Assembly (NCBI RefSeq): GCF_003663825.1
Contig: NZ_RCCC01000001.1
Location: forward strand, 4,534,501-4,598,500
Source of the DNA: Acidovorax sp. 106
GTDB taxonomy: Bacteria; Pseudomonadota; Gammaproteobacteria; Burkholderiales; Burkholderiaceae_C
DNA: 64,000 bases
Reading direction: 5' to 3'
Part shown: positions 1-64,000 of the stretch, piece by piece
Position numbering within the stretch: the stretch's first letter is position 1
Layout: each line of letters begins with the position of its first letter
Program-made: the position numbers and the translations under genes
Notes under the pieces: model-generated
Databases searched by the model: none
Told to the model about the DNA's origin: nothing
What the model saw: only the letters and a program-made list of their open reading frames with translations

Positions 1-819
1 GGGCAGGCTCTGGCGCATGCGCTCGGCCTGGCTGATGGCTTTTTCCAGCAGGGTGAGGAAAGCACGGCGGTTGAACACACTGGTCAGCGGGTCCACCTCG
101 GCCAGGTGGCGCAGCTCTGTGGTGATGTACTCGTTGGTCAGCATCACGGTACCAAATGCCATCATCACCAGGGCAATCGTGGACTCCAACACCACGTACT
201 GCGACAACAGATCAATCAACCTGGCATCAGGCACGCCCACGGAGTCCACCGTTGTCAGGCGAAACAACAGAGGCCGCAGCAAGACAAAGATGCCATGGAA
301 GCCCACCAAGCCAGAGAAGAGGTAACGGGCAGGCACATTGCGAAACCCACCCCGAGCCAGAGTGACCGCGGTGAGCACAAAGTAGACACCGCTCACCAGC
401 CCCGACAACGCAAACCGCGCCCCCAAGTGGGGTAACTCGACGGTGAAGTAGATAGACACGCCCACCAACGCTGCGATGGCCGCGACTGCATAGGCATGCG
501 AGGGCAAGGTGCGGCCCATGTATGCGCGACTGCCCAGGAAGCAAAAGTACGCGGCCAGGGCAATGCTGCTTTGCGTGAGCGCCACGGACACCAGTTCGGG
601 AAATAGGTCGCGCACCAGCAAATTGGTGCAAAAGACCGACGCGCTCAGGAACGAAAAGGTCCACAAGCGCAGGCCTGGGATGTTTTTGTTGAAGAACCAC
701 ACGGCATACAGCACTGTGGTGACCAGCGCCGCAAGGATGGCTGCAAGAACAATGAGCGTGGGGCTGTGCACAGAAAAACGAGGGCGAAGGCTGAAGGCGG
801 GTAGGCTCTTTGGCGGCAT
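1..819 (-). CDS. Membrane diguanylate cyclase, C-terminus cut by window edge
   Basis: The first 273 codons of a membrane-bound GGDEF protein, read leftward off the window. The N-terminal ~225 residues are hydrophobic with about six predicted membrane helices, the first near residues 20-43, and act as the sensory module. Near residue 242 the sequence DPLTSVFNRRAF is the typical opening of a GGDEF domain (family knowledge: DxLTGLxNRR), which makes cyclic di-GMP from two GTP at the inner membrane. The catalytic GGDEF loop lies beyond the edge, so activity cannot be judged. The start is the ATG at 819; no strong ribosome site is visible and no earlier in-frame ATG fits. A decayed EAL-domain fragment lies just upstream. 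Confidence 0.85.
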   Translation of the reverse strand, partial: MPPKSLPAFSLRPRFSVHSPTLIVLAAILAALVTTVLYAVWFFNKNIPGLRLWTFSFLSASVFCTNLLVRDLFPELVSVALTQSSIALAAYFCFLGSRAYMGRTLPSHAYAVAAIAALVGVSIYFTVELPHLGARFALSGLVSGVYFVLTAVTLARGGFRNVPARYLFSGLVGFHGIFVLLRPLLFRLTTVDSVGVPDARLIDLLSQYVVLESTIALVMMAFGTVMLTNEYITTELRHLAEVDPLTSVFNRRAFLTLLEKAISQAERMRQSLP

Positions 820-1088
820 GCCATGGGGCTGCGTTGTGCGCGCCCGGCCATGCAGATGGGGATTTGTATCAAATGTTAACCGAAGGTGGTGACAGTTACT
901 CTCGCATTTAGAAAACCAAAGGCTGCATCAACGCCTTGATTCGGCCCCAAATCTGCGGCCAAAGGTTCTGGCAGAAGGCGCCTGTGTTTTCAATGATGTC
1001 CGCATACCGCTCCGATGTGCACCACGCCATCGCACGCTATGGCCAGGCCCACAGAGGCCAAAGCACACACAGGCCGGCTCATGCCAGC
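820..1088. other. Non-coding stretch upstream of the diguanylate cyclase
   Basis: Together with the EAL remnant this makes about 390 bases without an intact gene. The part nearest the cyclase (about 850-930) is less GC-rich and probably holds its promoter, but I could not pick convincing -10/-35 boxes. No tRNA, hairpin terminator or repeat was found. Confidence 0.4.
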
Positions 1089-1205
1089 TCATGTAGACCA
1101 CTGCGCCATTTCCGCTTCAAACTGTTCCATCGGCGCGGGACGGCCATACAAATCGCCGAATAGCCCTGGTAGCTGGTGCAGCCATAGACCCACAGGAGGC
1201 TCTGC
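1089..1205 (-). pseudogene. Decayed C-terminal tail of an EAL-domain phosphodiesterase
   Basis: Read leftward, one frame gives GCTSYQGY and the next frame gives LYGRPAPMEQFEAEM before a TGA. Joined, these match the end of EAL domains, which normally reads like GCTxYQGYLFGRPxPxEQFE. A small insertion or deletion near 1155 separates the two parts, and the rest of the domain is missing because the neighbouring gene ends at 1210. I infer a truncated, frameshifted remnant. What is seen is the two peptide pieces; the EAL assignment is pattern recognition. Confidence 0.5.
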
Positions 1206-1209
1206 TGCG

Positions 1210-2514
1210 CTAACCAACCACACTGCACTCGCGCCGCAGCAGCGCCAGCGCGTCATGCATCTGGTAGTCCATGTCACTGGTCAGGGTCTTGGTGGCGTCT
1301 TGCACAAAACCCGTCCACAGTGTCAGGTAGTCACTCTGGTAAATGCCCGGGGCGTTATCGCGGATGAACTGGGCTGCGAGTTCAGGCGTCCACCCGCTTT
1401 TGCGGATTTTCCGCACCAAGCTCGCAGCGGTTTTCTCGGTGAGCAGCGTCTTTTTGGGTGCCCCGGCAGCCAGACAAACAAACAGGGTGAGCAGGGAATG
1501 CTCGTCTTCGTTGCCCTGGGTGGTTTTGAGCCACAGCTTGCTGGCGGGCAAAGGGGGCTCATTGCCGTCTTCCAGGGCATCCAAGCTGCGGTGGTAGCCG
1601 TCCACCTCGGCCAAGGGGTCGTCCAGCAAAAAGTACCGGGCCCGGAACACGCCAGTGGGCCGCAACAGGGTCCGCAATGGCACCGCAGCATCCAGCAGCT
1701 TGGGCATATCGGCCAGCACGACTTGGCACTGCGCCTGCACAGCATCGCGCAAGGCCGCAGGCAGGCCCGTGGGCAGCCGCAATGCAGCAGGCACGGGTTG
1801 CTTCTTTTTGCGCAGCGTATTCACCAGTTTTTCAAATGCCACCGTGTGGGGCCATTCGCCCATCGCCATGGCCTGCGGGGCCAGTGCTTGCATCAGCAAC
1901 CCGGTGCGAATCACCGCCTCGGCATCTGCCCCCGCCGCCTCCAGCTCGTCCGCGTCTAGGTCGTACTGCTCGGCCAGCCATTGGGCCGCAGCGATGGCTT
2001 GGCCGATGTGGCTGCGCCGGGCCAGTTCTGCTTGGTATTCGGCATGGCTGCGCAGCGACCACACGGCCAACAGCGGCGTTTGCGCATCGTCGTAGCCCGC
2101 CATGCCGAAGTTGCTGCTCTCGGGCATGGCAATCAGGCGCTTGAGCATGTCCGAGCCGCCTTTGGAGCGCGACAGCAAGGAGTTGTCGCGCAGCGAGACG
2201 GCTGCTTTGGTCAGGTCGCCCCCCGTCGTATCCAGCAGGTACAAGCTGATGAGGTTGACCATGCGGTCACGGGCCTTCTCCAGCTCTGGCCGCAAGAATT
2301 CGCTGCCAAAGTAGCGGGCAATCTGAACGATGCCTTTGGGTGCGTCGGTATGGATAGCAGCCAGCCGCTGCACATCAATGATGCCGTGCTGCACGCCATG
2401 GGCCAGTACCTTGTCAAAGAACGGACGGGCATCGTGCAGCTGCAGGGCGCGGGCGGCTCCCACCGGATGGACATCGGAGGAAGGCGTATCGGGCAGGGTC
2501 ATGTTGGTATCCAT
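1210..2514 (-). CDS. Conserved-looking hypothetical protein, last gene of the J-domain cluster
   Basis: 434 residues, ATG start, TAG stop, codon use like its neighbours. I do not recognise the family. The protein is soluble, without signal peptide or membrane segment, and mostly helical by composition. It has an early stretch ARPFFDKVLAHGVQHGIID, a middle stretch rich in Ala, Leu and acidic residues, and a Lys-rich KTLRKKK-type turn near residue 240. It lies 155 bases downstream of the 250-residue gene on the same strand and is probably co-transcribed with it and with the J-domain gene. A role as a client or partner of an Hsp70 system is only suggested by that neighbourhood. Confidence 0.7.
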   Translation of the reverse strand: MDTNMTLPDTPSSDVHPVGAARALQLHDARPFFDKVLAHGVQHGIIDVQRLAAIHTDAPKGIVQIARYFGSEFLRPELEKARDRMVNLISLYLLDTTGGDLTKAAVSLRDNSLLSRSKGGSDMLKRLIAMPESSNFGMAGYDDAQTPLLAVWSLRSHAEYQAELARRSHIGQAIAAAQWLAEQYDLDADELEAAGADAEAVIRTGLLMQALAPQAMAMGEWPHTVAFEKLVNTLRKKKQPVPAALRLPTGLPAALRDAVQAQCQVVLADMPKLLDAAVPLRTLLRPTGVFRARYFLLDDPLAEVDGYHRSLDALEDGNEPPLPASKLWLKTTQGNEDEHSLLTLFVCLAAGAPKKTLLTEKTAASLVRKIRKSGWTPELAAQFIRDNAPGIYQSDYLTLWTGFVQDATKTLTSDMDYQMHDALALLRRECSVVG

Positions 2515-2669
2515 CGCGCTATGTATTGTTCACGGGCCATGCAGCTCGCGCAGCCCCCACCAGGCCCCTTCGCGCAGGGACAGCCCCGCCGCACTGGCGA
2601 GTCCCCCTTGGTGGCTCGGCGGCTCCATGAAAGGGGAAAGGCGCAAAGGGCCTCAGGGGCTTGCAGTCT

Positions 2670-3422
2670 TTAAATGGCAGACTCTTCGTCTGACACCCGG
2701 GCTGCAGGCGTGGCCTTGCCCCGGTCTGTTTCGCTGGTTTCAAACTTGCCGTCGTCTTCCTCCGCAGGCTCATCGGTCTCGTCCAGGCCCAAATCAAAAG
2801 CCCTGGCCTTGGCCCGCAGCACCAGCAAGGTTTCAATGAACAGGTCGCGGCACTCATAGCGCAGCAGCCAAGCCATCTGCATCCAGTCGCGGTCGGCCAC
2901 TTCGTCCAAGTCCACGCGCGGTTGCACATAGCCTGAGGCCAGCAGCTCATCGTCGCTCAGCGTCAGTCCATAGTCTTCGGTGGCATCGAAGGTGCCAGTG
3001 CGCGCAAAGGACTCCACGCGACTCCACTTTTCCGCAAAGTAGTTGGCCAGGGCTTCGGCGCCACCGTCCAGGTCGCCAATGGCCGTCAAGAATTCGATAG
3101 GGTCGGCATCGTCACGGAACACCACCGCGTTGACCATGCTGCGCAGGTGCGTGTGGGTCAGGTCCTTGTACTGTTTCTCCAGCACCATGGCACGGGCAAA
3201 TTGCTCGGGCGTGACCAACATATTGACCACAGACGCCTTAGAGTCGTCGTACTCGCGCATCACAGCCAGAATATCTTTGGGCGCCAGTTGGTCCAGCACG
3301 ACCATCAGGGCGTTGTCGCCATCGGTGTCTGCCAACTCAGCCAGTGCTGACTCGGCACCCACGATATCGCCGGCTGCAATAAGGCTGGTGGTCTTGGTGA
3401 TAAGGGCCAGGTGGTTGCTCAT
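2670..3422 (-). CDS. Acidic hypothetical protein of the J-domain cluster
   Basis: 250 residues, starting at the ATG that gives MSNHLALITKTTSL. A TTG twelve codons earlier is possible but less likely. The protein is soluble, acidic and alpha-helical in character. The last ~40 residues are very acidic (DETDEPAEEDDG) and look disordered. No known motif was recognised. It follows the 191-residue gene by 32 bases, so the two are probably in one transcript. The acidic tail resembles the composition of the neighbour's tail, which suggests the products act together, but this is inference. Confidence 0.7.
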   Translation of the reverse strand: MSNHLALITKTTSLIAAGDIVGAESALAELADTDGDNALMVVLDQLAPKDILAVMREYDDSKASVVNMLVTPEQFARAMVLEKQYKDLTHTHLRSMVNAVVFRDDADPIEFLTAIGDLDGGAEALANYFAEKWSRVESFARTGTFDATEDYGLTLSDDELLASGYVQPRVDLDEVADRDWMQMAWLLRYECRDLFIETLLVLRAKARAFDLGLDETDEPAEEDDGKFETSETDRGKATPAARVSDEESAI

Positions 3423-3454
3423 AAAAATCGGTACGTGGATGGTTGGTGTGCAGT

Positions 3455-4030
3455 TCAATCTTTGCGCTCAAAGCCCACATCGGCCAGCCAGTTGGAGCTG
3501 GCTTCTTCGCGGCTGCGGCTGTTGTGCGGGTCAGCCGCATCGTCCGCGCTCAGCGCGTCGTAGCCATCGTCGTGCTCCGCTGCATCGGCATCGTCCTCAT
3601 CGGCCTGGCCCTCATCGTCGCCCTGGGCTGCGGCGGCAAATCGCGCGTGCTGCAGCAAATACTCCAGCCCCGCAGCCACCACCATGAAGCGCTCTCCACC
3701 CGGCTCACTCAGCACGGTTTTGGCCAGGGAGGCCGCCCAGGGCTCCAGCGTGACAACGCTATCCAACGCGGACCACTGCGGCAGATCGTCCTGACCACAG
3801 GCCAGAACTTGCTCCAACGCATTGGCCCGACCAAACCGAAAGCCCTGGTGAAACACCACCGCCACCATCTCAGGAGCGAGTTCCATCATCTTCACCAAAA
3901 AGCCGATTTCAGACCGCTTTTGGGCCAGCCGCTTGCGCAGAACGTCTTTGCCTTCGGAGTCTTCGGTCAGGTCATCGATCTCTGCTTGGTAAGCAGATCG
4001 CAGGTCATGGAAATAAGGAGAGATTTTCAC
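3455..4030 (-). CDS. Hypothetical protein with disordered acidic tail, coupled to J-domain gene
   Basis: 191 residues from a GTG whose bases overlap the TGA of the upstream J-domain gene (GTGA), so translation is probably coupled. The N-terminal half (MKISPYFHDLRSAYQAEIDD onwards) is helical and rich in Lys, Arg and Glu. After residue 130 the sequence becomes an acidic low-complexity tail dominated by Asp, Ala and Glu. No known domain was recognised. The tight overlap with a J-domain gene suggests a chaperone-linked role, which the sequence itself does not prove. Confidence 0.7.
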   Translation of the reverse strand: MKISPYFHDLRSAYQAEIDDLTEDSEGKDVLRKRLAQKRSEIGFLVKMMELAPEMVAVVFHQGFRFGRANALEQVLACGQDDLPQWSALDSVVTLEPWAASLAKTVLSEPGGERFMVVAAGLEYLLQHARFAAAAQGDDEGQADEDDADAAEHDDGYDALSADDAADPHNSRSREEASSNWLADVGFERKD

Positions 4031-4308
4031 GGGGCAAGGATGTTGTGGGTGTAGGTTTGCCAGATTTCCTGGGCGGTCTGCAGCGGGTCGTCCAGCAGGT
4101 TGCGGCGACGGTTGTCGTCATAGGCCTGGCGCGCCTCGTCGTCGGACAGCACCTCATAGGCTTTTTGCACGGCGGCAAAGCACTGGGCTGCATCGGGGGC
4201 ATCGTTCTTGTCGGGGTGATAGAACGAAGCCTTTTGCCGAAAAGCCTTTTTGATATCGGCCAGCGAGGCGTTGGCCGCTAGCCCCAAGGCTGCGTAATGG
4301 TCGGTCAT
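4027..4308 (-). CDS. Small J-domain (DnaJ-like) co-chaperone
   Basis: 93 residues made almost wholly of a J-domain. The opening MTDHYAALGL matches the usual DYYxxLGL start, and the catalytic His-Pro-Asp is at residues 31-33 (YHPDKN), followed by AYEVLSDDEARQAYD. In the family this loop stimulates ATP hydrolysis by DnaK-type Hsp70. The Gly/Phe region, zinc fingers and client-binding domain of full DnaJ are absent, so it would act as a specialised partner. It heads a four-gene run on the minus strand with three unrecognised acidic proteins, and overlaps the first of them by four bases. Start chosen at the ATG where family similarity begins. Confidence 0.9.
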   Translation of the reverse strand: MTDHYAALGLAANASLADIKKAFRQKASFYHPDKNDAPDAAQCFAAVQKAYEVLSDDEARQAYDDNRRRNLLDDPLQTAQEIWQTYTHNILAP

Positions 4309-4459
4309 TGGGTGTCTATCCAGTTGAACAGCACGGGCACTGATGGCACTGCATCGGTGCATGCATGGGCACAGGCATCAGCCAGAGCCCAGCGGCGGCA
4401 ATGCGCCAGCGCTGGCGGCTGCCAGACAAGACGAAAGCAGCCCATGCCAGCGCAAACGC

Positions 4460-5173
4460 TCAGCCTGCCAAGCTCACAAAAACATTTTGCACATCGTCGT
4501 TGCCATCAATCGCCGCCAAGAAATTCTCCACTTCTTCCAGCTGCTCAGCCGTCAGGTTGGCAGGATTGACAGGGTTCTTGGGCTTGTAGCCCAGCTTGGC
4601 AGACAACACGGTAAAGCCTTGTGCGGGCAGTGCACGGCTGACCAAGTCCAAGTCCGTTGGGTCTGTCCAGAACGTGGTGGTGCCCTCTTCGTCCCCGGCT
4701 TCAAAGTCCTGGGCGCCCGCCTCAATGGCGGCCAACTCAGGGTCTGCGTCAGGCTTGGCGGGTTCCGCTTCGATCATGCCCACATGGTTGAAGTCCCACG
4801 CCACCGAGCCAGACGTGCCCAATTGCCCCTTGCGGAACAAAACCCGCATTTCAGGGGCCGTCCGATTCACATTGTCCGTCAGGCATTCAACCATCACGGC
4901 GACCTGGTGGGGGGCAAAACCTTCATAAATGACGCGCTCGTAGTTAACCGCGTCAGCACCTGTGCCAGAGCCCTTCTTAATGGCGCGCTCCAAAGTGTCT
5001 TTGGGCATGGACGCCTTGCGAGCCTGCTCAACCACCAAGCGCAGACGGGAATTGCTGGCGGGATCGGCACCACCACGGGCAGCCACGGTGATTTCCTTGA
5101 CCAGCTTGCCAAACAGCTTCCCTTTGGCGTCGGCCACAAGGGCCTTGCCTTTTGCTTTCCACTGTGCGCCCAT
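4460..5173 (-). CDS. YebC/PmpR-family DNA-binding regulator
   Basis: 237 residues from [20 protein letters not shown]. The YebC family is recognised by the sequence through [14 protein letters not shown], the N-R-LR-VE-A segment, [16 protein letters not shown], and [19 protein letters not shown]. These proteins bind DNA and act as transcriptional regulators; some family members also affect translation. The opening differs from the canonical MAGHSKWANI of YebC, so this is a divergent paralogue type rather than the ruvC-linked copy. The ATG at 5173 is preceded by a purine-rich AAAGAGAA stretch. The gene stands alone, with about 150 bases to the J-domain gene that follows. Confidence 0.9.
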
Positions 5174-5497
5174 GGCGGTTCTCTTTCTAGGTGTTGTAGC
5201 GCGCGACGGCGCTGGTTGGTTGATAGATCGGTGCGCAGGGCCGCTCTTACAAGCCCAGCCTACACGCATTGCTGTATTTTCCTTGATGCGAGCGCACCAC
5301 CATCGCGCGCAGCCCCATCAAGCAGGTCTTAGAGCCTGTTTACGACCTCGCTTGTTCCACATCAGCCCTAAGTGCCGTCACACAGGCATGGAACATACAA
5401 ACGACAAACCGATGAATTACTCTGCTATCAGTTGCAAAGCGGCCCGACTTCACGCAACATCGCTGCGCCAATTTCGGCAACCAGGAGTAATCACAAC
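5174..5497. other. Divergent intergenic region between yebC-type gene and small secreted gene
   Basis: 324 bases that should carry promoters for both flanking genes. The only clear site is an AGGAG ribosome-binding sequence at about 5483-5487 serving the plus-strand small gene. I could not assign -35/-10 pairs with confidence and saw no RNA gene or repeat copy. Confidence 0.4.
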
Positions 5498-5695
5498 ATG
5501 AAAAAAATCCTTGTCCTCGCGCTCGCGCTCGCAATGTCACCGGTCATCATGGCCAAGAGCGTCAACCACAGCACGAAAGGACATTCTGTGCAGAAAAGCG
5601 CCCACGCCAAGCCCACCCACCGCAACAAGGCCAAGCCCAGCAGCCACCGCAGGACTGCAAAGCCACACACCAACAAGGCTGGCACACAACGATAA
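5498..5695 (+). CDS. Small exported Lys/His/Arg-rich protein
   Basis: 65 residues. The first ~19 (MKKILVLALALAMSPVIMA) form a classical Sec signal peptide with a cleavage site after IMA. The mature part of about 46 residues is composed mainly of Lys, His, Arg, Ser and Thr and is strongly basic. An AGGAG ribosome site lies ten bases before the ATG, which fixes the start. No family was recognised; the mature chain is low complexity and could bind nucleic acid, lipopolysaccharide or metal, but none of these is shown. Confidence 0.7.
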   Translation: MKKILVLALALAMSPVIMAKSVNHSTKGHSVQKSAHAKPTHRNKAKPSSHRRTAKPHTNKAGTQR

Positions 5696-5781
5696 ATGCA
5701 CAGGGCGAACCTGCTTTAGCGGCAGGTTCGCACTAGCCCCATTTTTCAGGGGGCATAACAACGCCCAGCAACTCATCGACC

Positions 5782-5819
5782 AAAAACAAAAACCCGCTAC
5801 TTTTTCAAGAGCGGGTTTT
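5782..5819 (-). terminator. Rho-independent terminator of tRNA-Lys
   Basis: A ten-base-pair stem (AAAACCCGCT at 5789-5798 with AGCGGGTTTT at 5810-5819) is followed, reading leftward, by a T-rich run TTTGTTTTT. It lies 20 bases past the 3' end of the tRNA on the same strand. Confidence 0.85.
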
Positions 5820-5839
5820 GCGGCAAATGCCGAATTGGG

Positions 5840-5915
5840 TGGTAGGACGTACTGGATTCGAACCAGTGACCAACGGATTAAAAGTCCGCTGCTCTACCAA
5901 CTGAGCTAACGTCCC
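5840..5915 (-). tRNA. tRNA-Lys (anticodon UUU)
   Basis: 76 bases with encoded CCA. The D arm GCTCAGTTGGTAGAGC, anticodon loop CTTTTAA and T arm around TTCGAAT all fold as expected, and the anticodon TTT specifies lysine. The acceptor stem is regular except for a G1-U72 wobble pair, because the 3' strand reads ACGTCCT rather than ACGTCCC. A terminator follows directly. The tcdA gene upstream on the same strand modifies t6A to ct6A in ANN-decoding tRNAs such as this one, a pleasing but possibly chance proximity. Confidence 0.97.
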
Positions 5916-5963
5916 AACCGGAGCTTTTACATTTCTGTAAAGACTCAAATTATAGCTTGAATT

Positions 5964-6809
5964 TTAGGACTTCAAAGAAGTCTCTGCTATTTTGTCGATC
6001 ACCCATCCGGCTGCACACTGACCAAAGGTGGCCGTCACCGCAACCACCGAGCCATAGCCATGGCAATTGAGCGAGCCATCCCCTTCGCCAGCCAGCATGC
6101 AAGACGCATCGGGCGGGGCGACAGCTTCGCGGCTGAAAACGCACACCACGCCCATTTTTTTCCCATCGCGTGCAGCACGATGGTGCTTGCGCAAGCGGTA
6201 GCGCAGCTGCGCCAGCAATGGGTCGTGGGTCGTAGCAGCCAGATCGTCGATGTCTACTTTGTGGGCCAGGCGTTTTCCCCCTGCCGCACCCACCGAGATC
6301 AGGCGATGTTTGCCTGAAAGAGCCCAGGCCGCCATGGCGGTCTTGGCCTTCACCTGGTCGCACGCGTCGATCACGGCATCCACCGCAACGCCCGCCAGCA
6401 AACCTGGCCAGTTGTCGGCATCGACAAAGTCGTCAACGCAGTCGACCCTGCAAAAAGGGTTGATCTGAGCAATACGGTCGCGCATGGCCAGCACCTTGGC
6501 TTGGCCCACGGTGCCCGAGAGCGCATGGATTTGGCGATTGATATTGGACTCTGCGACATGATCCATGTCGATGAGTGTCAGGCGCCCAACACCGCTGCGA
6601 GCCAAGGCCTCAGCAGCCCAGGAGCCCACCCCCCCCACACCGACCACGACCACGTGCGCGCCGCGAATGCGCTGCGCACCCGCTACGCCATAGAGCCGCT
6701 CTAGTCCCCCAAACCGGCGCTGCGTGACCTCGTCAGGGGCCACGGAGCCAGGCACGGCACCAGAACCACTCAGGTCAACGGGCACCACAGGATCACTTGA
6801 GCCGGGCAA
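5964..6809 (-). CDS. tcdA: tRNA threonylcarbamoyladenosine dehydratase (TcdA/CsdL)
   Basis: An E1-like ThiF-fold enzyme that uses ATP to cyclise t6A to ct6A at position 37 of ANN-reading tRNAs. The nucleotide-binding glycine motif VVGVGGVGSWAAEALARSG follows the signature RRFGGLERLYG. Later motifs are IDMDHVAESNINRQ, VDAVIDACDQ and the Cys-containing NCHGYGS near the end. Length as listed (281) is slightly above the family norm. No ATG exists near the start: the listed TTG overlaps cpoB by 17 bases, and GTGs at 6788 or 6785 are alternatives. It follows tolB-pal-cpoB on the same strand and is probably co-transcribed. Confidence 0.92.
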   Translation of the reverse strand: MPGSSDPVVPVDLSGSGAVPGSVAPDEVTQRRFGGLERLYGVAGAQRIRGAHVVVVGVGGVGSWAAEALARSGVGRLTLIDMDHVAESNINRQIHALSGTVGQAKVLAMRDRIAQINPFCRVDCVDDFVDADNWPGLLAGVAVDAVIDACDQVKAKTAMAAWALSGKHRLISVGAAGGKRLAHKVDIDDLAATTHDPLLAQLRYRLRKHHRAARDGKKMGVVCVFSREAVAPPDASCMLAGEGDGSLNCHGYGSVVAVTATFGQCAAGWVIDKIAETSLKS

Positions 6810-7575
6810 GTCGCTCTTTCGCCGCTGCGGCCGCCTCAGACTGGGGGTACGCGCGAACCAAGTCTTCCAGCGTCTTGCGAGAAGCCCGGTTGTCCTTCAA
6901 CTCCAACTGGCAGTTGGCAATCGACAGCGCAGCTTCAGGGGCACGCGCATGGGTCGGGGCATCAGTCAACAACTGCTTGAAGTTGCCAATGGCTTCCTTG
7001 TAGTCACGCTGTGCATACTGGGCGTTGCCCAGCCAAAAACGCGACGAAGGCACATAGCCACTGCGCGGGTTCTGGCGCACGAACGACGCAAAGGCAGTGC
7101 TGGCTTCTGCGAACTTGCCAGAGCGGAAGATCGCCAGCGCGGCTTCAAAATCCCGCTTCTCACTGGGATCGGCCTGGAACTCCTGGCCATCCAGAGTCAC
7201 CTTCACCGGTTCAAATTTGCTCAGGCGTTCATCGACCCCCTGGGCAATGTCTTTCTGGCGCCGCTGCAAATCTGCCACGTCGCGCAAAAGCTGCTCATTT
7301 TGACCACGCAATTTGGCCTGCTCAGAGCGCAGCAACTCGATCTGGTTCTGCAGATCGAGGAGGTTGCGGCGAAGCTGTTCGCTGTCCTGGCGCAACTCCT
7401 CGGCCGATCGTTGCTGGGTCGCTTGCATGGAGTCCACGCGCTGGCGCAGCTCCAAAATAGCCCTGCGTGCTTCACCATCTTCGAAGATGGCGGCTTGGCT
7501 GGCCGTGGCAAAAAGCCCTGCCAGCAAGGCTGCCAGCAGGGTTTTGAACGGCTTAACGATCAGTGGCGATTGCAT
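6793..7575 (-). CDS. cpoB: Cell division coordinator CpoB (YbgF)
   Basis: 260 residues, periplasmic partner of the Tol-Pal complex that links outer-membrane constriction to peptidoglycan synthesis. A signal peptide of about 28 residues ends in SQAA. Residues ~30-110 form a trimerising coiled coil rich in Gln, Arg and Leu. From about residue 135 come three tetratricopeptide repeats, including FRSGKFAEASTAFASFV and YAQRDYKEAIGNFKQLL. The ATG overlaps the pal stop by one base (TGATG), so translation is coupled. Order tolB-pal-cpoB is the conserved one. Confidence 0.95.
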   Translation of the reverse strand: MQSPLIVKPFKTLLAALLAGLFATASQAAIFEDGEARRAILELRQRVDSMQATQQRSAEELRQDSEQLRRNLLDLQNQIELLRSEQAKLRGQNEQLLRDVADLQRRQKDIAQGVDERLSKFEPVKVTLDGQEFQADPSEKRDFEAALAIFRSGKFAEASTAFASFVRQNPRSGYVPSSRFWLGNAQYAQRDYKEAIGNFKQLLTDAPTHARAPEAALSIANCQLELKDNRASRKTLEDLVRAYPQSEAAAAAKERLARLK

Positions 7576-8111
7576 CAGCGGTACGACAGTTCAGCGCGGC
7601 GGTTCTTGGCGTGGACTTCTTCAGTACCGCCTTGGGCTGCAGGCTTTTCCTTACCAAAGCTCACCGCTTCGACTTGAGCGTCTTGCACGCCCAGCAGGGC
7701 CAGTGCGCGGCGCACAGCCTCCGCACGCTTTTGGCCCAGGGCCAAGTTGTATTCGCGGCCACCGCGCTCATCGGTGTGGCCCTCCACCATCAGCTTGCGG
7801 TTACCGCCAGCCTTGATGAAACGGGCATGCGCTTCGATCACAGCCTGGAACTCTGGCTTGATCACGTAGCTGTCGTAGTCAAAGTACACGATGCGGCTCA
7901 CGCCCACTGGGCCTGCGCCGTCACGGGCCGATTGGTTCAGATCCACACCGGCCACGCCGCTTTGGCTGGTGCCGCCCGAGTTGGCACCATTGCCAGTCGT
8001 AGACGAGGCTGTTTTGTCTTCCACTGGCACGTCGTCGAGCTTGACGCCAGAGCTGCAGCCAGCGGCCATCAAGGCGACGAGGGAAAGGGCCAGGGTTGCT
8101 TGTTTGATCAT
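7575..8111 (-). CDS. pal: Peptidoglycan-associated lipoprotein Pal
   Basis: 178 residues. The N-terminus is a lipoprotein signal with lipobox LMAAGC and lipidated Cys19, anchoring it in the outer membrane. The C-terminal OmpA-like domain carries MVEGHTDERGGREYNLALGQ, with the Asp and Arg that bind diaminopimelate in peptidoglycan. Pal works with TolB to keep the outer membrane tethered and to constrict it at division. A Ser/Gly/Asn-rich linker joins the two parts. The ATG chosen gives the lipoprotein signal directly. It lies 45 bases after tolB and overlaps cpoB. Confidence 0.97.
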   Translation of the reverse strand: MIKQATLALSLVALMAAGCSSGVKLDDVPVEDKTASSTTGNGANSGGTSQSGVAGVDLNQSARDGAGPVGVSRIVYFDYDSYVIKPEFQAVIEAHARFIKAGGNRKLMVEGHTDERGGREYNLALGQKRAEAVRRALALLGVQDAQVEAVSFGKEKPAAQGGTEEVHAKNRRAELSYR

Positions 8112-8156
8112 CCAAAAATCTCCAAAAAATACAAATTGCAAAGAAAACTCAAAATT

Positions 8157-9482
8157 TCATTGTTTTTGAAACGCGCCCCAATCGGGTTCACGGATGTCTC
8201 CGGCTTGTCCGGCCAAGCGAGCCTTGATTTTCCCATCCAACGTGGTGGTCATCAGCGCCTCGCGGCCCTGATGTTGGGTTGCATAGACCAGCAAGCGACT
8301 GTTGGGGGCAAAGCTGGGGTTTTCATCCGCCGTGGTGTCGGTGATGGCATTGGCCGTACCCGTCGCCAAATCCATGACGTGCAGTTTGAACGCACCGCCC
8401 ACCCGCGAGATGTAGGCCAGCCATTTCCCATCGGGGCTGATGCTGGGCGAAATGTTGTAGGTACCAGAGAACGTGACCCGCTCGGCATTGCCGCCGCCCA
8501 CAGGCACACGGTAAATCTGCGGGGCACCGCCACGGTCGCTGACAAAGTAAATGCTGCGCCCGTCACCCGAGAAAACCGGCTCGGTATCGATACCAGCGCT
8601 TTGCATCAGGCGCCGTGGCTCACCACCATTGGCATCAATGGTGTAGAGCTGCGAGCCACCGTCACGGCTGAGCGTCACAGCCAGCGTACGGCCGTCTGGC
8701 GCCCAGGCGGGCGCGCTGTTGGAGCCACGGAAATTCGCAATCAAACGGCGTCGGCCCGATGCCACATCGTGAACGTAGACCACAGGCTTGCGCGACTCGA
8801 ACGACACATACGCAATCTGACCACCACTAGGGGACCACGCGGGCGAAATAATGGGTTCGGGGCTGGACAAAGCAGACTGCGCGTTTTCACCGTCCGCGTC
8901 GGCCACCCACAGGCTGTAGCGGGGGCCCGTTTTCGTCACGTAGGTAATGCGGGTGGAAAACACCCCGCGCTCGCCTGTGAGCTTTTCGTATATGAAATCT
9001 GCAATGCGGTGTGCCACCAGACGCAGATCGCCCTGCGTGACGACATAGCTTTGGCCGCCCAAGTCCTGCCCACGCACCACGTCCCACAGGCGAAAACGGA
9101 CATCGTAGCGCCCATCGGCCATGCGAGTGACACTGCCCGTCGCCAAAGAATCCGCACTCTTTTGCCGCCATAGGGCGACATCCGGGCGAGAAGACTCGTC
9201 CAATGCGGCACCCGAGGCATCGACGGACCGGAACTGCCCGCTGCGTTCCAAGTCCGCTTGAACGATGGCCGCGATCTTTTGGGGAGACTGCGCATCACCG
9301 CGAAACGGTACGATGGCGATAGGCAATTGGGTCAACCCCACGCCGGTGACTTCAACGCGAAATTGCGCCTGAGCCAAAGCAGGTATCGCAGACGCTGAAG
9401 CCGCTGCCGCCAGCAGGTGGCGACGGTTGGGATGCGGCACAGCCGCAAGGAAAGTTTGGAGTGAATTTTGTTCGATGGTCAT
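8157..9482 (-). CDS. tolB: Tol-Pal system beta-propeller protein TolB
   Basis: About 441 residues. After the export signal comes the N-terminal TolB domain (ITVxPF-like region LTQLPIAIVPFRGD), then a six-bladed propeller with repeated Asp-Gly-Lys/Ser-Pro motifs such as PAWSPSGGQIAYVS and PSISPDGKWLAYIS. It binds Pal in the periplasm. The signal contains NRRHLLAAAASASAIPALAQA, a twin-arginine-like segment where most TolB proteins have a plain Sec signal. Starts at 9482 (MTIEQ) or 9488 are both ATG. The tolQRA genes usually upstream are not here; an msbA-type gene diverges instead. Confidence 0.95.
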   Translation of the reverse strand: MTIEQNSLQTFLAAVPHPNRRHLLAAAASASAIPALAQAQFRVEVTGVGLTQLPIAIVPFRGDAQSPQKIAAIVQADLERSGQFRSVDASGAALDESSRPDVALWRQKSADSLATGSVTRMADGRYDVRFRLWDVVRGQDLGGQSYVVTQGDLRLVAHRIADFIYEKLTGERGVFSTRITYVTKTGPRYSLWVADADGENAQSALSSPEPIISPAWSPSGGQIAYVSFESRKPVVYVHDVASGRRRLIANFRGSNSAPAWAPDGRTLAVTLSRDGGSQLYTIDANGGEPRRLMQSAGIDTEPVFSGDGRSIYFVSDRGGAPQIYRVPVGGGNAERVTFSGTYNISPSISPDGKWLAYISRVGGAFKLHVMDLATGTANAITDTTADENPSFAPNSRLLVYATQHQGREALMTTTLDGKIKARLAGQAGDIREPDWGAFQKQ

Positions 9483-9818
9483 TGGCATCCAGCAGTAGCC
9501 GAACAATCGCCGCATGGCGTAAGACAGGCCCGAATGTTACACACAGGCGACGCCCCCCTGTGACAAACTGTGCAACCCTTGTGGGGTGAAGACATTTTTA
9601 CGGGCGACAAACCTGTGACTGAACATGGTTCTTCAACACAAGCGCGTTTTCCAAAGGCTGCAATTTTGGCACTGCGGGCGCGCCCCGTTTGCAGCCGCGC
9701 AGGTTTGTTGACACTTTCAGCCTGAAGTTCCACGAACTTGTGCAGGACGAGCCCTCTGTGAGCATCAGGCTGCAGGCCCAAAGCTACAGCTCGTAGCAAA
9801 ACGTAGAATCGCCAGCAC
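9483..9818. other. Divergent intergenic region tolB/msbA
   Basis: 336 bases that must hold promoters for both tolB and the ABC transporter. A TTGACA occurs at 9717-9722 but has no fitting -10 at normal spacing. A TAGAAT at 9804-9809 is too close to the msbA ATG for a normal leader. No coding, RNA or repeat signal was recognised. Confidence 0.35.
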
Positions 9819-11606
9819 ATGCAAGCACAAGAAACCAGAGCCGCGCAGGCCCAAACTCCCAGCCTCCCATTGATGACCCGATTGGCCAGGCTGGCCGTTT
9901 ATTTTGGACACCAGCGCCTTGCCTGGGGCCTTGCCATTGCCGCCACGCTGGTGGGTGCAGTGACAGAGCCCATGATTCCAGCACTGTTGCAACCCCTGCT
10001 GGACAGAGGATTCACCCAAGGAACCCTGCAACTGTGGACCGTCCCCCTGGCCATCATGGGGGTGTTTTTGGTGCGCGGCTTCGCACAGTTTGTGGGGCAG
10101 TACGCTCTGGCAAAAATTGCCAACGAAGGCATGCTGCTGCTGCGCAAGGCGCTGTTTGACCGCGTGCTTTCCGCAGAAATGGGTTTGTTTGGCCGCCAGT
10201 CGGCCAGTGCGCTGTCCAACACCGTGGTGTATGAGGTGCAAAACGGCTCCAACCTGCTGGTGCAGGCCCTGCTGGGGCTGTCGCGTGACGGGTTCACCCT
10301 GGTGGCACTGCTGGGGTACCTGCTTTATTTGAACTGGCAGCTCACGCTGATTGTGGCGGTGGTCGTACCCGGGGTCGCCTGGATCATGAAGACGCTGTCG
10401 CGCAGGCTGTACCACCTTACCAAGGTGAGCCAGCAAGCCACGGACGAACTGGCCTATGTGGTGGAAGAAAACGTGCTGGCCCACCGCATGGTGCGCTTGC
10501 ACGGCGCGCAACAGGGTCAGGCCGGGCGTTTTGCCGCACTCAGCCAAAGCCTGCGCAGGCTGGCCATCAAGTCCACCATCGCATCGGCTGCGATGACCCC
10601 GCTGACCCAGTTGCTGGCGGCAGCGGCACTCTCTGTGGTGATTTGCATTGCGCTGTGGCAAAGCCGTGGCGCTGTAGACACCAAGGACGTGACAGTGGGC
10701 GGCTTTGTCTCCTTCATCACCGCCATGCTGATGCTGATTGCCCCCATCCGCAGACTGGCCGATGTGGCCAACCCCATCACCCGCGGCGCTGCGGCGCTGG
10801 AGCGCGGCTTGTCCCTGCTTGGAGACACAGGCGCTGAAGCCCAGGGCACCCACACCACGGACAGGGTGCGCGGCGAAATTGTGCTGAGCCATGTGAGCGT
10901 GCAATTTGGCAACGACCAGGCCCCGGCGCTTGATGACATCAGCCTGCGGGTTGCCCCAGGCGAAGTGGTGGCACTGGTGGGCCCATCGGGTGCAGGCAAG
11001 ACCACGCTGGTCAATCTTTTGCCACGCTTCATCAACAGCAGCCAGGGGCAAATCACGCTGGACGGACAAGAGCTGACCACCTGGAACCTTGCATCGCTGC
11101 GCGGCCAGTTTGCGATGGTGAGCCAGGACGTTGTGATGTTCAACGACACCATTGCCGCCAACGTGGCACTGGGCAGTGCCATGGATGAGCAGCGCGTGCA
11201 TGAATGCCTGGCTGCCGCCAACCTGTCAGAGCACATTGCCGCCCTCCCCCAAGGCATTCACACCGTGGCAGGACACAACGCGACCCAGCTCTCAGGCGGC
11301 CAACGGCAGCGCCTGGCGATTGCCCGCGCGCTGTACAAAAATGCGCCCATCCTCATCCTGGACGAGGCCACCTCGGCCCTCGACACCGAATCGGAACGGC
11401 TGGTCCAAGACGCTCTGCAGCGCCTGATGCAGGGCCGCACGACGCTGGTGATTGCCCACAGGCTTTCCACCATCGAGCACGCAGACCGTGTGGTGGTCAT
11501 GGAGCGCGGGAAAATCGTGGAGCAAGGCAGCCACACGCAGTTGATGGCCGCTGGCGGCCTGTATGCGCGACTGCAAAGCCGGCCAGGAGCAACAGACGCC
11601 CACTGA
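9819..11606 (+). CDS. msbA: MsbA-type lipid A export ABC transporter
   Basis: 595 residues with a fused membrane and ATPase half. About six membrane helices occupy residues 30-315. The ATPase domain has Walker A GPSGAGKT (388-395), signature LSGGQ (491-495), Walker B ILILDEATSALD (511 on) and the switch His in IAHRLST. Members flip lipid A-core from the inner to the outer leaflet as homodimers. An unusually Ala/Gln-rich first 18 residues precede the membrane domain. The gene stands alone, divergent from tolB, so assignment to lipid A rather than another lipid or drug rests on overall resemblance. Confidence 0.88.
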   Translation: MQAQETRAAQAQTPSLPLMTRLARLAVYFGHQRLAWGLAIAATLVGAVTEPMIPALLQPLLDRGFTQGTLQLWTVPLAIMGVFLVRGFAQFVGQYALAKIANEGMLLLRKALFDRVLSAEMGLFGRQSASALSNTVVYEVQNGSNLLVQALLGLSRDGFTLVALLGYLLYLNWQLTLIVAVVVPGVAWIMKTLSRRLYHLTKVSQQATDELAYVVEENVLAHRMVRLHGAQQGQAGRFAALSQSLRRLAIKSTIASAAMTPLTQLLAAAALSVVICIALWQSRGAVDTKDVTVGGFVSFITAMLMLIAPIRRLADVANPITRGAAALERGLSLLGDTGAEAQGTHTTDRVRGEIVLSHVSVQFGNDQAPALDDISLRVAPGEVVALVGPSGAGKTTLVNLLPRFINSSQGQITLDGQELTTWNLASLRGQFAMVSQDVVMFNDTIAANVALGSAMDEQRVHECLAAANLSEHIAALPQGIHTVAGHNATQLSGGQRQRLAIARALYKNAPILILDEATSALDTESERLVQDALQRLMQGRTTLVIAHRLSTIEHADRVVVMERGKIVEQGSHTQLMAAGGLYARLQSRPGATDAH

Positions 11607-11662
11607 CGAACGCTGACAGAGCAACCACGCCCCCCGTGCCACTGGAGCACGGACGCCGCAGT

Positions 11663-11690
11663 CAGCATCAATCAGCATCAATCAGCAGCT
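11663..11690. repeat. Short tandem repeat between convergent genes
   Basis: Two perfect copies of CAGCATCAAT, followed by a partial third, lie between the ends of msbA and the ankyrin gene. Too short to mean much. Confidence 0.6.
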
Positions 11691-11696
11691 GTCAGC

Positions 11697-12368
11697 TCAC
11701 CAAGCCCCTGCGTTGGGCTGACGCTTGCGAATGGCCGCAGCAATTTGCGCGGCCGCTTCAGCGCGGCTGACACGCTGGGCAAAGTTCACGGCCGTCAGCC
11801 CCAATCGGTTTTTCAGCGTGGGGTCAGCCCCCTCTGCCAGCAATAGCTTGACGATATCGGACGAGCCATATTGCGCGGCCATCATCAACGGCGTGGTTCC
11901 ATTGGGCGAGGCGGCATCGATGTACGCGTGATTTTCCAGCAGCAGCGCTGCAATGCGCAGGTGCTGCTCCGTGCCACCCGATGCCGCATAGTGCAAGGGC
12001 GTCCAGCCGGTCTTGTTGACGTCGGCATCGCGCGCAATCAGCTGTTTGACGGCGTCTTCGTTGCCCTTGATGGCCGCCATCATCAGGGGGCTTTCGTCCT
12101 GCGCATTGCGCACCTCTACCTGGGTATTGCGCGCCGCCATCAACGCCGCAAAGGCTTTGTGCGACTCTTCCTTGAGTGCGATGACTAAGCCCACCTGCCC
12201 CTTGGCATCCCGTGTGTTGGGGTCAAAACCTCTGCGCAACAGGGCTGTGATGGTGTCCGGGTCGTCCCGCAAAATGGCCGTGAAGAAATCGTCGTACGAG
12301 CCAGCCACAGCCCATGGTGCGGATCCGGCCAGGGCTGCACCCAGCAAGGCGGCACGGCGCGTCAGCAT
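11697..12368 (-). CDS. Exported ankyrin-repeat protein
   Basis: 223 residues. The start [15 protein letters not shown] is a twin-arginine-like signal ending at AVA, so the product is probably periplasmic. The mature chain is four to five ankyrin repeats ([66 protein letters not shown]), which mediate protein-protein contacts. Its ATG overlaps the tatD stop by seven bases, so it is translated with tatD. Partner unknown; periplasmic ankyrin proteins in other bacteria accompany catalases or other enzymes, but no such gene is here. Confidence 0.85.
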
Positions 12369-13183
12369 GTCACACCTCCTGCCACAACCCCCGTAAACAA
12401 GGTCTCAAAATTGCGGCTGGTGGCCTGCGCCACCTCTTGCACCGACAGGCCCTTGCACTGGGCCACCTGCTGCGCCACATACGGCACATACGAAGGGTTG
12501 TTCGTCTTGCCCCGGTAAGGCACCGGCGCCAGATAAGGGCTGTCGGTTTCGATGAGGATCCGGTCCAGCGGGGCAAAGGCCACTACGTCGCGCAGGTCCT
12601 GCGCATTCTTGAAGGTGATGATGCCGGAGAACGACAGGTAATAGCCTAGATCCAGTGCGGCACGGGCCACCTGCATGGATTCGGTAAAGCAGTGGAACAC
12701 GCCCCCAGCCACATTGCCCGCCCCGTCCTCGCCCTCTTCCCGCAAGATGGCCAGGGTGTCGTCCGAAGCGCTGCGGGTGTGAATGATCAACGGTTTGGCG
12801 CAGGCGCGCGCTGCGCGGATGTGGGTGCGAAAACGGCTGCGCTGCCACTCCAGGTCGGCAATGCTGCGACCGCCCTTGCGGTCTTCCATGCCGTAGTAGT
12901 CCAACCCTGTTTCACCGATGGCCACCACACGTGGCAGCGCTGCCTTGTCGAGCAAATCCTGCAAGCTGGGCTCCTGCACGCCCTCGTTGTCGGGGTGCAC
13001 CCCCACGGTGCTCCAAAAGTTGTCGTACCCCAGGGCCAGCGCGTGCACGTCGCCAAACTCCTCCATGGTGGTGCAAATGCACAAAGCCCGCTCCACCTGC
13101 GCATCGGCCATGGCCTGGCGAATGGCTGGGAGCTGGCTCACAAGGTCAGGAAACGAAAGGTGGCAGTGCGAATCGGTAAACAT
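12362..13183 (-). CDS. tatD: TatD-family metal-dependent deoxyribonuclease
   Basis: 273 residues of the amidohydrolase TIM-barrel fold. Metal ligands are visible: DSHCHL at the start, the Glu in [10 protein letters not shown], the His in IIHTRSA, FHCFTES, and the Asp in LIETDSPYL. TatD enzymes degrade DNA with Mg2+ and are linked to repair and fragmentation. The conserved block pilZ-tatD is seen in Pseudomonas too. A hairpin terminator between pilZ and this gene suggests it has its own promoter. The ankyrin gene overlaps its end. Confidence 0.93.
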
Positions 13184-13197
13184 GCGGACTCAAAATG

Positions 13198-13226
13198 AAA
13201 AAGCCGACCCGCCAGCGCGGGTCGGC
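13198..13226 (-). terminator. Rho-independent terminator after pilZ
   Basis: A perfect ten-base-pair stem (GCCGACCCGC at 13203-13212, GCGGGTCGGC at 13217-13226) with a four-base loop is followed leftward by five Ts. It closes the mltG-tmk-holB-pilZ transcript. Confidence 0.85.
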
Positions 13227-13245
13227 GCAGGGCGCGGCAGCGCCA

Positions 13246-13605
13246 TCAAATGGTTTGGGTAGGACGTTCTGAGCCCAACGCAGTTCCCAAAATTTCTTCG
13301 ATCTTGAGCTTGAGCAGACGCGACTTGTCGTCTTTCGGGAACTGGATGCCCACACCCTGGGTGCGATTGCCTGCGGCCCGTGCGGGAGTCACCCAGGCCA
13401 CGCGACCTGCCACGGGGTATCGCTGCGTGTCGTCGGGCAGCGTGAGCAGCACATACACATCGTCGCCCAGCTTGTAATCACGCTGGGTGGGCACAAAGAT
13501 GCCACCCTCTACAAAAAACGGGATGTACGCGGCATACAAGGCGCCCTTTTCCTTGATGGCCAGCTGCATGACGCTGGGACGGGGTGCGGTGGATGGACTG
13601 CTCAT
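13246..13605 (-). CDS. pilZ: Type IV pilus protein PilZ
   Basis: 119 residues. The sequence tracks Pseudomonas PilZ throughout: LAIKEKGALYAAYIPFFVEG, GIFVPTQRDYKLGDDVYVLL, PVAGRVAWVTP, NRTQGVGIQF, and the end ERPTQT. PilZ of this type supports pilus assembly and, unlike other PilZ domains, lacks the RxxxR and (D/N)xSxxG cyclic di-GMP ligands; those are also missing here. It sits five bases after holB, as in the conserved tmk-holB-pilZ order. ATG chosen over a TTG three codons earlier. Confidence 0.93.
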   Translation of the reverse strand: MSSPSTAPRPSVMQLAIKEKGALYAAYIPFFVEGGIFVPTQRDYKLGDDVYVLLTLPDDTQRYPVAGRVAWVTPARAAGNRTQGVGIQFPKDDKSRLLKLKIEEILGTALGSERPTQTI

Positions 13606-13610
13606 GGTGA

Positions 13611-14639
13611 TCAATGCGTTGGTTGCCTTGAGTGTAGGGTGTTTCGCGCCTGGGCGACAAGCGCCTCCAGCATCAGGCCAGCGTTAAACGGGTGGTCTGC
13701 CGTGCGCGCCTCTTTGGCCAGGGCCTTGGACCAGCGGGTCAAGGCAGCCAGGGGTGGTGGCTTAGGCAGGTCAGCCACCGCAAAGTAGCGCGGAGCCGCG
13801 CCCACCCCCACCGACAGCAAATCGTGACACAGCTTTTGCAACGCATCGATGGCCTGGGCCGGTGCCCAGTCGCCCAAAGCCGTCACATCGCCCCGCGCCA
13901 TGGCCTGCGGCAAAGATGACCAGGCCTGCGGACTGCGCCCCGAGCGGGCCACAGCCAGGGCATCGTCTGGCCGCCCGCCTGCGGCACGTAAAAATGCCGT
14001 GGCCGCATCGGCGGCAATGCCTTGCGATTGCAGCCAGGGCAACATTTCCGCCTGGCTCGGCCACACCATGGTGTGGCCCAGGCAACGGCTGCGAATGGTG
14101 GGCAGCAGCTGGTGAGCGGCCTCACTGGCCAACACAAACCGCACATCACCAGGCGGCTCCTCCAGAGTTTTGAGCAACGCATTGGCCGTGACGTGGTTCA
14201 TTTGCTCGGCCGGGTACACCAGCACCGCCTTGCCACGCCCCCGCGCCGAGGTGCGCTGCGAGAACTCCACCGCATCGCGCATGGCCTCCACGCGGATCTC
14301 GCGGCTGGGTTTGCGCTTCTTGTCGTCAATTTCAGCCTGGGCCTTTTCGGACAAAGGCCAGCCCAGCGCCAGCATCTGCACTTCGGGCATCAGCACGCAC
14401 ACATCGGCATGGGTGCGCACGTCAATGGCGTGGCAACTGGCGCACTGGCCGCAGGCGCCATGGGAGGTGGGGGCATCGCACATCCAGGCGCGCACCAGCT
14501 CCAGCGCCAAGGCATATTGCCCCATGCCCGAGGGGCCTTGCAGCAGCCAGGCATGGCCGCGCTGGGCCAGCAACGTGGCCCGCTGCACCGCAATCCAGGG
14601 CGCCAGAGGCAGGGTATCGGCGGTGGAACGTTCGCTCAT
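13611..14639 (-). CDS. holB: DNA polymerase III delta' subunit
   Basis: 342 residues, the clamp-loader subunit that does not hydrolyse ATP. The P-loop is degenerate ([12 protein letters not shown]), as expected for delta'. A zinc-binding set of cysteines is visible ([11 protein letters not shown]), followed by the Arg/Lys-rich segment, [19 protein letters not shown] and the SRC-like arginine finger region IRSRCLGH. It loads the sliding clamp with gamma/tau and delta. The ATG overlaps the tmk stop (ATGA), so it is translationally coupled. Confidence 0.94.
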
Positions 14640-15313
14640 GGGGCCAGCCCAGGTGTGGGCACCATGATGGACAGCCAGCCCTTGCACACAAAAACGCTGG
14701 TGAGCTGCTGCCACACGCGGTGGCGGTCTTGGGCGGCGTCGATGCGTGCAAAGCGTTGCGGGGCACCCGCAGCGCGGTCGGCGTACCCCTGGGCTACACG
14801 CTCAAAAAAGGCCACGGGCTGCGACTCAAAACGGTCGGGCACGCGCGCGCCCACCAGCCGCTGCGCGGCAATCTCAGGGGCTAGGTCAAACCACACAGTC
14901 AAATCAGGCTCTCGCATCAAACCAGGCTCTGGCGCAAGCCCAGTCTGCGCCATGCGCTCTAAAACAGATAGCAACTCAAGGTCGAAACCGCGCCCAGCAC
15001 CTTGGTAGGCAAAGGTGGCATCGGTGAAGCGGTCGCAGAGCACCACATCGCCCCGCGCCAGGGCGGGCTCAATCACCTGGCGCAAATGGTCGCGCCGGGC
15101 CGCAAAAATCAGCAGGGCCTCGGTCAACGCGTCCATGGGGTCGTTGAGGACCAGGTCCCGCAGCTTCTCAGCCAGCGGCGTGCCACCGGGCTCGCGGCTG
15201 AGCGTGACGGTGCGCCCCTGGGCGCGAAAGGCCTGGGCCAGGCCGTCGATGTGCGAGGACTTGCCCGCACCGTCGATGCCTTCAAACGAGATGAACAAGC
15301 CTGTACGTGACAT
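14636..15313 (-). CDS. tmk: Thymidylate kinase
   Basis: 225 residues. P-loop [12 protein letters not shown] near the start binds [19 protein letters not shown] and the DR(F/Y) motif [17 protein letters not shown] bind dTMP. It phosphorylates dTMP to dTDP for DNA synthesis. The last ~15 residues ([11 protein letters not shown]) are a short extension. The ATG at 15313 is preferred to a TTG four codons earlier. Operon with mltG upstream (28-base gap) and holB downstream (four-base overlap). Confidence 0.95.
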
Positions 15314-15341
15314 GAAAACCTTCAATGGTGGACGGCCGTCT

Positions 15342-16367
15342 TTATTGGGATTGCCCGCGCTGGTAGCGGTTCACGGCCCGATTGTGTTCGTCCAGGCTGG
15401 CGCTGAAATGGCTGCTGCCATCGCCCTTGGCCACAAAGTAAAGCGCGCGGGTGGACGCAGGCTGCACCGCCGCCAGCAGCGCCGCCTTGCCCGGCATGGC
15501 AATGGGCGTGGGCGGCAGGCCGGGGCGGGTGTAAGTGTTCCAGGGCGTGTCGGTCTGCAGGTCACGGCGGCGCAGGTTGCCATCAAACTTGTCGCCCATG
15601 CCGTAGATGACCGTGGGGTCCGTCTGCAGCAGCATACCGGTGCGCAGGCGGTTGGCAAACACCCCGGCGATCTGCGGCCGGTCACTGGCGCGGCCCGTTT
15701 CTTTTTCCACGATGCTGGCCAGCACCAAGGCTTCAGCGGGGGTCTTGAGCGGCAGGTCGGGCGAGCGCAAGGCCCAGGCAGCTTCGAGCTTGCGGTCCAT
15801 CGCATGCAAGGCGCGCCGCAGCAGGGCCAGGTCGCTGGAGCCCTTGGCGTAGGAATAGGTATCGGGGAAGAACCGCCCCTCCGCAGGCACCCCTGGGCGG
15901 CCAAGTTGCTCCATGATCTGCTCGGCGCTCAGCTGCGCAGTGTCTTGCTTGATCAACTCCTCCTTGGCCAGCGCCTGGCGCACTTGTTTGAAGGACCAGC
16001 CCTCCACCAGGGTCAGCGTGCGCAAGGCCTCTTCACCCCGCACCAGCATGCGCAGCAAGCTGCGCGGCGTGGTGCCCGCCGGAATTTCATAGTTGCCCGC
16101 CTTGATCAGGCGGTCTTGCCCCGACAGGCGAAACCACGCGTACAGCAGCTGCGCATTGGCTTGGGCGCCTGCCGCCACCACATCACGGGCCACGCCGCGC
16201 GGAGTGGTTCCGGGCTCAATGGCCAGCTCCAGCGGCTCTGCGCCGGTGATCAAGGGCTCGTGCAACCACCATGCGGCAGCGGCGCCGCTGGCGATCAATA
16301 AAACAAACACCCATGCCAGTAAACGTCGCACAACCCTGCTACCTGTGTGAAAAGGAGGGGGCATCAT
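15342..16367 (-). CDS. mltG: Endolytic murein transglycosylase MltG
   Basis: 341 residues. One N-terminal membrane helix (about residues 15-34), a LysM-like region [19 protein letters not shown], then the YceG domain. The catalytic Glu lies in [22 protein letters not shown], and the conserved [11 protein letters not shown] and [14 protein letters not shown] follow. MltG cuts nascent glycan strands at the inner membrane and sets their length. Two adjacent ATGs (16367, 16364) are possible starts. Only nine bases separate it from the divergent ygfZ, so each promoter must lie within the other gene. Confidence 0.94.
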
Positions 16368-16376
16368 AATTCAGCC

Positions 16377-17315
16377 ATGACGCAGCTTTTGAACGGTATT
16401 GCCCCCCTGTCCCACCTTGGCGTGATTCGCGTAGCAGGCGAAGACGCCACCAAATTTCTCCAAGGCCAGCTCACACAAGACTTTGCGCTGCTGGACATGC
16501 AGCACGCCCGGCTGGCCGCATTCCTCTCGGCCAAGGGCCGCATGCAGGCCAGCTTCATTGGATTCAAGCGCAGCGACACCGAAGTGCTGCTGATTTGCAG
16601 CCAAGACCTGCTGGCCCCCACGCTCAAGCGCTTGTCGATGTTTGTGCTGCGCGCCAAGGCCAAGCTCAGCGACGCCTCTGCCGACTTTGCGCTGTATGGC
16701 CTGGCTGGAGATACTATTAATTCGATAGCTGGCAGCGCTTATCCCGCTTGGTCCAAGGCCGATTTCGATCAAAACACCCTCGTTCACCTCTACCCCGCAG
16801 CGGGCCAGCCACGCGCGTTGTGGATCGCGCCCCAGGGCAGCGCCGCCCCGCAAGGCCCCTTGCTGGATGCCTCCGTCTGGCTGTGGAGCGAAGTGCAAAG
16901 TGGCGTGGCCACGCTGACCGCGCCGCTGGTCGATGCCTTTGTGCCGCAGATGCTCAACTACGAGTCCATTGGCGGGGTGAACTTCAAAAAGGGCTGCTAC
17001 CCCGGACAAGAGGTGGTGGCCCGCAGCCAGTTCCGTGGCACGCTCAAGCGCCGCACCTACCTGGCCCACGCCGCAAGCGGCTTCGCAGTGGGCTGCGAAG
17101 TGTTTGCTGCCAACGACCCGGAGCAGCCCTGCGGCACTGTGGTGCAAGTGGCGCCCAGCCCCGAGGGCGACGGCGGGGTGGATGCGCTGGTGTCGCTGCA
17201 GATTGCGGCCACCGAACACGCCTTGCACGTTGTGCCAGTGGATCCAACGGGTGCGGCCGATGGCATTGCGCTACAACTGCTGCCCCTGCCCTACCCGTTG
17301 CTCGACGATATTTGA
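16377..17315 (+). CDS. ygfZ: Folate-binding Fe-S repair protein YgfZ
   Basis: 312 residues of the glycine-cleavage T-protein fold. The family signature KGCYPGQE is at 205-212 (VNFKKGCYPGQEVVARSQFRG). YgfZ uses tetrahydrofolate to help mature or protect certain iron-sulfur enzymes such as MiaB. Residues 112-124 (DTINSIAGSAYPA) are encoded by a copy of the dispersed double-hairpin repeat, an in-frame insertion that leaves the rest intact. The ATG at 16377 is chosen where similarity begins. An AGGAGG stands about 19 bases upstream, too far to be ideal; a GTG at 16347 would precede it. Confidence 0.93.
   Translation: MTQLLNGIAPLSHLGVIRVAGEDATKFLQGQLTQDFALLDMQHARLAAFLSAKGRMQASFIGFKRSDTEVLLICSQDLLAPTLKRLSMFVLRAKAKLSDASADFALYGLAGDTINSIAGSAYPAWSKADFDQNTLVHLYPAAGQPRALWIAPQGSAAPQGPLLDASVWLWSEVQSGVATLTAPLVDAFVPQMLNYESIGGVNFKKGCYPGQEVVARSQFRGTLKRRTYLAHAASGFAVGCEVFAANDPEQPCGTVVQVAPSPEGDGGVDALVSLQIAATEHALHVVPVDPTGAADGIALQLLPLPYPLLDDI
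16711..16747 (+). repeat. Double-hairpin repeat copy 1, inside ygfZ
   Basis: Reads ACTATTAATTCGATAGCT then GGCAGCGCTTATCCCGC. It matches the first hairpin and the left half of the second hairpin of the repeat family seen at 24717, 30277, 35098, 48566, 51015 and 54332. It is read in the gene's frame as TINSIAGSAYP. Confidence 0.7.
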
Positions 17316-17376
17316 GCGCTAAAGTGGAGCAGTCAGGCGGCTGGCACATATGCCGCCCCGCAGCACTCCCTCCAGC

Positions 17377-18234
17377 CTAAAAAACCCGCGCCATCAGCAC
17401 ATGGGCAATGCCTGCCTCCTGGCAGGGCTCGCCCGCCACGGCAAAACCCGCACGCTGGTAAAAACCCTGGGCACTGCACTGCGCATGCAACTGCACCTGT
17501 TGGTCGCCACGCGCACGGGCGGCATCGATCAAGGTGTTGAGCAGCACGCGGCCCCATTGGGCGCCACGCACAGATCGATCGACCGCCATGCGGCCAATGC
17601 GCCCCACGCCCGGGGCCTGCTGCAACAGGCGCCCGGTGGCCACGGGCTGGCCCAGGCGGTTGTACAGCACGGCATGGCGTGCGCTGGCGTCCAGCGCATC
17701 GGCCTCCACATCGGCGGCAATGCCTTGCTCTTTCACAAACACCGCTGTGCGCAGGCGGCCCGCATCGCGGCCCAGGGCATTCCAGTCGCCGGTGCGGGCC
17801 TCCACCATGTCCGCGCCTGCTTCAAAACCTTCGAGCATGGCCCGCAGCGCAGGTGGCACCGGGGTGGACGTCTGCGTGGAGGGGTCGGCAAACACATACA
17901 CCAGCTCGCCACTCACCAGCAGCTTGTCGCCACTGAAGATGCCCGCTTCAAACAGGCTGGAGGAGTTACCAATGCGGGCGCAGCGCAGGCCCACCTCCAG
18001 GGTGTCGTCCAGCCGCGCCGAGGCGTGGTACTCCAGCGTGGCTTTTTTCACGTACATCTCGCCGCCCAGCGTCTGCATGCTGGCCTCGTAAGGCAGCGCC
18101 AAGGCACGCCAATAGTCCGACATGGCGGTGTCGATGTACATGAGGTAGTGGGCGTTGAACACGATTTTCTGCATGTCCACCTCGGCCCAGCGCACCCTCA
18201 GGCGGTGCACACAACGGAAGTTCTGGCGTTGCAT
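17377..18234 (-). CDS. Fused YbgC-type acyl-CoA thioesterase and GNAT acetyltransferase
   Basis: 285 residues in one frame. Residues 1-140 are a hotdog thioesterase: WAEVDMQKIVFNAHYLMYIDTA, with the catalytic-type Asp20, then LEVGLRCARIGNSS. Residues ~145-285 are an acetyltransferase of the ElaA/GNAT type: LRTAVFVKEQGI, the acetyl-CoA loop VDRSVRGAQWGRVLL, and FYQRAGFAVAGEP. The first would hydrolyse acyl-CoA thioesters, the second acetylate an unknown amine. Both domains look intact. The ATG is five bases after the esterase stop, so the pair forms an operon. Substrates are unknown. Confidence 0.88.
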   Translation of the reverse strand: MQRQNFRCVHRLRVRWAEVDMQKIVFNAHYLMYIDTAMSDYWRALALPYEASMQTLGGEMYVKKATLEYHASARLDDTLEVGLRCARIGNSSSLFEAGIFSGDKLLVSGELVYVFADPSTQTSTPVPPALRAMLEGFEAGADMVEARTGDWNALGRDAGRLRTAVFVKEQGIAADVEADALDASARHAVLYNRLGQPVATGRLLQQAPGVGRIGRMAVDRSVRGAQWGRVLLNTLIDAARARGDQQVQLHAQCSAQGFYQRAGFAVAGEPCQEAGIAHVLMARVF

Positions 18235-18239
18235 CAGGC

Positions 18240-19208
18240 TCACTCCATGGCAAAGGCTTGTCGCAGCGCCAGGGCTGCATCGGCGTGGGCTTTCAGTGCC
18301 TCTGGCACGGCCCGCCCCATCTTGATGAATTCGTGCGTCACACCCCGGTAGATTTCCAGGTCCACAGCCACACCGCTGGCGCGCAGCTTGTCGGCGTAGT
18401 CCACGCCCTCGTCCACCAGCGGGTCGCACTCGGCCAGCCCGATCCAGGCCGGGGCCACGCCTTCCACATCGGGTGCATGCAAGGGGGCAAAGCGCCAGTC
18501 CTCGCGCTCGGCGCGGGTTTGCACATAGTGGCCAAAAAACCAGCTGATAGCGGGCTCCTCCAGCACCAGACCACGGGCAAACGTGGCGTGAGAAGGCGTG
18601 TCTTGGTGCGCAGCACAGCCGGGGTAAAACAGCAGTTGCAGTGCCAGCGGCAACCCTGCATCGCGGGCATAAATGGCATTGACGGCGGCCAGCGTGCCGC
18701 CTGCGCTGTCGCCGCCCACCGCCAACCGCGCCGGGTCAGCGCCCAGCGTGGCCGCATGCTGGGCCAGCCAGGCCAGGGCGTCCCAGGCATCGTTGGACGC
18801 AGTGGGAAACCGGTGCTCTGGCGCCAGCCGGTAATCCAGCGACACCACCATGGCCCCAGAGAGGCGGGCCAGCTCGCGGCACAGCACATCGTGCGTGGCA
18901 ATGCTGCCAATGGTGAAGCCACCGCCGTGGGTGTACAGCAGCAAGGGCAGCGCACTGCCCCCAGCCGCTACCGGCGCATACAGGCGCGCAGGCAAGCGGT
19001 AACCGTCACGCGCCGGAATGTGAAAGTCCTCCACACGGGGCAGCGCCGCCTTGGCCACCTCCAACACGCCTGCACCTGACTCATAGGCTTTGCGCGCCTC
19101 CTCGGGCGTGCGGGTGTGCAGCGGCGGGTGGCCCGCACGGGCCATGCCCTGCAGCACACCGCGCATCTGCGGGGTCAGGCGGGTGTGGTGAATGTGCAAA
19201 TCGGTCAA
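18240..19208 (-). CDS. Alpha/beta-hydrolase, hormone-sensitive lipase type (Aes-like esterase)
   Basis: 322 residues. The oxyanion motif HGGG is at 94-97 (THGGGFTIGS), the nucleophile Ser168 in GGDSAGG, the acid in AECDPLVDEG, and the His in VTHEF. Such enzymes cleave short-chain carboxyl esters in the cytoplasm. The start is a TTG supported by an AGGAG nine bases upstream; the first ATG is at codon 15, inside the conserved N-terminal region. It overlaps nothing, but runs directly into the thioesterase-GNAT gene. Confidence 0.9.
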   Translation of the reverse strand: MTDLHIHHTRLTPQMRGVLQGMARAGHPPLHTRTPEEARKAYESGAGVLEVAKAALPRVEDFHIPARDGYRLPARLYAPVAAGGSALPLLLYTHGGGFTIGSIATHDVLCRELARLSGAMVVSLDYRLAPEHRFPTASNDAWDALAWLAQHAATLGADPARLAVGGDSAGGTLAAVNAIYARDAGLPLALQLLFYPGCAAHQDTPSHATFARGLVLEEPAISWFFGHYVQTRAEREDWRFAPLHAPDVEGVAPAWIGLAECDPLVDEGVDYADKLRASGVAVDLEIYRGVTHEFIKMGRAVPEALKAHADAALALRQAFAME

Positions 19209-19263
19209 AACGCAAAGCTCCTGTCGGCAATACCTGGGATGGGGGCTGGGGAAGGCCTCGGGC

Positions 19264-20133
19264 TTATTTGAAAGTCACGCGCACAGGTGCAGCACCTGGC
19301 AGGCCATCAAAGGTGGCCGTGACGGACAAGCCCGCCTTGGGCGGCAACAGCGGCGAAAACGAGCCCAGGCTGATCAGGTCACCCGGCTGCATCGCCAACC
19401 CCTCTTGCGCCAGGGCGCCCGCCAGCCAGACGACGGCGTTGAGGGGGTGCTCCAGAATATCGCTGCCTTTGCCACCTCCCAGCCGGGCGCCTGCGGCATC
19501 GGTCAGGCTGACCTGCATGTCGGCCAAGGCTTGCAGCAGCGCATAGCGCTCGGCCCGGTACACCGGCACCGGCAGCGGCGCACCCGCCACGCCCAGGCGC
19601 GCTCCCACATTGATGGCGCTGACGCCCGCGCCATTGAGCTTGGGCGGAGCCTGCACCAGCAGGTCGGGCAGCTCGATGAACGGAATCACCTGGTCGATGG
19701 CCTCCAGCACTTGCATGGGGGTTTTGGCCAAGTTGATGTCAGCGCTTTTTACGCGCACCAGCATGTCGGCCTCAAACAGCGGGCGGGCGCCAAAAGTGGC
19801 ATCCACGGCAGCGCCATTGGCCAGCACCATGCCCTCGTACAGCTTGCCCCACACCGGCTTGTCGGTGTTGAAGCGCTTTTGCACCGCAGGGTTGGTCAGC
19901 CCCGCCTTGTAGCCCACCACCTTGCCCAAGCGCTGGGCCAGCAGGGCATTGACCTTGGCGCGGGTGCAGGCGCCGTCCGCATCTGACATGCCCTCCACAT
20001 TGGCGGCCGGAGTTTTCGCCACATAGCTGGCGACCAGCTCGGCGGCTTGCGCGTCGCTCAGGCATTGGGCTTGGGCGCTTGTCGCGCAGGCGACGGCCAC
20101 CAGGGCCGCCATCAGGGTTTGCTTCGTGTTCAT
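19264..20133 (-). CDS. 2-keto-4-pentenoate hydratase-like protein with signal peptide
   Basis: 289 residues. Residues 1-22 (MNTKQTLMAALVAVACATSAQA) are a Sec signal. The mature chain follows the MhpD/fumarylacetoacetase-like fold: VVGYKAGLTNPAVQKRF, GKLYEGMVLANG, FEADMLVRVK, VIPFIELPDLL, NAVVWLAGALAQEGL, GDLISLGSF. The Glu-Asp metal ligands in FEADMLVRV fit the family. These hydratases act in the cytoplasm on catechol meta-cleavage products, so export is unusual. An AGGAGA ribosome site fixes the start. It is 55 bases upstream of the esterase and may share its transcript. Confidence 0.85.
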   Translation of the reverse strand: MNTKQTLMAALVAVACATSAQAQCLSDAQAAELVASYVAKTPAANVEGMSDADGACTRAKVNALLAQRLGKVVGYKAGLTNPAVQKRFNTDKPVWGKLYEGMVLANGAAVDATFGARPLFEADMLVRVKSADINLAKTPMQVLEAIDQVIPFIELPDLLVQAPPKLNGAGVSAINVGARLGVAGAPLPVPVYRAERYALLQALADMQVSLTDAAGARLGGGKGSDILEHPLNAVVWLAGALAQEGLAMQPGDLISLGSFSPLLPPKAGLSVTATFDGLPGAAPVRVTFK

Positions 20134-20246
20134 CTGCGTCTCCTGCTTCTAAAGTGGTGCTCCAAGAATCGGTTCAGATGACCGGTTCAAAGAGTCGGCG
20201 GGCTATCGTAATCGCTGGCGTCCTTATTCACACACGCTCACACACC

Positions 20247-21383
20247 ATGGCTTTCATCAACTACGTGACCCAGATCCAGTTCGAGTTTGGCGCAGTGAAG
20301 CTGCTGCACCAGGAGTGCCTGCGCGTGGGCATCACCCGCCCCTTGATCGTGACCGACCCCGGCGTGAAAGCCGCTGGCGTGCTGCAAAAGACGCTGGACG
20401 CCCTGCCCGACTTGCCGGTTGCCGTGTTTGACCAAACCCCCGCCAACCCCACCGAGGCCGCCGTGCGCGCGGCCGTGCAGGTCTACCAGGCCCAGGGTTG
20501 CGATGGCCTGATTGCCGTGGGCGGTGGCTCGGCCATCGACTGCGCCAAGGGCATTGCCATTGCCGCCACCCACGAAGGCCCCCTCACCTACTACGCCACG
20601 ATCGAGGGTGGCTCGCCCCGCATCAGCGAGCGCACGGCGCCCGTCATTGCCGTGCCCACCACCAGCGGCACCGGCAGCGAGGTGGCGCGCGGCGCCATCA
20701 TCATCGTGGACGACCACCGCAAACTCGGCTTTCACTCGTGGAGCCTGGTGCCCAAGGCCGCCATTTGCGACCCGGAGCTGACCCTGGGCCTGCCCCCCAT
20801 GCTCACGGCCGCCACGGGCATGGATGCGATTGCGCACTGCATGGAGACCTTCATGTCAGCGGCATTTAATCCGCCTGCCGACGGCATTGCGCTCGATGGG
20901 CTGCAGCGCGGCTGGGCCCACATTGAGCAGGCCACCCGCAACGGCGCAGACCGGCAAGCGCGCCTGAACATGATGAGCGCCAGCATGCAAGGCGCCATGG
21001 CCTTTCAAAAAGGCCTGGGCTGCGTGCACAGCCTGAGCCACAGCCTGGGCGGCGTAAACCCGCGCCTGCACCACGGCACGCTCAATGCCATGTTCTTGCC
21101 CGCCGTGATTCGCTTCAACGCCACCTGTGCATCGGTGCAGGCAGAGCGTCGGCTCGAACGCATGGCACACGCCATGGGCCTGACCTCTGCGGGCGACGTG
21201 GCCCCCGCCATTCAAGACATGAACGCCCGCCTGGGCCTACCCACGGGCCTGGCGGCCATGGGGGTCACGCCCGAAGTGTTTGACGATGTGATCCAAGGTG
21301 CCCTGGCCGACCATTGCCACAAGACCAATCCGCGCATTGCCACGCCCGAGGAATACCGCGAGATGCTGGCCCAGAGCCTTTAG
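20247..21383 (+). CDS. Iron-containing alcohol dehydrogenase
   Basis: 378 residues. The NAD-binding loop GGGSAIDCAKG is at 92-102 and PTTSGTGSEVA at 138-147. Metal ligands are Asp193 and His197 (GMDAIAHCMETF), a His of HSLSHSLGG (261/265) and one of HHGTLN (275/276). It reduces aldehydes or oxidises alcohols; the substrate cannot be told. The ATG was chosen because similarity begins at FEFGAVKLL. It diverges from the hydratase-like gene across ~110 bases. Confidence 0.92.
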   Translation: MAFINYVTQIQFEFGAVKLLHQECLRVGITRPLIVTDPGVKAAGVLQKTLDALPDLPVAVFDQTPANPTEAAVRAAVQVYQAQGCDGLIAVGGGSAIDCAKGIAIAATHEGPLTYYATIEGGSPRISERTAPVIAVPTTSGTGSEVARGAIIIVDDHRKLGFHSWSLVPKAAICDPELTLGLPPMLTAATGMDAIAHCMETFMSAAFNPPADGIALDGLQRGWAHIEQATRNGADRQARLNMMSASMQGAMAFQKGLGCVHSLSHSLGGVNPRLHHGTLNAMFLPAVIRFNATCASVQAERRLERMAHAMGLTSAGDVAPAIQDMNARLGLPTGLAAMGVTPEVFDDVIQGALADHCHKTNPRIATPEEYREMLAQSL

Positions 21384-21504
21384 GCGCCTGCGATAGGCGT
21401 CGCCGGCGCCTTCTCTTGGGCGCAGGCCATCGCCGGGCGGCACCGTGCGCCTTTACACTCACGCACCGTTTTGACCGCTGGGCCCAGCCCGCAGAACGTC
21501 GCCC

Positions 21505-24291
21505 GTGACCGACCCCATGCCCCTCTCCGAAGAAACGCCCAAGACGCCGTGGCAAGCCCGCAGCGTCTACCTGCGCGTTTTTGTCCCGCTGCTTTTGGTG
21601 ATCCTGGCGGTCAGCGCAGTGCGCTACCACTACATGGTTGAGTCTGAGGTGACCGCTGCCCACGAACGCGCCCAGGCAGAGGCCACGCGCATCGGCAGCG
21701 CGTTGCTCACGGCCCTCAAGCGCCTACCGCCAGACCAGCCCGAACAAGCTCAGCGCGTGCTAGAGGACAGCACGGTGTACTTTGCCTCCTCGCTGTTCAC
21801 CGTGCAATGGCAAGTGCAGGGCCGCACGGGTGTCTCGGCCCAAAAGCCCCCAGGCACACCTGACGCGCCCGCCTGGTTTACCAAATGGGCCAACGTACAG
21901 CCCCCCACCCTGGAGCTGAGCGAAACTCTGACCGACGGCACGGTGGCCCACCTGAAAATCGCGCTGCAAAGCCATGTGCTGGTGGACCAGATCTGGGACA
22001 ACCTGCAGGTGCAGAGCGGCATCTCGTTGTTCAATGTGGTGTTTGTGCTGACCCTGCTGGCCTGGCTGGTGCACCAACATGTGGGCCTGGTGCGGCGGCT
22101 GCTGCACGCACACCGCCAATTGCAACGCGGCCACCTCACAGCCAGGATGCAGGAGCGGGGATCGCCCTCAGAGCGCGCCGTGGCGCACAGCGTCAACGCC
22201 GCGGCACTGCAATTGCAGACCCAGGTGCAGGGCCAGAAAGACCGGCTGCAACGGCAAGCACAGCAACTGGAGCTGGCACAGCTGCTGATTGAAGCTGCCC
22301 CCCTGCCCGTGACCGTGCGCCGCAGCGACGGCGTGTGCCTGGACGTGCGCGAAGAATGGCAGCGCCTGTTTCAAAGCCCCCTGCCCATGGCAGCAGCTGA
22401 AGCGCAGCCCGCGGCCCTTCCGCAACCCCCTCTCGCGCTGCCAGCGCAGCCCCTACCGACACTGGACGCACTGCCCACACCGCCCAAGCCACCCGCAGCC
22501 CCGATCCCCGGAACCATAGCCACCCTGGTCACGGCCAGCGACCGGCAGCGGACCCAGCAGGCGCTGAGCCAGGCGCAGCAGGCCCACGCCGCTGCACCGC
22601 ATTTGCCAGGGGGAGATGCCATCATCACCACCGACCTGCATGGCACCATCGAGACCATCAACGAAACAGCCCAATTCCTCACGGGCTACAAAGTCCACCA
22701 GGCCATGGGGCGGCCCCTGGAAGAGGTCTTTAGGCTGGCCGATGCACTGCACCCGCAGCGCAATACAGATGCCACAGACGCGGCAGAAGCGGCCACCCTT
22801 GCAGACAGCCCACCGCGCACGCACCCGATCCTGATCCACCGCTCGGGCGAGCGTTACGCCATTGAATACACCGCCTCCACCATCCGCAAAAGCAACGGCG
22901 TGGCCGTCGGCTGCGTGCTGGTGTTCCACGACGTGTCCGAGAGCCGGCACTTTCGCCACCAGGTTTCGTGGCAATCGCACCACGATGCACTGACAGGCCT
23001 GCACAACCGGGCGGCATTGGCTGAAAGCCTCACGCATGCCCTCTTCACAGCGCAACAGCAAGGCACCCTGCTGGCCGTGTGCATGATCGACCTGGACCAC
23101 TTCCAGCGCCTGAACCAACAGCACGGCAGCGCCACCGGCGACCGCGCCCTGCGCGAAGTGGCCCTGCGCCTGCGCGCCTTTGCCGGCCCGCACGACGCAG
23201 TGGCCCGCATGGCGGGTGACGAATTTGTGCTGCTGCTGGGCCAGCAGCCCCACCTGCAAGCCATCGAGGCGCGCACCGCCCAACTGCTGGAGCAACTGGG
23301 CCAGCCCTGCGCCATCGATGCGCTTCAATTGCGCATCACGGCCAGCATGGGCGTGGCCGTGTACCCGCAGCTGCAGGCCTGCCCCAGCACACTGCTGCGC
23401 CAGGCCGACCAGGCCATGTGCCAGGCCAAGCAGGCAGGCCGCCAGCAAGTGCGCTTTTTTGACGCGCAAAGCGATGCCGCGCTGCAAACCCCACACACGC
23501 AGCAGACCCGCATCGCCCAAGCGTTGCGCACCGGAGAAATGCGCCTGCACTACCAGCCCCAGGTCAACCTGGCCAATGGCCAGATCGTGGCCGTGGAAGC
23601 CCTGCTGCGCTGGCAACACCCTGAGCGCGGCCTGCAAGGGCCCGAGCAGATTCTTCCGCTGATCGACGACGCCGACCTGGCGGCCGAACTGGGCGAATGG
23701 GTGCTGACCGAGGCCTTGGCCCAGCTGCGGCTGTGGCACGCGCAAGGGCTGGACTGGACCGTGGGGGTGAACGTGGCCACGCAGCACCTGCTGCGCAGCA
23801 ACTTTGCCGCACGGCTGCAAGACCTGCTGGCCCTGTTTGCACCACTGCCCGCCCACCTGCTGCAGCTGGAGGTGCAAGAAAGCGCAGGGCTGCACGAGCC
23901 ACAGGCACTGCAAGCCCTGATGCAGCACTGCCACCAGACGCTGGGGGTGCGCTGGGCGATTGACGACTTTGGCATTGGCAAAGCCACCCTGGCCTGGGTG
24001 GCCCAGGTGCCCGCAGACACCCTGAAGATTGACCGGTCGATTGCCGGCGCGGTGCTGCACAGCACCGAGGACGCCGCCGTGGTGAGCACCGCGGTGGCCA
24101 TGGCCCAGGCCCTGGGCCACACCCTGGTGGCCGAAGGGGCCGAATCCCCCGAGCATTGCACCCGGCTGCGCGAGCTGGGCTGCCAGGTGGTGCAAGGCTA
24201 CGCCATCGCCCACCCCATGCCCGGTGGCGAGGTGGCCGACTGGGCACGCAGCTATCGGCGCAGTGTGGCCTCAACGCTGGTGCTGCCCTGA
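21505..24291 (+). CDS. Membrane PAS-GGDEF-EAL cyclic di-GMP enzyme
   Basis: 928 residues from a GTG (an ATG follows four codons later). Membrane helices at about 23-45 and 174-194 flank a periplasmic domain, followed by a HAMP-like segment and a coiled coil. A Pro/Ala-rich linker (about 290-340) precedes a PAS domain (AIITTDLHGTIETINETAQFL). The GGDEF site reads MAGDEF (570-574), a variant that can be active. The EAL domain has EALLRW (698 on), IDDFGIGKATLAW, LKIDRSI and VAEGAES, so phosphodiesterase residues look complete. It probably tunes cyclic di-GMP in response to a periplasmic signal. Confidence 0.93.
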   Translation: MTDPMPLSEETPKTPWQARSVYLRVFVPLLLVILAVSAVRYHYMVESEVTAAHERAQAEATRIGSALLTALKRLPPDQPEQAQRVLEDSTVYFASSLFTVQWQVQGRTGVSAQKPPGTPDAPAWFTKWANVQPPTLELSETLTDGTVAHLKIALQSHVLVDQIWDNLQVQSGISLFNVVFVLTLLAWLVHQHVGLVRRLLHAHRQLQRGHLTARMQERGSPSERAVAHSVNAAALQLQTQVQGQKDRLQRQAQQLELAQLLIEAAPLPVTVRRSDGVCLDVREEWQRLFQSPLPMAAAEAQPAALPQPPLALPAQPLPTLDALPTPPKPPAAPIPGTIATLVTASDRQRTQQALSQAQQAHAAAPHLPGGDAIITTDLHGTIETINETAQFLTGYKVHQAMGRPLEEVFRLADALHPQRNTDATDAAEAATLADSPPRTHPILIHRSGERYAIEYTASTIRKSNGVAVGCVLVFHDVSESRHFRHQVSWQSHHDALTGLHNRAALAESLTHALFTAQQQGTLLAVCMIDLDHFQRLNQQHGSATGDRALREVALRLRAFAGPHDAVARMAGDEFVLLLGQQPHLQAIEARTAQLLEQLGQPCAIDALQLRITASMGVAVYPQLQACPSTLLRQADQAMCQAKQAGRQQVRFFDAQSDAALQTPHTQQTRIAQALRTGEMRLHYQPQVNLANGQIVAVEALLRWQHPERGLQGPEQILPLIDDADLAAELGEWVLTEALAQLRLWHAQGLDWTVGVNVATQHLLRSNFAARLQDLLALFAPLPAHLLQLEVQESAGLHEPQALQALMQHCHQTLGVRWAIDDFGIGKATLAWVAQVPADTLKIDRSIAGAVLHSTEDAAVVSTAVAMAQALGHTLVAEGAESPEHCTRLRELGCQVVQGYAIAHPMPGGEVADWARSYRRSVASTLVLP

Positions 24292-24366
24292 AAAGACCTT
24301 GAACGGTTTCTGGGCCCACTGCGCACCGGCACTTTCACCAGCGCGGCCACCAACGCCCTCACAACG

Positions 24367-25572
24367 TCACAACGGCTGCACCGCCCCCAGGTCAGGCCGT
24401 TCCAGCCATTGGGCCAGCTCATCGGCCAGTTGTTGCGCGGCTGCGGTGGCGGTCAGCCAGGCTTTGGCGCGGGCCGCCGTGTCGTGGCCGTAGTGCATAA
24501 AGTCCTGGCGGTCCGGCAGCTTGGCGTTGGGCAAGGTCTTCACCCATTCTGGGCGGGGCGACAGCACCACCATGGTGTCTAGCGCGGCGGTGCTGCGGTG
24601 GCGCCAGCGCAGACCCTTGTCCAGCCAGCCCGGCACCACCTGGTGCTGAAAGTGCGGGTACAGCACCAGGCCCGCCCCTTGGTCTGATGCCGCCACAACC
24701 TTCTTTGAATGAAATGGGCCGCTAGCGCTTTCTGAATCAGCGCTAGCAGCTATCTTTTCAATAGCATCCGAACCACTGCCTTGGTGCGTTTTGTAGGCCA
24801 GGTGCATGTGGTAGTCGGTCAAGCCGCCATCCCAGTAAGCCCCGGGCGGGGCGCCCGCGATGTGGTGCACCGCCTGCAGCACAAACGGAATGGAGCAGCT
24901 GGCCTGCAAGGCATCCATGAAGTTGGCGTGCGTCAGCCGCACCTGCCGGGTGCGAAAGTCTGCCGTGCCAAAAGGAAGCGTTGGCATGGCCGCCCCGCCA
25001 GGCGCCCCATCTTGCGAGGACGAAAAAACCACCCGCTCCAGCCAGGCGCCCAGGGCCTTGCGGTGCACGGCATTGCTCATGAAGGCACCCAGGTAGCCCA
25101 GCGGCGTGGCCACTGGGTGCTCGCGCCGCAGCAGGTGGCGCCCGCGCGCGGCGATCAGGTGCAGGCGGTAGCGGGGGTGCTGCAGCACCTCGTCCACGCG
25201 CCCGGCGTAAAAAGCTTGCAGGCTCTGCCCAAAACGCTCGCTGACATGCGCGGCCGGTGGGCGCTTTTTGCCAGGGGGCACTTCGTAGTGCTGGTGCACG
25301 TAGGCGTCTTCCAATTGCAGCAAGGCGGCCACGGGGTCGTTCAGGCAGGCCGTGGCCATGCGCCACGCGCCAATCGAGGCACCCACCAGATGCACCGGCT
25401 GCTGCGACTGCGTCAGCCAATGCCCAAAGATAAAACGGTCCAGCGGTCCCAGAATCAGCCCCTTGGGGCCACCCGCTGCGGCAGGCACCACCCCCACGTC
25501 GCGTGGCTGCAGGCCCTGCTGGGCCAGGTGCTCCAGGGCGCGCGGCCCGGCATGGATGCTCAATGCTTTCAT
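24367..25572 (-). CDS. Patatin-like phospholipase
   Basis: 401 residues. The serine nucleophile is Ser66 in GASIGAW, the glycine-rich oxyanion loop is AAAGGPKGL (31-39), and the Asp of the dyad is in WDGGLTDYH (248). Patatins hydrolyse acyl chains from lipids. No signal peptide, so cytoplasmic or secreted by another route. Residues ~269-285 (DAIEKIAASADSESASG) are encoded by a copy of the double-hairpin repeat, followed by an odd low-similarity segment to ~297, while the flanking sequence looks normal. Stands alone. Confidence 0.88.
   Translation of the reverse strand: MKALSIHAGPRALEHLAQQGLQPRDVGVVPAAAGGPKGLILGPLDRFIFGHWLTQSQQPVHLVGASIGAWRMATACLNDPVAALLQLEDAYVHQHYEVPPGKKRPPAAHVSERFGQSLQAFYAGRVDEVLQHPRYRLHLIAARGRHLLRREHPVATPLGYLGAFMSNAVHRKALGAWLERVVFSSSQDGAPGGAAMPTLPFGTADFRTRQVRLTHANFMDALQASCSIPFVLQAVHHIAGAPPGAYWDGGLTDYHMHLAYKTHQGSGSDAIEKIAASADSESASGPFHSKKVVAASDQGAGLVLYPHFQHQVVPGWLDKGLRWRHRSTAALDTMVVLSPRPEWVKTLPNAKLPDRQDFMHYGHDTAARAKAWLTATAAAQQLADELAQWLERPDLGAVQPL
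24717..24768 (-). repeat. Double-hairpin repeat copy 2, inside the patatin gene
   Basis: On the minus strand it reads TGCTATTGAAAAGATAGCT, then GCTAGCGCTGATTCAGAAAG, then CGCTAGCGGCC. Both hairpins are present. The gene reads it in the same frame as the copy in ygfZ. Confidence 0.85.
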
Positions 25573-25671
25573 GGCGCTGATTGTCGCAGCGCACGCCGCG
25601 CTGACGGCGGGCCAGAAGCAACCGAAAAACTCAGTGAAGCGGTTCTGGCGAGATGCGTTTAGCCAGCCGCT

Positions 25672-26499
25672 CTAAACCATGTAATCCGCAGCGTCCGGGC
25701 GCACAGTCCAGTCGATGGGGTCTTGCTGCAGCACCATGTCGATGTCCAGCCCCAGCACCAGCCCCACCTCGCCCGGGAAGGACACCGCCAGCTCGCGCTC
25801 GGAGTACTGGGCCTCGCGGGCACGCACGCGCCAAGCGGCCAGGTGGATCACGCCTGCCAGCGGCTCATAGGCCGTGTTCTCAAAGGGGGCGGACTGGTAC
25901 TGCAGGGCATCGACCACGACTTGCGGCAGCAGCCATCGGCGGGCCAGTGCGGCCGATACCTGGCTGTAGCAAAACCCGAAGATCCGCTGCTCCACCTTGC
26001 CGCGGCGCATGTCCAGCGGCGACACCAGGGTGTTGATGGACTGCGCCCGGTCGGGGCTGGCCAGATGGATCACCAGCTCGCCCAGCCCATGCAGCAAGCC
26101 AGCGGTGTAGGCAGCCGTGGGGTGCTGAAACACCACCCCCGCCAGCGACCGGGCCAGCTTGGCAGTGTGCAGGCTGTAGCGCCAAAACTGCTGCAAATTG
26201 ATGCCCGGCACCGAGCGGGCCGCCGTGCCCAGGGTAGACGCAGCCACCAGTGCACGCACCTGGGCGTTGCCCAGCAGCGCCAGGGCTTCAGAGATGCCCG
26301 CCACTTGGCGGGGCATTTGCAGCGCAGGCGAATTGGCCAGCTCCAGCAAGCGCGCAGCCAGGGCCGGGTCAGAGCCAAACAGCAGATTGATCCGGCGCAG
26401 GCTGGGTTGGGGGTGCGCCAACTCGTTCATCAGCAGTGCCACCGTGCGCGGCAGGCTCGGCAACGCCACGGGTTGGGCTAGCAGGGCATTGAGCTCCAT
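25672..26499 (-). CDS. HDOD-domain signalling protein
   Basis: 275 residues. The HDOD domain starts at ALPSLPRTVALLMNELAHPQPS and runs through INLLFGSDPALAARLLELANSP and GISEALALLGNAQVRALVAAS. The later HD-like part has AYTAGLLHGLGELVI, where the His-Asp pair of true phosphohydrolases is not complete. HDOD proteins act as regulatory scaffolds, often with cyclic di-GMP pathways; the PAS-GGDEF-EAL gene lies nearby. ATG chosen at MELNALL. Confidence 0.87.
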   Translation of the reverse strand: MELNALLAQPVALPSLPRTVALLMNELAHPQPSLRRINLLFGSDPALAARLLELANSPALQMPRQVAGISEALALLGNAQVRALVAASTLGTAARSVPGINLQQFWRYSLHTAKLARSLAGVVFQHPTAAYTAGLLHGLGELVIHLASPDRAQSINTLVSPLDMRRGKVEQRIFGFCYSQVSAALARRWLLPQVVVDALQYQSAPFENTAYEPLAGVIHLAAWRVRAREAQYSERELAVSFPGEVGLVLGLDIDMVLQQDPIDWTVRPDAADYMV

Positions 26500-26583
26500 G
26501 GGGTGGGGGGGCGCCTCGGTGGTGGTTGCGGCGATTATGGCCTTGCCACCCGCATTCCACCGCCGAAACACCCCACTGTGCTT

Positions 26584-28953
26584 TTAACGCCCCTTGGCCT
26601 GTTGCAATTTGGCAAACGCCGAGGCCATGGCCGACTGCTGCGCGGGCTCAGGCGCCCGACGCTGGGGCTGCGCGTAGCCCCGGCCAGCGCCTTCAAAGCG
26701 GTTGTCACGGGGTGCGCCCCGCTCACCGCCCTGGCGTGGCGGCGCTGCGTCCAGCTTCATCGACAGGCCGATGCGCTTGCGCTCCACATCCACCTCCATG
26801 ACCTTGACCTTGACGATGTCGCCGGTCTTGACCACTTCGCGCGCGTCGTTCACAAACTTGTGCGCCAACTGGCTGACGTGCACCAAACCGTCCTGGTGCA
26901 CACCGAGATCGATGAAGGCGCCGAACTGGGCCACGTTGCTCACGGTGCCCTCCAAAATCATGCCTTCCTTCAAATCCTTGATGTCTTCCACGCCATCGTT
27001 GAAGCGCGCCACCTTGAAGTCCGGGCGCGGGTCGCGGCCGGGCTTTTCCAGCTCGGCCAAGATGTCCTTGACGGTGATGACACCGAACTTCTCGTTGGCA
27101 AACAGCTCGGGCTTGAGCGTTTTGAGCATGTCGGAGCGGCCCATGATCTCGGCCACGGGCTTACCCGTCTTTTCCATGATCTGCTCGACCACGGGGTAGG
27201 TCTCGGGGTGCACGCCAGTCATGTCCAGCGGGTTGTCGCCACCGCGAATGCGCAAGAAGCCCGCGCTTTGCTCAAACGTCTTGGCGCCCAAGCCCGCCAC
27301 GTCCATCAGCTGCTTGCGGCTCTTGAAGGCGCCATTGGCCTCGCGCCAGCGCACCACGGCCTTGGCCACGCTGCCCGACAGCCCGGACACGCGGGAGAGC
27401 AGCGGCACGCTGGCCGTGTTCAGGTCCACGCCGACCGAGTTCACGCAGTCTTCCACCACGGTGCCCAGGGTGCGGGCCAGCTCGCTTTGGTTCACGTCGT
27501 GCTGGTACTGGCCCACGCCAATGCTCTTGGGGTCGATCTTGACCAGCTCGGCCAATGGGTCTTGCAAGCGGCGGGCAATCGATGCGGCACCACGCAGGCT
27601 CACGTCCACATCGGGCATCTCTTGACTGGCGTATTCGCTGGCGGAGTAGACCGACGCGCCGGCCTCGCTCACCACCACCTTTTCAATCGCGCGGTCCGCC
27701 TTGGCGGCCAGCTTGATGAGGTCGGCCGCCAGCTTGTCGGTTTCGCGGCTGGCTGTGCCGTTGCCAATCGCAATCAGGTTCACGCCATGCTTCTCCGCCA
27801 GTTTGGCCAGGGTGTGCAGCGAGCCTTCCCAGTCGCGGCGCGGCTCGTGAGGGAACACGGTGGCTGTCTCCACCAGCTTGCCGGTGTCGTCCACCACAGC
27901 CACCTTCACGCCGGTGCGGATGCCGGGGTCCAGCCCCATCACCACGCGCGGGCCAGCGGGGGCGGCCAGCAGCAGGTCGCGCAGGTTGTCGGCAAACACC
28001 TTGATGGCCACCTTCTCGGCATCGTCGCGCAGGCGGGCGAACAGGTCGCGCTCGGTCGAGAGGCTCAGCTTGACGCGCCAGGTCCAGGCCACGCTCTTGC
28101 GGATCAGGTCGTCGGCCTTGCGCCCCGCATGGCTCCAGCCCAGGTGCAGGGCAATCTTGCCTTCGGCCAGGCTGGGCTTGCCAGGCTCAGGCTCCACCGG
28201 CAACACCAGCTTGGCTTCCAGAATCTCCAACGCACGGCCACGGAACACGGCCAGCGCGCGATGCGAGGGCACGCGGCCAATGGGCTCGTCGTATTCAAAA
28301 TAATCGCGGAACTTGGAAACCTCGGGGTCGTTCTCGTTCTTGCCTTCGACCTTTTTGCTGCGCAGCAGGCCCTCAGCCCACAGCCACTCGCGCAGGCCTT
28401 GCACCAGCACGGCGTCCTCGGCCCAGCGCTCGCTCAAGATGTCGCGCACGCCATCGAGCACGGCGGGCACGGTCGAAAAGTCAGCGCCCGTCTTGCCATC
28501 GTCCAGCACCTCGGGCGGCTTGGTGAAGGCAGCGGCCTCAACGGCGGGGTCAAGGGTGGGGTCGGCAAACAGCTTGTCGGCCAGAGGTTCGATGCCAAAT
28601 TCGCGGGCCATCTGGCCCTTGGTGCGGCGCTTTTGTTTGAAGGGCAGATAGATGTCTTCGAGTTCCTGCTTCGTTGGAGCTGCGGCAATGGCAACGCGCA
28701 AAGCGTCGGTCAGCTTGCCTTGCTCATCAATGCTCTTGAGCACCGCAGCGCGGCGGTCGTCCAACTCGCGCAGGTAAGACAGACGGGCCTCCAGCTCACG
28801 CAGCTGGATATCGTCCAGCCCACCGGTGACTTCCTTGCGGTAACGCGCGATGAAGGGCACCGTGGCCCCACCGTCCAGCAGCTCGACGGCGGCGCGTACC
28901 TGCTGCTCCCCTACTTTGATTTCTGCGGCCAGTTGCCGAATGATCTGCTGCAT
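26584..28953 (-). CDS. tex: RNA-binding transcription accessory protein Tex
   Basis: 789 residues, the usual family length. Order seen: N-terminal helical part (VPFIARYRKEVTGGLDD), YqgF-like RNase H fold (VMGLDPGIRTGVKVAVVD), helix-hairpin-helix (NTASVPLLSRVSGLSGSVAK, FKSRKQLMDVAGLGAKTFEQ), and an S1 domain (GMILEGTVSNVAQFGAFIDL). Tex binds nucleic acid and supports transcription elongation and stress survival. The last ~45 residues are a Gly/Arg/Gln-rich tail. Divergent from the YecE-like gene across ~200 bases. Confidence 0.96.
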   Translation of the reverse strand: MQQIIRQLAAEIKVGEQQVRAAVELLDGGATVPFIARYRKEVTGGLDDIQLRELEARLSYLRELDDRRAAVLKSIDEQGKLTDALRVAIAAAPTKQELEDIYLPFKQKRRTKGQMAREFGIEPLADKLFADPTLDPAVEAAAFTKPPEVLDDGKTGADFSTVPAVLDGVRDILSERWAEDAVLVQGLREWLWAEGLLRSKKVEGKNENDPEVSKFRDYFEYDEPIGRVPSHRALAVFRGRALEILEAKLVLPVEPEPGKPSLAEGKIALHLGWSHAGRKADDLIRKSVAWTWRVKLSLSTERDLFARLRDDAEKVAIKVFADNLRDLLLAAPAGPRVVMGLDPGIRTGVKVAVVDDTGKLVETATVFPHEPRRDWEGSLHTLAKLAEKHGVNLIAIGNGTASRETDKLAADLIKLAAKADRAIEKVVVSEAGASVYSASEYASQEMPDVDVSLRGAASIARRLQDPLAELVKIDPKSIGVGQYQHDVNQSELARTLGTVVEDCVNSVGVDLNTASVPLLSRVSGLSGSVAKAVVRWREANGAFKSRKQLMDVAGLGAKTFEQSAGFLRIRGGDNPLDMTGVHPETYPVVEQIMEKTGKPVAEIMGRSDMLKTLKPELFANEKFGVITVKDILAELEKPGRDPRPDFKVARFNDGVEDIKDLKEGMILEGTVSNVAQFGAFIDLGVHQDGLVHVSQLAHKFVNDAREVVKTGDIVKVKVMEVDVERKRIGLSMKLDAAPPRQGGERGAPRDNRFEGAGRGYAQPQRRAPEPAQQSAMASAFAKLQQAKGR

Positions 28954-29162
28954 GTGTGGGAAAACTCTCTGAGACTCAAAGGGGACTTACGCCATCGGCT
29001 TGCCATACCAGCCTCGCCCAGGGGCGAACGCTTGCATGAAAACCGGTTTGCGTAAGCCACGTCAAACAAACGAAACGCGAAGCGCGCGAGTTTGCCACAG
29101 CGCACAGCGGGCTAACATCGCCACCCGACCACGGTTGTTACAACTATCAAAGCCCCCTGCGG

Positions 29163-30266
29163 ATGCAAGAAGACCTGTTTGGCACACCAGCCGTGCCCAC
29201 GCCCACCAACCGCCAGGCCAGCGATGAGCAGCCCGGCGCAGCCACCACCCGCCCCACACCAAGGGCCAAGGGACTGGGCGTGCGTCCGGTGGCAGTAGAC
29301 GAGACCTTGCGCACGCTGGCGGGCGCCCTGCCCCAGCGGCTGCGCTTGGGCACCTCGTCGTGGACCTACCCCGCCTGGGCCGGGCTGGTGTGGGATGCGG
29401 AGTACGCTGAAACGCAGCTGTCCAAACAAGGGCTGGCCGCCTATGCCGCCCACCCGCTGCTGCGCACCGTAAGCCTGGACCGCAACTTCTACCGCCCGCT
29501 CACCGTCAGCCAGTACCAGCGCTATGCCGAGCAGGTACCGGCGGACTTTCGCTTTGTCGTCAAGGCGCCCAGCCTGGTCACCGACGCACTGGTGCGCACC
29601 GAAGATGGCCGGGGCCGCGAGCCCAACCCGGCGTTTCTGGACCCCGCCCTGGCCTGCTCCGAGTTTGTAGAGCCTGCCCTGGCCGGGCTGGGCGACAAGC
29701 TGGGCGCGCTGGTGTTCCAGCTCAGCCCCCTGCCCATGGCGTGGCTGGACCGCATGCCCCTGCTGCTAGGCAAGCTGCGGGATTTGCTGCACGCGCTGCC
29801 AGCGCTCAAGCCCCAGGCCAGCGACGGCGTGATCGCCGTGGAGGTGCGAGACCCAGAGTGGCTGACCCCTGAATTTGCCGCCGTGCTGCGCGATGCCGGT
29901 GCCACCTACTGCCTGGGCCTGCACCCCAAGCTGCCACCGCTGGCACAGCAATTGCCGGTGCTGCGTGCCCTGTGGCCCACGCCACTGGTGTGCCGCTGGA
30001 ACCTGAATGCATTGCACGGCCCCTATGGCTATGAAGACGCCCAGCGGCGATACGCACCTTACGACCGGTTGCACGACCTGGACCCGGACACCCACGCGGC
30101 GCTGGCCCAGGTGATCGCAGGCATCACGGCCGCAGGGCAGAACGCCTACGTCACCATCAGCAACCATGCCGAGGGCTGTGCGCCCTTGACCGTGCAGCGG
30201 CTGGCCGAGCAAGTGCGGACATTGCCCCCACTTGCGGCCAAGAGCGCACCGCCTGCTGCTGACTGA
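29163..30266 (+). CDS. YecE-like DUF72 protein
   Basis: 367 residues. DUF72 motifs: LRLGTSSWTYPAWAGLVW, VSLDRNFYRPLTVSQYQRYA, FRFVVKAPSLVTD, LGALVFQLSPLP, and VEVRDPEWLTPEF. The fold is a TIM barrel, but the family has no firm biochemical role. The first ~55 residues are a Pro/Thr-rich extension not typical of YecE. A copy of the double-hairpin repeat lies just after its stop. Confidence 0.88.
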   Translation: MQEDLFGTPAVPTPTNRQASDEQPGAATTRPTPRAKGLGVRPVAVDETLRTLAGALPQRLRLGTSSWTYPAWAGLVWDAEYAETQLSKQGLAAYAAHPLLRTVSLDRNFYRPLTVSQYQRYAEQVPADFRFVVKAPSLVTDALVRTEDGRGREPNPAFLDPALACSEFVEPALAGLGDKLGALVFQLSPLPMAWLDRMPLLLGKLRDLLHALPALKPQASDGVIAVEVRDPEWLTPEFAAVLRDAGATYCLGLHPKLPPLAQQLPVLRALWPTPLVCRWNLNALHGPYGYEDAQRRYAPYDRLHDLDPDTHAALAQVIAGITAAGQNAYVTISNHAEGCAPLTVQRLAEQVRTLPPLAAKSAPPAAD

Positions 30267-30276
30267 GAGCCTTTTT

Positions 30277-30329
30277 GGCTTCTAGCGCTTTATGAATAAG
30301 CGCTATAAGCTATCAATTCAATAGCAAAA
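30277..30329 (-). repeat. Double-hairpin repeat copy 3, between convergent genes
   Basis: Read on the minus strand: TTTTGCTATTGAATTGATAG, CTTATAGCGCTTATTCATAA, AGCGCTAGAAGCC. Hairpin one pairs GCTAT with ATAGC; hairpin two pairs AGCGCTTAT with ATAAAGCGCT. It lies between the YecE-like gene and the chemoreceptor gene and could act as a two-way barrier. Confidence 0.9.
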
Positions 30330-30340
30330 TTGGGGGTAAC

Positions 30341-32320
30341 TCAGCGCCCCAGTTGCCGGTGCTGCCCAGGCTCCTGCCCCAGTTGGAACTGGGCCACGGC
30401 CTCCACCATCTGCTCCGCCTGGCTGCGCAAGCTGCTGGCGGCGGCGGCCATTTCTTCGACCAGGGCCGCGTTTTGCTGGGTGGCCTGATCGAGCTGCGTC
30501 ACCGCCTGGCCCACCTGCCCCACCCCGGCGCTTTGCTCGCCCGTGGCCGCGCTGATTTCAGAGACGATGTCTGCCACCCGCTGGATGGAGCTGACCACCT
30601 CGCCCATGGTGGTGCCCGCCTTGTCGGCTAGCACCGAGCCTTCTTGCACCATGGCGCTGCTGGCGCCGATCAGCTCCTTGATGGCCTTGGCCTCGGCCGC
30701 GGTGCGCTGTGCCAGGTTGCGCACCTCACTGGCCACCACTGCAAAACCCCGCCCTTGTTCGCCCGCACGGGCGGCTTCCACGGCCGCGTTCAGGGCCAGG
30801 ATGTTGGTTTGGAAGGCAATGCCGTCAATCACACCAATGATGTCGGCAATCTTCTGGCTGCTGCCATTGATGTTGTGCATGGTGCTGACCACCTGCGCCA
30901 CCACCTGCCCGCCCTGCGCGGCCACCTCGCTGGCGCTGGCCGCCAGACGGCTGGCTTGCGAGGCGTTGTCTGCGTTGTGGCGGATGGTGGAGCCCAGCTC
31001 TTCCATGCTGGCCGCCGTTTCTTCGAGCGAGCTGGCCTGCGTCTCGGTGCGGGCCGACAAATCGTGGTTGCCCTGGGCGATTTCACTGCTGGCAGACGAC
31101 ACGCTTTCGGCACTGCGGCGCACCGTGCCCAGGCTTTGCACCAAGCGCTGGCGAAAGCCTTCCATGGCCTGGCCCAGCGCGCCAATCTCGTCGTTCGATC
31201 GGATGTCCACCGCGTGCGTCAAATCGCCTTGCGACAAATGCCCCAGCGCTGTGCTGAGTTGTTGCACGGGCTTGCCCACCAGCCGGCGCGTGGCATAGAC
31301 CAGCACCACCGTCAGGATGGCAAGTGCCGCCAACACGCCCACCCACAGCCAGATCAGCACCCCGCGGGCGTCTTCCATCATCTCGGACATGGGAGCTTCG
31401 GCAACGATGGCCCAATTCCAGGGCTTGTAGCGCTCAGTGGCCACAAACTGGGCCTGCTGTTTGCCAGCCCCCAGACGGGGCGACCACAGCGTCTCAAATT
31501 CACTGGCCTGGTCTTTTTCGGTCAGCCGGGCCAGCCAGGCTTTGCCGTCTTCGGTCTTTTCGTCCACCACCAGGGCATCGGCCAAGCCCGCTGTACGGCC
31601 GCGCGCCGGGCCCGAGGACACATTCACCGCGTACACCGCGCCGCTCTCAAACAGTTTTTGCGAGCCCATGACCTGGGCCAGCTTGCCCAGGATGCCCCCC
31701 ATGTCGGAGCCGATGAACAGAATACCAATCGTGCGGTTGCCCTGGCGGATGGGCTCGTACACCGTCATGTATTCCTTGCCAAACAGACTGGCGCGGCCAA
31801 TGTAGGTTTTGCCCTCTTGCATGAGGGGGTAGGCGGGGTGGTTGCGGTCCAACAGGGTTTTGTAGGCGCGCTCGCCATCCTGCTTTTTGAGGGACGTGGT
31901 CACGCGCATGAAGTCGTCACCGGAGCGAACAAAAATCGTGGCGATGGCGCCTGCGCTGTCTTTGGTGAAGCGGTCCACCCCCTCAAAGTTACCGTTCAGC
32001 GGCGCCCCCTGGAAGCTCAACACGGCTTCCTTCTTGCCATCCGCACCGGGCTGCTCTTCCACGCTGAAGTCGCCCGTGAAGCGGGACTTGAACAATACAA
32101 AGTCGCGCTTGGCCTGGTCTTGGGCGGTTTCGTCAAAGCTCTGGACCAACGTGCGTACCTGGGCCGCATATTGGCGAGCATCGTTGCGCGACACCCCCCC
32201 AAAGTCTTGCCAGATGAACAGGCTCACCAAGGTCATGGTACTGAGCAAGACCAACAACAAGCTCACCAGAGCTGTCAGTGAGAGCTTGAATGCGACGGAG
32301 CGCTGGGATGATTGCGGCAT
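30341..32320 (-). CDS. Methyl-accepting chemotaxis protein with double-Cache-type sensor
   Basis: 659 residues. One membrane helix near 10-36, a periplasmic Cache-like ligand domain of ~290 residues ([38 protein letters not shown]), a second helix near 325-347, a HAMP domain ([20 protein letters not shown]) and the signalling coiled coil with the hairpin tip ([40 protein letters not shown]). It relays an unknown periplasmic chemical to CheA. Start ATG with an AAGGAC ribosome site. Confidence 0.95.
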
Positions 32321-32487
32321 GGCGGTCCTTGATAAATTTACTGCTTTATCAAATTTATTATTTAATTCATCATTTTGCAAGAATTGCTTACATATTAGTT
32401 ACAAAACTAGCGTTGATCCATGTCAATTTTCTACATGAATGTGCTTTTTTACAACAGACACCATTGGTGTTAACCCTTGATTTAGAA
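32321..32487. promoter_or_regulatory. AT-rich divergent promoter region
   Basis: Unlike the surrounding high-GC sequence, 32335-32470 is dominated by A and T, with runs such as AAATTTATTATTTAATTC. It separates the chemoreceptor and pseudouridine synthase genes and very likely carries both promoters. Exact boxes cannot be chosen because many partial matches overlap. Confidence 0.5.
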
Positions 32488-33540
32488 ATGAAAAGCGGCA
32501 GCAACACCGACGGGCAACGCACCACAGCACGCAAGCCACGGTGCTATGCTTTTCGAGCCCCCATCCAGCCCGGCAAGCCCCTGCCCTCTGAAGCCGTGAA
32601 CCGCCCCCACATCTCTGAAAGCCTCCTGCCCATGCGCGATGGCGTGAGCCCCAGCTGCGTGGTGCTGCCCCAGCAAGGCCAGGGCAGCCTGCTCGACAGG
32701 CTGGCCGCCCACTTGCCTGGGGTGGGCTACGATGAATGGCGTGCGCGCATGCTTGCCGGGGATGTGGTGGATGCCAAGGGCCAGCCTGTGCACCCTGAGC
32801 AAGCGGTGAAAGGCTGCGTCCGCCTGTTCTATTACCGCCACCTGCCGGGCGAGCCCGAACTGCCTTTTGAACACCAGGTGCTATATCAGGACGAGCACCT
32901 GCTGGTGGCAGACAAGCCGCATTTCATGCCCGTCACGCCCACGGGGCGCTATGTGCAGCAATCGCTGCTGGTGCGCCTGAAGCGGCAACTTTGCCTGCCC
33001 GATCTGTCTCCCCTGCACCGCATCGACCGCGACACGGCGGGGTTGGTGCTGTTCTCGGCGCAGCCACGCACGCGGGGCGCTTACCAGGCCTTGTTCAGAG
33101 AGCGCAACATGGCCAAGGCTTACGACGCCGTGGCCCCCTGGGATGCCCGCATCCCGTTTCCGCGTGAACACCGCAGCCGCATGGAGGAATCTCCGCAGTT
33201 CTTCCGCATGCAGGAAGTGCCCGGCGAGCCCAACAGCCACACGCACATGGCCGTGCAAGCCGTGCAAGGCCCCTGGGCCCTGTACCGGCTGGAGCCCATC
33301 AGCGGCAAACGCCACCAACTGCGGGTGCACATGGCCGCGCTGGGCCTGCCGCTGCGCAACGACCCGTTCTACCCCGAAGTCAACGACCCGCCCGAGGGCG
33401 ACTATTCGCGCCCCTTGCAGTTGCTGGCCCGGTCGCTGCGTTTTACCGACCCCCTGAACAGGCAGGAGCGCAGCTTTGAAACCCGGCTGCGCCTGCAGTG
33501 GCCGGTGACCGACGCCGCAACCACACCAGTGGCGGCATAG
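32488..33540 (+). CDS. RluA-family pseudouridine synthase
   Basis: 350 residues as listed. The catalytic motif is HRIDRDTAGLVLFS, with the Asp that attacks uridine. Flanking family motifs are LVADKPHFMPVTPTG, KAYDAVAP, and ISGKRHQLRVHMAALGLPL. It isomerises uridines in rRNA or tRNA; the target base is unknown. Start options are the ATG at 32488 or at 32632; family similarity (MRDGVSPSCVVLP) begins at the second, and the extra 48 residues are low complexity. The TPP riboswitch follows its stop. Confidence 0.9.
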   Translation: MKSGSNTDGQRTTARKPRCYAFRAPIQPGKPLPSEAVNRPHISESLLPMRDGVSPSCVVLPQQGQGSLLDRLAAHLPGVGYDEWRARMLAGDVVDAKGQPVHPEQAVKGCVRLFYYRHLPGEPELPFEHQVLYQDEHLLVADKPHFMPVTPTGRYVQQSLLVRLKRQLCLPDLSPLHRIDRDTAGLVLFSAQPRTRGAYQALFRERNMAKAYDAVAPWDARIPFPREHRSRMEESPQFFRMQEVPGEPNSHTHMAVQAVQGPWALYRLEPISGKRHQLRVHMAALGLPLRNDPFYPEVNDPPEGDYSRPLQLLARSLRFTDPLNRQERSFETRLRLQWPVTDAATTPVAA

Positions 33541-33585
33541 ACCTACAATCCAACCCGCATTGGATGCCACCCGGCCGCCAATGTC

Positions 33586-33694
33586 TGCTGGGGGTGTCTG
33601 CAACGCAAGCTGCAGGCTGAGAGAGTCCCTTTGAACCTGATTGTGCTCACCTGCCAGAGGTGGGCCCGAGATCATCCTCGCGCAGGGAAGCCGT
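33586..33694 (+). promoter_or_regulatory. TPP riboswitch upstream of cytX
   Basis: The thi-box core is plain: GGGGGTGTC, then GGCTGAGAGAGTCCC, TTTGAACCTGA, an enlarged variable stem (TCACCTGCC paired with GGTGGGC-like bases), and GATCATCCTCGCGCAGGGAA. Thiamine diphosphate binding would switch off the downstream transporter. A TACAAT at 33544-33549 is a likely -10 box. The order and spacing of conserved blocks match the family closely. Confidence 0.93.
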
Positions 33695-33718
33695 TACGCC
33701 GCAGCCATGCCCCGCACC

Positions 33719-33744
33719 GGGCAACGCCAGGGCGGGCGTTGCCC
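33719..33744 (+). terminator. Strong hairpin in the riboswitch expression region
   Basis: A perfect ten-base stem (GGGCAACGCC at 33719-33728, GGCGTTGCCC at 33735-33744) between the TPP aptamer and the cytX start. There is no clean U-run, so it may act as a weak terminator or a pausing structure rather than a classical terminator. Confidence 0.55.
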
Positions 33745-33792
33745 CCTTGCGCTGTTGTTACCCGACTGAACAGACCGCTGCGGAGCTTTTGC

Positions 33793-35097
33793 ATGACGTC
33801 ATCCCACCACCCTGCCCCCACCTCATCGGCAGTCAACGAGGCCCTGGTGCCCGTGCCTGCAGAGCGCCGCGTCTTCCAGTGGCACGACCATGCCTCGCTG
33901 TGGTTCAGTCTGGGCGTGGGCCTGCTGGTGATGCAGGTCGGCGCCTACCTGATGCCTGCGCTAGGCACCCAGGAGGCCTTGTGGGCGATTGTGGCGGGCT
34001 CTTTGCTGGGCGCGGGCCTGCTGGGCTGGGTGGCCAAGCTAGGCTGCGACAGCGGCCTGGCCAGCGCGGGGCTGATGCACGCTGTGTATGGCCGGGGCTT
34101 TGCCAGCCTGCCCATCGTGCTGAACATTGTGCAACTGGTGGGCTGGGGTACGTTTGAACTGGTGGTGATGCGCGACGCCACCGTGGCCATTGGGCAGCAG
34201 GCCGGCGGCCTGGCGGGTGCCACGACAGGCACCCTGTGGCCCGTGCTGGCCACGCTGCTGTGGGGCGGCGTGGTGATGTTGCTCATCAGCGGATCGATGG
34301 TGCAGCTGGTGCGCAAGGTGATTGCCCGGGTCGCACTGCCTCTGGTGGTGCTGTCGCTGCTGTGGCTGAGCTGGCAGTTTGTGTCGCTGGCGCAAGCCCA
34401 GGGCTTGAGCGCGCTGTGGAACCGCCAAGGCGCAGGCGGCATGGGTGTGCTGCCTGCAATCGATCTGGTCATCGCCATGCCCATCTCGTGGCTGCCGCTG
34501 GTGGCCGACTATGCCCGCCACGGCAAGAGCGGAGGCGCGGCCCTGCGCGGCACCTGGCTGGGCTATGCACTGGCCAACATGTGGTGCTACAGCCTGGGCG
34601 TGCTGGTGGCGTTGACGTTGCCCTCCACTGACCTGGTGCAGGCGCTGCTGCTGGCCCAGGGCGGACTCATTGCGCTGTCGCTGATCCTGATCGACGAGGT
34701 GGACAACGCCTATGGCGATACCTACTCGGGCGCCGTGTCTGCCCACAGCCTGCTGCCACGCTGGAGCGTGCGCCGCTGGGGCCTGGCCGTGGCGGCCGTG
34801 TGCACAGGCTTGGCCCTGGTGCTGCCCATGCACAGCCTGGAGCCGTTCTTGCTGCTGCTCAGCTCGGTGTTCGTGCCACTGTTCGGCGTCATCCTGGGGC
34901 GCCTGACATTCGGCACCCACACCCCCACCCTGCTGGCGCAGGCCCGGGTGGTCAACGCCTTGCCCGTGGCCCTGTGGCTGACGGGCATTGCGGTGTACCA
35001 CCTGGCGCCCAAGGTGTTGCCGGGTGCAGGGTCGGCCTTGCCAGCACTGGCATTCAGCTTTGCGTTGGCCTGGGCCACCCGACCCAAGGCGCGCTGA
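33793..35097 (+). CDS. cytX: Hydroxymethylpyrimidine transporter CytX
   Basis: 434 residues with about twelve membrane helices, of the nucleobase:cation symporter-1 family. Signature segments are SLWFSLGVGLLVMQVGAYL, GLASAGLMHAVYGRGFASLP, VIAMPISWLPLVADYARHGK and LILIDEVDNAYGDTYSGAV. CytX imports the pyrimidine precursor of thiamine and is usually controlled by TPP, as here. The ATG at 33793 is chosen; no earlier in-frame start fits after the riboswitch. Single-gene transcript ending at a repeat before thiD. Confidence 0.92.
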   Translation: MTSSHHPAPTSSAVNEALVPVPAERRVFQWHDHASLWFSLGVGLLVMQVGAYLMPALGTQEALWAIVAGSLLGAGLLGWVAKLGCDSGLASAGLMHAVYGRGFASLPIVLNIVQLVGWGTFELVVMRDATVAIGQQAGGLAGATTGTLWPVLATLLWGGVVMLLISGSMVQLVRKVIARVALPLVVLSLLWLSWQFVSLAQAQGLSALWNRQGAGGMGVLPAIDLVIAMPISWLPLVADYARHGKSGGAALRGTWLGYALANMWCYSLGVLVALTLPSTDLVQALLLAQGGLIALSLILIDEVDNAYGDTYSGAVSAHSLLPRWSVRRWGLAVAAVCTGLALVLPMHSLEPFLLLLSSVFVPLFGVILGRLTFGTHTPTLLAQARVVNALPVALWLTGIAVYHLAPKVLPGAGSALPALAFSFALAWATRPKAR

Positions 35098-35148
35098 TTG
35101 CTATCAAAATATGAGCTGCCAGCGCTTTATAGATAAGCTCTAGCGGCC
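35098..35148 (+). repeat. Double-hairpin repeat copy 4, between cytX and thiD
   Basis: Begins TTGCTATCAAAATATGAGCT and continues GCCAGCGCTTTATAGATAAG, CTCTAGCGGCC. The second hairpin pairs AGCGCTTTAT with ATAAGCTCT imperfectly. It directly follows the cytX stop and precedes the thiD stop on the other strand. Confidence 0.88.
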
Positions 35149-35155
35149 AAAATTA

Positions 35156-36016
35156 TTAAGAATCCTCAAACACCCGCTGCGCCACCGGTGCATAGCCATG
35201 GTTCAGCGGCCCATGGCCACGCCCCGTGGTCACATCGGCCCCTGCGGCGATCGCACCCAGGATGTAGGCCCGGGCTTGCTCCACCGCTTGCTGAAGTGGC
35301 AGCCCCAGCGCCAGGTGGGCCGCAATGGCCGACGACAGCGTGCACCCCGTGCCATGCCCGTTGTGCGTGGCGATGCGCTGCGACTGCAGCTTGTGCACCT
35401 GCGGCGCACCGGGCATCGACAGCACATCCACCACCCAATCGCCCGGCAAGTGCCCGCCTTTGAGCAGCACCGCCTGGGCGCCCAGCGCACGCAGGTCTTG
35501 CGCTGCGGCTTCCAGTGCGTCGGCGTCTTGCAGGCTGCGGCCCAGCAGCCAGCCTGCTTCGTCCAGGTTGGGCGTGATCACATCGGCCAGCGGGAACAGC
35601 TCACTCACCAGCACGCCCACGGTCTCCTGCGCAATCAGGCGGTCGCCACTGGTGGCCACCATCACGGGGTCCAGCACCACATGGGGCAGCTTATAGGTGC
35701 GAATGGCATCGGCCACCACGCGCACCACGTCGGGCGAATGCAGCATGCCGATCTTGACCGCATTCACGCCAATGTCCTGCACCACGGCATCGATCTGGGC
35801 CTTGAGCATGTCGGGCGGCACACCATGGATGCCCGTGACGCCGCAGGTGTTTTGTGCGGTGATGGCGGTGATGGCCGTCATGCCGTAGCAGCCCAGGGCG
35901 CTGAAGGTTTTGAGATCGGCCTGGATGCCTGCGCCGCCGCCGCTGTCTGAGCCGGCAATGGACAACACGCGCGCATAACGACGGCCCGCGTGGAGCCCTG
36001 AAGAAGAGGAAGTCAT
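35156..36016 (-). CDS. thiD: Hydroxymethylpyrimidine(phosphate) kinase
   Basis: 286 residues of the ribokinase fold. Motifs: SIAGSDSGGGAGIQADLKTF at the start, GCYGMTAITAITAQNT, VVLDPVMVATSGD, and the anion hole GHGTGCTLSSAIAAHLALG near the end. It phosphorylates the pyrimidine moiety twice to give the substrate for ThiE. It is convergent with cytX and divergent from thiO and has no riboswitch of its own in this window. Confidence 0.96.
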   Translation of the reverse strand: MTSSSSGLHAGRRYARVLSIAGSDSGGGAGIQADLKTFSALGCYGMTAITAITAQNTCGVTGIHGVPPDMLKAQIDAVVQDIGVNAVKIGMLHSPDVVRVVADAIRTYKLPHVVLDPVMVATSGDRLIAQETVGVLVSELFPLADVITPNLDEAGWLLGRSLQDADALEAAAQDLRALGAQAVLLKGGHLPGDWVVDVLSMPGAPQVHKLQSQRIATHNGHGTGCTLSSAIAAHLALGLPLQQAVEQARAYILGAIAAGADVTTGRGHGPLNHGYAPVAQRVFEDS

Positions 36017-36092
36017 AGCAAAAATTATGGCCTATGCGCCAGGTCAAGCCGCTGCAAAAGCGGATGTGCTGTAATTGTTTTTTCCGGACGAA

Positions 36093-36205
36093 ACAGGGGT
36101 GTCCTGCCGCCATGCGCGGTGTGTGACTGAGAAATACCCTGGGGCCCGCAGCCACGCTGCACCGCGCCCCGCTACCCGATCCAGGTCATGCTGGCGTGGG
36201 GAGTT
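36093..36205 (+). promoter_or_regulatory. TPP riboswitch upstream of thiO-thiS-thiG-thiE
   Basis: Conserved blocks are AGGGGTGTCC, CTGAGAAATACCC, and GATCCAGGTCATGCTGGCG followed by TGGGGAG. The first arm is lengthened by a GC-rich stem (GCCGCCATGCGCGG). It resembles the TPP family in order and spacing, although GAACCUGA is changed to TACCCGA. It would repress the operon when thiamine diphosphate is plentiful. Confidence 0.88.
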
Positions 36206-36211
36206 TCCACC

Positions 36212-36235
36212 AACGGCGCTGCGCCCTCCGTTTTG
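36212..36235 (+). terminator. Possible riboswitch terminator hairpin before thiO
   Basis: AACGG (36212-36216) can pair with CCGTT (36228-36232) around an inner GC-rich stem (CGC with GCG), followed by TTTTG. The structure is short, so it is a candidate expression platform rather than a certain one. Confidence 0.4.
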
Positions 36236-36277
36236 TCCACTGTTGCCTTTCTACAGACGGACGCCAGACGGACCTCT

Positions 36278-37408
36278 ATGTCACTTTCCCCTTCATCCTT
36301 CGCAATTTTGGGCGCTGGCCTCATGGGCCGCTTGCTCGCCGTAGAGCTGGCGCGCCAGGGTCACCGGGTTGAAATCTACGACGCAGGCAGCCCGCAGGCA
36401 GAACAGTCGGCCGCCAAGGTGGCCGCCGCCATGCTGGCCCCGCTGGCCGAATCGGCCATCACTGAGCCCGGTGTGGTGCGCATGGGCCACTATGCGTTGC
36501 CGCGCTGGCAGCAGCTGATTGCATCGCTGCCCGAGCCCGTTTTCTTTCAACAGGCAGGCACGTTGATCGTGTGGCACCGGCAAGATGCGGCCGAAGCCCA
36601 GCGCTTTACACGCATGCTGGAGCGCAACCAACAGACCATGACAGAACTGCCTGTCATGCAAAAGCTCGACAGCGCTGCGCTGGCCCAATCCGAGCCCAGC
36701 TTGGCCGATCGATTTGCCCAAGGCCTGTACCTGCCGGGCGAAGGGCAGCTCGACAACCGACAACTGCTGACCGCGGTGCTGACGGAGATGACACGCCTTG
36801 GCGTACAAATGCACTGGAACGCCCCCCGCGAGCCTGAGGCCTTTGCCCCCGGCACCCCAGGCCAGCCCGACTGGCTGCTGGACTGCCGAGGCCTGGGTGC
36901 GCGGCAGGACTGGAAGGCCCTGCGCGGCGTGCGTGGCGAGGTAGTGCGTCTGCACGCCCCTGGCGTGACGTTGCAACGCCCCACCCGGCTGGTGCACCCG
37001 CGCTACCCCATCTACATCGCCCCCAAGCAAGACCATGTGTTCGTGATCGGTGCCACCGAGATCGAATCAGACGACCTCTCGCCCGCCAGCGTGCGCTCCA
37101 CCCTGGAGCTGCTGAGCGCCGCCTATGCCGTGCACCCCGGCTTTGCCGAGGCCCGCGTGCTGGAGATGTGCACCCAGTGCCGCCCCACCCTGCCGGACAA
37201 CCTGCCCGCCATCCGCCAGCCCCAGCCACGGGTGCTGGAAGTCAACGGCTTGTACCGCCACGGCTTCATGATTTCGCCAGCCATGCTGGATGTGACCATG
37301 GAGATCCTGAACACAGGACAATCAGCGCTTTCAAAACGTTTTGATTTGCGGCTTGAACTGCTAGGGCCATCTGCCCCGGCCGGTCAGGCTGCCAGCGCAT
37401 TGGCATGA
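36278..37408 (+). CDS. thiO: FAD-dependent glycine oxidase ThiO
   Basis: 376 residues. The FAD Rossmann motif is ILGAGLMGRLLAVELARQGH. Later family segments include AAAMLAPLAESAI, QAGTLIVWHR, GEGQLDNRQLLTAVLTEM, VRGEVVRLHAPG, and GLYRHGFMISPAM. It oxidises glycine to the imine that ThiG uses to build the thiazole ring. The ATG overlaps nothing upstream; the stop overlaps the thiS start (ATGA). The last ~30 residues are less conserved-looking. Confidence 0.94.
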   Translation: MSLSPSSFAILGAGLMGRLLAVELARQGHRVEIYDAGSPQAEQSAAKVAAAMLAPLAESAITEPGVVRMGHYALPRWQQLIASLPEPVFFQQAGTLIVWHRQDAAEAQRFTRMLERNQQTMTELPVMQKLDSAALAQSEPSLADRFAQGLYLPGEGQLDNRQLLTAVLTEMTRLGVQMHWNAPREPEAFAPGTPGQPDWLLDCRGLGARQDWKALRGVRGEVVRLHAPGVTLQRPTRLVHPRYPIYIAPKQDHVFVIGATEIESDDLSPASVRSTLELLSAAYAVHPGFAEARVLEMCTQCRPTLPDNLPAIRQPQPRVLEVNGLYRHGFMISPAMLDVTMEILNTGQSALSKRFDLRLELLGPSAPAGQAASALA

Positions 37409-37602
37409 AGATTTCCATCAACAACCACCCGCATGAACTGCCCGACGGAGCCACCGTGGCCGACGCGGTGGCCACCATCGCGGCCCGCCCGCCGTTTGCG
37501 GTCGCCGTCAACACCACCTTTGTCCCCAACACACGCTACGCCGCCCACCCACTGCAACCGGGCGACCGCGTGGAAATCATCTCCCCAGTGACGGGCGGCT
37601 GA
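37405..37602 (+). CDS. thiS: Sulfur carrier protein ThiS
   Basis: 65 residues of the ubiquitin-like fold, beginning [20 protein letters not shown] and ending in the Gly-Gly tail (SPVTGG) that is adenylated by ThiF and charged with sulfur. It donates sulfur to ThiG. Translation is coupled to thiO by a four-base overlap. A ThiF partner is not in this window; tcdA is of the same fold but not that enzyme. Confidence 0.97.
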
Positions 37603-37616
37603 CGCCCCACCAAGCC

Positions 37617-38429
37617 ATGACAGCTCTCACCTCCCAAGACCCTCTGGTTCTGTACGGCCACACCTTCACCAGCCGCTTGCTGCTGGGCACATCGCGCTAC
37701 CCCTCACCTGCGGTGCTGGAGGCTGCCGTCGAGCGCGCCCAGCCCGCTATGGTCACGGCCTCGCTGCGCCGCCAAGGCAGCAACCCGGCCGAAAGCGGTG
37801 CCAGCTTCTGGGAGCTGCTGCGCAAACTGGGCGTGCCCGTGCTGCCCAACACCGCTGGCTGCCACAGCGCCCAGGAGGCCATCACCACCGCCCAGATGGC
37901 CCGCGAGGTGTTCAACACCCCCTGGATCAAACTGGAGCTGATTGGCGACGACTACACCCTGCAGCCCGACACGCTGAACTTGGTGGGCACGGCAGAGCAC
38001 CTCATAAAGGAAGGCTTTCAGGTGCTGCCGTACTGCACCGAAGACCTGGTGCTGTGCCAGCGCCTGGTCGATGTCGGCTGCCAGGCAGTGATGCCATGGG
38101 CAGCCCCCATCGGCACGGGGCGGGGGCCCGTCAATCCATATGCGCTGCAAACCCTGCGCGAGCGGCTGAGCGTGCCGCTGCTGGTGGACGCAGGCCTGGG
38201 CCTGCCCTCGCACGCGTGCCAGGTCATGGAATGGGGTTACGACGGCGTGCTGCTGAACACGGCCGTGGCCCTGGCGCAGGACCCTGTGGCCATGGCCGGT
38301 GCTTTTGCCGATGCCGTGCAGGCAGGCCGCACAGCCCACCGCGCAGGCGCGATGACGGCGCAAGACTCTGCCCAGCCCAGCACCCCTGTGCTGGGCACGC
38401 CCTTCTGGCACCACGCAACCCATGCTTGA
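37617..38429 (+). CDS. thiG: Thiazole synthase ThiG
   Basis: 270 residues. Motifs of the family: [15 protein letters not shown] at the start, the Schiff-base lysine region WIKLELIGD, and the phosphate-binding stretch [20 protein letters not shown] and [16 protein letters not shown]. It makes thiazole phosphate from deoxyxylulose phosphate, dehydroglycine and ThiS-thiocarboxylate. It begins 14 bases after thiS. Its last codons overlap the thiE start by eight bases. Confidence 0.97.
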
Positions 38430-39330
38430 GCCCCACACCATGGGCATGGCGCAGGCCATCGCCAGCCACCACGCAGCTACCTTTGCGGGCTTCGAGCCCT
38501 TGCAGCCCCCTGCACCCACCAGCACCGCACCGGCCTACCTGGCGGCGCTGCAGGCCTGCAGCCAATTGGGCTTTATCGCCCACGATGCCGAATGCCTGGC
38601 CCGCGCCTGGCAGGCACAAACCGAGCGCACAGGCCAGTTTGACGCCCCCAGCTGGCCCTGCGAGCCGCAGGACTTTGGCTTGCAGCCCCTGCCGCGCGCC
38701 CAGGCCTTTGCCGCCTGCCCGCAAGCGCTGGGTTTATACGCCGTGCTGCCCGATGCCGATTGGGTGGGCCGCATGGCCCGCGCAGGCGTGCCCACCGTGC
38801 AACTGCGCTACAAATCTGAAGATGCCCACGCCATTGCCCGCGAGGTGCGCAACGCCGTCGCTGCAGCGGCGGGCACCCAGGCGCTGCTGTTCATCAACGA
38901 CCATTGGCAAGAGGCGATTGCCGCAGGTGCTTATGGCGTGCACCTGGGCCAGGAAGACCTGGACGCACTGACCCCGCAAGAGCTGCGCACCCTGCGCGAT
39001 TCAGGCGTGCGCCTGGGCGTCAGCACACACGGCTATGCCGAGATGGTGCGCGCCGATGCCGTAGGCCCCAGCTACATCGCCATGGGCGCTGTGTTCCCCA
39101 CCACGCTGAAGAAAATGGCCACCGCCCCGCAGGGCCTGGGGCGGTTGCAGGCTTATGCCCGGCTGCTGCGGCATTACCCGCAGGTTGCCATTGGGGGCAT
39201 TGGCCAGGAGCAGTTTGGGGCCGTGCGCGCCACGGGCGTGGGCTCCATCGCGGTGGTGCGTGCGCTGGTGAATGCGGCGCAGCCTGAAGAAGCGGCCACT
39301 GCGCTGATGGCGGCACTGCGCGTGCGATGA
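38422..39330 (+). CDS. thiE: Thiamine phosphate synthase with N-terminal extension
   Basis: 302 residues, about 90 more than a usual ThiE. The ThiE core begins near residue 103 ([20 protein letters not shown]) and has [49 protein letters not shown], and [10 protein letters not shown]. It joins the pyrimidine and thiazole phosphates. The first ~100 residues ([20 protein letters not shown] and similar) belong to no domain I recognise. Start ATG overlaps thiG, so no shorter start is forced. Last gene before the terminator. Confidence 0.93.
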
Positions 39331-39359
39331 AGGCGAGGCTGTAAAGCCTTTGCTCACTG

Positions 39360-39401
39360 CAACCCGGCGGCCCGCGGCGCGCCGGGGTTTGCTTATTTTT
39401 T
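39360..39401 (+). terminator. Terminator of the thiamine operon
   Basis: A GC-rich stem from AACCCGGCG to CGCCGGGGTT (39361-39389, one bulge) is followed by TTGCTTATTTTTT. It closes the riboswitch-controlled operon; the T-run overlaps the fimV-like stop codon on the other strand. Confidence 0.75.
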
Positions 39402-41624
39402 ACCGGGCGGATTCAGCGGTTCCAGTTCCAGGCTCAACTCCATCAGGTCGTTGGAAGAGCCGAAACCCACCGGCTGACCCGGAGGGGGCGGTGGCGTCAC
39501 AGGCACCGGGGGCAGATCACTGATGGTGATGGGCACCGGCTCGGACAGGTCAATGTCCAACGTGAAGGTCGATGCCAATGGGGTGGCAGCTGCCCGGGTA
39601 GCGGCAGGCGCTGGCACAGGCACACTGTCCAAAAACTCATCGGCCAAGCCCTGCGTTTGCGTAGGCATCGTGGCCGGACCATCGGGCGCCTCAGCGCCCG
39701 CTGCCGCAGGCTGTGTCGGCGGCTCAAAACCAAACTCCAGTGCCGCAGCCAACGAGTCCAGGGGGAAATCGGGTGTTGTGTCCAGCGGGCTCAGTGGCGT
39801 CAGGGCGCTCAATGCATGGGCTGCGGCCGCCTCAAAAGACTGTGCCTTGGGCGTAGTGCGCTTGCGCGGCGGCGGAGCACCCCGCACGCTAGGGGGCGTG
39901 GTCTGCGCAATGGCCAGCAGCAAAAGCAAATCGTCAAACGCCGCCAAATCAAACGGCGCTTTGCGCTTGTCGCCAGACTTATAGAACATGTGCTTTTCCA
40001 GCACACTCAGTACCGCCGCAGAACTCCACTCAGCCTCCACCTCGGCCAACGCCTCGTGGTACTGCTCCAGCGATTTTCCGGCCCGGTCAAACGCGGCGAA
40101 CTCTGGCACCTGGGCATTGAAGTGCTGCATGAACTTCTGGCGCAGCACATTGAAGTCTGCCGCCCGGCTCAGCGTGCGGTACAGGCGCAGCAACTCCAAG
40201 TAGGCCACCGGAGAGGTTTGTTCATGCTCGGCAATGTGCTGGCGCAGCACCTCCACCGCCTGGTCGTGCTCGCCCACGGACACAAAGAACTCGGCCTGTT
40301 GCTGAATGTCGAACAGCTGTTCCGGGTTGATGATGTGCTGCAGGACGGGCTCTGAGGAAGCCTGGACAGCAACGACAGGCTTGGGGGCAAACCCTGCCGC
40401 TTCCGCTGAAATTTCTTCAGGCTCCAGCAAAATATCGACTGCAGCCGGGGCTGCGGCTGCCATGCCTTCCGCACCAGGAATAGGCCGCCCCCAGCGGTCT
40501 GCAGGGTGCTCCTGTACCCGCTCCAACGGGTCCAGGTCCACCACTTCATGGGTGTCCGATTTGCGGTTGCTCACGGCCACCGACTCGCGCCACGAACGCG
40601 CTGCCTTGGTTGCCGTGCGCTCGTGGCGGCGCCACAACCAGCCCCCCAAGCCCAGCGCGGCCGCCAAGGCAGCCCCAAGGGCATACACCACCCACGCGGG
40701 AAAACGATCCGTCTCCAACTCTTGTAACTGGCGCTGCAATTCAGCCGAAGCGGCCTGGTCGCGCGTGGCCTTAGCGCGCAGCTGGGTCAGCTCCGACTCC
40801 AGTTGGCGCTGTGAGGCCTGGCCTTGCTCCTGGCTTTGCGGGTCTGGGTTTAAGCTGCGCCACAACGCTGCGGCCTGCTCTCTTTGCGGCGTAGTCTCGG
40901 ACGCCGGGGCCTGAGGCAACTCAGGCGTAGAACGCAAGGCCACAGGCAAATCAAGCCAGGTGTCGAGCGGCTCCATGACCAGACGGGAACGAGCGGTTTC
41001 TTTAGCGGCAGCTGCAGCAGGCTTGGCAGTAGCGGTTGCCGCAGGGGTTGTGCGAGGCTCTTTTCGCGCTGCCTGCGCGTTGCGTTGCGAAGAACGCGGC
41101 ACCGCAGTGGGAGCAGCGGCCGGGCGGCCTGCAACACCTTGCTCCAAGCCACCCACTTCCGGGGCGCGCGCAGCCAACACGGCTGCGTCTTGCGGGGATA
41201 GGGTGCGATCCCGCAATGGGGCCGTAGCGCCAGCCGCAGCCCCCGGCGCAGCCATGATGCGCTGCGCGGCCTTGGGCGGATCGGCCAAAAAAGTATAGGT
41301 GCGCGTGGTGCGGCCTGCGCAGCCAGCCGTCAGTGTGACCTGAACCACAGGTTCATCAATGGCGGTGAACGCCTGCACCCGCACACCGGAGGCCAGGGGA
41401 CTCACCAGCACTTTGGACTCGCTGACCAGCGAGTCACCGGATTTGACACTGACCACCACGCACGAAGTGGAGATGTCTGAGCCCTCATCCGGCTTGACAT
41501 CAAAGGCCAAATCCAATGTGTTACCAAGCACCACAGTGCCCCTGCTCGCGCCCAGCGAGAGCGCGGAGGCGCCGGCGGCAACCACCCACAGACCGGCCCC
41601 CAAAATGGTGTTACGGATTTTCAC
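39393..41624 (-). CDS. FimV-like membrane protein with TPR region
   Basis: 743 residues from a GTG. A signal peptide (KIRNTILGAGLWVVAAGASA) precedes a periplasmic part beginning LSLGASRGTVVLGNTLDLAF, as in FimV/HubP. A long Ala/Arg/Pro linker and a coiled coil follow. A single helix (WVVYALGAALAAALGLGGWLW) crosses the membrane near residue 310. The cytoplasmic side is acidic and holds a TPR-type block (QAEFFVSVGEHDQAVEVLRQ, LELLRLYRTLSRAADFNVL). No LysM repeat was seen. FimV organises type IV pili and pole identity. It diverges from the hydroxyacyl-CoA dehydrogenase gene. Confidence 0.78.
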   Translation of the reverse strand: MKIRNTILGAGLWVVAAGASALSLGASRGTVVLGNTLDLAFDVKPDEGSDISTSCVVVSVKSGDSLVSESKVLVSPLASGVRVQAFTAIDEPVVQVTLTAGCAGRTTRTYTFLADPPKAAQRIMAAPGAAAGATAPLRDRTLSPQDAAVLAARAPEVGGLEQGVAGRPAAAPTAVPRSSQRNAQAARKEPRTTPAATATAKPAAAAAKETARSRLVMEPLDTWLDLPVALRSTPELPQAPASETTPQREQAAALWRSLNPDPQSQEQGQASQRQLESELTQLRAKATRDQAASAELQRQLQELETDRFPAWVVYALGAALAAALGLGGWLWRRHERTATKAARSWRESVAVSNRKSDTHEVVDLDPLERVQEHPADRWGRPIPGAEGMAAAAPAAVDILLEPEEISAEAAGFAPKPVVAVQASSEPVLQHIINPEQLFDIQQQAEFFVSVGEHDQAVEVLRQHIAEHEQTSPVAYLELLRLYRTLSRAADFNVLRQKFMQHFNAQVPEFAAFDRAGKSLEQYHEALAEVEAEWSSAAVLSVLEKHMFYKSGDKRKAPFDLAAFDDLLLLLAIAQTTPPSVRGAPPPRKRTTPKAQSFEAAAAHALSALTPLSPLDTTPDFPLDSLAAALEFGFEPPTQPAAAGAEAPDGPATMPTQTQGLADEFLDSVPVPAPAATRAAATPLASTFTLDIDLSEPVPITISDLPPVPVTPPPPPGQPVGFGSSNDLMELSLELEPLNPPGKK

Positions 41625-41697
41625 AATAATTTCTGTTTTTGGTGCAGACCATTCTTGCACATAAGTGCGCGCCTAGGGCCACAGCCATAATGGCGCT

Positions 41698-43221
41698 ATG
41701 AAAATTCAATTTTCCACCATCGCCATTGTGGGTACGGGGGCCATGGGCCGGGGCATCGCACAAATCGCTGCCCAAGCCGGCAGCCAAGTCTGGTTGCTCG
41801 ACACGCAACCCGGCGCCGCCGAAAAAGCCAAGCAAGCCCTGCAAGAACAATGGGGCAAGCTGGTGGCCAAAGACCGCATCACACCAGACCAAGCCCAGGC
41901 CTGGGGCAACCAGTTGCAAATAGCCAACACCGTGGCCGATCTGACCGCCTGCGGGCTGGTCATCGAAGCCGTGGTGGAACGCCTTGACGTCAAGCAAGCC
42001 CTGTTCGCAGAGCTGGAACGCACACTGCCCGCGCACGCCGTGTGGGCCACCAATACCTCTTCTCTGTCGGTCACGGCCATTGCCGCTGGCCTGCAGCAGC
42101 CTGAGCGGCTGGCCGGTTTCCACTTCTTTAACCCCGTGCCACTGATGAAAGTGGTGGAGGTCGTGGCCGGGCTCAAGACCGACCCGGCCCTGTGCCAGGC
42201 CCTCACGGCCTACGCCCGCGAAATGGGGCACACCCCTGTGCAGGCCCAAGATACGCCCGGCTTCATCGTCAACCACGCCGGGCGCGGCTTTGGCACCGAA
42301 GCACTGCGCATCGTCAGCGAGGGCGTGGCCGACTTCGCCACCATCGACCGCATCCTGCGCGACCAGGTGGGCTTCAAGCTCGGGCCTTTTGAGCTGATGG
42401 ACCTGACGGCGCTGGACGTGTCGCACCCCGTCATGGAGTCCATCTACCACCAGTACTACGAGGAGCCACGTTTTCGCCCCAGCGTCATCACCGCGCAGCG
42501 GCTGGCGGGCGGCGTGCTGGGCAAGAAGGTGGGCGATGGTTTTTACCGCTATGTAGATGGCGCGGCCCAGGTGCCCGCAGAGCCCCCTGTGCCGGTGGTG
42601 CAAGACATTCCGCCGGTGTGGGTATCGCCACGGGCCTCGCGGCGCATGGAGCTGTACCAGTTGCTCAAGGACCTGGGCGCCACCATCGAGACCGGTGCAT
42701 CGCCCTCGCCCCATGCCATCACCTTGGTCGCCCCGCTGGGGTTTGATGTGACCACGGTGGCCGTGGTCGAACGACTGGATCCGGCCCGCACCATTGGCAT
42801 CGACATGCTGGTGGAGGAAGCCGCCACCAAGCGGCGCGTGCTGGCCACCAACCCAGCCACGCGCGTGGACATCCGCAACGCCGCGCACGCCCTGTTTGCC
42901 CGTGACGGCAAGCCCGTGAGCGTGATCCGCGACAGCGGCGGTTTTGTCACCCAGCGCGTCGTGGCCACCATCGTCAACATTGCGGCTGACATCTGCCAGC
43001 AGGGCATTTGCTCGCCCAAAGATCTGGAAACCGCCGTGACCCTAGGCCTGGGCTACCCGCTGGGCCCATTGGCCATGGGCGACCGCTGGGGCCCCACCAA
43101 TATTCTGGAGGTGCTGTTCAATATGCAGACCGTGTACGGCGACACCCGCTACCGCCCCAGCCCCTGGCTGCGCCGCCGGGGCGCCATTGGCCTGAGCCTG
43201 ACCCACGTCGAAGAAAGCTGA
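41698..43221 (+). CDS. 3-hydroxyacyl-CoA dehydrogenase
   Basis: 507 residues with two dehydrogenase domains. The NAD loop is IVGTGAMGRGIAQIAAQAG, followed by the catalytic-type His in FHFFNPVPLMKVVEVV and TPGFIVNHAGRGFGTEAL. A second, shorter C-terminal domain repeats (VIRDSGGFVTQRVVATIVN). It oxidises 3-hydroxyacyl-CoA esters in fatty-acid or phenylacetate breakdown (PaaH-like). The next gene, an enoyl-CoA hydratase, begins four bases after its stop, so they form an operon. Confidence 0.93.
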   Translation: MKIQFSTIAIVGTGAMGRGIAQIAAQAGSQVWLLDTQPGAAEKAKQALQEQWGKLVAKDRITPDQAQAWGNQLQIANTVADLTACGLVIEAVVERLDVKQALFAELERTLPAHAVWATNTSSLSVTAIAAGLQQPERLAGFHFFNPVPLMKVVEVVAGLKTDPALCQALTAYAREMGHTPVQAQDTPGFIVNHAGRGFGTEALRIVSEGVADFATIDRILRDQVGFKLGPFELMDLTALDVSHPVMESIYHQYYEEPRFRPSVITAQRLAGGVLGKKVGDGFYRYVDGAAQVPAEPPVPVVQDIPPVWVSPRASRRMELYQLLKDLGATIETGASPSPHAITLVAPLGFDVTTVAVVERLDPARTIGIDMLVEEAATKRRVLATNPATRVDIRNAAHALFARDGKPVSVIRDSGGFVTQRVVATIVNIAADICQQGICSPKDLETAVTLGLGYPLGPLAMGDRWGPTNILEVLFNMQTVYGDTRYRPSPWLRRRGAIGLSLTHVEES

Positions 43222-43225
43222 GCCC

Positions 43226-44005
43226 ATGCCCGCCCAACTGCTGAGCACTAGCGAAGGCCAGACGCTGGTCCTGACCCTGAGCAACCCCGAGCTGCGCAAC
43301 GCCATTGAGCCCGCCATGTATGCCGCGGGCATCGAGGCCCTGAATGTGGCCGAGCGCAGCCCCGATGTGCGCAGCGTGGTCATCACCGGCGCGGGCGGCA
43401 TGTTCTGCTCGGGCGGCAACCTGCAGCGCCTGCAAGCCAACCGCCAACAGCCCCCCGAGGTACAAGCCCAGAGCATTGAAGGCCTGCACCAGTGGATTGA
43501 GACCATCCGCACCTACCCCAAGCCCATCATTGCGGCAGTGGAAGGCGCGGCGGCCGGCGCGGGCTTTTCGCTGGCCCTGGCCTGCGACATGGTGGTGGCC
43601 GCACGCGATGCGGTGTTTTTGATGGCCTACAGCAACGTGGCCCTGTCGCCCGACGGCGGAGCCAGCTGGAGCCTGGCCCACGCACTGCCCCGCGCCCTGG
43701 CGACAGAACTGCTGATGTGCGGCGACAAGATCGCTGCAGAGCGGCTGCACGCGCTGGGCCTGGTCAACCGCCTGAGCAACCCCGGCGACGCCCTGGGCGC
43801 CGCCTTGCAGCTGGCCGAGCGGCTGAACCAACGGGCGCCCAATGTGCTTGCCAGCATCAAGGAGCTGGTCAGCGATGCCCCCCTCCAGCCGCTGAGCACG
43901 CACCTCAACAGCGAGCGTGATCACTTTGTCAAAAACCTGCACCACGCCAACGCGGGTGAAGGCATTGCGGCCTTTCTTGAAAAACGCAGCCCGCGCTACG
44001 AGTGA
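43226..44005 (+). CDS. Enoyl-CoA hydratase/isomerase family protein
   Basis: 259 residues of the crotonase fold. The oxyanion hole motifs are GAGGMFCSGGNLQRL and EGAAAGAGFSLALACDMVVA. The later loop NVALSPDGGASWSLAHALPR carries Asp where classical hydratases have Glu, so it may be an isomerase, or an alternative ring-opening hydrolase type seen in related bacteria. It works with the preceding dehydrogenase. The stop is followed by a terminator. Confidence 0.9.
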   Translation: MPAQLLSTSEGQTLVLTLSNPELRNAIEPAMYAAGIEALNVAERSPDVRSVVITGAGGMFCSGGNLQRLQANRQQPPEVQAQSIEGLHQWIETIRTYPKPIIAAVEGAAAGAGFSLALACDMVVAARDAVFLMAYSNVALSPDGGASWSLAHALPRALATELLMCGDKIAAERLHALGLVNRLSNPGDALGAALQLAERLNQRAPNVLASIKELVSDAPLQPLSTHLNSERDHFVKNLHHANAGEGIAAFLEKRSPRYE

Positions 44006-44033
44006 GCGCCCTATCCCCACCGTGACACCATTC

Positions 44034-44068
44034 ATGCCCTGCGTCCTTGCGGACCAGGGCATTTTTGT
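44034..44068 (+). terminator. Terminator after the enoyl-CoA hydratase gene
   Basis: ATGCCCTG (44034-44041) pairs with CAGGGCAT (44055-44062), extended inward by GTCC/GGAC, and is followed by TTTTTG. Confidence 0.85.
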
Positions 44069-44212
44069 TTCCATCAGGGCCCAAGCCCAACGCCCGCGCG
44101 CCACACCGACACCCGTGCCTGCAGGCACAGACGCACAGGTGACAACCCCAGGCAAATGCCCGGGTCCCTCACGCGACAATGAAGCTGTTTCCAGTCACCC
44201 AAAAGACAGACC

Positions 44213-44932
44213 ATGGACGACCCGATTCTTACTATCGAAGAACGTGAAGCGATCAATTCAGGTCGCTGGTTCTCATCCCTTTCCCCCTCACTGCGACACG
44301 ACATCCTCCGATGCGCCTATGTCAAACGCTTCAAGGACGGCGGCCTCATAGCCGCCCGGGGCGATCCGCCCGAGGAGTGGATTGCCTGCGCGCGCGGGGC
44401 GGTGCGGGTCAGTTCCACGTCCATCTCGGGCAAGCAGATCACGCTGACCTATGTGGAGCCCGGCATCTGGTTTGGCGATGTGGCGATTTTCGATGGGGAC
44501 CGGCGCACGCACGATGCCTATGCACACGGCGACACCACCGTGCTGTGCGTGGCCAAGGCCGACTTCAAGAAAATCCTGGCAGCGCACACCGAGTTCTACG
44601 AGGCCATGCTGCGCCTGCATGCGCGCCGCATTCGCCAGCTGTACGGCCTGGTGGAAGACCTCAATACCCTGCCTCTGCGTGCGCGACTGGCCAAACAGCT
44701 GTTGCATCTGGTGCGCAGCTATGGCATTCCCAGCCTGTCGGATGGCAGCGAGATGCGCATTGGACTGCAACTGGCACAGGAAGAATTGGCACAGCTGCTG
44801 GGCGCATCGCGCCAGCGCGTGAACCAGGAGCTCAAGTCCATGGAGCGCGAGGATGCCATTCGCATCGAGCCCGGTGGCTTGGTGGTGCGCGACCGCGAAG
44901 CACTCATGCGCATTGCGGAAACCGACACCTGA
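44213..44932 (+). CDS. Crp/Fnr-family transcriptional regulator
   Basis: 239 residues. The cyclic-nucleotide-type beta-barrel spans ~20-140 (GGLIAARGDPPEEWIACARG, VEPGIWFGDVAIFDGDRRTH), and a helix-turn-helix at ~190-215 (LAQEELAQLLGASRQRVNQE) binds DNA. No Fnr-type cysteines are seen, so it is not an oxygen sensor of that kind; the ligand is unknown. It follows the CoA genes in the same direction but after a terminator, and precedes the kinase/dehydrogenase pair, which it may regulate. Confidence 0.92.
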   Translation: MDDPILTIEEREAINSGRWFSSLSPSLRHDILRCAYVKRFKDGGLIAARGDPPEEWIACARGAVRVSSTSISGKQITLTYVEPGIWFGDVAIFDGDRRTHDAYAHGDTTVLCVAKADFKKILAAHTEFYEAMLRLHARRIRQLYGLVEDLNTLPLRARLAKQLLHLVRSYGIPSLSDGSEMRIGLQLAQEELAQLLGASRQRVNQELKSMEREDAIRIEPGGLVVRDREALMRIAETDT

Positions 44933-44986
44933 GCCCCACCACTCCTCTTGCACGCAGCCCCCGCAATGCCTGGGCTGCAGCAGCTA

Positions 44987-45167
44987 GGAGCCTGTCGGGC
45001 TTGGAAATCGTCGGCTGCAAATCGACCGCAGCGGTCCATTTTTCACCGCCTTTTTGCCCCATAGCTCGGCTATGGGGCTGCAAATTCGGCAAAAACTGTC
45101 CTCGCTGGGGCCGATTTTGGCGAAACCGTTGGTTTTCGCTATCGACGCTCCAAGTCCGACAGGCTCC
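44987..45167. repeat. 181-bp MITE-like palindromic element A
   Basis: The ends are 19-base inverted repeats differing at one position: GGAGCCTGTCGGGCTTGGA on the left and the complement of TCCAAGTCCGACAGGCTCC on the right. The centre has a perfect hairpin, GCCCCATAG and CTATGGGGC at 45056-45078. No coding capacity of its own. It fills most of the 363-base gap between the Crp-type gene and the kinase gene. A shortened relative lies at 51764-51839. Confidence 0.8.
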
Positions 45168-45295
45168 TGGGCCGTGCGCCACATTGGCGCGCACAGCCAC
45201 CCACAAACACCCCGGCAACAGCCGCCCCAGCGCGCAGCAAGCACAGCCCTGCGCAGGCGCAGCCATGCCCAAACCCATTCCATCCCTCATCCCCC

Positions 45296-46381
45296 ATGAG
45301 CAACTTTGACCATTTCGTGGGCACGCGCCCCGTGTCTGACCAGCACGCTTTTGACACAGCCGCGCTCACCGACTGGCTCGGCCGCCACATGCCGGGCTTT
45401 GCGGGGCCGCTCACGGTGGAGATGTTCAAGGGCGGGCAGTCCAACCCCACCTACAAGCTCATCACCCCCAGCGCCAGCTACGTGATGCGCGCCAAACCCG
45501 GGCCCGTGGCCAAGCTGCTGCCTTCGGCCCACGCCGTGGAGCGCGAATTTGCGGTGATGAGCGGCCTGCAGGGCACCGATGTGCCCGTGCCCCGCATGCA
45601 TGTGCTGTGCGAAGACGAATCCGTGATCGGCCGCGCCTTCTACGTGATGGAGTGCATGCAGGGCCGCGTGTTGTGGGACCAGTCCTTGCCCGGCATGACA
45701 CCTTCTGAGCGCGGCGCCATCTACAACGAGATGAACCGCGTGATCGCCGCGCTGCACACCGTGAAGTTTGCTGACCGGGGCCTGGCCAGCTACGGCAAGC
45801 CAGGCAACTACTTCGACCGCCAGATTGGCCGCTGGAGCAAGCAGTACATCGCCTCCATCACCCAGCCCATTGAAGAGATGGACCGGCTGATGGAATGGCT
45901 GCCCGCGCACATGCCTGCCAGCGCACGAGATGAGAGCCAAGTCTCCATCGTGCATGGCGACTTCCGGCTAGACAACCTCATGTTCCACCCCACCGAGCCC
46001 CGCGTGGTGGCCGTGCTGGACTGGGAACTGTCCACCCTGGGCCACCCGCTGGCCGACTTCAGCTACCACTGCATGAGCTGGCACATCCCTGCATCGCTGG
46101 GGCGCGGCATTGCGGGGCAAGACCTGGCTGCGCTGGGCATACCGGATGAAGACAGCTACATCCGCAGCTACTGCGAGCGCACCGGCATTGCCACGCCCGA
46201 CGCGCTGCGAGCCGACTGGAACTTCTACATGGCCTACAACATGTTCCGCATCGCGGCCATCCTGCAGGGCATTGCCAAGCGGGTCGAGGCGGGCACCGCC
46301 TCCAGCGCGCAGGCCAAGGCCTCGGGCGACACGGCCCGCCCCATGGCGCAGCTGGCCTGGTCGTTTGCCCAGCGCGGCTGA
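45296..46381 (+). CDS. APH-type kinase-fold protein paired with acyl-CoA dehydrogenase
   Basis: 361 residues of the aminoglycoside phosphotransferase/choline kinase fold. The catalytic loop is [11 protein letters not shown] (His220, Asp222, Asn227) and the metal Asp is in [13 protein letters not shown] (242). Proteins of this type next to, or fused with, acyl-CoA dehydrogenases (as in ACAD10/11) phosphorylate 4-hydroxyacyl-CoAs. The dehydrogenase follows after 47 bases, supporting that role here. Antibiotic resistance is not implied. Confidence 0.88.
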
Positions 46382-46428
46382 CCCCACACCCCACAGAACA
46401 ACACCCCCGATTTTTCACGGAGAACCCC

Positions 46429-47703
46429 ATGGACTTTGACTACTCCCCCAAGACCAAGGAACTGCAGTCCAAGCTGCTCCAGTTCATGGACGAGCACATC
46501 TACCCCAACGAGCAGGCCTACAAAGCCGAATTGCTGGCCAACACCGCAGCAGGCAAACGCTGGTCGGCCCTGAGCACCATCGAAAACCTCAAGCCCAAGG
46601 CCCAGGCCGCAGGCCTGTGGAACCTGTTTTTGCCGGTGGACAGCGCTGCAGCCTCAGGCTACGACGGCGCGGGCCTCACCAACCAGGAATACGCACCGCT
46701 GGCAGAAATCATGGGGCGGGTGCAGTGGTCAAGCGAGGTGTTCAACTGCTCTGCGCCCGATACCGGCAACATGGAAACCATTGCCCGGTATGGCGACGAA
46801 ACCAACAAGGCGCGCTGGCTCAAGCCGCTGCTCGAAGGCAAGATCCGCTCGGCCTTTGCGATGACCGAGCCCGACGTGGCATCGAGCGATGCCACCAACA
46901 TCGAAACGCGCATCGAGCGCCAGGGCGATGAATACGTCATCAACGGCCGCAAATGGTGGATTTCGGGCGCAGCCGATCCGCGCTGCGCCGTCTACATCAC
47001 CATGGGCAAGACCGACCCCGAGGCGCCCCGGCACTCACAGCAAAGCATGGTGCTGGTGCCCGCTGACGCCAAGGGCATCACCGTCATTCGCCCACTCAAC
47101 GTGTTCGGCTACGACGACGCACCCCACGGCCACGTGGAGATGACGTTTGAAAACGTGCGCGTGCCTGTCTCCAACATCCTGCTGGGCGAAGGCAGGGGCT
47201 TTGAAATTGCCCAAGGCCGCCTGGGCCCTGGGCGCATTCACCACTGCATGCGCCTCATTGGCCTGGCCGAACGGGCGCTGGAGCTGATGTGCAAGCGCGC
47301 AAGCAGCCGCGTGGCCTTTGGCAAGACCGTGGCGCAGCAAACCGTGACGCAAGAGCGCATTGCCGAAGCCCGCTGCAAGATCGACATGGCCCGCCTGCTG
47401 ACCCTCAAAGCTGCCTGGCTGATGGACGTGGCCGGCAACAAGGTGGCCAAGACCGAGATCGCCATGATCAAGGTCGTCGCCCCCAGCATGGCCTGCCAGG
47501 TGATCGACTGGGCCATGCAGGCCCACGGCGGCGGCGGCATGAGCGACGACTTCCCCCTGGCCTATGCCTACGCCGGTGCGCGCACCCTGCGCTTTGCCGA
47601 CGGCCCGGACGAAGTGCATCGCAACGCCATTGCCAAGTGGGAGCTGGGCAAGTACGGCAGCTATGGCCGCGATGCGGGCGTGCCCATCACACGCGGCTCC
47701 TGA
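46429..47703 (+). CDS. Acyl-CoA dehydrogenase (ACAD11-like)
   Basis: 424 residues. FAD-linked dehydrogenase motifs: [52 protein letters not shown], and the end [34 protein letters not shown]. It removes two hydrogens from an acyl-CoA chain. An AGAACCCC run precedes the ATG; a clean ribosome site is GGAGAA. With the kinase it resembles the two halves of ACAD10/11, a pathway for 4-hydroxy acids. Confidence 0.93.
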
Positions 47704-47755
47704 TGCAGCACGCTGGCGCCGAGCACTCTCCGGCGCACAACGGATAGCCCACAAC

Positions 47756-47789
47756 AAGCCCATGGCCCGCAAAGGCCGTGGGCTTTTTT
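47756..47789 (+). terminator. Terminator after the acyl-CoA dehydrogenase gene
   Basis: AAGCCCATGGCC (47756-47767) pairs with GGCCGTGGGCTT (47774-47785) around CGCAAA, followed by TTTTTT. Confidence 0.88.
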
Positions 47790-47899
47790 ATGGTCGGCAC
47801 TTTCGTCAGGCGCGGCAAAATCACGGCACTGAGCCTCTTCGCCCGCCCCCGCCTGACCCTGACAGCCCTGCCTGAACCTGCCAGCCACCACCAGACACC

Positions 47900-48601
47900 G
47901 TGACCACCGCTGACCGCACCACCCCCAGCCCTGCCCACCCTGCCCAACTCACCCGCCGCCAATGGGCCTGCTGGGCCGCGGGTGCCATGGCATGGGCGGC
48001 TCCTGGCGCCTGGGCCAATGCAGCGGTGGGCGCAGCAGGAGAGGATGGCAGTGGCGAATGGCAGGCCTCAGCCACCGCACGGCAGCTGCTGCGCTGGGTG
48101 GCCGCCACAGCAGACAACCAGGGCATGCCCTTTGTAGTGATCGACAAGCCTGAGGCCTGCGCGCATGTGTTTTCAGGCCGGGCGCAGTGGCTGGGCAGCG
48201 CGCCCGTGCTGCTGGGGCTGGCGGCAGGCGACCGCAGCGTGCCCGGCATTGGGCAGCGCCCCGTGGCCCAGGTGCGCCCGCACGAGCGCACCACGCCCGC
48301 AGGCCGGTTTGTGACCGAGCCCGGCCAAAACCTGCAGGGCGAAGACATTGTGTGGATTGACTACGACGCGGCTGTATCGCTGCACCGCGTGCGCAGTGCC
48401 ACGGCCATCGAGCGGCGCCTGCAGCGCCTGGCCAGCCCGCGTGCGCGGGACCGGCGCATCAGCTACGGCTGCATCAACGCGCCCGATGCGTTCTACAGCC
48501 AGCACATCGCCCCCTACTTGGGGCAGGTGCCGGGCGTGGCCTATGTGCTGCCCGACACCGAAGCATTTGCTACGTTTTTTATAGCTGCTAGCGCTTATTA
48601 A
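47900..48601 (+). CDS. Exported L,D-transpeptidase-like protein
   Basis: 233 residues from a GTG. A twin-arginine-like signal (LTRRQWACWAAGAM) ends around AWANA. The C-terminal half resembles YkuD-type L,D-transpeptidases at the active site: RRISYGCINAPDAFY, with Cys191. The usual preceding His-Gly segment is not obvious, so activity is uncertain. Such enzymes cross-link peptidoglycan or attach lipoproteins. Its last twelve residues (EAFATFFIAASAY region) and the TAA stop come from a copy of the double-hairpin repeat. Confidence 0.75.
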   Translation: MTTADRTTPSPAHPAQLTRRQWACWAAGAMAWAAPGAWANAAVGAAGEDGSGEWQASATARQLLRWVAATADNQGMPFVVIDKPEACAHVFSGRAQWLGSAPVLLGLAAGDRSVPGIGQRPVAQVRPHERTTPAGRFVTEPGQNLQGEDIVWIDYDAAVSLHRVRSATAIERRLQRLASPRARDRRISYGCINAPDAFYSQHIAPYLGQVPGVAYVLPDTEAFATFFIAASAY

Positions 48602-48618
48602 ATAAGCGCTAGCAGGCT
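48566..48618 (+). repeat. Double-hairpin repeat copy 5, at the 3' end of the transpeptidase gene
   Basis: Reads TTTGCTACGTTTTTTATAGC, TGCTAGCGCTTATTAAATAA, GCGCTAGCAGGC. The second hairpin CTAGCGCTTATT with AATAAGCGCTAG is perfect. The transpeptidase reading frame ends inside it. Confidence 0.92.
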
Positions 48619-48655
48619 ATTTTTCATAGATTTTGTACATGCCTGAGGTCCCGCC

Positions 48656-48726
48656 CCGTTCGCCCTGAGCCTGTCGAAGGGCCTTTCAAAGGAGCGCCAT
48701 GGCTTCGACAAGCTCAGCCCGAACGG
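48656..48726. repeat. REP-like palindrome
   Basis: CCGTTCGCCCTGAGCCTGTC (left arm from 48656) faces GACAAGCTCAGCCCGAACGG (right arm ending 48726). The spacer is about 20 bases. The motif of TTCG, AAG and CTGAGC is common in high-GC proteobacterial intergenic palindromes. Confidence 0.85.
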
Positions 48727-48772
48727 CTGGGGCAGGTGTCAGACTATTTGGCAAAAAAGCCTCCGCACCGCC

Positions 48773-50878
48773 TCAGAACGCCACCTTCAACCCGACCGTG
48801 ATATTGCGCCCCATCAGCGGCGCAGCGGTCTTGATGAACGAGGTGTGGGCATAGGCCAGGCGGTCGGTCAGGTTAGTGCCCTTGACGTACAGCTGCCAGG
48901 GCGAGCCATTGGCCAGCTTGCCGTTGTAGGCGGCGCCCAGGTTCAGCATGCCATAGCCGGGGGTGGCGGTTTCAAACGCGGTCACGCGGCTTTGGCGGGC
49001 CACCTGCACCCATTCCACCTGGCCTTCCCAGGCCGCCCAGTTGGCGTCGAGCCGCAAACCGGCACGGGTGGCCGGAATGCGTGGCAGGTTGCCGCCGTCG
49101 TCGAGCTTGGCGCGCACGGTGTCACCAAAGAAGGTGATGCCCAGGTTGCGCGTCAGGAGCTGGCGCACCTGGCCTTCAATGCCGGTGAAGGTGGCGTCGG
49201 CCTGGCTGTATTGCAGCAACTGCAGGCCATCGAGCGCATCGAGCGTGCGGCCATAGATGTAGTTGTCGATCTTGTTGTGGAACACGCTCACGCCAAAGGT
49301 GGTGTCGCCACTGGTCTTCTTCAGGCTCACATCGATGTTTTGCGAGGTTTCGGAGCGCAGGCTGGAATCACCGCGCTCGTAGGTGCTGGTGGCCATGTGC
49401 AGGCCCCGCGCATACAGCTCTTCGGCAGACGGCGCGCGGCTGGCGCGTGTGAACGAGCTGCCCACCTGGTAGCCGGGCATGAACTTCCACACCGCACCCA
49501 CCGATGCCGAGGTGCCGTTGTGGCTGCGCTCGATGCCCGTGGTCTGCGCCTCGGCTGTCTGGCGGTCGTGGCGCAGTGCACCTTCAAAGCGCCAGTCGCC
49601 CAGGCGGTATTCCTCCAGCATGAACAGGCCGGTCTTGCGCGTCACGGTGGGCTCGACGTAAGCCTCTTCGCCTTCGGCGCTGAACTTGCGCTGCGAGGTC
49701 TGCACACCCACCAGGCCCTTGAAGCCGGCGATGGGCTCGTGCTGCAGCTCAATGCGCGTGTCGTAGGCCTTATTTTTGAAGGTGGTGCTGATGGCACCGT
49801 CTTCGACCTCGTCGTGCACATAGTCGGTCACGCCAGCGCGCAGGCGCAGGGCCGACACGCCCGCGAACGGGTTGCGCAGTTCGCCGCGCACATCAAAGCG
49901 CTCGCTGCGCAGGTCCACCACTGGCACGTCGGCGGGGTCGTGCACCTCGGCCGGGCCGGTGGGGGCCTCGCACGCCAGCCGGTTGCCATCGGCTCCGCAA
50001 TCTTCAAAGCTGTGGTTGTGCCCCGGCAGGCCGTACTTGGCGGTCTGGCGGGTGTAGGCCGCGCCCAGGTAGCCCTGCTCGCCCACCCACGACAGGCCCA
50101 CGCTGCCCGTGTCGGTGCGGTTGAAGCTGCCCTGCACCTTGTTGCCCCCCGCCCAGCCCTTGCCTACGCGGTAGTCATCGGCATCGCGGGCCACGCCCTC
50201 CACATGCACGGCCAGGTTGCCAGCGCCGCCCGTCAGCGACACAGCCCCCGCCCCTTCGCGCGCGCCGGTGTTGGCGCGCAGCTCGGCGCTGCCTTCGTAG
50301 CCCTTTTGTGGAATGGCGGTGGGGATCTTGCCGTCCAGCACGTTGACCACGCCGCCGACTGCACCCGCGCCATACACCAGGGCCGATGGGCCGCGCAGCA
50401 CTTCGATCTGCGTGGCCAGCATGGGCTCGGACACCACGGCGTGGTCAGGGCTGATGGTGGAGGCGTCGTGCAGCTCGGCACCGTCGCTGAGCACGCGCAC
50501 ACGCGGGCCGTCCATGCCGCGAATGATGGGGCGGCTGGCACCCGCGCCAAAGTGACTGCTGGTAATGCCGGGCTCGCTGTTGAGCGTCTCGCCCAGCGTG
50601 GCCTCGCGGCGGCGCACCAGCTCGTCACCTTCGAGCACCGTCACCGGCGTGGTCATTTCGTTGGCGCCCAGTTGCAGGCCGCTGGCAGATACGGTAACGG
50701 ACGGCAGGCTGGCTTCGGCCGCAGCAGCGGGCGCCACGGCCTGGGCCTGGGCCTGGGCCTGGGCCTGGGCCTGGGCCTGGGCCTGGGCCAGCCCGGTGCC
50801 AGCCAGGGCCAACATGGCAACGGCCAGGGCCACAGGGCGCAGGGCCAGGCGATGGGGGGCAAGTGTGGAGTGAATCAT
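48773..50878 (-). CDS. ZnuD-like TonB-dependent outer-membrane receptor
   Basis: 701 residues. A signal peptide runs to an Ala-Gln repeat tract (about residues 24-44), then the plug domain (MTTPVTVLEGDELVRRREA, SRPIIRGMDGPRVRVLSDG) and a barrel ending in aromatic VGLKVAF. A loop with GHNHSFEDCGADGNRLACE pairs histidines with two cysteines, as in zinc receptors of the ZnuD type. It would import a metal, most likely zinc, using TonB. The start ATG fits the signal. It is last in the metal locus, 358 bases from the next gene, so it probably has its own promoter. Confidence 0.88.
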   Translation of the reverse strand: MIHSTLAPHRLALRPVALAVAMLALAGTGLAQAQAQAQAQAQAQAQAVAPAAAAEASLPSVTVSASGLQLGANEMTTPVTVLEGDELVRRREATLGETLNSEPGITSSHFGAGASRPIIRGMDGPRVRVLSDGAELHDASTISPDHAVVSEPMLATQIEVLRGPSALVYGAGAVGGVVNVLDGKIPTAIPQKGYEGSAELRANTGAREGAGAVSLTGGAGNLAVHVEGVARDADDYRVGKGWAGGNKVQGSFNRTDTGSVGLSWVGEQGYLGAAYTRQTAKYGLPGHNHSFEDCGADGNRLACEAPTGPAEVHDPADVPVVDLRSERFDVRGELRNPFAGVSALRLRAGVTDYVHDEVEDGAISTTFKNKAYDTRIELQHEPIAGFKGLVGVQTSQRKFSAEGEEAYVEPTVTRKTGLFMLEEYRLGDWRFEGALRHDRQTAEAQTTGIERSHNGTSASVGAVWKFMPGYQVGSSFTRASRAPSAEELYARGLHMATSTYERGDSSLRSETSQNIDVSLKKTSGDTTFGVSVFHNKIDNYIYGRTLDALDGLQLLQYSQADATFTGIEGQVRQLLTRNLGITFFGDTVRAKLDDGGNLPRIPATRAGLRLDANWAAWEGQVEWVQVARQSRVTAFETATPGYGMLNLGAAYNGKLANGSPWQLYVKGTNLTDRLAYAHTSFIKTAAPLMGRNITVGLKVAF
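50738..50788 (-). repeat. Hexanucleotide tandem repeat in the TonB receptor signal region
   Basis: Eight uninterrupted copies of GGCCTG (plus strand) plus a partial ninth, encoding alternating Ala-Gln just after the hydrophobic core. Gain or loss of one unit keeps the frame and changes two residues. Confidence 0.95.
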
Positions 50879-51236
50879 GAGGAAACCTTGGGAATCAGAA
50901 AAATCGGACGCAGCCACCCCGCAGCACGCACAGCGCAGCACACGTAACACACAGCGCGCCATGGCAGACAGGCACAGGCCAGTCCGCTCTGCGGGATATA
51001 GAACAAAATGCACGCCAGCGCCTACCAATCAAGCGCAAGCAGCTATCAAAAAAAGAGCATTTAACCCAAAGCGAAGCCGCCACGCAGGGCGCAGCACGGG
51101 ATGGGAAGCAACAGGCCAGAGGGAATGTGCGGAGCGAACGCGCACAACAGAAGCCACCCGCGCACTGGCAGCCCTAGGCCACCGGGTCAGATCGCAACAG
51201 TCGGCGGCTCAAGCGCGCCACCGGGGCCTGCGTATG
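50879..51236. other. 358-base gap upstream of the TonB receptor
   Basis: It contains repeat copy 6 and otherwise no gene I can support. A TATATA-like stretch near 50996-51002 is a possible -10 element for the receptor on the minus strand, without a convincing -35. I looked for a second copy of the Zur-type palindrome and did not find one. Confidence 0.4.
51015..51059 (-). repeat. Double-hairpin repeat copy 6
   Basis: On the minus strand: CTCTTTTTTTGATAGCT, GCTTGCGCTTGATTGGTAGG, CGCTGG. The first hairpin is degraded, the second recognisable. Confidence 0.65.
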
Positions 51237-51728
51237 TCAAGCCCGCAGGGCTGCAGGCGGTGCGCGGGCCTGGAACAGCGCCCGGTGCCGCGCGAACGCA
51301 TGCTGCGTCCAGCCCACCGGGGCGGAGTGGGTGCCATGGCTGGCTGGCACGCCCCATGCGAGGGCGAGCAGCACGTCGGCCAGGGCCAGTTGGTCCAGCA
51401 GCAGGCAGTCTGCCCCGCTGGCGTGGGTGGGCACCAGAGCCGCCAAGGCCTTGGATGCCACGGGCGCGGGTAGGCCCTGCGCACTGGCATGGGCGTGCGC
51501 CTGGGAGGTTGTACCAACCGCAGGTGCCACCTTGCCCACCGGCACAGTGAGATGGGCGGTGAGGTGGACGGTGGAGTGCAAGGCCTGGTGCACCCGGCCC
51601 AGGGCAGGTACCAGCACCAGGGCCAACAACAACCCGGCCAGCCAAGCTGCGTTCCAGGCGCGCACCCCGGCCCGCGTGCGCGGTGGGGTGCGCGCAGGTG
51701 GGCGGTGGTGCAACAGGGACTTGGACAT
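51237..51728 (-). CDS. Unknown exported or membrane protein in the metal locus
   Basis: 163 residues, ATG start. A hydrophobic segment near residues 26-44 (AWLAGLLLALVLVPALG) is a signal or anchor after an Arg/Pro-rich N-terminus. The mature part has scattered histidines (HQALHSTVHLTAHLTV, QAHAHAS) and one Cys. No family was recognised. Its place between the DUF3299-like gene and the ZnuD-like receptor suggests a metal-handling or stabilising role; the histidines are compatible but do not prove it. Confidence 0.6.
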   Translation of the reverse strand: MSKSLLHHRPPARTPPRTRAGVRAWNAAWLAGLLLALVLVPALGRVHQALHSTVHLTAHLTVPVGKVAPAVGTTSQAHAHASAQGLPAPVASKALAALVPTHASGADCLLLDQLALADVLLALAWGVPASHGTHSAPVGWTQHAFARHRALFQARAPPAALRA

Positions 51729-51763
51729 GGGCAAGGGCGAAATCGGCAGCGGATTGAGGAGAC

Positions 51764-51839
51764 TATCGGACTTGGAAATCGTCGGCTACAAATGGACCGC
51801 AGCGGTCTATTTTCGCTGTAGACGCTCCCAGTCGGACTG
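51764..51839. repeat. Short derivative of MITE-like element A
   Basis: Shares GACTTGGAAATCGTCGGCT, GACCGCAGCGGTC and GACGCTCC with the 181-bp element at 44987, but the central ~100 bases are missing. The ends remain partly complementary (TCGGACT with AGTCGGA-type ends). It sits upstream of the unknown exported gene. Confidence 0.75.
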
Positions 51840-51920
51840 CCTGCTGAGTCGGCAAACTCAAAAAACAGACAGCATCAAAACAGTGTGGGTAGGGGCAGTG
51901 CGTGCACAGGCCCCCCGCCC

Positions 51921-52562
51921 TCACTTCACGGGCTCCGCCTCGACCATGCGGTAGAACAGCCCATAGGGGTCGTTGGACAGCACGTTGAATTTACCTTCCA
52001 CTACCACGGGCTCCAGCGAATATCGCACAGGTGTCTTGGCCTTGACTTCAACCATGCTCTCGGGCCCGCCCGGGATGCAGAACGAGCAAGTCAACGGCAC
52101 AGAGGTGAGCAAAAAGTGCTTTTGCGTGGGCTTGGCGTCCATGGGCACCATGAAGCCCTGGATGCGCTGCACCGTCTGGTGCATGGCCTGCTGCTGGGCG
52201 TTGAAGACAGGCAGCACGGCGGTCTTGGTGGTGTTTTTCTTCAGGTCACTCAACACGGACCAGGGCACTACATCGCCCCGCACGGGCAGCGGTGCAATCG
52301 GGCTATTGGGGCTGTGGTAGCCCGGCCCCGAGCCCGCCACCGCTGGCTGCCCGTTGGCGCCTGCTGGCAAAGGCGAGCTGAGCACGGACGCGCCCACTGC
52401 ACCGGGGGCTTGCGCCTGCGCCGCCCCCGGCAACACCCCGCCCAGCAGCACACCCGCCGCCACCAGCCAGGCCAGCGCACAACCAGGGCTATGCGCATCC
52501 ATGCGGTTGAGGGCGCCCGTGGGGACAACAGTGCGGGAAGTGCGGGAAGTTCGGCGGACCAT
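51921..52562 (-). CDS. DUF3299-like exported protein
   Basis: 213 residues from MVRRTSR; an ATG 20 codons later (MDAHSPG) would give a cleaner signal peptide ending AAQAQ. The mature part has WSVLSDL, IQGFMVPMD, and PLTCSFCIPGGPESMVEVK, the pattern I associate with DUF3299. In other proteobacteria such genes lie next to zinc-regulated ABC transporters, which fits here. The CSFC cysteines may bind metal. Exact function is unknown. Confidence 0.75.
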   Translation of the reverse strand: MVRRTSRTSRTVVPTGALNRMDAHSPGCALAWLVAAGVLLGGVLPGAAQAQAPGAVGASVLSSPLPAGANGQPAVAGSGPGYHSPNSPIAPLPVRGDVVPWSVLSDLKKNTTKTAVLPVFNAQQQAMHQTVQRIQGFMVPMDAKPTQKHFLLTSVPLTCSFCIPGGPESMVEVKAKTPVRYSLEPVVVEGKFNVLSNDPYGLFYRMVEAEPVK

Positions 52563-52621
52563 GGGCAGGGTTCTTTCAATCAACGCAAAACCGAAACGGT
52601 GCGATGCACATCGGGCTGCTA

Positions 52622-52785
52622 GGGATGTCTTGCATAACCCTCGCGAGTCGGTGGTAGTGCGGATCGGGATAGGCCGCAAGGCGTCTTTTCGCAGCCAATA
52701 GCCGGACTATTGGCAAGAAAAGCAACGCAGCGGACTGCCCGAGGCCGCGCTATCACGGACCGCAGGGAGTTATGCAGGACATCCC
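52622..52785. repeat. 164-bp MITE-like palindromic element B
   Basis: Ends are inverted repeats: GGGATGTCTTGCATAACCC on the left, and the complement of GAGTTATGCAGGACATCCC on the right. The centre carries a perfect hairpin GCCAATAG and CTATTGGC (52694-52714). It lies between the small Cys gene and the DUF3299-like gene and ends seven bases from the former's stop codon. Confidence 0.8.
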
Positions 52786-52791
52786 AAACCA

Positions 52792-53043
52792 TCAGTGCGC
52801 GTGCTTCATACCGCAGTATTTTCCGATAGCCAGGTTTTTACACGCCGCTTGCAGGTCTTTCATGCACGGGGCTTCGCCTTTACCAGCCTCCAGGCATTTG
52901 GCAGCAGCCTCGTGCGCTGCGGCCATGGCGCGGTGGCGCTCGATGTCTTCCTTGGTTTCCTTGTCAGAGTGGCCCTGGGCCAAGGCTGCAGCGCTGGCCA
53001 GCAGCAAGGGGGCCAGGCACAAAGCAGTCCACAGTTTTTTCAT
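52792..53043 (-). CDS. Small exported Cys-containing protein
   Basis: 83 residues. Signal peptide MKKLWTALCLAPLLLASAAA ending at LAQ, then a short helical chain with four cysteines (AAKCLEAGKGEAPCMKDLQ, AACKNLAIGKYCGMKHAH) and a His-rich end. An AAAGGAA ribosome site six bases before the ATG is strong. The Cys/His arrangement could bind metal. Same strand as the ABC genes, 69 bases after the permease. Confidence 0.8.
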   Translation of the reverse strand: MKKLWTALCLAPLLLASAAALAQGHSDKETKEDIERHRAMAAAHEAAAKCLEAGKGEAPCMKDLQAACKNLAIGKYCGMKHAH

Positions 53044-53112
53044 GGTGATTCCTTTCAGGTGAGATCGACGGACAACAAAAACACACAAAAATTCCCCAGC
53101 GAAGCGAGCCGC

Positions 53113-54348
53113 TCAAGGCTGCACCAGCAAGTCGGCCACATCGGTACGGTAAGCCTGCATGGCCGGCAACAGTGCTGCCAGCGCGGCCACCAGCCCCGCC
53201 AGCAGGGGCACCCCAGCCTCTTCAGGCAGCCACAGGGCACCGCTGACCGGCAACAGCCCCTGCGCCTGCAGCGTCCAGCCCAGCGCGTGCGCCAGGCCAT
53301 GGCCCAGCAGCAGGCCCAGGGCGCAGGCCAAAGCCGCCAGCCACAGCGCTTCGCACAGCACCAGCCCGGCCACGCGGCCCGGGGGGGCGCCCAGCATGCG
53401 CAGCATGGCCAGGTCAAAGCGGCGCTCGCGCACGGCGTTCCACAGCGCAATGAATACGCTCAGCGCCGCCACAGCCAGCAGCACGCCACCAAAGGCGCGC
53501 AGCACATCGGCCCCCACGCCCAGCAGGCGCAGCAGGCGCGTCACTTCAATGGCCGGTGCCGCAGCCTGCATGGAGGTGTTGGCGTTGATGGCGCGCGGCA
53601 GCGACACGGCGGCCAGCGGCGTGCGGTAGCGCACCAAGGCCACGGTCACTTCGCGCTCTTGCTTCAGGATTTCCAGGTCGTCGGGGTCATCGGCGGTGGC
53701 GGTTTCGTGCACCAGCCACACCGATTCGGTGCTAGTGAGGATGAGCCGATCGAGCACGCAGCCGCAGGGCGCCAGCACGCCGCTGACGCGGTAGGGATGG
53801 TCGCCATGGGCATGCCCACCAGCGCCCAGGCCGTGGGTGCCGATGAAGGTGGCCCCGACCAGCGGTGCACCCGTGTGGCTGGGCGCGACGATGCTGCGTG
53901 CCACGGTGGCGCCCAGCACGGCGTCCATGGGCTGCTGCCACAGCCCGCCCTGGGCCAGCTCGGCGCGGTAGTGGGCGGTGTAGTCGGGCGTGGTGCCCAC
54001 GATGCGAAAGCCCTGGTAGCTGTCGCCCAGGCTCAGCGGTATCACCTGGGACACCAGCGGGTTCTGCGCCAGGTCCTGCACCTCTTGCAGCGGGATGTTG
54101 CCCGTGGGCACGTCGATGTGAAACACCCCTGCCAGGATGAGCTGCAGCGGGCTGCCCTTGGCGCCCACCACGAGGTCAATACCGTTCAGGTCGCGCTCAA
54201 AAGCCTGGTCGAGTTGGGTGGACACCAGCAGCACCAGCGTGATGGCGGCCAGGCCCAGGGTGAGCAGCAACAGGTTGAGCGCCGCAGCCAGCGGCCGCGA
54301 CCACAGGTAGCGCCAAGCCAAAGCGGCCGTCTTTGCTATATTTTTCAT
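53113..54348 (-). CDS. FtsX-type ABC permease with periplasmic His cluster
   Basis: 411 residues. Four membrane helices (about 20-43, 275-300, 320-345, 380-400) around a large periplasmic domain, as in LolC/MacB permeases. That domain includes GTHGLGAGGHAHGDHPYRV with His179, His181 and His184, and CGC at 195-197. Such His clusters are seen in permeases of zinc-regulated ABC systems. The start codon and first residues (MKNIAK) fall within a repeat copy. ATP is hydrolysed by the neighbouring ATPase. Confidence 0.85.
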   Translation of the reverse strand: MKNIAKTAALAWRYLWSRPLAAALNLLLLTLGLAAITLVLLVSTQLDQAFERDLNGIDLVVGAKGSPLQLILAGVFHIDVPTGNIPLQEVQDLAQNPLVSQVIPLSLGDSYQGFRIVGTTPDYTAHYRAELAQGGLWQQPMDAVLGATVARSIVAPSHTGAPLVGATFIGTHGLGAGGHAHGDHPYRVSGVLAPCGCVLDRLILTSTESVWLVHETATADDPDDLEILKQEREVTVALVRYRTPLAAVSLPRAINANTSMQAAAPAIEVTRLLRLLGVGADVLRAFGGVLLAVAALSVFIALWNAVRERRFDLAMLRMLGAPPGRVAGLVLCEALWLAALACALGLLLGHGLAHALGWTLQAQGLLPVSGALWLPEEAGVPLLAGLVAALAALLPAMQAYRTDVADLLVQP

Positions 54349-54378
54349 AGCTTTTACCGCTTATCCAGCGGGCGCTGG
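54332..54378 (+). repeat. Double-hairpin repeat copy 7, across the ATPase/permease junction
   Basis: Plus strand: TTTGCTATATTTTTCATAGC, TTTTACCGCTTATCCAGCGG, GCGCTGG. On the minus strand the ATPase stop (PLDKR then TAA) and the permease ATG (MKNIAK) both lie inside it. Confidence 0.8.
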
Positions 54379-55070
54379 ATGCCCATTTCATTCAAACCCT
54401 GGCCCTGTGTGGCAGCGGCGGGGCCTGCATTCAGGTCCAGCCGCTGCGAGCGCGGCACACCGGCCAGGGCCTGCACCACGCGCTGGTCGTGGGTGGCAAT
54501 CACCAGGCTGGCGCCGCAGGTGGCGGCGCTGCTTTGCAGCAGGGCCAGGGCATCGGCGGCGGCTTCGTCGTCCAGGCTGGCCGTGGGCTCGTCGGCCAGC
54601 AGCAACTCGGGCTGCAGCAGCACGGCGCGGGCCAGGGCCACGCGCTGCGCCTGCCCGCCCGAGAGCTGGTGCGGCTTGCGCCCCGCCAGATCGGCCAAAC
54701 CCACCAGGGCCAGCGCCTGGGCTATGGCCGCATCATCGCGCGGGCGGCCCGCCGCAAAGTAAGCCAGGGCCAGGTTGTCGGCCACCGTGAGGGCGCTGCT
54801 CAAGTGCAGCTTTTGTGGCAAAAAGCCAATGCTGCGCGCGCGCCAGGCGTCCAGCTCGGCCCCGCGCTGCGTGCCCAACTGGATCCCGGCCACAAACAAA
54901 TCACCGCCCGTGGCCCCCCGCAGCCCAGCCACCAGGGCCAGCCAGGTGGATTTGCCGGTGCCCGACCGCCCCTGCAGCAGCAAGGTGCCGCCCTGCGGCA
55001 GGTCCACATCGGCAAACTGCAACTGCGGCCCCGCGCCATAGCGGTAGGCCAAGCCCCGGGTGCGGATCAT
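54354..55070 (-). CDS. LolD-type ABC ATPase of the metal locus
   Basis: 238 residues. Walker [11 protein letters not shown]-loop LPQKLHL, signature [14 protein letters not shown], Walker [15 protein letters not shown], switch His in VIATHDQRV. Partner of the FtsX-type permease. The ATG overlaps the stop of the Zur-like gene (ATGA), so expression is tied to the repressor. Resembles the ATPase of the Vibrio zinc-regulated Zrg system as far as I recall. Confidence 0.9.
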
Positions 55071-55552
55071 GCGGCGGCCCCTGCACCGGGGTGCGCGCAG
55101 CCCGCGCAGCGCCCGCGCACGGCAATGTCCACCGCCAGCCCCTCGTGCCCGGCAGACGCCAGCGCCTGCAGCACCTCTTGCAAGGCCGACTGCACCGGGG
55201 CCGCGCCTTGCGACAGGCGGAACTGGCGGTGGCAATCGTCACATTCAAACCGGGGGGCGGCGCCCTCTTCCCCCTGCGGCGCCAGCGCATAACGCGTCAC
55301 GCGGGCGGCATCCACTTGCTTGAGCAGCAGGCCAGCGGCGGCAAAGCGGTCGAGCATGCGGTAGACGGTGACCCGGTTCACCGGGGCACCCGCTGCGGCC
55401 AGTGCGGCCTCCACTTCGGCTTCAGACCAGGCAGCTTGGGGCTGGTCCGCATACAGCTGCGCCAAGGCCCGCGTCGCGCGGGTGGCGCGCATGCCAGGAG
55501 GAAGGGCCCAGGCCGTGGGCTGAGTCAGCGATGGGGACGATGAGGCGGGCAT
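55067..55552 (-). CDS. zur: Fur-family metalloregulator, Zur-like
   Basis: 161 residues. The winged helix has [13 protein letters not shown], and the structural zinc site has CDDC ([10 protein letters not shown]) and CAGC near the end. Fur-family repressors bind DNA with metal bound. Zinc is inferred from the neighbours (ZnuD-like receptor, His-rich permease) rather than from the repressor itself. A palindrome 35 bases upstream overlaps a CATAAT -10 box, so it probably represses itself and the ABC genes. Confidence 0.85.
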
Positions 55553-55586
55553 GGGGGACAAGGCTGGGGGCAATGCAGCGCCCCAT

Positions 55587-55607
55587 TAACGCAATTGGAT
55601 TGCATTA
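55587..55607. promoter_or_regulatory. Likely Zur operator
   Basis: Half-sites TAACGCAAT and ATTGCATTA flank TGG: a 21-base palindrome with only one mismatched pair. It overlaps a minus-strand CATAAT, the probable -10 box of the zur-ABC operon. AT-rich palindromes with a GCAAT core fit metalloregulator operators, but no consensus was computed. Confidence 0.65.
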
Positions 55608-55683
55608 TGCACCGACACAGCTGCCACCAAAAGCCACGGCCTGAACGGGAGAAATCACTCCCGTGGCCATCGCCTCTTGGCGA

Positions 55684-56220
55684 TCACCCCTTCAGGTAGC
55701 GCACAAACGTCTTGCGAAATTTCTCCACCTTGGGCCCCACCACAAAGGCGCAGTAGCCCGCGTTGGGGTGGTTGGCAAAGTAGTCCTGGTGGTACGCCTC
55801 GGCCATGCTGTAGTTGTCCAGTGGCATCACCTCGGTGGTGATGGGGGCTGCAAACACCTTGTCCTGGGTCATCTGGCGGAGCATGGCGTTGGCAATCTCT
55901 GCGTGCGCCGGGCTCTCGTAATAGATGCCGCTGCGGTACTGCGTGCCCACATCGTTGCCCTGGCGATTGAGGGTGGTCGGGTCGTGGGTGTGGAAGAAGA
56001 TTTCCAGAATCTCTTCAAGGCTGATCTCGTCAGCATCGAAGGTCAGGCGCACCACCTCGGCGTGGCCAGTGTCGCCTTCGCAAATTTGCTCGTAGCTGGG
56101 GCTCACGGTGTGGCCGTTGGTGTAGCCGCTTTCCACATCGGTGATGCCGCGCACACGGTCAAACACCGCTTCGGTGCACCAAAAGCAGCCCCCGCCCAGG
56201 GTAATGGTTTGCAAAGTCAT
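55684..56220 (-). CDS. msrA: Peptide methionine sulfoxide reductase MsrA
   Basis: 178 residues. The catalytic Cys12 lies in GGGCFWCTE. Later motifs are GYTNGHTVSPSYEQICEGDTGHAE, FFHTHDPTTLNRQGNDVGTQYRS and YHQDYFANHPNAGYC with a resolving-type Cys. It repairs the S form of methionine sulfoxide in proteins using thioredoxin. Single gene, divergent from the TetR gene. Confidence 0.97.
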   Translation of the reverse strand: MTLQTITLGGGCFWCTEAVFDRVRGITDVESGYTNGHTVSPSYEQICEGDTGHAEVVRLTFDADEISLEEILEIFFHTHDPTTLNRQGNDVGTQYRSGIYYESPAHAEIANAMLRQMTQDKVFAAPITTEVMPLDNYSMAEAYHQDYFANHPNAGYCAFVVGPKVEKFRKTFVRYLKG

Positions 56221-56302
56221 GGCTTGTTTCCTCGGTAGTCAGGCCCATTATTTATCGCTCTCGATAACCCCTGGGGCCTGCAACGATCTCTGCGCAACCC
56301 GA

Positions 56303-56351
56303 TTGACGGCACCAGGGAGCATCGCTACATTACTAACCAGTCAGTCAGTAA
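56303..56351 (+). promoter_or_regulatory. Promoter and operator of the tetR-RND operon
   Basis: TTGACG (56303-56308), 17 bases, then TACATT (56326-56331) make a good promoter. An inverted repeat begins in the -10 box: half-sites TTACTAAC (56330-56337) and GTCAGTAA (56344-56351), seven of eight pairs matching. The repeat ends three bases before the ATG, so bound repressor would block both transcription and the ribosome site. Confidence 0.72.
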
Positions 56352-56354
56352 AAA

Positions 56355-57047
56355 ATGCCCCGCAACCCTTTGAACGACCCCACCGCCAGCGACGCTGCCC
56401 CCAAACGCAGCCGACGTAAAGAAGCGCGCCCTGGCGAATTGCTGGAGGCGGCGCTGGATTTGTTCGTCGAAAAAGGCTTTGCAGCCACCCGCGTGGACGA
56501 AGTGGCGGCCCGCGCCGGGGTGTCCAAGGGCACGCTGTTTTTGTACTTCCCCAGCAAGGAAGAACTGTTCAAAGCCGTGGTGCGTGAAAACATTGCAGGC
56601 CGCTTTACCGAGTGGAACACCGAGCTGGAGACCTTTGTCGGCACCACCAGCGAGGTGCTGACCTACTGCTACCAAGTGTGGTGGGAGCGCATTGGCGCCA
56701 CCAAGGCATCGGGCATCACCAAGCTGATGTTCAGCGAGGCCCAAAACTTCCCGGAGATTGCGCAGTTCTACCAACAAGAAGTGATCTTGCCCGGCCGTGC
56801 GCTCATTCGGCGCATTTTGCAGCGCGGCATGGAGCGCGGCGAGTTCCGCGAGATGGACCTGGACTACGGCACCTACATCGTGCTGGCGCCCATGATGTTC
56901 CTGATGCTGTGGAACAACTCCATGGGCCCTTGCTCTTTGCCCGACGAAATCTTCACCCCCGAGCAGTACATCCGCACGCAGATCGACAACATCCTGCATG
57001 GCCTGTGCGTGCGCCCTGCCGCAGGCCCTTCCCCCACCCACACCTGA
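56355..57047 (+). CDS. TetR-family repressor of an RND pump
   Basis: 230 residues. The DNA-binding helix-turn-helix is at about 48-67 (DEVAARAGVSKGTLFLYF). The rest is a ligand-binding helical domain. No Shine-Dalgarno is apparent; the operator sits where one would be. It precedes the membrane fusion gene by six bases, so it is co-transcribed and likely represses its own operon until a pump substrate binds. Confidence 0.93.
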   Translation: MPRNPLNDPTASDAAPKRSRRKEARPGELLEAALDLFVEKGFAATRVDEVAARAGVSKGTLFLYFPSKEELFKAVVRENIAGRFTEWNTELETFVGTTSEVLTYCYQVWWERIGATKASGITKLMFSEAQNFPEIAQFYQQEVILPGRALIRRILQRGMERGEFREMDLDYGTYIVLAPMMFLMLWNNSMGPCSLPDEIFTPEQYIRTQIDNILHGLCVRPAAGPSPTHT

Positions 57048-57053
57048 CGCCCC

Positions 57054-58274
57054 ATGAAACGCTGGATCACCTGGACGGCCGCTGGCCTGGTTGTTGTGCT
57101 GCTGGGCCTGGGCGTATGGCGCACCATGGCGGCGCGGCAAGCTCAGCAAAAAGCACTGGCCGAAGCCAGCACCCAGCGTGAAGCGGCACCGCTGCAACTG
57201 GCAGCAGGCGAAGTGATCACCGTGCAAGCCCACAGCCTGGCGCTGGGGGTGCCCGTGTCGGGCGCACTGCGGGCGGTGGACTCGGCCATGATCAAGGCCA
57301 GGGTTGCGGGCGAGTTGCAAGGGCTGACCCTGCGCGAAGGCGACAGCGTGCGCGCAGGCCAAGTGGTGGCGCGCATTGATCCGACCGAATCGCAAGCCCG
57401 CCTGCGCCAGGCCCAGCAACAGGCCGACGCCGCCAAGGCCCAGGTGGACATCAACCAGCGCCAGCTCGACAACAACAAGGCCCTGGTGGACCAGGGCTTC
57501 ATCTCCTCGACTGCGCTGGTCAACTCGCAGGCCAGCCTACAGTCGGCCCAAGCCACCTACGAAGCCGCCCGTGCAGCGGCCGATGTGGCCCGCAAGGCGC
57601 TGGATGACACGGTGCTGCGCAGCCCCATTGCCGGGCAGGTGGCCCAGCGCCTGGCCCAGCCGGGCGAGCGCATGGCGCTGGATGGGCGGGTGCTGGAGGT
57701 GGTCGATTCCAGCCGCTTGGAGCTTGAAGCTCTGTTGAGCCCCGCCGATTCACTGGCCGTGCGCGTGGGCCAAAAAGCCCAACTGGAGCTGGAAGGCTCC
57801 AAGCAAGGCGTCACGGCTACCGTGGTGCGTATCAACCCCAGCGCGCAAGCGGGCAACCGCACGGTGCCGGTGTACCTGCGGGTGGACACCGGCAACACGC
57901 CCACGTCCGGCGCCCCCGGCAACGCAGCCACGGCCCTGCGCCAGGGCCTGTTTGTGCAAGGCCTGCTGGCCACCGGCCAGGCCCAGGTGCTGGCGGTAGA
58001 GCTGGACGCCGTGCGCACCGACAAACCCCGCCCCTATGTCCAGGCGCTGGAAAACGGGCGCGTGGTGCACCGCCCCGTCACGCCCGGCCTGCGTGCCGTG
58101 GTACAGGGCCAAACCCTGGTGGCGATTGAAGGCGTGCCTGCGGGCACCCCTGTGGTTGCCGGGCGCATTGGACAGCTGCGCGAAGGCACTGCGGTGACCA
58201 CCGCCCCAGGCACTGCCGCCAGCGCAGCCCCGGCGGCGGCGCCAGCCAGCACGGCGTCCACCACGGCTCGGTAA
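57054..58274 (+). CDS. RND efflux membrane fusion protein
   Basis: 406 residues. One N-terminal anchor helix (about 5-22), then the biotinyl-lipoyl-like halves (ARVAGELQGLTLREGDSVRA, DDTVLRSPIAGQVAQRL) around a coiled-coil hairpin, and a barrel domain. It bridges the inner-membrane pump to the outer-membrane channel. An Ala/Pro-rich C-terminal tail of ~20 residues is atypical. It is between tetR and the pump gene. Confidence 0.93.
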   Translation: MKRWITWTAAGLVVVLLGLGVWRTMAARQAQQKALAEASTQREAAPLQLAAGEVITVQAHSLALGVPVSGALRAVDSAMIKARVAGELQGLTLREGDSVRAGQVVARIDPTESQARLRQAQQQADAAKAQVDINQRQLDNNKALVDQGFISSTALVNSQASLQSAQATYEAARAAADVARKALDDTVLRSPIAGQVAQRLAQPGERMALDGRVLEVVDSSRLELEALLSPADSLAVRVGQKAQLELEGSKQGVTATVVRINPSAQAGNRTVPVYLRVDTGNTPTSGAPGNAATALRQGLFVQGLLATGQAQVLAVELDAVRTDKPRPYVQALENGRVVHRPVTPGLRAVVQGQTLVAIEGVPAGTPVVAGRIGQLREGTAVTTAPGTAASAAPAAAPASTASTTAR

Positions 58275-58291
58275 CCCGCAGGTCCATCGCC

Positions 58292-61200
58292 ATGTGGTTC
58301 ACCCAAGTCAGCCTCAAAAACCCCGTGTTCGCCACCATGGTGATGCTTGCCATCGTGGTGCTGGGCCTGTTCTCTTACCAGCGCCTGAAGGTGGACCAGT
58401 TTCCCAACATCGACTTCCCGGTGGTGGTGGTGACGGTGGACTACCCCGGCGCATCCCCCGAGATTGTGGAGAGCGAGGTCACCAAGAAGATTGAGGAAGG
58501 CGTCAATTCGATTGCGGGCATCAACGCCCTCACCTCCCGCAGCTATGAGGGCACGGCGGTGGTGATCATCGAGTTCCAGCTGCACATTGACGGGCGCAAG
58601 GCCGCCGAAGACGTGCGCGAGAAAGTAGCCACCGTGCGCCCCAACCTGCGCACCGAGGTCAAAGAGCCCCGCGTGCTGCGCTTTGACCCGGCCAGCCGCG
58701 CCGTGTGGTCGCTGGCCGTGCTGCCCGACGACACAGCCGGGGCCACGGCCGGTGCTGCGGCGCCGTCTGCCGTCGAGCTGACCACCTGGGCCGAGCAAGT
58801 GCTGAAAAAGCGCCTGGAAAACGTGCGCGGCGTGGGCGCAGTGAACCTGGTGGGCGCCACCAAGCGCGAAATCAACATCTACCTGAACCCGCAAGCGCTG
58901 GAAACGTTTGGCGTAACGCCCGACCAGGTCGTGGCCGCCGTGCGCAACGAAAACCAGGACTTGCCCGTGGGCTCCATCCGCTCGCTTGCCCAAGAGCGCG
59001 TGGTGCAAATCGACGCGCGCATGCAGCGCCCCGAAGACTTCGGCCGCATCATCGTCGCCCGCAAAGGCGCGGCAGCCACGGGCCAGGCCAGCGCAGGCGC
59101 CCCCATCCGGCTCGAGCAGGTCGCCCGTGTGAACGATGGTGCGCAAGAAGTGGAGAGCCTGGCGCTGTATAACGGCCAGCGCACCCTGCTGCTGTCGGTG
59201 CAAAAGGCGCAGGGCGACAACACCATTGAGGTGGTCGAGGGGCTGAACGCCGCAGTGCTGGACATCCGCAAGCAGTTGCCCCCTGGCGTGCGCCTGGAGG
59301 TGATTGGCGACAGCGCGCGCCCCATCCGCGTGGCGGTGAACAACGTGCGCCAGACGCTGATCGAAGGCGCTGCACTCACGGTGCTCATCGTATTTTTGTT
59401 CCTGAACTCGTGGCGCTCTACCGTCATCACGGGGCTGACGTTGCCGATTGCGCTGATCGGCACGTTTTTGTTCATGAACATGTTTGGTTTCACCATCAAC
59501 ATGATCACGCTGATGGCTCTGAGCCTGTGCGTGGGCCTGTTGATCGACGACGCCATCGTGGTGCGCGAAAACATCGTGCGCCACGTGCAGATGGGCAAAG
59601 GGGCGTATGCCGCAGCCATGGACGGCACGCAGGAAATTGGCCTGGCCGTGCTGGCCACCACGCTGTCCATCGTGGCGGTGTTCATGCCCATCGGCTTCAT
59701 GGGCGGCATCATCGGCAAGTTCTTCCACGAGTTCGGCATCACCATCGTCGCGGCAGTGATGATTTCAATGTTTGTCAGCTTCACGCTCGACCCCATGCTG
59801 TCGAGCATCTGGCACGACCCGAGCATCCATACGCATGGCAAGCAGCATGCGCCCGTCACGTTCTACGACAAGACCATTGGCCGCGTCACAAGCTGGTTTG
59901 ACCGAGCCACCGACGCGCTGGCCCAGGGCTACCAGCACCTGCTGCGCTGGTCGCTGGTGCACAAGCTGGCCACGCTGTTCATTGCGCTGGGCATCTTCGT
60001 GCTGAGCATCTTCATGGTGCCGCTGCTGGGCACTGAATTTGTGCCCAAGGCCGATTTTTCGGAAACCACCGTCAACTTCTACACGCCCGTGGGCTCGTCG
60101 CTGGAGGCCACCGAGGCCAAGGCGCGCCAGGTCGAAGGCATCCTGCGCCAGATGCCCGAAGTGCGTTATACCCTGGCCACCATCAACACCGGCAACGCAC
60201 AGGGCAAGATGTACGCCAGCCTCTATGTGCGCCTGGTGGACCGCAAAGACCGCAGCCGCAGCGTGGACCAGATGTCCGACGTGCTGCGCGAGCAACTGGC
60301 CAAGGTGCCCGGCATCACCGTCACGCACGTGGGTTTGCTGGATGCTGTGGGGGGCAACAAGCAGGTGGAGTTTTCACTGCAAGGCCCTGACCTCAAGGAG
60401 CTGGAGCGGCTGACCCAGGTGGTAACGGCCAAAATCCAGGGCATTCCTGGCCTGGTGGACCTGGACAGCAGCGCCAAGCCCGACAAGCCCGTGGTGGCGC
60501 TGGAGATCAAGCGCGATGCGGCCTCCGACCTGGGCCTGTCTGTGGCGCCCATGGCCGCCTCGCTGCGTACGCTGGTGGCGGGCACCACGGTGGGCAATTG
60601 GCGCGCCCCCGACGACCAGACCTACGACGTGAACGTTCGTCTGGCCCCCGAGGCACGCACCACCCCGCAAGACTTGGAACGCCTGCCCTTTGCGCTGACA
60701 GCGGCCGACGGCAGCACCCGCATCGTGCGGCTCAACCAGGTGGCCCGGGTGACCGAATCCACCGGCGCCAACCAGATCAACCGGCGCGATCTGACGCGCG
60801 AGGTGGCCATCAACGCCAACGTAGCCCAGCGCTCGGCGGGCGAGGTGTCGAACGACATCAAGAAGGCACTGGAGACCTTGGCCTTCCCGCCCGGCTACCG
60901 CTACCAATTCGGGGGTTCCACCAAGAACATGGCCGAGTCGTTTGGATACGCCATCTCGGCGCTGGCCATGGCCATCATCTTCATTTACATGATTCTGGCG
61001 AGCCAGTTCAAGAGCTTTTTGCAGCCGCTGGCGCTCATGACGTCACTGCCGCTCACGCTCATCGGCGTGGTGCTAGCGCTCTTGATGTTCCGCTCCACCC
61101 TGTCCATGTTTTCCATCATCGGGGTGGTGATGCTCATGGGCCTGGTCACCAAAAACGCTATCTTGCTGGTGGACTTTGCCATCCGCGCCCGCGAAGAACA

Positions 61201-61531
61201 TGTGAACGACGCAGGCGAGGCCGTGCCCGGCCTGCCCCGCGCCGAAGCTCTGCTTCTGGCCGCCCGCGTGCGCCTTCGCCCCATCCTGATGACCACCCTG
61301 GCCATGATTTTTGGCATGGTGCCGCTGGCGTTTGCCTTGTCTGAAGGAGCTGAGCAGCGCGCACCCATGGGCCAGGCGGTGATTGGCGGGGTGATCACCT
61401 CATCGCTTTTGACGCTGGTGGTGGTGCCTGTGGTGTATTGCTATATGGACGATCTGGCCCGTTGGGCCCTTGGCAAGATGGGACGCGGCCAAACGGCCTC
61501 CGGGCCATCTAAAATTCAGGGTTTGTCCTGA
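58292..61531 (+). CDS. RND efflux transporter permease (HAE1-like)
   Basis: 1079 residues, full length. Twelve helices with the proton-relay Asp pair in helix 4 (VGLLIDDAIVVREN) and the Lys in helix 10 region (LVTKNAILLVDFAIRARE). Large periplasmic loops lie between helices 1-2 and 7-8. The pump exports hydrophobic compounds using the proton gradient. A run of Ala/Gly (TAGATAGAAAPS) in the first loop is unusual. Start ATG is 17 bases past the fusion gene. Confidence 0.95.
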   Translation: MWFTQVSLKNPVFATMVMLAIVVLGLFSYQRLKVDQFPNIDFPVVVVTVDYPGASPEIVESEVTKKIEEGVNSIAGINALTSRSYEGTAVVIIEFQLHIDGRKAAEDVREKVATVRPNLRTEVKEPRVLRFDPASRAVWSLAVLPDDTAGATAGAAAPSAVELTTWAEQVLKKRLENVRGVGAVNLVGATKREINIYLNPQALETFGVTPDQVVAAVRNENQDLPVGSIRSLAQERVVQIDARMQRPEDFGRIIVARKGAAATGQASAGAPIRLEQVARVNDGAQEVESLALYNGQRTLLLSVQKAQGDNTIEVVEGLNAAVLDIRKQLPPGVRLEVIGDSARPIRVAVNNVRQTLIEGAALTVLIVFLFLNSWRSTVITGLTLPIALIGTFLFMNMFGFTINMITLMALSLCVGLLIDDAIVVRENIVRHVQMGKGAYAAAMDGTQEIGLAVLATTLSIVAVFMPIGFMGGIIGKFFHEFGITIVAAVMISMFVSFTLDPMLSSIWHDPSIHTHGKQHAPVTFYDKTIGRVTSWFDRATDALAQGYQHLLRWSLVHKLATLFIALGIFVLSIFMVPLLGTEFVPKADFSETTVNFYTPVGSSLEATEAKARQVEGILRQMPEVRYTLATINTGNAQGKMYASLYVRLVDRKDRSRSVDQMSDVLREQLAKVPGITVTHVGLLDAVGGNKQVEFSLQGPDLKELERLTQVVTAKIQGIPGLVDLDSSAKPDKPVVALEIKRDAASDLGLSVAPMAASLRTLVAGTTVGNWRAPDDQTYDVNVRLAPEARTTPQDLERLPFALTAADGSTRIVRLNQVARVTESTGANQINRRDLTREVAINANVAQRSAGEVSNDIKKALETLAFPPGYRYQFGGSTKNMAESFGYAISALAMAIIFIYMILASQFKSFLQPLALMTSLPLTLIGVVLALLMFRSTLSMFSIIGVVMLMGLVTKNAILLVDFAIRAREEHVNDAGEAVPGLPRAEALLLAARVRLRPILMTTLAMIFGMVPLAFALSEGAEQRAPMGQAVIGGVITSSLLTLVVVPVVYCYMDDLARWALGKMGRGQTASGPSKIQGLS

Positions 61532-61556
61532 CCCGCACTCCCACTGGAGACCTTCG

Positions 61557-62270
61557 ATGAATTTGCCACTGAACACGTCCGCCAACATCAGCGACCCCGT
61601 CGCCCAGGCCCGCTACAACATGATCGAGCAACAGATCCGGCCCTGGAACGTGCTGGATGCCGACGTGCTGGAACTGCTGTCTGCCGTGCGCCGTGAAGAC
61701 TTTGTGCCCGCAGCCCACCGCAGCCTGGCTTTCATGGACATTGAAGTGCCCCTGCTGGGCGATGACGCCGAAGAAGCCGTGCGCCAGGGCCACAGCATGC
61801 TGCAACCCCGGCTGGAAGCACGCATTCTGCAAGACCTGCGCATTCAGCCTACCGACCGCGTGTTGGAGATTGGCGCGGGCTCGGGCTACATGGCCGCCCT
61901 GCTAGCCCACCGCGCAGAGCGCGTCGTGTCACTCGAAATCAACCCCACCCTGGTCAACATGGCGCAAGACAACCTGCGCAACGCTGGTGTGCACAACGCC
62001 GACGTGCGCCAAGGTGACGGTGCCCGTGACGCCGTGCCAGACGGCCCTTTTGACGTGATTTTGCTCAGCGGCTCGGTGGCCCAGGTCCCACAAAACCTGT
62101 TGGCCCTGCTGCGCGACGGTGGCCGCCTGGGCGCCGTAGTGGGCACCGACCCCGTGATGCGGTTCACCCTGGTTCGCCGCGAAGGTGACCGGTTTGTGAC
62201 CACCTCCCCCTGGGACACCACGGCCCCCCGCCTGGTCAACTTCCCTGAGCCTTCCAGCTTCTCGTTCTAA
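61557..62270 (+). CDS. Protein-L-isoaspartate methyltransferase-like protein
   Basis: 237 residues. Motifs: YNMIEQQIRPWNVLD at the start, FVPAAHRSLAFMDIEVPL, then the S-adenosylmethionine loop VLEIGAGSGYMAALLA. The family repairs isoaspartate in proteins; this betaproteobacterial subgroup sits upstream of TolC. It starts 25 bases after the pump gene and is followed by the rhodanese. Confidence 0.9.
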   Translation: MNLPLNTSANISDPVAQARYNMIEQQIRPWNVLDADVLELLSAVRREDFVPAAHRSLAFMDIEVPLLGDDAEEAVRQGHSMLQPRLEARILQDLRIQPTDRVLEIGAGSGYMAALLAHRAERVVSLEINPTLVNMAQDNLRNAGVHNADVRQGDGARDAVPDGPFDVILLSGSVAQVPQNLLALLRDGGRLGAVVGTDPVMRFTLVRREGDRFVTTSPWDTTAPRLVNFPEPSSFSF

Positions 62271-62295
62271 CCCCCCCTCGTCTTCGGAGTTCTGC

Positions 62296-62637
62296 ATGAT
62301 CACTCGCGTTCGCCCTGCCCAACTGGCGCAATGGTTTGCCGCCAACCCAGCGGGCACCCAGCCCTTGGTACTGGACGTGCGCGAGCCCTGGGAGCTGCAA
62401 ACCGCCAGCGTGCGGGCCGAGGGGTTCGAGCTGCGGGCCATCCCGATGGGCGAAATCCCCGGGCGCCTGAGCGAGCTGCCCAAAGACCAGCCCATCGCCT
62501 GCCTGTGCCACCACGGCATGCGCAGCATGAATGTGGCTGCATTTTTGGAGCAGCACGGGTTTGAACACCTGGCCAATATTTCAGGGGGCATTGACGCCTG
62601 GTCGCATGAAGTCGACCCCGCTGTGCCCCGCTACTGA
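62296..62637 (+). CDS. Single-domain rhodanese
   Basis: 113 residues. Active-site Cys71 in the loop CHHGMRS, with LDVREPWELQTA and LANISGGIDAWS as family motifs. It carries sulfane sulfur; the acceptor is unknown. A GGAG ribosome site precedes the ATG. Lies between the methyltransferase-like gene and tolC. Confidence 0.95.
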   Translation: MITRVRPAQLAQWFAANPAGTQPLVLDVREPWELQTASVRAEGFELRAIPMGEIPGRLSELPKDQPIACLCHHGMRSMNVAAFLEQHGFEHLANISGGIDAWSHEVDPAVPRY

Positions 62638-62694
62638 TTCCGCCCTGCGGTAAGCCGTTTCCATCCCTTTTGTGCAGACACTCTGAGGACTTTC

Positions 62695-64000
62695 ATGACA
62701 GCTTTTCGGCCTACCTCCCTGACACTGGCGCTTGGCGCCGCCTTGAGTGCAGCCCTGTGCGCCCCGGTGCATGCCCAGAGCCTGACGGAGCTGGTGGAAT
62801 CAGCCCGCACCTACGACACCACCTGGCAAGCCGCCCGCGCACAGCTTGACGCCGCCGCACGCCGTGCCGACCAGGCCCAGGCAGGCCTGCTGCCCAGCGC
62901 AGCTCTCACGTCGGGGGTAACCCGGGCACAGACCGATGTGAGCCGCCCCGACATTGAACGCACGGCCAACACCCAGACGCTGGGCGTGAACGCCTCGCAG
63001 CCGCTGTACCGCCCCGCCAACCGCATTACTCTGGAGCAAGGCCAGCGCGGCGTGGATGTGGCCCAAGCCCAACTGGACGCAGCCACGCAAGACCTGCTGG
63101 TGCGCGTGAGCCAGGCCTATTTCGACGTGCTGGCAGCGCAAGACACGCTGGCCTTTGTGCAGGCGCAAAAGACAGCCGTGTCTGAGCAATTGGCATCTGC
63201 CAAGCGCAACTTTGAAGTCGGCACCTCCACCGTCACCGATTCGCGCGAAGCCCAGGCCCGCTACGACCTGGTGATCGCCCAGGAAATTGCGGCTGAAAAC
63301 GACCTGCGCGTGAAGAAGCTGGCACTCGACCAACTGGTGGGCGTGACCAACGCCCAGCCCGTGCCGCTGGCCCAACCCGTGCAATTGCCCAACGTGGAGC
63401 CCACCAACGTCAACCACTGGGTGGACCTGGCCCGCGACCAGCAACCCGGCGTGCGCCAGGCGGCCATTGCGCTGGACATTGCCCGGCTGGAAACCAAGAA
63501 AGCCGAAACCGGCCACCGCCCCACCCTGGACTTGCAAGCGGGCTACAACATCACCCGCAACCCCACAGGCACCCTCACCAGCCCCGGCGTGAACAGCCGC
63601 ACCAACGTGGCCAGCGTGGGCTTGGCCTTCAACCTGCCATTGTTTGCAGGCTTCTCGGTGCAAAACCGCGTCAAGGAAACCTTGGCCCTGGAAACCAAGG
63701 CCGAGGCCGACCTGGAAACCAACCGTCGCAACGTGGCGCAGGCCACCCGTGCGGCCTTCTTTGGCGTGCAGTCGGGCCAAGGGCAGGTGCAGGCGCTGGA
63801 AGCGGCCGAGGCCTCCAGCCAAAGCGCTCTGGACGCCAACAAGCTGGGCTACCAGGTGGGCGTGCGCATCAACATCGACGTGCTCAACGCCCAAAGCCAG
63901 CTCTACCAAACCAAGCGCGACCTGGCCCAGGCCCGCTACAACGTGCTGCTGGGCACGCTGAAGCTGCGCCAGGCTGCTGGCACCCTGACACAGGAAGACG
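62695..64000 (+). CDS. tolC: TolC-family outer-membrane channel, C-terminus cut by window edge
   Basis: The first 435 codons. The signal peptide is MTAFRPTSLTLALGAALSAA to VHAQ. The TolC repeats are plain: LTELVESARTYDTTWQAARA, QPLYRPANRITLEQGQRGVD, VRVSQAYFDVLAAQDTLAFV, and the second half GLAFNLPLFAGFSVQNRVKE. It would form the trimeric exit duct of the RND pump encoded upstream. A GAGGA site seven bases before the ATG supports the start. Only the last few residues are missing. Confidence 0.95.
   Translation, partial: MTAFRPTSLTLALGAALSAALCAPVHAQSLTELVESARTYDTTWQAARAQLDAAARRADQAQAGLLPSAALTSGVTRAQTDVSRPDIERTANTQTLGVNASQPLYRPANRITLEQGQRGVDVAQAQLDAATQDLLVRVSQAYFDVLAAQDTLAFVQAQKTAVSEQLASAKRNFEVGTSTVTDSREAQARYDLVIAQEIAAENDLRVKKLALDQLVGVTNAQPVPLAQPVQLPNVEPTNVNHWVDLARDQQPGVRQAAIALDIARLETKKAETGHRPTLDLQAGYNITRNPTGTLTSPGVNSRTNVASVGLAFNLPLFAGFSVQNRVKETLALETKAEADLETNRRNVAQATRAAFFGVQSGQGQVQALEAAEASSQSALDANKLGYQVGVRINIDVLNAQSQLYQTKRDLAQARYNVLLGTLKLRQAAGTLTQED

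Follow-up and report, generated by a model that had tools for sequence, protein, structure and literature searches.

One of the closest described systems is formed by the REP and REPIN sequences of Pseudomonas, E. coli and Stenotrophomonas and their RAYT (TnpA-REP) transposases, in which short palindromes are present in hundreds of copies, mostly outside genes and in both orientations, and persist for a long time. DNA uptake sequences of Neisseria and Pasteurellaceae also form hundreds of sites in both orientations, with a kept consensus and with sites within genes. Rickettsia palindromic elements (RPE) and the intragenic REPs of Di Nocera 2013 add in-frame peptides to unrelated, often housekeeping genes. 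The repeat analyzed here, first seen in a 64-kb stretch of the Acidovorax sp. 106 genome (the window), shared all the listed REP/REPIN features, including a RAYT-type gene in nearly all genomes of the family. Unlike REPs and REPINs, it carried no GTAG/CGTC tag, occurred as singletons instead of inverted doublets and joined two dissimilar hairpins in about 65 bp; its copies were diverged and appeared to be under purifying selection copy by copy. The number, orientation, kept consensus and partly genic placement of its sites resembled DNA uptake sequences, but the repeat was much longer and formed hairpins.

The repeat was REP-like, about 65 bp long, with two hairpins in a fixed geometry. Hairpin 1 had a 5-bp stem (GCTAT/ATAGC) and an A/T-rich loop, and hairpin 2 had a stem of up to 11 bp (GCTAGCGCTTA/TAAGCGCTAGC) followed on the 3' side by RGCC and an A/T tail. 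In the consensus, which varied from genus to genus, A/T tracts lay on either side of the core, and no inverted ends of the MITE kind were seen. The assignment to a REP/MITE-type family in the preliminary description was upheld for an amplified, genome-wide short palindromic repeat of REP type, but did not extend to the tagged REP superfamily: at the four stem-side positions checked, GTAG was found in 0 of 92 copies and CGTC in one, while GTAG or its complement occurred anywhere in the copy in 28 of 92. REPIN/BIME doublets or clusters were not found among the 92 copies, which gave one neighbour pair within 400 bp, in the same orientation. The Rfam scan of the window returned tRNA only.

All seven copies reported for the window (at 16711, 24717, 30277, 35098, 48566, 51015 and 54332) were present with both described hairpins in place, and their gene contexts were as described: the interior of ygfZ and of a patatin-like gene, convergent gaps, the 3' end of an ORF, a further gap and an operon junction. 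Ten copies, five of which came from the window (16711 and 35098 were not among them), served to build a covariance model that recovered all seven at 21.8 to 78.1 bits. The weight matrix, trained on 20 other genome stretches without overlap with the window, scored them at 45 to 78, and 200 kb of Markov-shuffled DNA gave no score above -4.6. A degenerate eighth copy was also detected, with a counterpart in the relative G317 (about 93% identity). The statement that two copies interrupt ygfZ and the patatin gene was correct as to location, but "interrupt" was too strong because both reading frames stay open.

Table 1. Copies of the double-hairpin repeat in the window, with weight-matrix and covariance-model scores.
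Copy	Position	Strand	Weight-matrix score	Covariance model (bits)	Context
Degenerate eighth copy	14910..14975	-	31.9		In thymidylate kinase gene (14636-15313 -; Pfam Thymidylate_kin)
ygfZ copy	16710..16775	+	45.2	21.8	ygfZ, 16377-17315 +
Patatin-like gene copy	24703..24768	-		78.1	Host gene 24367-25572 -
DUF72/chemoreceptor copy	30263..30328	-		68.7	Convergent gap
thiD copy	35097..35162	+		46.0	Gap between thiD and convergent permease gene
ORF 3'-end copy	48566..48631	+		74.5	Over 3' end of ORF 47900-48601 (+)
TonB-dependent receptor copy	50996..51061	-		67.5	Gap upstream of receptor gene (48773-50878 -), flanked by two - genes
Operon junction copy	54332..54397	+		66.1	Junction of ABC ATPase gene (54354-55070 -) and FtsX/MacB permease gene (53113-54348 -) in a MacB-type ABC operon

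The density of about one copy per 9 kb estimated from the window agreed with the genome sample, in which 92 copies were found in 624 kb (one per 6.8 kb), as for a REP: a short palindrome in high copy number lying mainly between genes. The idea that the genome might hold few extra copies was tested and did not hold, since core matches numbered 306 + 263 against 4 + 4 for a reversed-pattern control, indicating hundreds of copies per genome. Both orientations were represented, with 43 + and 41 - copies in 20 evenly spaced genome stretches and no switch. A replichore bias, as expected from lagging-strand insertion, was rejected: an apparent gap in + copies disappeared in these evenly spaced stretches and was thus a listing artefact. 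Ninety copies were classed by placement (two of the 92, at stretch ends, were left out, and stretch L025, which overlaps the window block, was omitted): 23 lay within a gene, 14 across a gene end and 53 between genes, shares that are approximate given the codon-based gene finder made for this analysis. The repeat was patchy in Comamonadaceae, with at least 50 core matches in 43 of 299 family genomes. Outside the GTDB family at most 3 matches per genome were obtained, a weak figure because the arms of the search pattern were wrongly spaced and even the own genome gave only 57 matches.

The search for a linked RAYT-type transposase, proposed with the original observation, revealed a RAYT-type gene in the genome (PF01797, 38.1 bits, above the cut-off of 23). 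With NF047646, the RAYT family and the only family listed, three proteins scored 68.7, 77.8 and 76.3 bits, under the curated cut-off of 80. The gene was found in 282 of the 299 family genomes regardless of repeat number, and its presence was rejected as a predictor of copy number, as it was recorded in 41/43 genomes with at least 50 core matches and in 241/256 of the others. At E 1e-10 it was not found in the complete genomes G256 and G270, which had 197 and 206 matches. Repeat-like sequence in opposite orientation was located at the RAYT stop codon, with its edge within about 25 nt, at 20 of 37 loci. A repeat within 15 nt was present at 14/37 RAYT loci, compared with 6/145 and 15/314 for other genes; these statistics overstate independence, because all these loci may have received their repeat from a single insertion in a common ancestor. 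In low-copy genomes, proximity to repeats did not differ significantly between RAYT and other genes (4/11 vs 5/30, p 0.22). The own genome had no repeat-like sequence at the RAYT stop, the nearest copy being 2.9 kb away, and inspection of G283 by eye revealed nothing convincing in a comparison of lineage-specific RAYT flanks with the repeat consensus. In many of the loci read, GGGGTCAGATTCC-type blocks flanked the RAYT-like gene, in some of them inverted on its two sides, as in the TIRYT/TIRtron tyrosine transposases (Di Nocera 2013). The double-hairpin repeat is another sequence than these blocks, which were absent from the 400 kb of the own genome sampled.

Recent mobility was not borne out. 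Compared with G317, none of the copies that could be resolved had an empty counterpart site: 48 and 50 were shared, and 25 and 10 stayed unresolved. The closest pair among the 92 sampled copies was 77% identical. By comparison with relatives, most copies are old. The thiD junction was read in 33 of 40 genus genomes, and carried the element in 24 and was empty or rearranged in nine. The first 20 genomes all had the element, a biased figure because 17 were picked for an alignment running unbroken across the junction (three had a break), whereas among the 13 added genomes, with listed alignment breaks at the junction, the element was present in four and absent from nine. In three of the nine, thiD and the permease gene adjoined directly, with flanks too unlike to read a target duplication or the exact element ends.

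The divergence of intergenic copies from G317 was then compared between classes of sites. High-information (consensus) sites had diverged at 41 of 722 positions (5.7%), low-information sites at 157 of 917 (17.1%) and the near intergenic flank at 366 of 2899 (12.6%), so that consensus sites were significantly slower than low-information sites (Fisher 3e-13) and the flank (2e-8). Low-information positions are an imperfect neutral yardstick, because they diverged faster than the flank (p 8e-4). The high-information class was the less diverged in 22 of 25 intergenic copies, and the constraint held with a classifier from 47 copies elsewhere (38/672 vs 160/967) and per site (Spearman -0.67). The observed ratio was 0.33, and neutral simulation gave 1.00 with a minimum of 0.62 in 300 runs. 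In a wider set of relatives the counts were 198/1223 vs 484/1547, and the same sites recurred. As read from these substitutions, the intergenic copies are under purifying selection, demonstrated for one genome pair and supported in others. The earlier reading as a mobile or amplified element had missed this copy-by-copy constraint.

We give a slightly better than even chance to the reading that a REP-type repeat was amplified long ago, probably by RAYT, and that its copies have turned into functional chromosomal sites. The rise to hundreds of copies would date back to ancestors of Comamonadaceae and would most likely be the work of the RAYT-type HUH transposase that these genomes encode, acting on single-stranded hairpins. 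The repeat would have inserted mostly between genes and, where the frame stayed open, within genes as 20-odd added residues. Within the genus, most copies would have been passed on at unchanged positions, and some would have been lost or gained. Since purifying selection appears to preserve the consensus bases of intergenic copies, copies would now act as functional sites; our best guess is that the hairpins and A/T tracts are recognised as sequence by a protein, possibly RAYT or one involved in nucleoid structure or DNA topology, and do not serve as an RNA terminator. We consider it unlikely that the family is ordinary selfish DNA of REP/REPIN type, slowly replicated by RAYT up to now, with individually neutral copies that decay after insertion. 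Palindromic, dispersed copies, a widespread RAYT gene, a consensus that differs between genera and the nine element-less thiD junctions would all fit it, as would the tiny benefit per copy predicted by published REPIN theory (PMC8049555). However, consensus positions of inherited intergenic copies changed about 3 times more slowly than others in the same copies, and neither empty sites nor near-identical pairs were found among the resolved and sampled copies. Decayed copies were also few: scores ran from 18 to 89 at a threshold of 14 (444 kb), and lowering it to 3 added only two copies, at 6.1 and 3.8 (244 kb).

The retention of REP-type repeats by the hundreds in bacteria still calls for an explanation, and here selection on single copies became visible by sequence comparison; as the family has many genomes, site-by-site tests are possible. 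It is conceivable, though doubtful, that in much of a bacterial family a REP-type repeat, formerly transposable, serves as individually selected sites across the genome, read by a host protein or a domesticated RAYT. If true, the host benefit of REP sequences would be measurable copy by copy.

The same constraint, the stable positions and the hundreds of orientation-neutral sites could also suit a chromosomal signal system (uptake, segregation or nucleoid sites) that was never a transposon and has a putative reader protein. The A/T tracts beside the core agree with it, as does the rarity of the consensus in plasmid (2 of 72,556) and phage records (0 of 50,697) at E 0.001. Such an origin is quite improbable, as the element is long, has two hairpins and shows sequence kinship to the RAYT 3' end, three genomes have element-less thiD junctions with adjoining genes, and the in-frame residues of patatin, missing in some homologues, look inserted, as does the ygfZ segment.

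Conserved paired positions, whose lack had been named as an argument against the family, were present in the consensus and covaried between species at the single site analysed, but not among paralogues. At the thiD site (alignment A4, window and first 20 genomes only), the covariation score of stem 2 was matched by 0 of 500 shuffles, while two of five covariation measures were no better than shuffles. Among the 92 paralogous copies of one genome no covariation was found, and RNA function was rejected on this ground; in intergenic copies of G000 and G317, 41 pairs were broken on one side vs 16 maintained through change. It is highly unlikely that the copies are transcription terminators or mRNA 3' stem-loops that selection has multiplied at gene ends, as the covariation of stem 2 at the convergent thiD site and the 11 of 90 copies whose only overlap was a gene 3' end might suggest. 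The consensus had no T-run directly 3' of the stem, paralogues did not covary, a quarter of copies were intragenic and copies were nearly equally dense whether the gap was divergent (9 in 15.9 kb), tandem (41 in 60.1 kb) or convergent (17 in 24.0 kb).

The claim that the repeat reshapes proteins was supported, as all 23 copies inside genes were in frame. Host genes included housekeeping genes, and Pfam domains were detected in 10 of 10 scanned. The patatin-like gene copy reads AIEKIAASADSESASG, and the corresponding peptide was present in most of 120 patatin homologues and missing in 9 (by eye). These in-frame additions resembled those of RPE and intragenic REPs, from which the repeat differed by its mostly extragenic copies, the lack of a CGTC tag and another sequence family. 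The ygfZ copy, which reads TINSIAGSAYPAWSKADFDQ, differed further in being traceable across several genera, and in-frame copies of this kind show how such repeats can extend housekeeping proteins. In the comparison of ygfZ loci (36 of 80 used), repeat DNA scored above 0 at the equal gene position in 13 of 36.

The seven copies of the double-hairpin repeat named in the preliminary description were confirmed as real, and a weight-matrix search of the window added a degenerate eighth one. The element was laid out as TTTGCTAT(7 nt, A/T-rich)ATAGC T GCTAGCGCTTA(5 nt)TAAGCGCTAGC RGCC followed by roughly 15 bases of A/T tail, and most copies were aligned without gaps. When the core ATAGCTNNNAGCGCT was searched with at most one mismatch, 306 + 263 matches were found in the 4.88 Mb of the own genome versus 4 + 4 for the reversed pattern used as control, so that the proposed amplification of the family was borne out by many extra copies. 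The two orientations were about equally frequent (43 vs 41 when two mismatches were allowed) across 20 stretches of 20 kb spaced evenly along the genome, where no replichore effect on orientation was found. A recurrent single mismatch in stem 2 (AGCGCTTG with AAGGGCT) was observed in the consensus of two relatives, G283 (L208-L211, 20 copies) and G270 (L224-L227, 9 copies), which recalls the bulge that PMC8266576 describes for E. coli REPs. A second direct repeat in the window, 57 nt long and 89% identical, was unrelated to the hairpin repeat.

Coordinates of the repeat copies and of the unrelated direct repeat in the window
Feature	Position	Strand
Repeat copy, degenerate	14910-14975	
Repeat copy	at 16711	
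Repeat copy	at 24717	
Repeat copy	at 30277	
Repeat copy, junction of convergent permease gene and thiD	35097..35162	+
Repeat copy	at 48566	
Repeat copy	at 51015	
Repeat copy	at 54332	
Direct repeat, first unit	44986-45042	
Direct repeat, second unit	51757-51813	

The mobility suggested together with amplification did not extend to recent copying, of which none was seen among 92 sampled copies (best identity between any two, 77%) or in comparison with relatives. Against G317, a relative of about 93% identity, 48 of 73 own copies in a 444 kb block were shared, 0 faced an empty site and 25 were unresolved; in the reverse direction 50 of 60 were shared, 0 empty and 10 unresolved. Two members of the genus, with a median protein identity of about 83 to 88%, were also compared: shared, own-only and other-only copies numbered 3, 1 and 3 over 42 conserved gene junctions (G262) and 7, 0 and 3 over 60 (G303). 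Of 33 genus genomes examined at the thiD-permease junction, 24 had the element there; among the nine without it, the two genes almost touched in three (7, 19 and 22 bases), were 510 to 724 bases apart in five, and thiD lay outside the stretch in one. Judged from the shared sites, the thiD-junction gaps and the low paralogue identity, the amplification is an old one with some turnover within the genus.

In the 25 intergenic copies shared with G317, 41 of 722 high-information positions had diverged, compared with 157 of 917 low-information positions and 366 of 2899 positions in the intergenic flank (up to 80 nt), while base-wise expectations from the flank rates were 103 and 127 changes for the two classes, respectively. 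The same result was obtained with position classes taken from 47 copies in other parts of the genome (38/672 vs 160/967; Spearman -0.67 over 66 sites). The observed ratio was 0.33, whereas 300 runs of a neutral star model gave 1.00 with a lowest value of 0.62. Intragenic copies, in which coding constraint is mixed in, showed 18/464 vs 61/592, and a wider intergenic set, in which many rows repeat one site across species, showed 198/1223 vs 484/1547 with 251/1088 in the near flank. Orthologues were far closer to each other than paralogues were, which makes replacement of copies by gene conversion unlikely.

Among 21 sequences of the thiD site, stem 2 was paired in 80.5% of cells, with one pair switched from G-C to C-G; of 500 shuffles, 0 attained its covariation score and 6 its paired share. 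The numbers of doubly changed pairs and of additional pair types, however, did not stand out from the shuffles (415 and 376 of 500), and sliding by +3 came close to the stem 2 value (0.149 vs 0.168). No covariation was found among paralogous copies of one genome, and between the own genome and G317 broken pairs outnumbered compensated ones. We read these observations as selection acting on the sequence, to which the stem adds at some sites.

The 92 copies came from 624 kb of the own genome, made up of 19 stretches, one of which (L022) had no copy at score 14, and a 244 kb block surrounding the window. Two copies at stretch ends were left unclassed; of the other 90, 23 lay within predicted genes, 14 across gene ends and 53 between genes, and copies per kb of gap were similar in tandem, convergent and divergent gaps. 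Pfam domains were found in all 10 host genes scanned of the 23, including, as read from the Pfam families, mutL, ileS, xseA, kdtA, and SpoU and methyltransferase types; tmk was also a host by this reading. When 36 other ygfZ loci were compared, the repeat DNA scored above 0 at the corresponding gene position in 13 of them, which came from Simplicispira, Acidovorax, Paenacidovorax, Extensimonas, Rhodoferax, Curvibacter, Polaromonas and unplaced MAGs; the remaining 23 scored below 0, yet the protein segment was alignable, with short deletions in some. A peptide like AIENIAASAYPESAGGQKDLK stood between conserved blocks in most of 120 homologues of the patatin-like protein and was missing, by eye, from 9. 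The element was read in the same frame in both genes, also by eye.

Of the 299 GTDB family genomes, 43 had at least 50 core matches (forward plus reverse, counted from the table), most others being near control level, and numbers varied widely within one genus (371, 20 and 13 in g128). Among 80 named loci, copies reached their highest density in Paenacidovorax, Oryzisolibacter, Simplicispira, Alicycliphilus, Polaromonas, Rhodoferax, Acidovorax and Comamonas. The small numbers of loci from Variovorax (3), Ramlibacter (4), Hydrogenophaga, Caenimonas and Diaphorobacter (1 each) contained none. A consensus search matched 2 plasmid records and no phage record. In the literature, related subjects are covered by PMC3733652 (REP tags, intragenic REPs and TIRYTs), PMC8266576 (RAYT groups and GTAG cleavage), PMC8049555 (persistence theory), PMC3116915 (REPINs), PMC10969869 (RPEs) and PMC2817692 (a RAYT in Thauera). 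By term look-up, neither Acidovorax nor the other Comamonadaceae names tried, which differed by paper, appeared in PMC3733652, PMC6006769, PMC2817692 or PMC12306157. No description of the repeat was found among the papers listed by full-text searches of the open literature; subscription literature was outside the scope, so one may be in print elsewhere.

The suspected maker of the repeat, a REP-associated tyrosine transposase (RAYT)-type protein (MARLPRLTLPGYPHHVIQRGNNRQ..., HFH motif), was encoded at about 870 kb as the sole PF01797 match of the own genome; the REP-associated tyrosine transposase model was the only NCBIfam model listed, at 68.7 bits, below the cut-off of 80. Of the 299 family genomes, 282 had homologues at E 1e-10, usually a single match, and none was found at that threshold in G256 and G270, both complete and repeat-rich. 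Forty loci were read, 37 with a recognisable gene. In 20 of the 37, the edge of repeat-like sequence (score at least 0) in opposite orientation lay no more than about 25 nt from the stop codon, and in 14 no more than 15 nt from it, compared with 6/145 and 15/314 for other genes within 15 nt; same-orientation sequence occurred in 3 of 37. Within 250 nt on either side, a repeat accompanied 19/26 RAYT genes vs 25/86 other genes in repeat-rich genomes (p 8e-5), and 4/11 vs 5/30 in low-copy genomes (p 0.22). The flank in many loci had GCTAT..AATTTGAT in common with the repeat, followed by TGTCCC; exact matches to this block numbered five in 18 genomes, all beside a RAYT gene, and inexact ones were also found elsewhere. 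The GCTAT part was missing from the flank in the own genome, where the nearest copy was 2.9 kb away. Since the flank looks ancestral, its likeness to the repeat is suggestive of kinship and is not counted as proof. Blocks of GGGGTCAGATTCCAATTA type upstream of many RAYT genes and GGAATCTGACCCC downstream of some (L038-L057, L188-L207) resembled the long inverted ends of a TIRtron. The whole genome of another relative, G015, contained 20 PF01797 matches, among them several identical full-length ones and five pairs of pieces broken at a common position; this pattern suggests that G015 carries a multi-copy IS200/IS605-type element.
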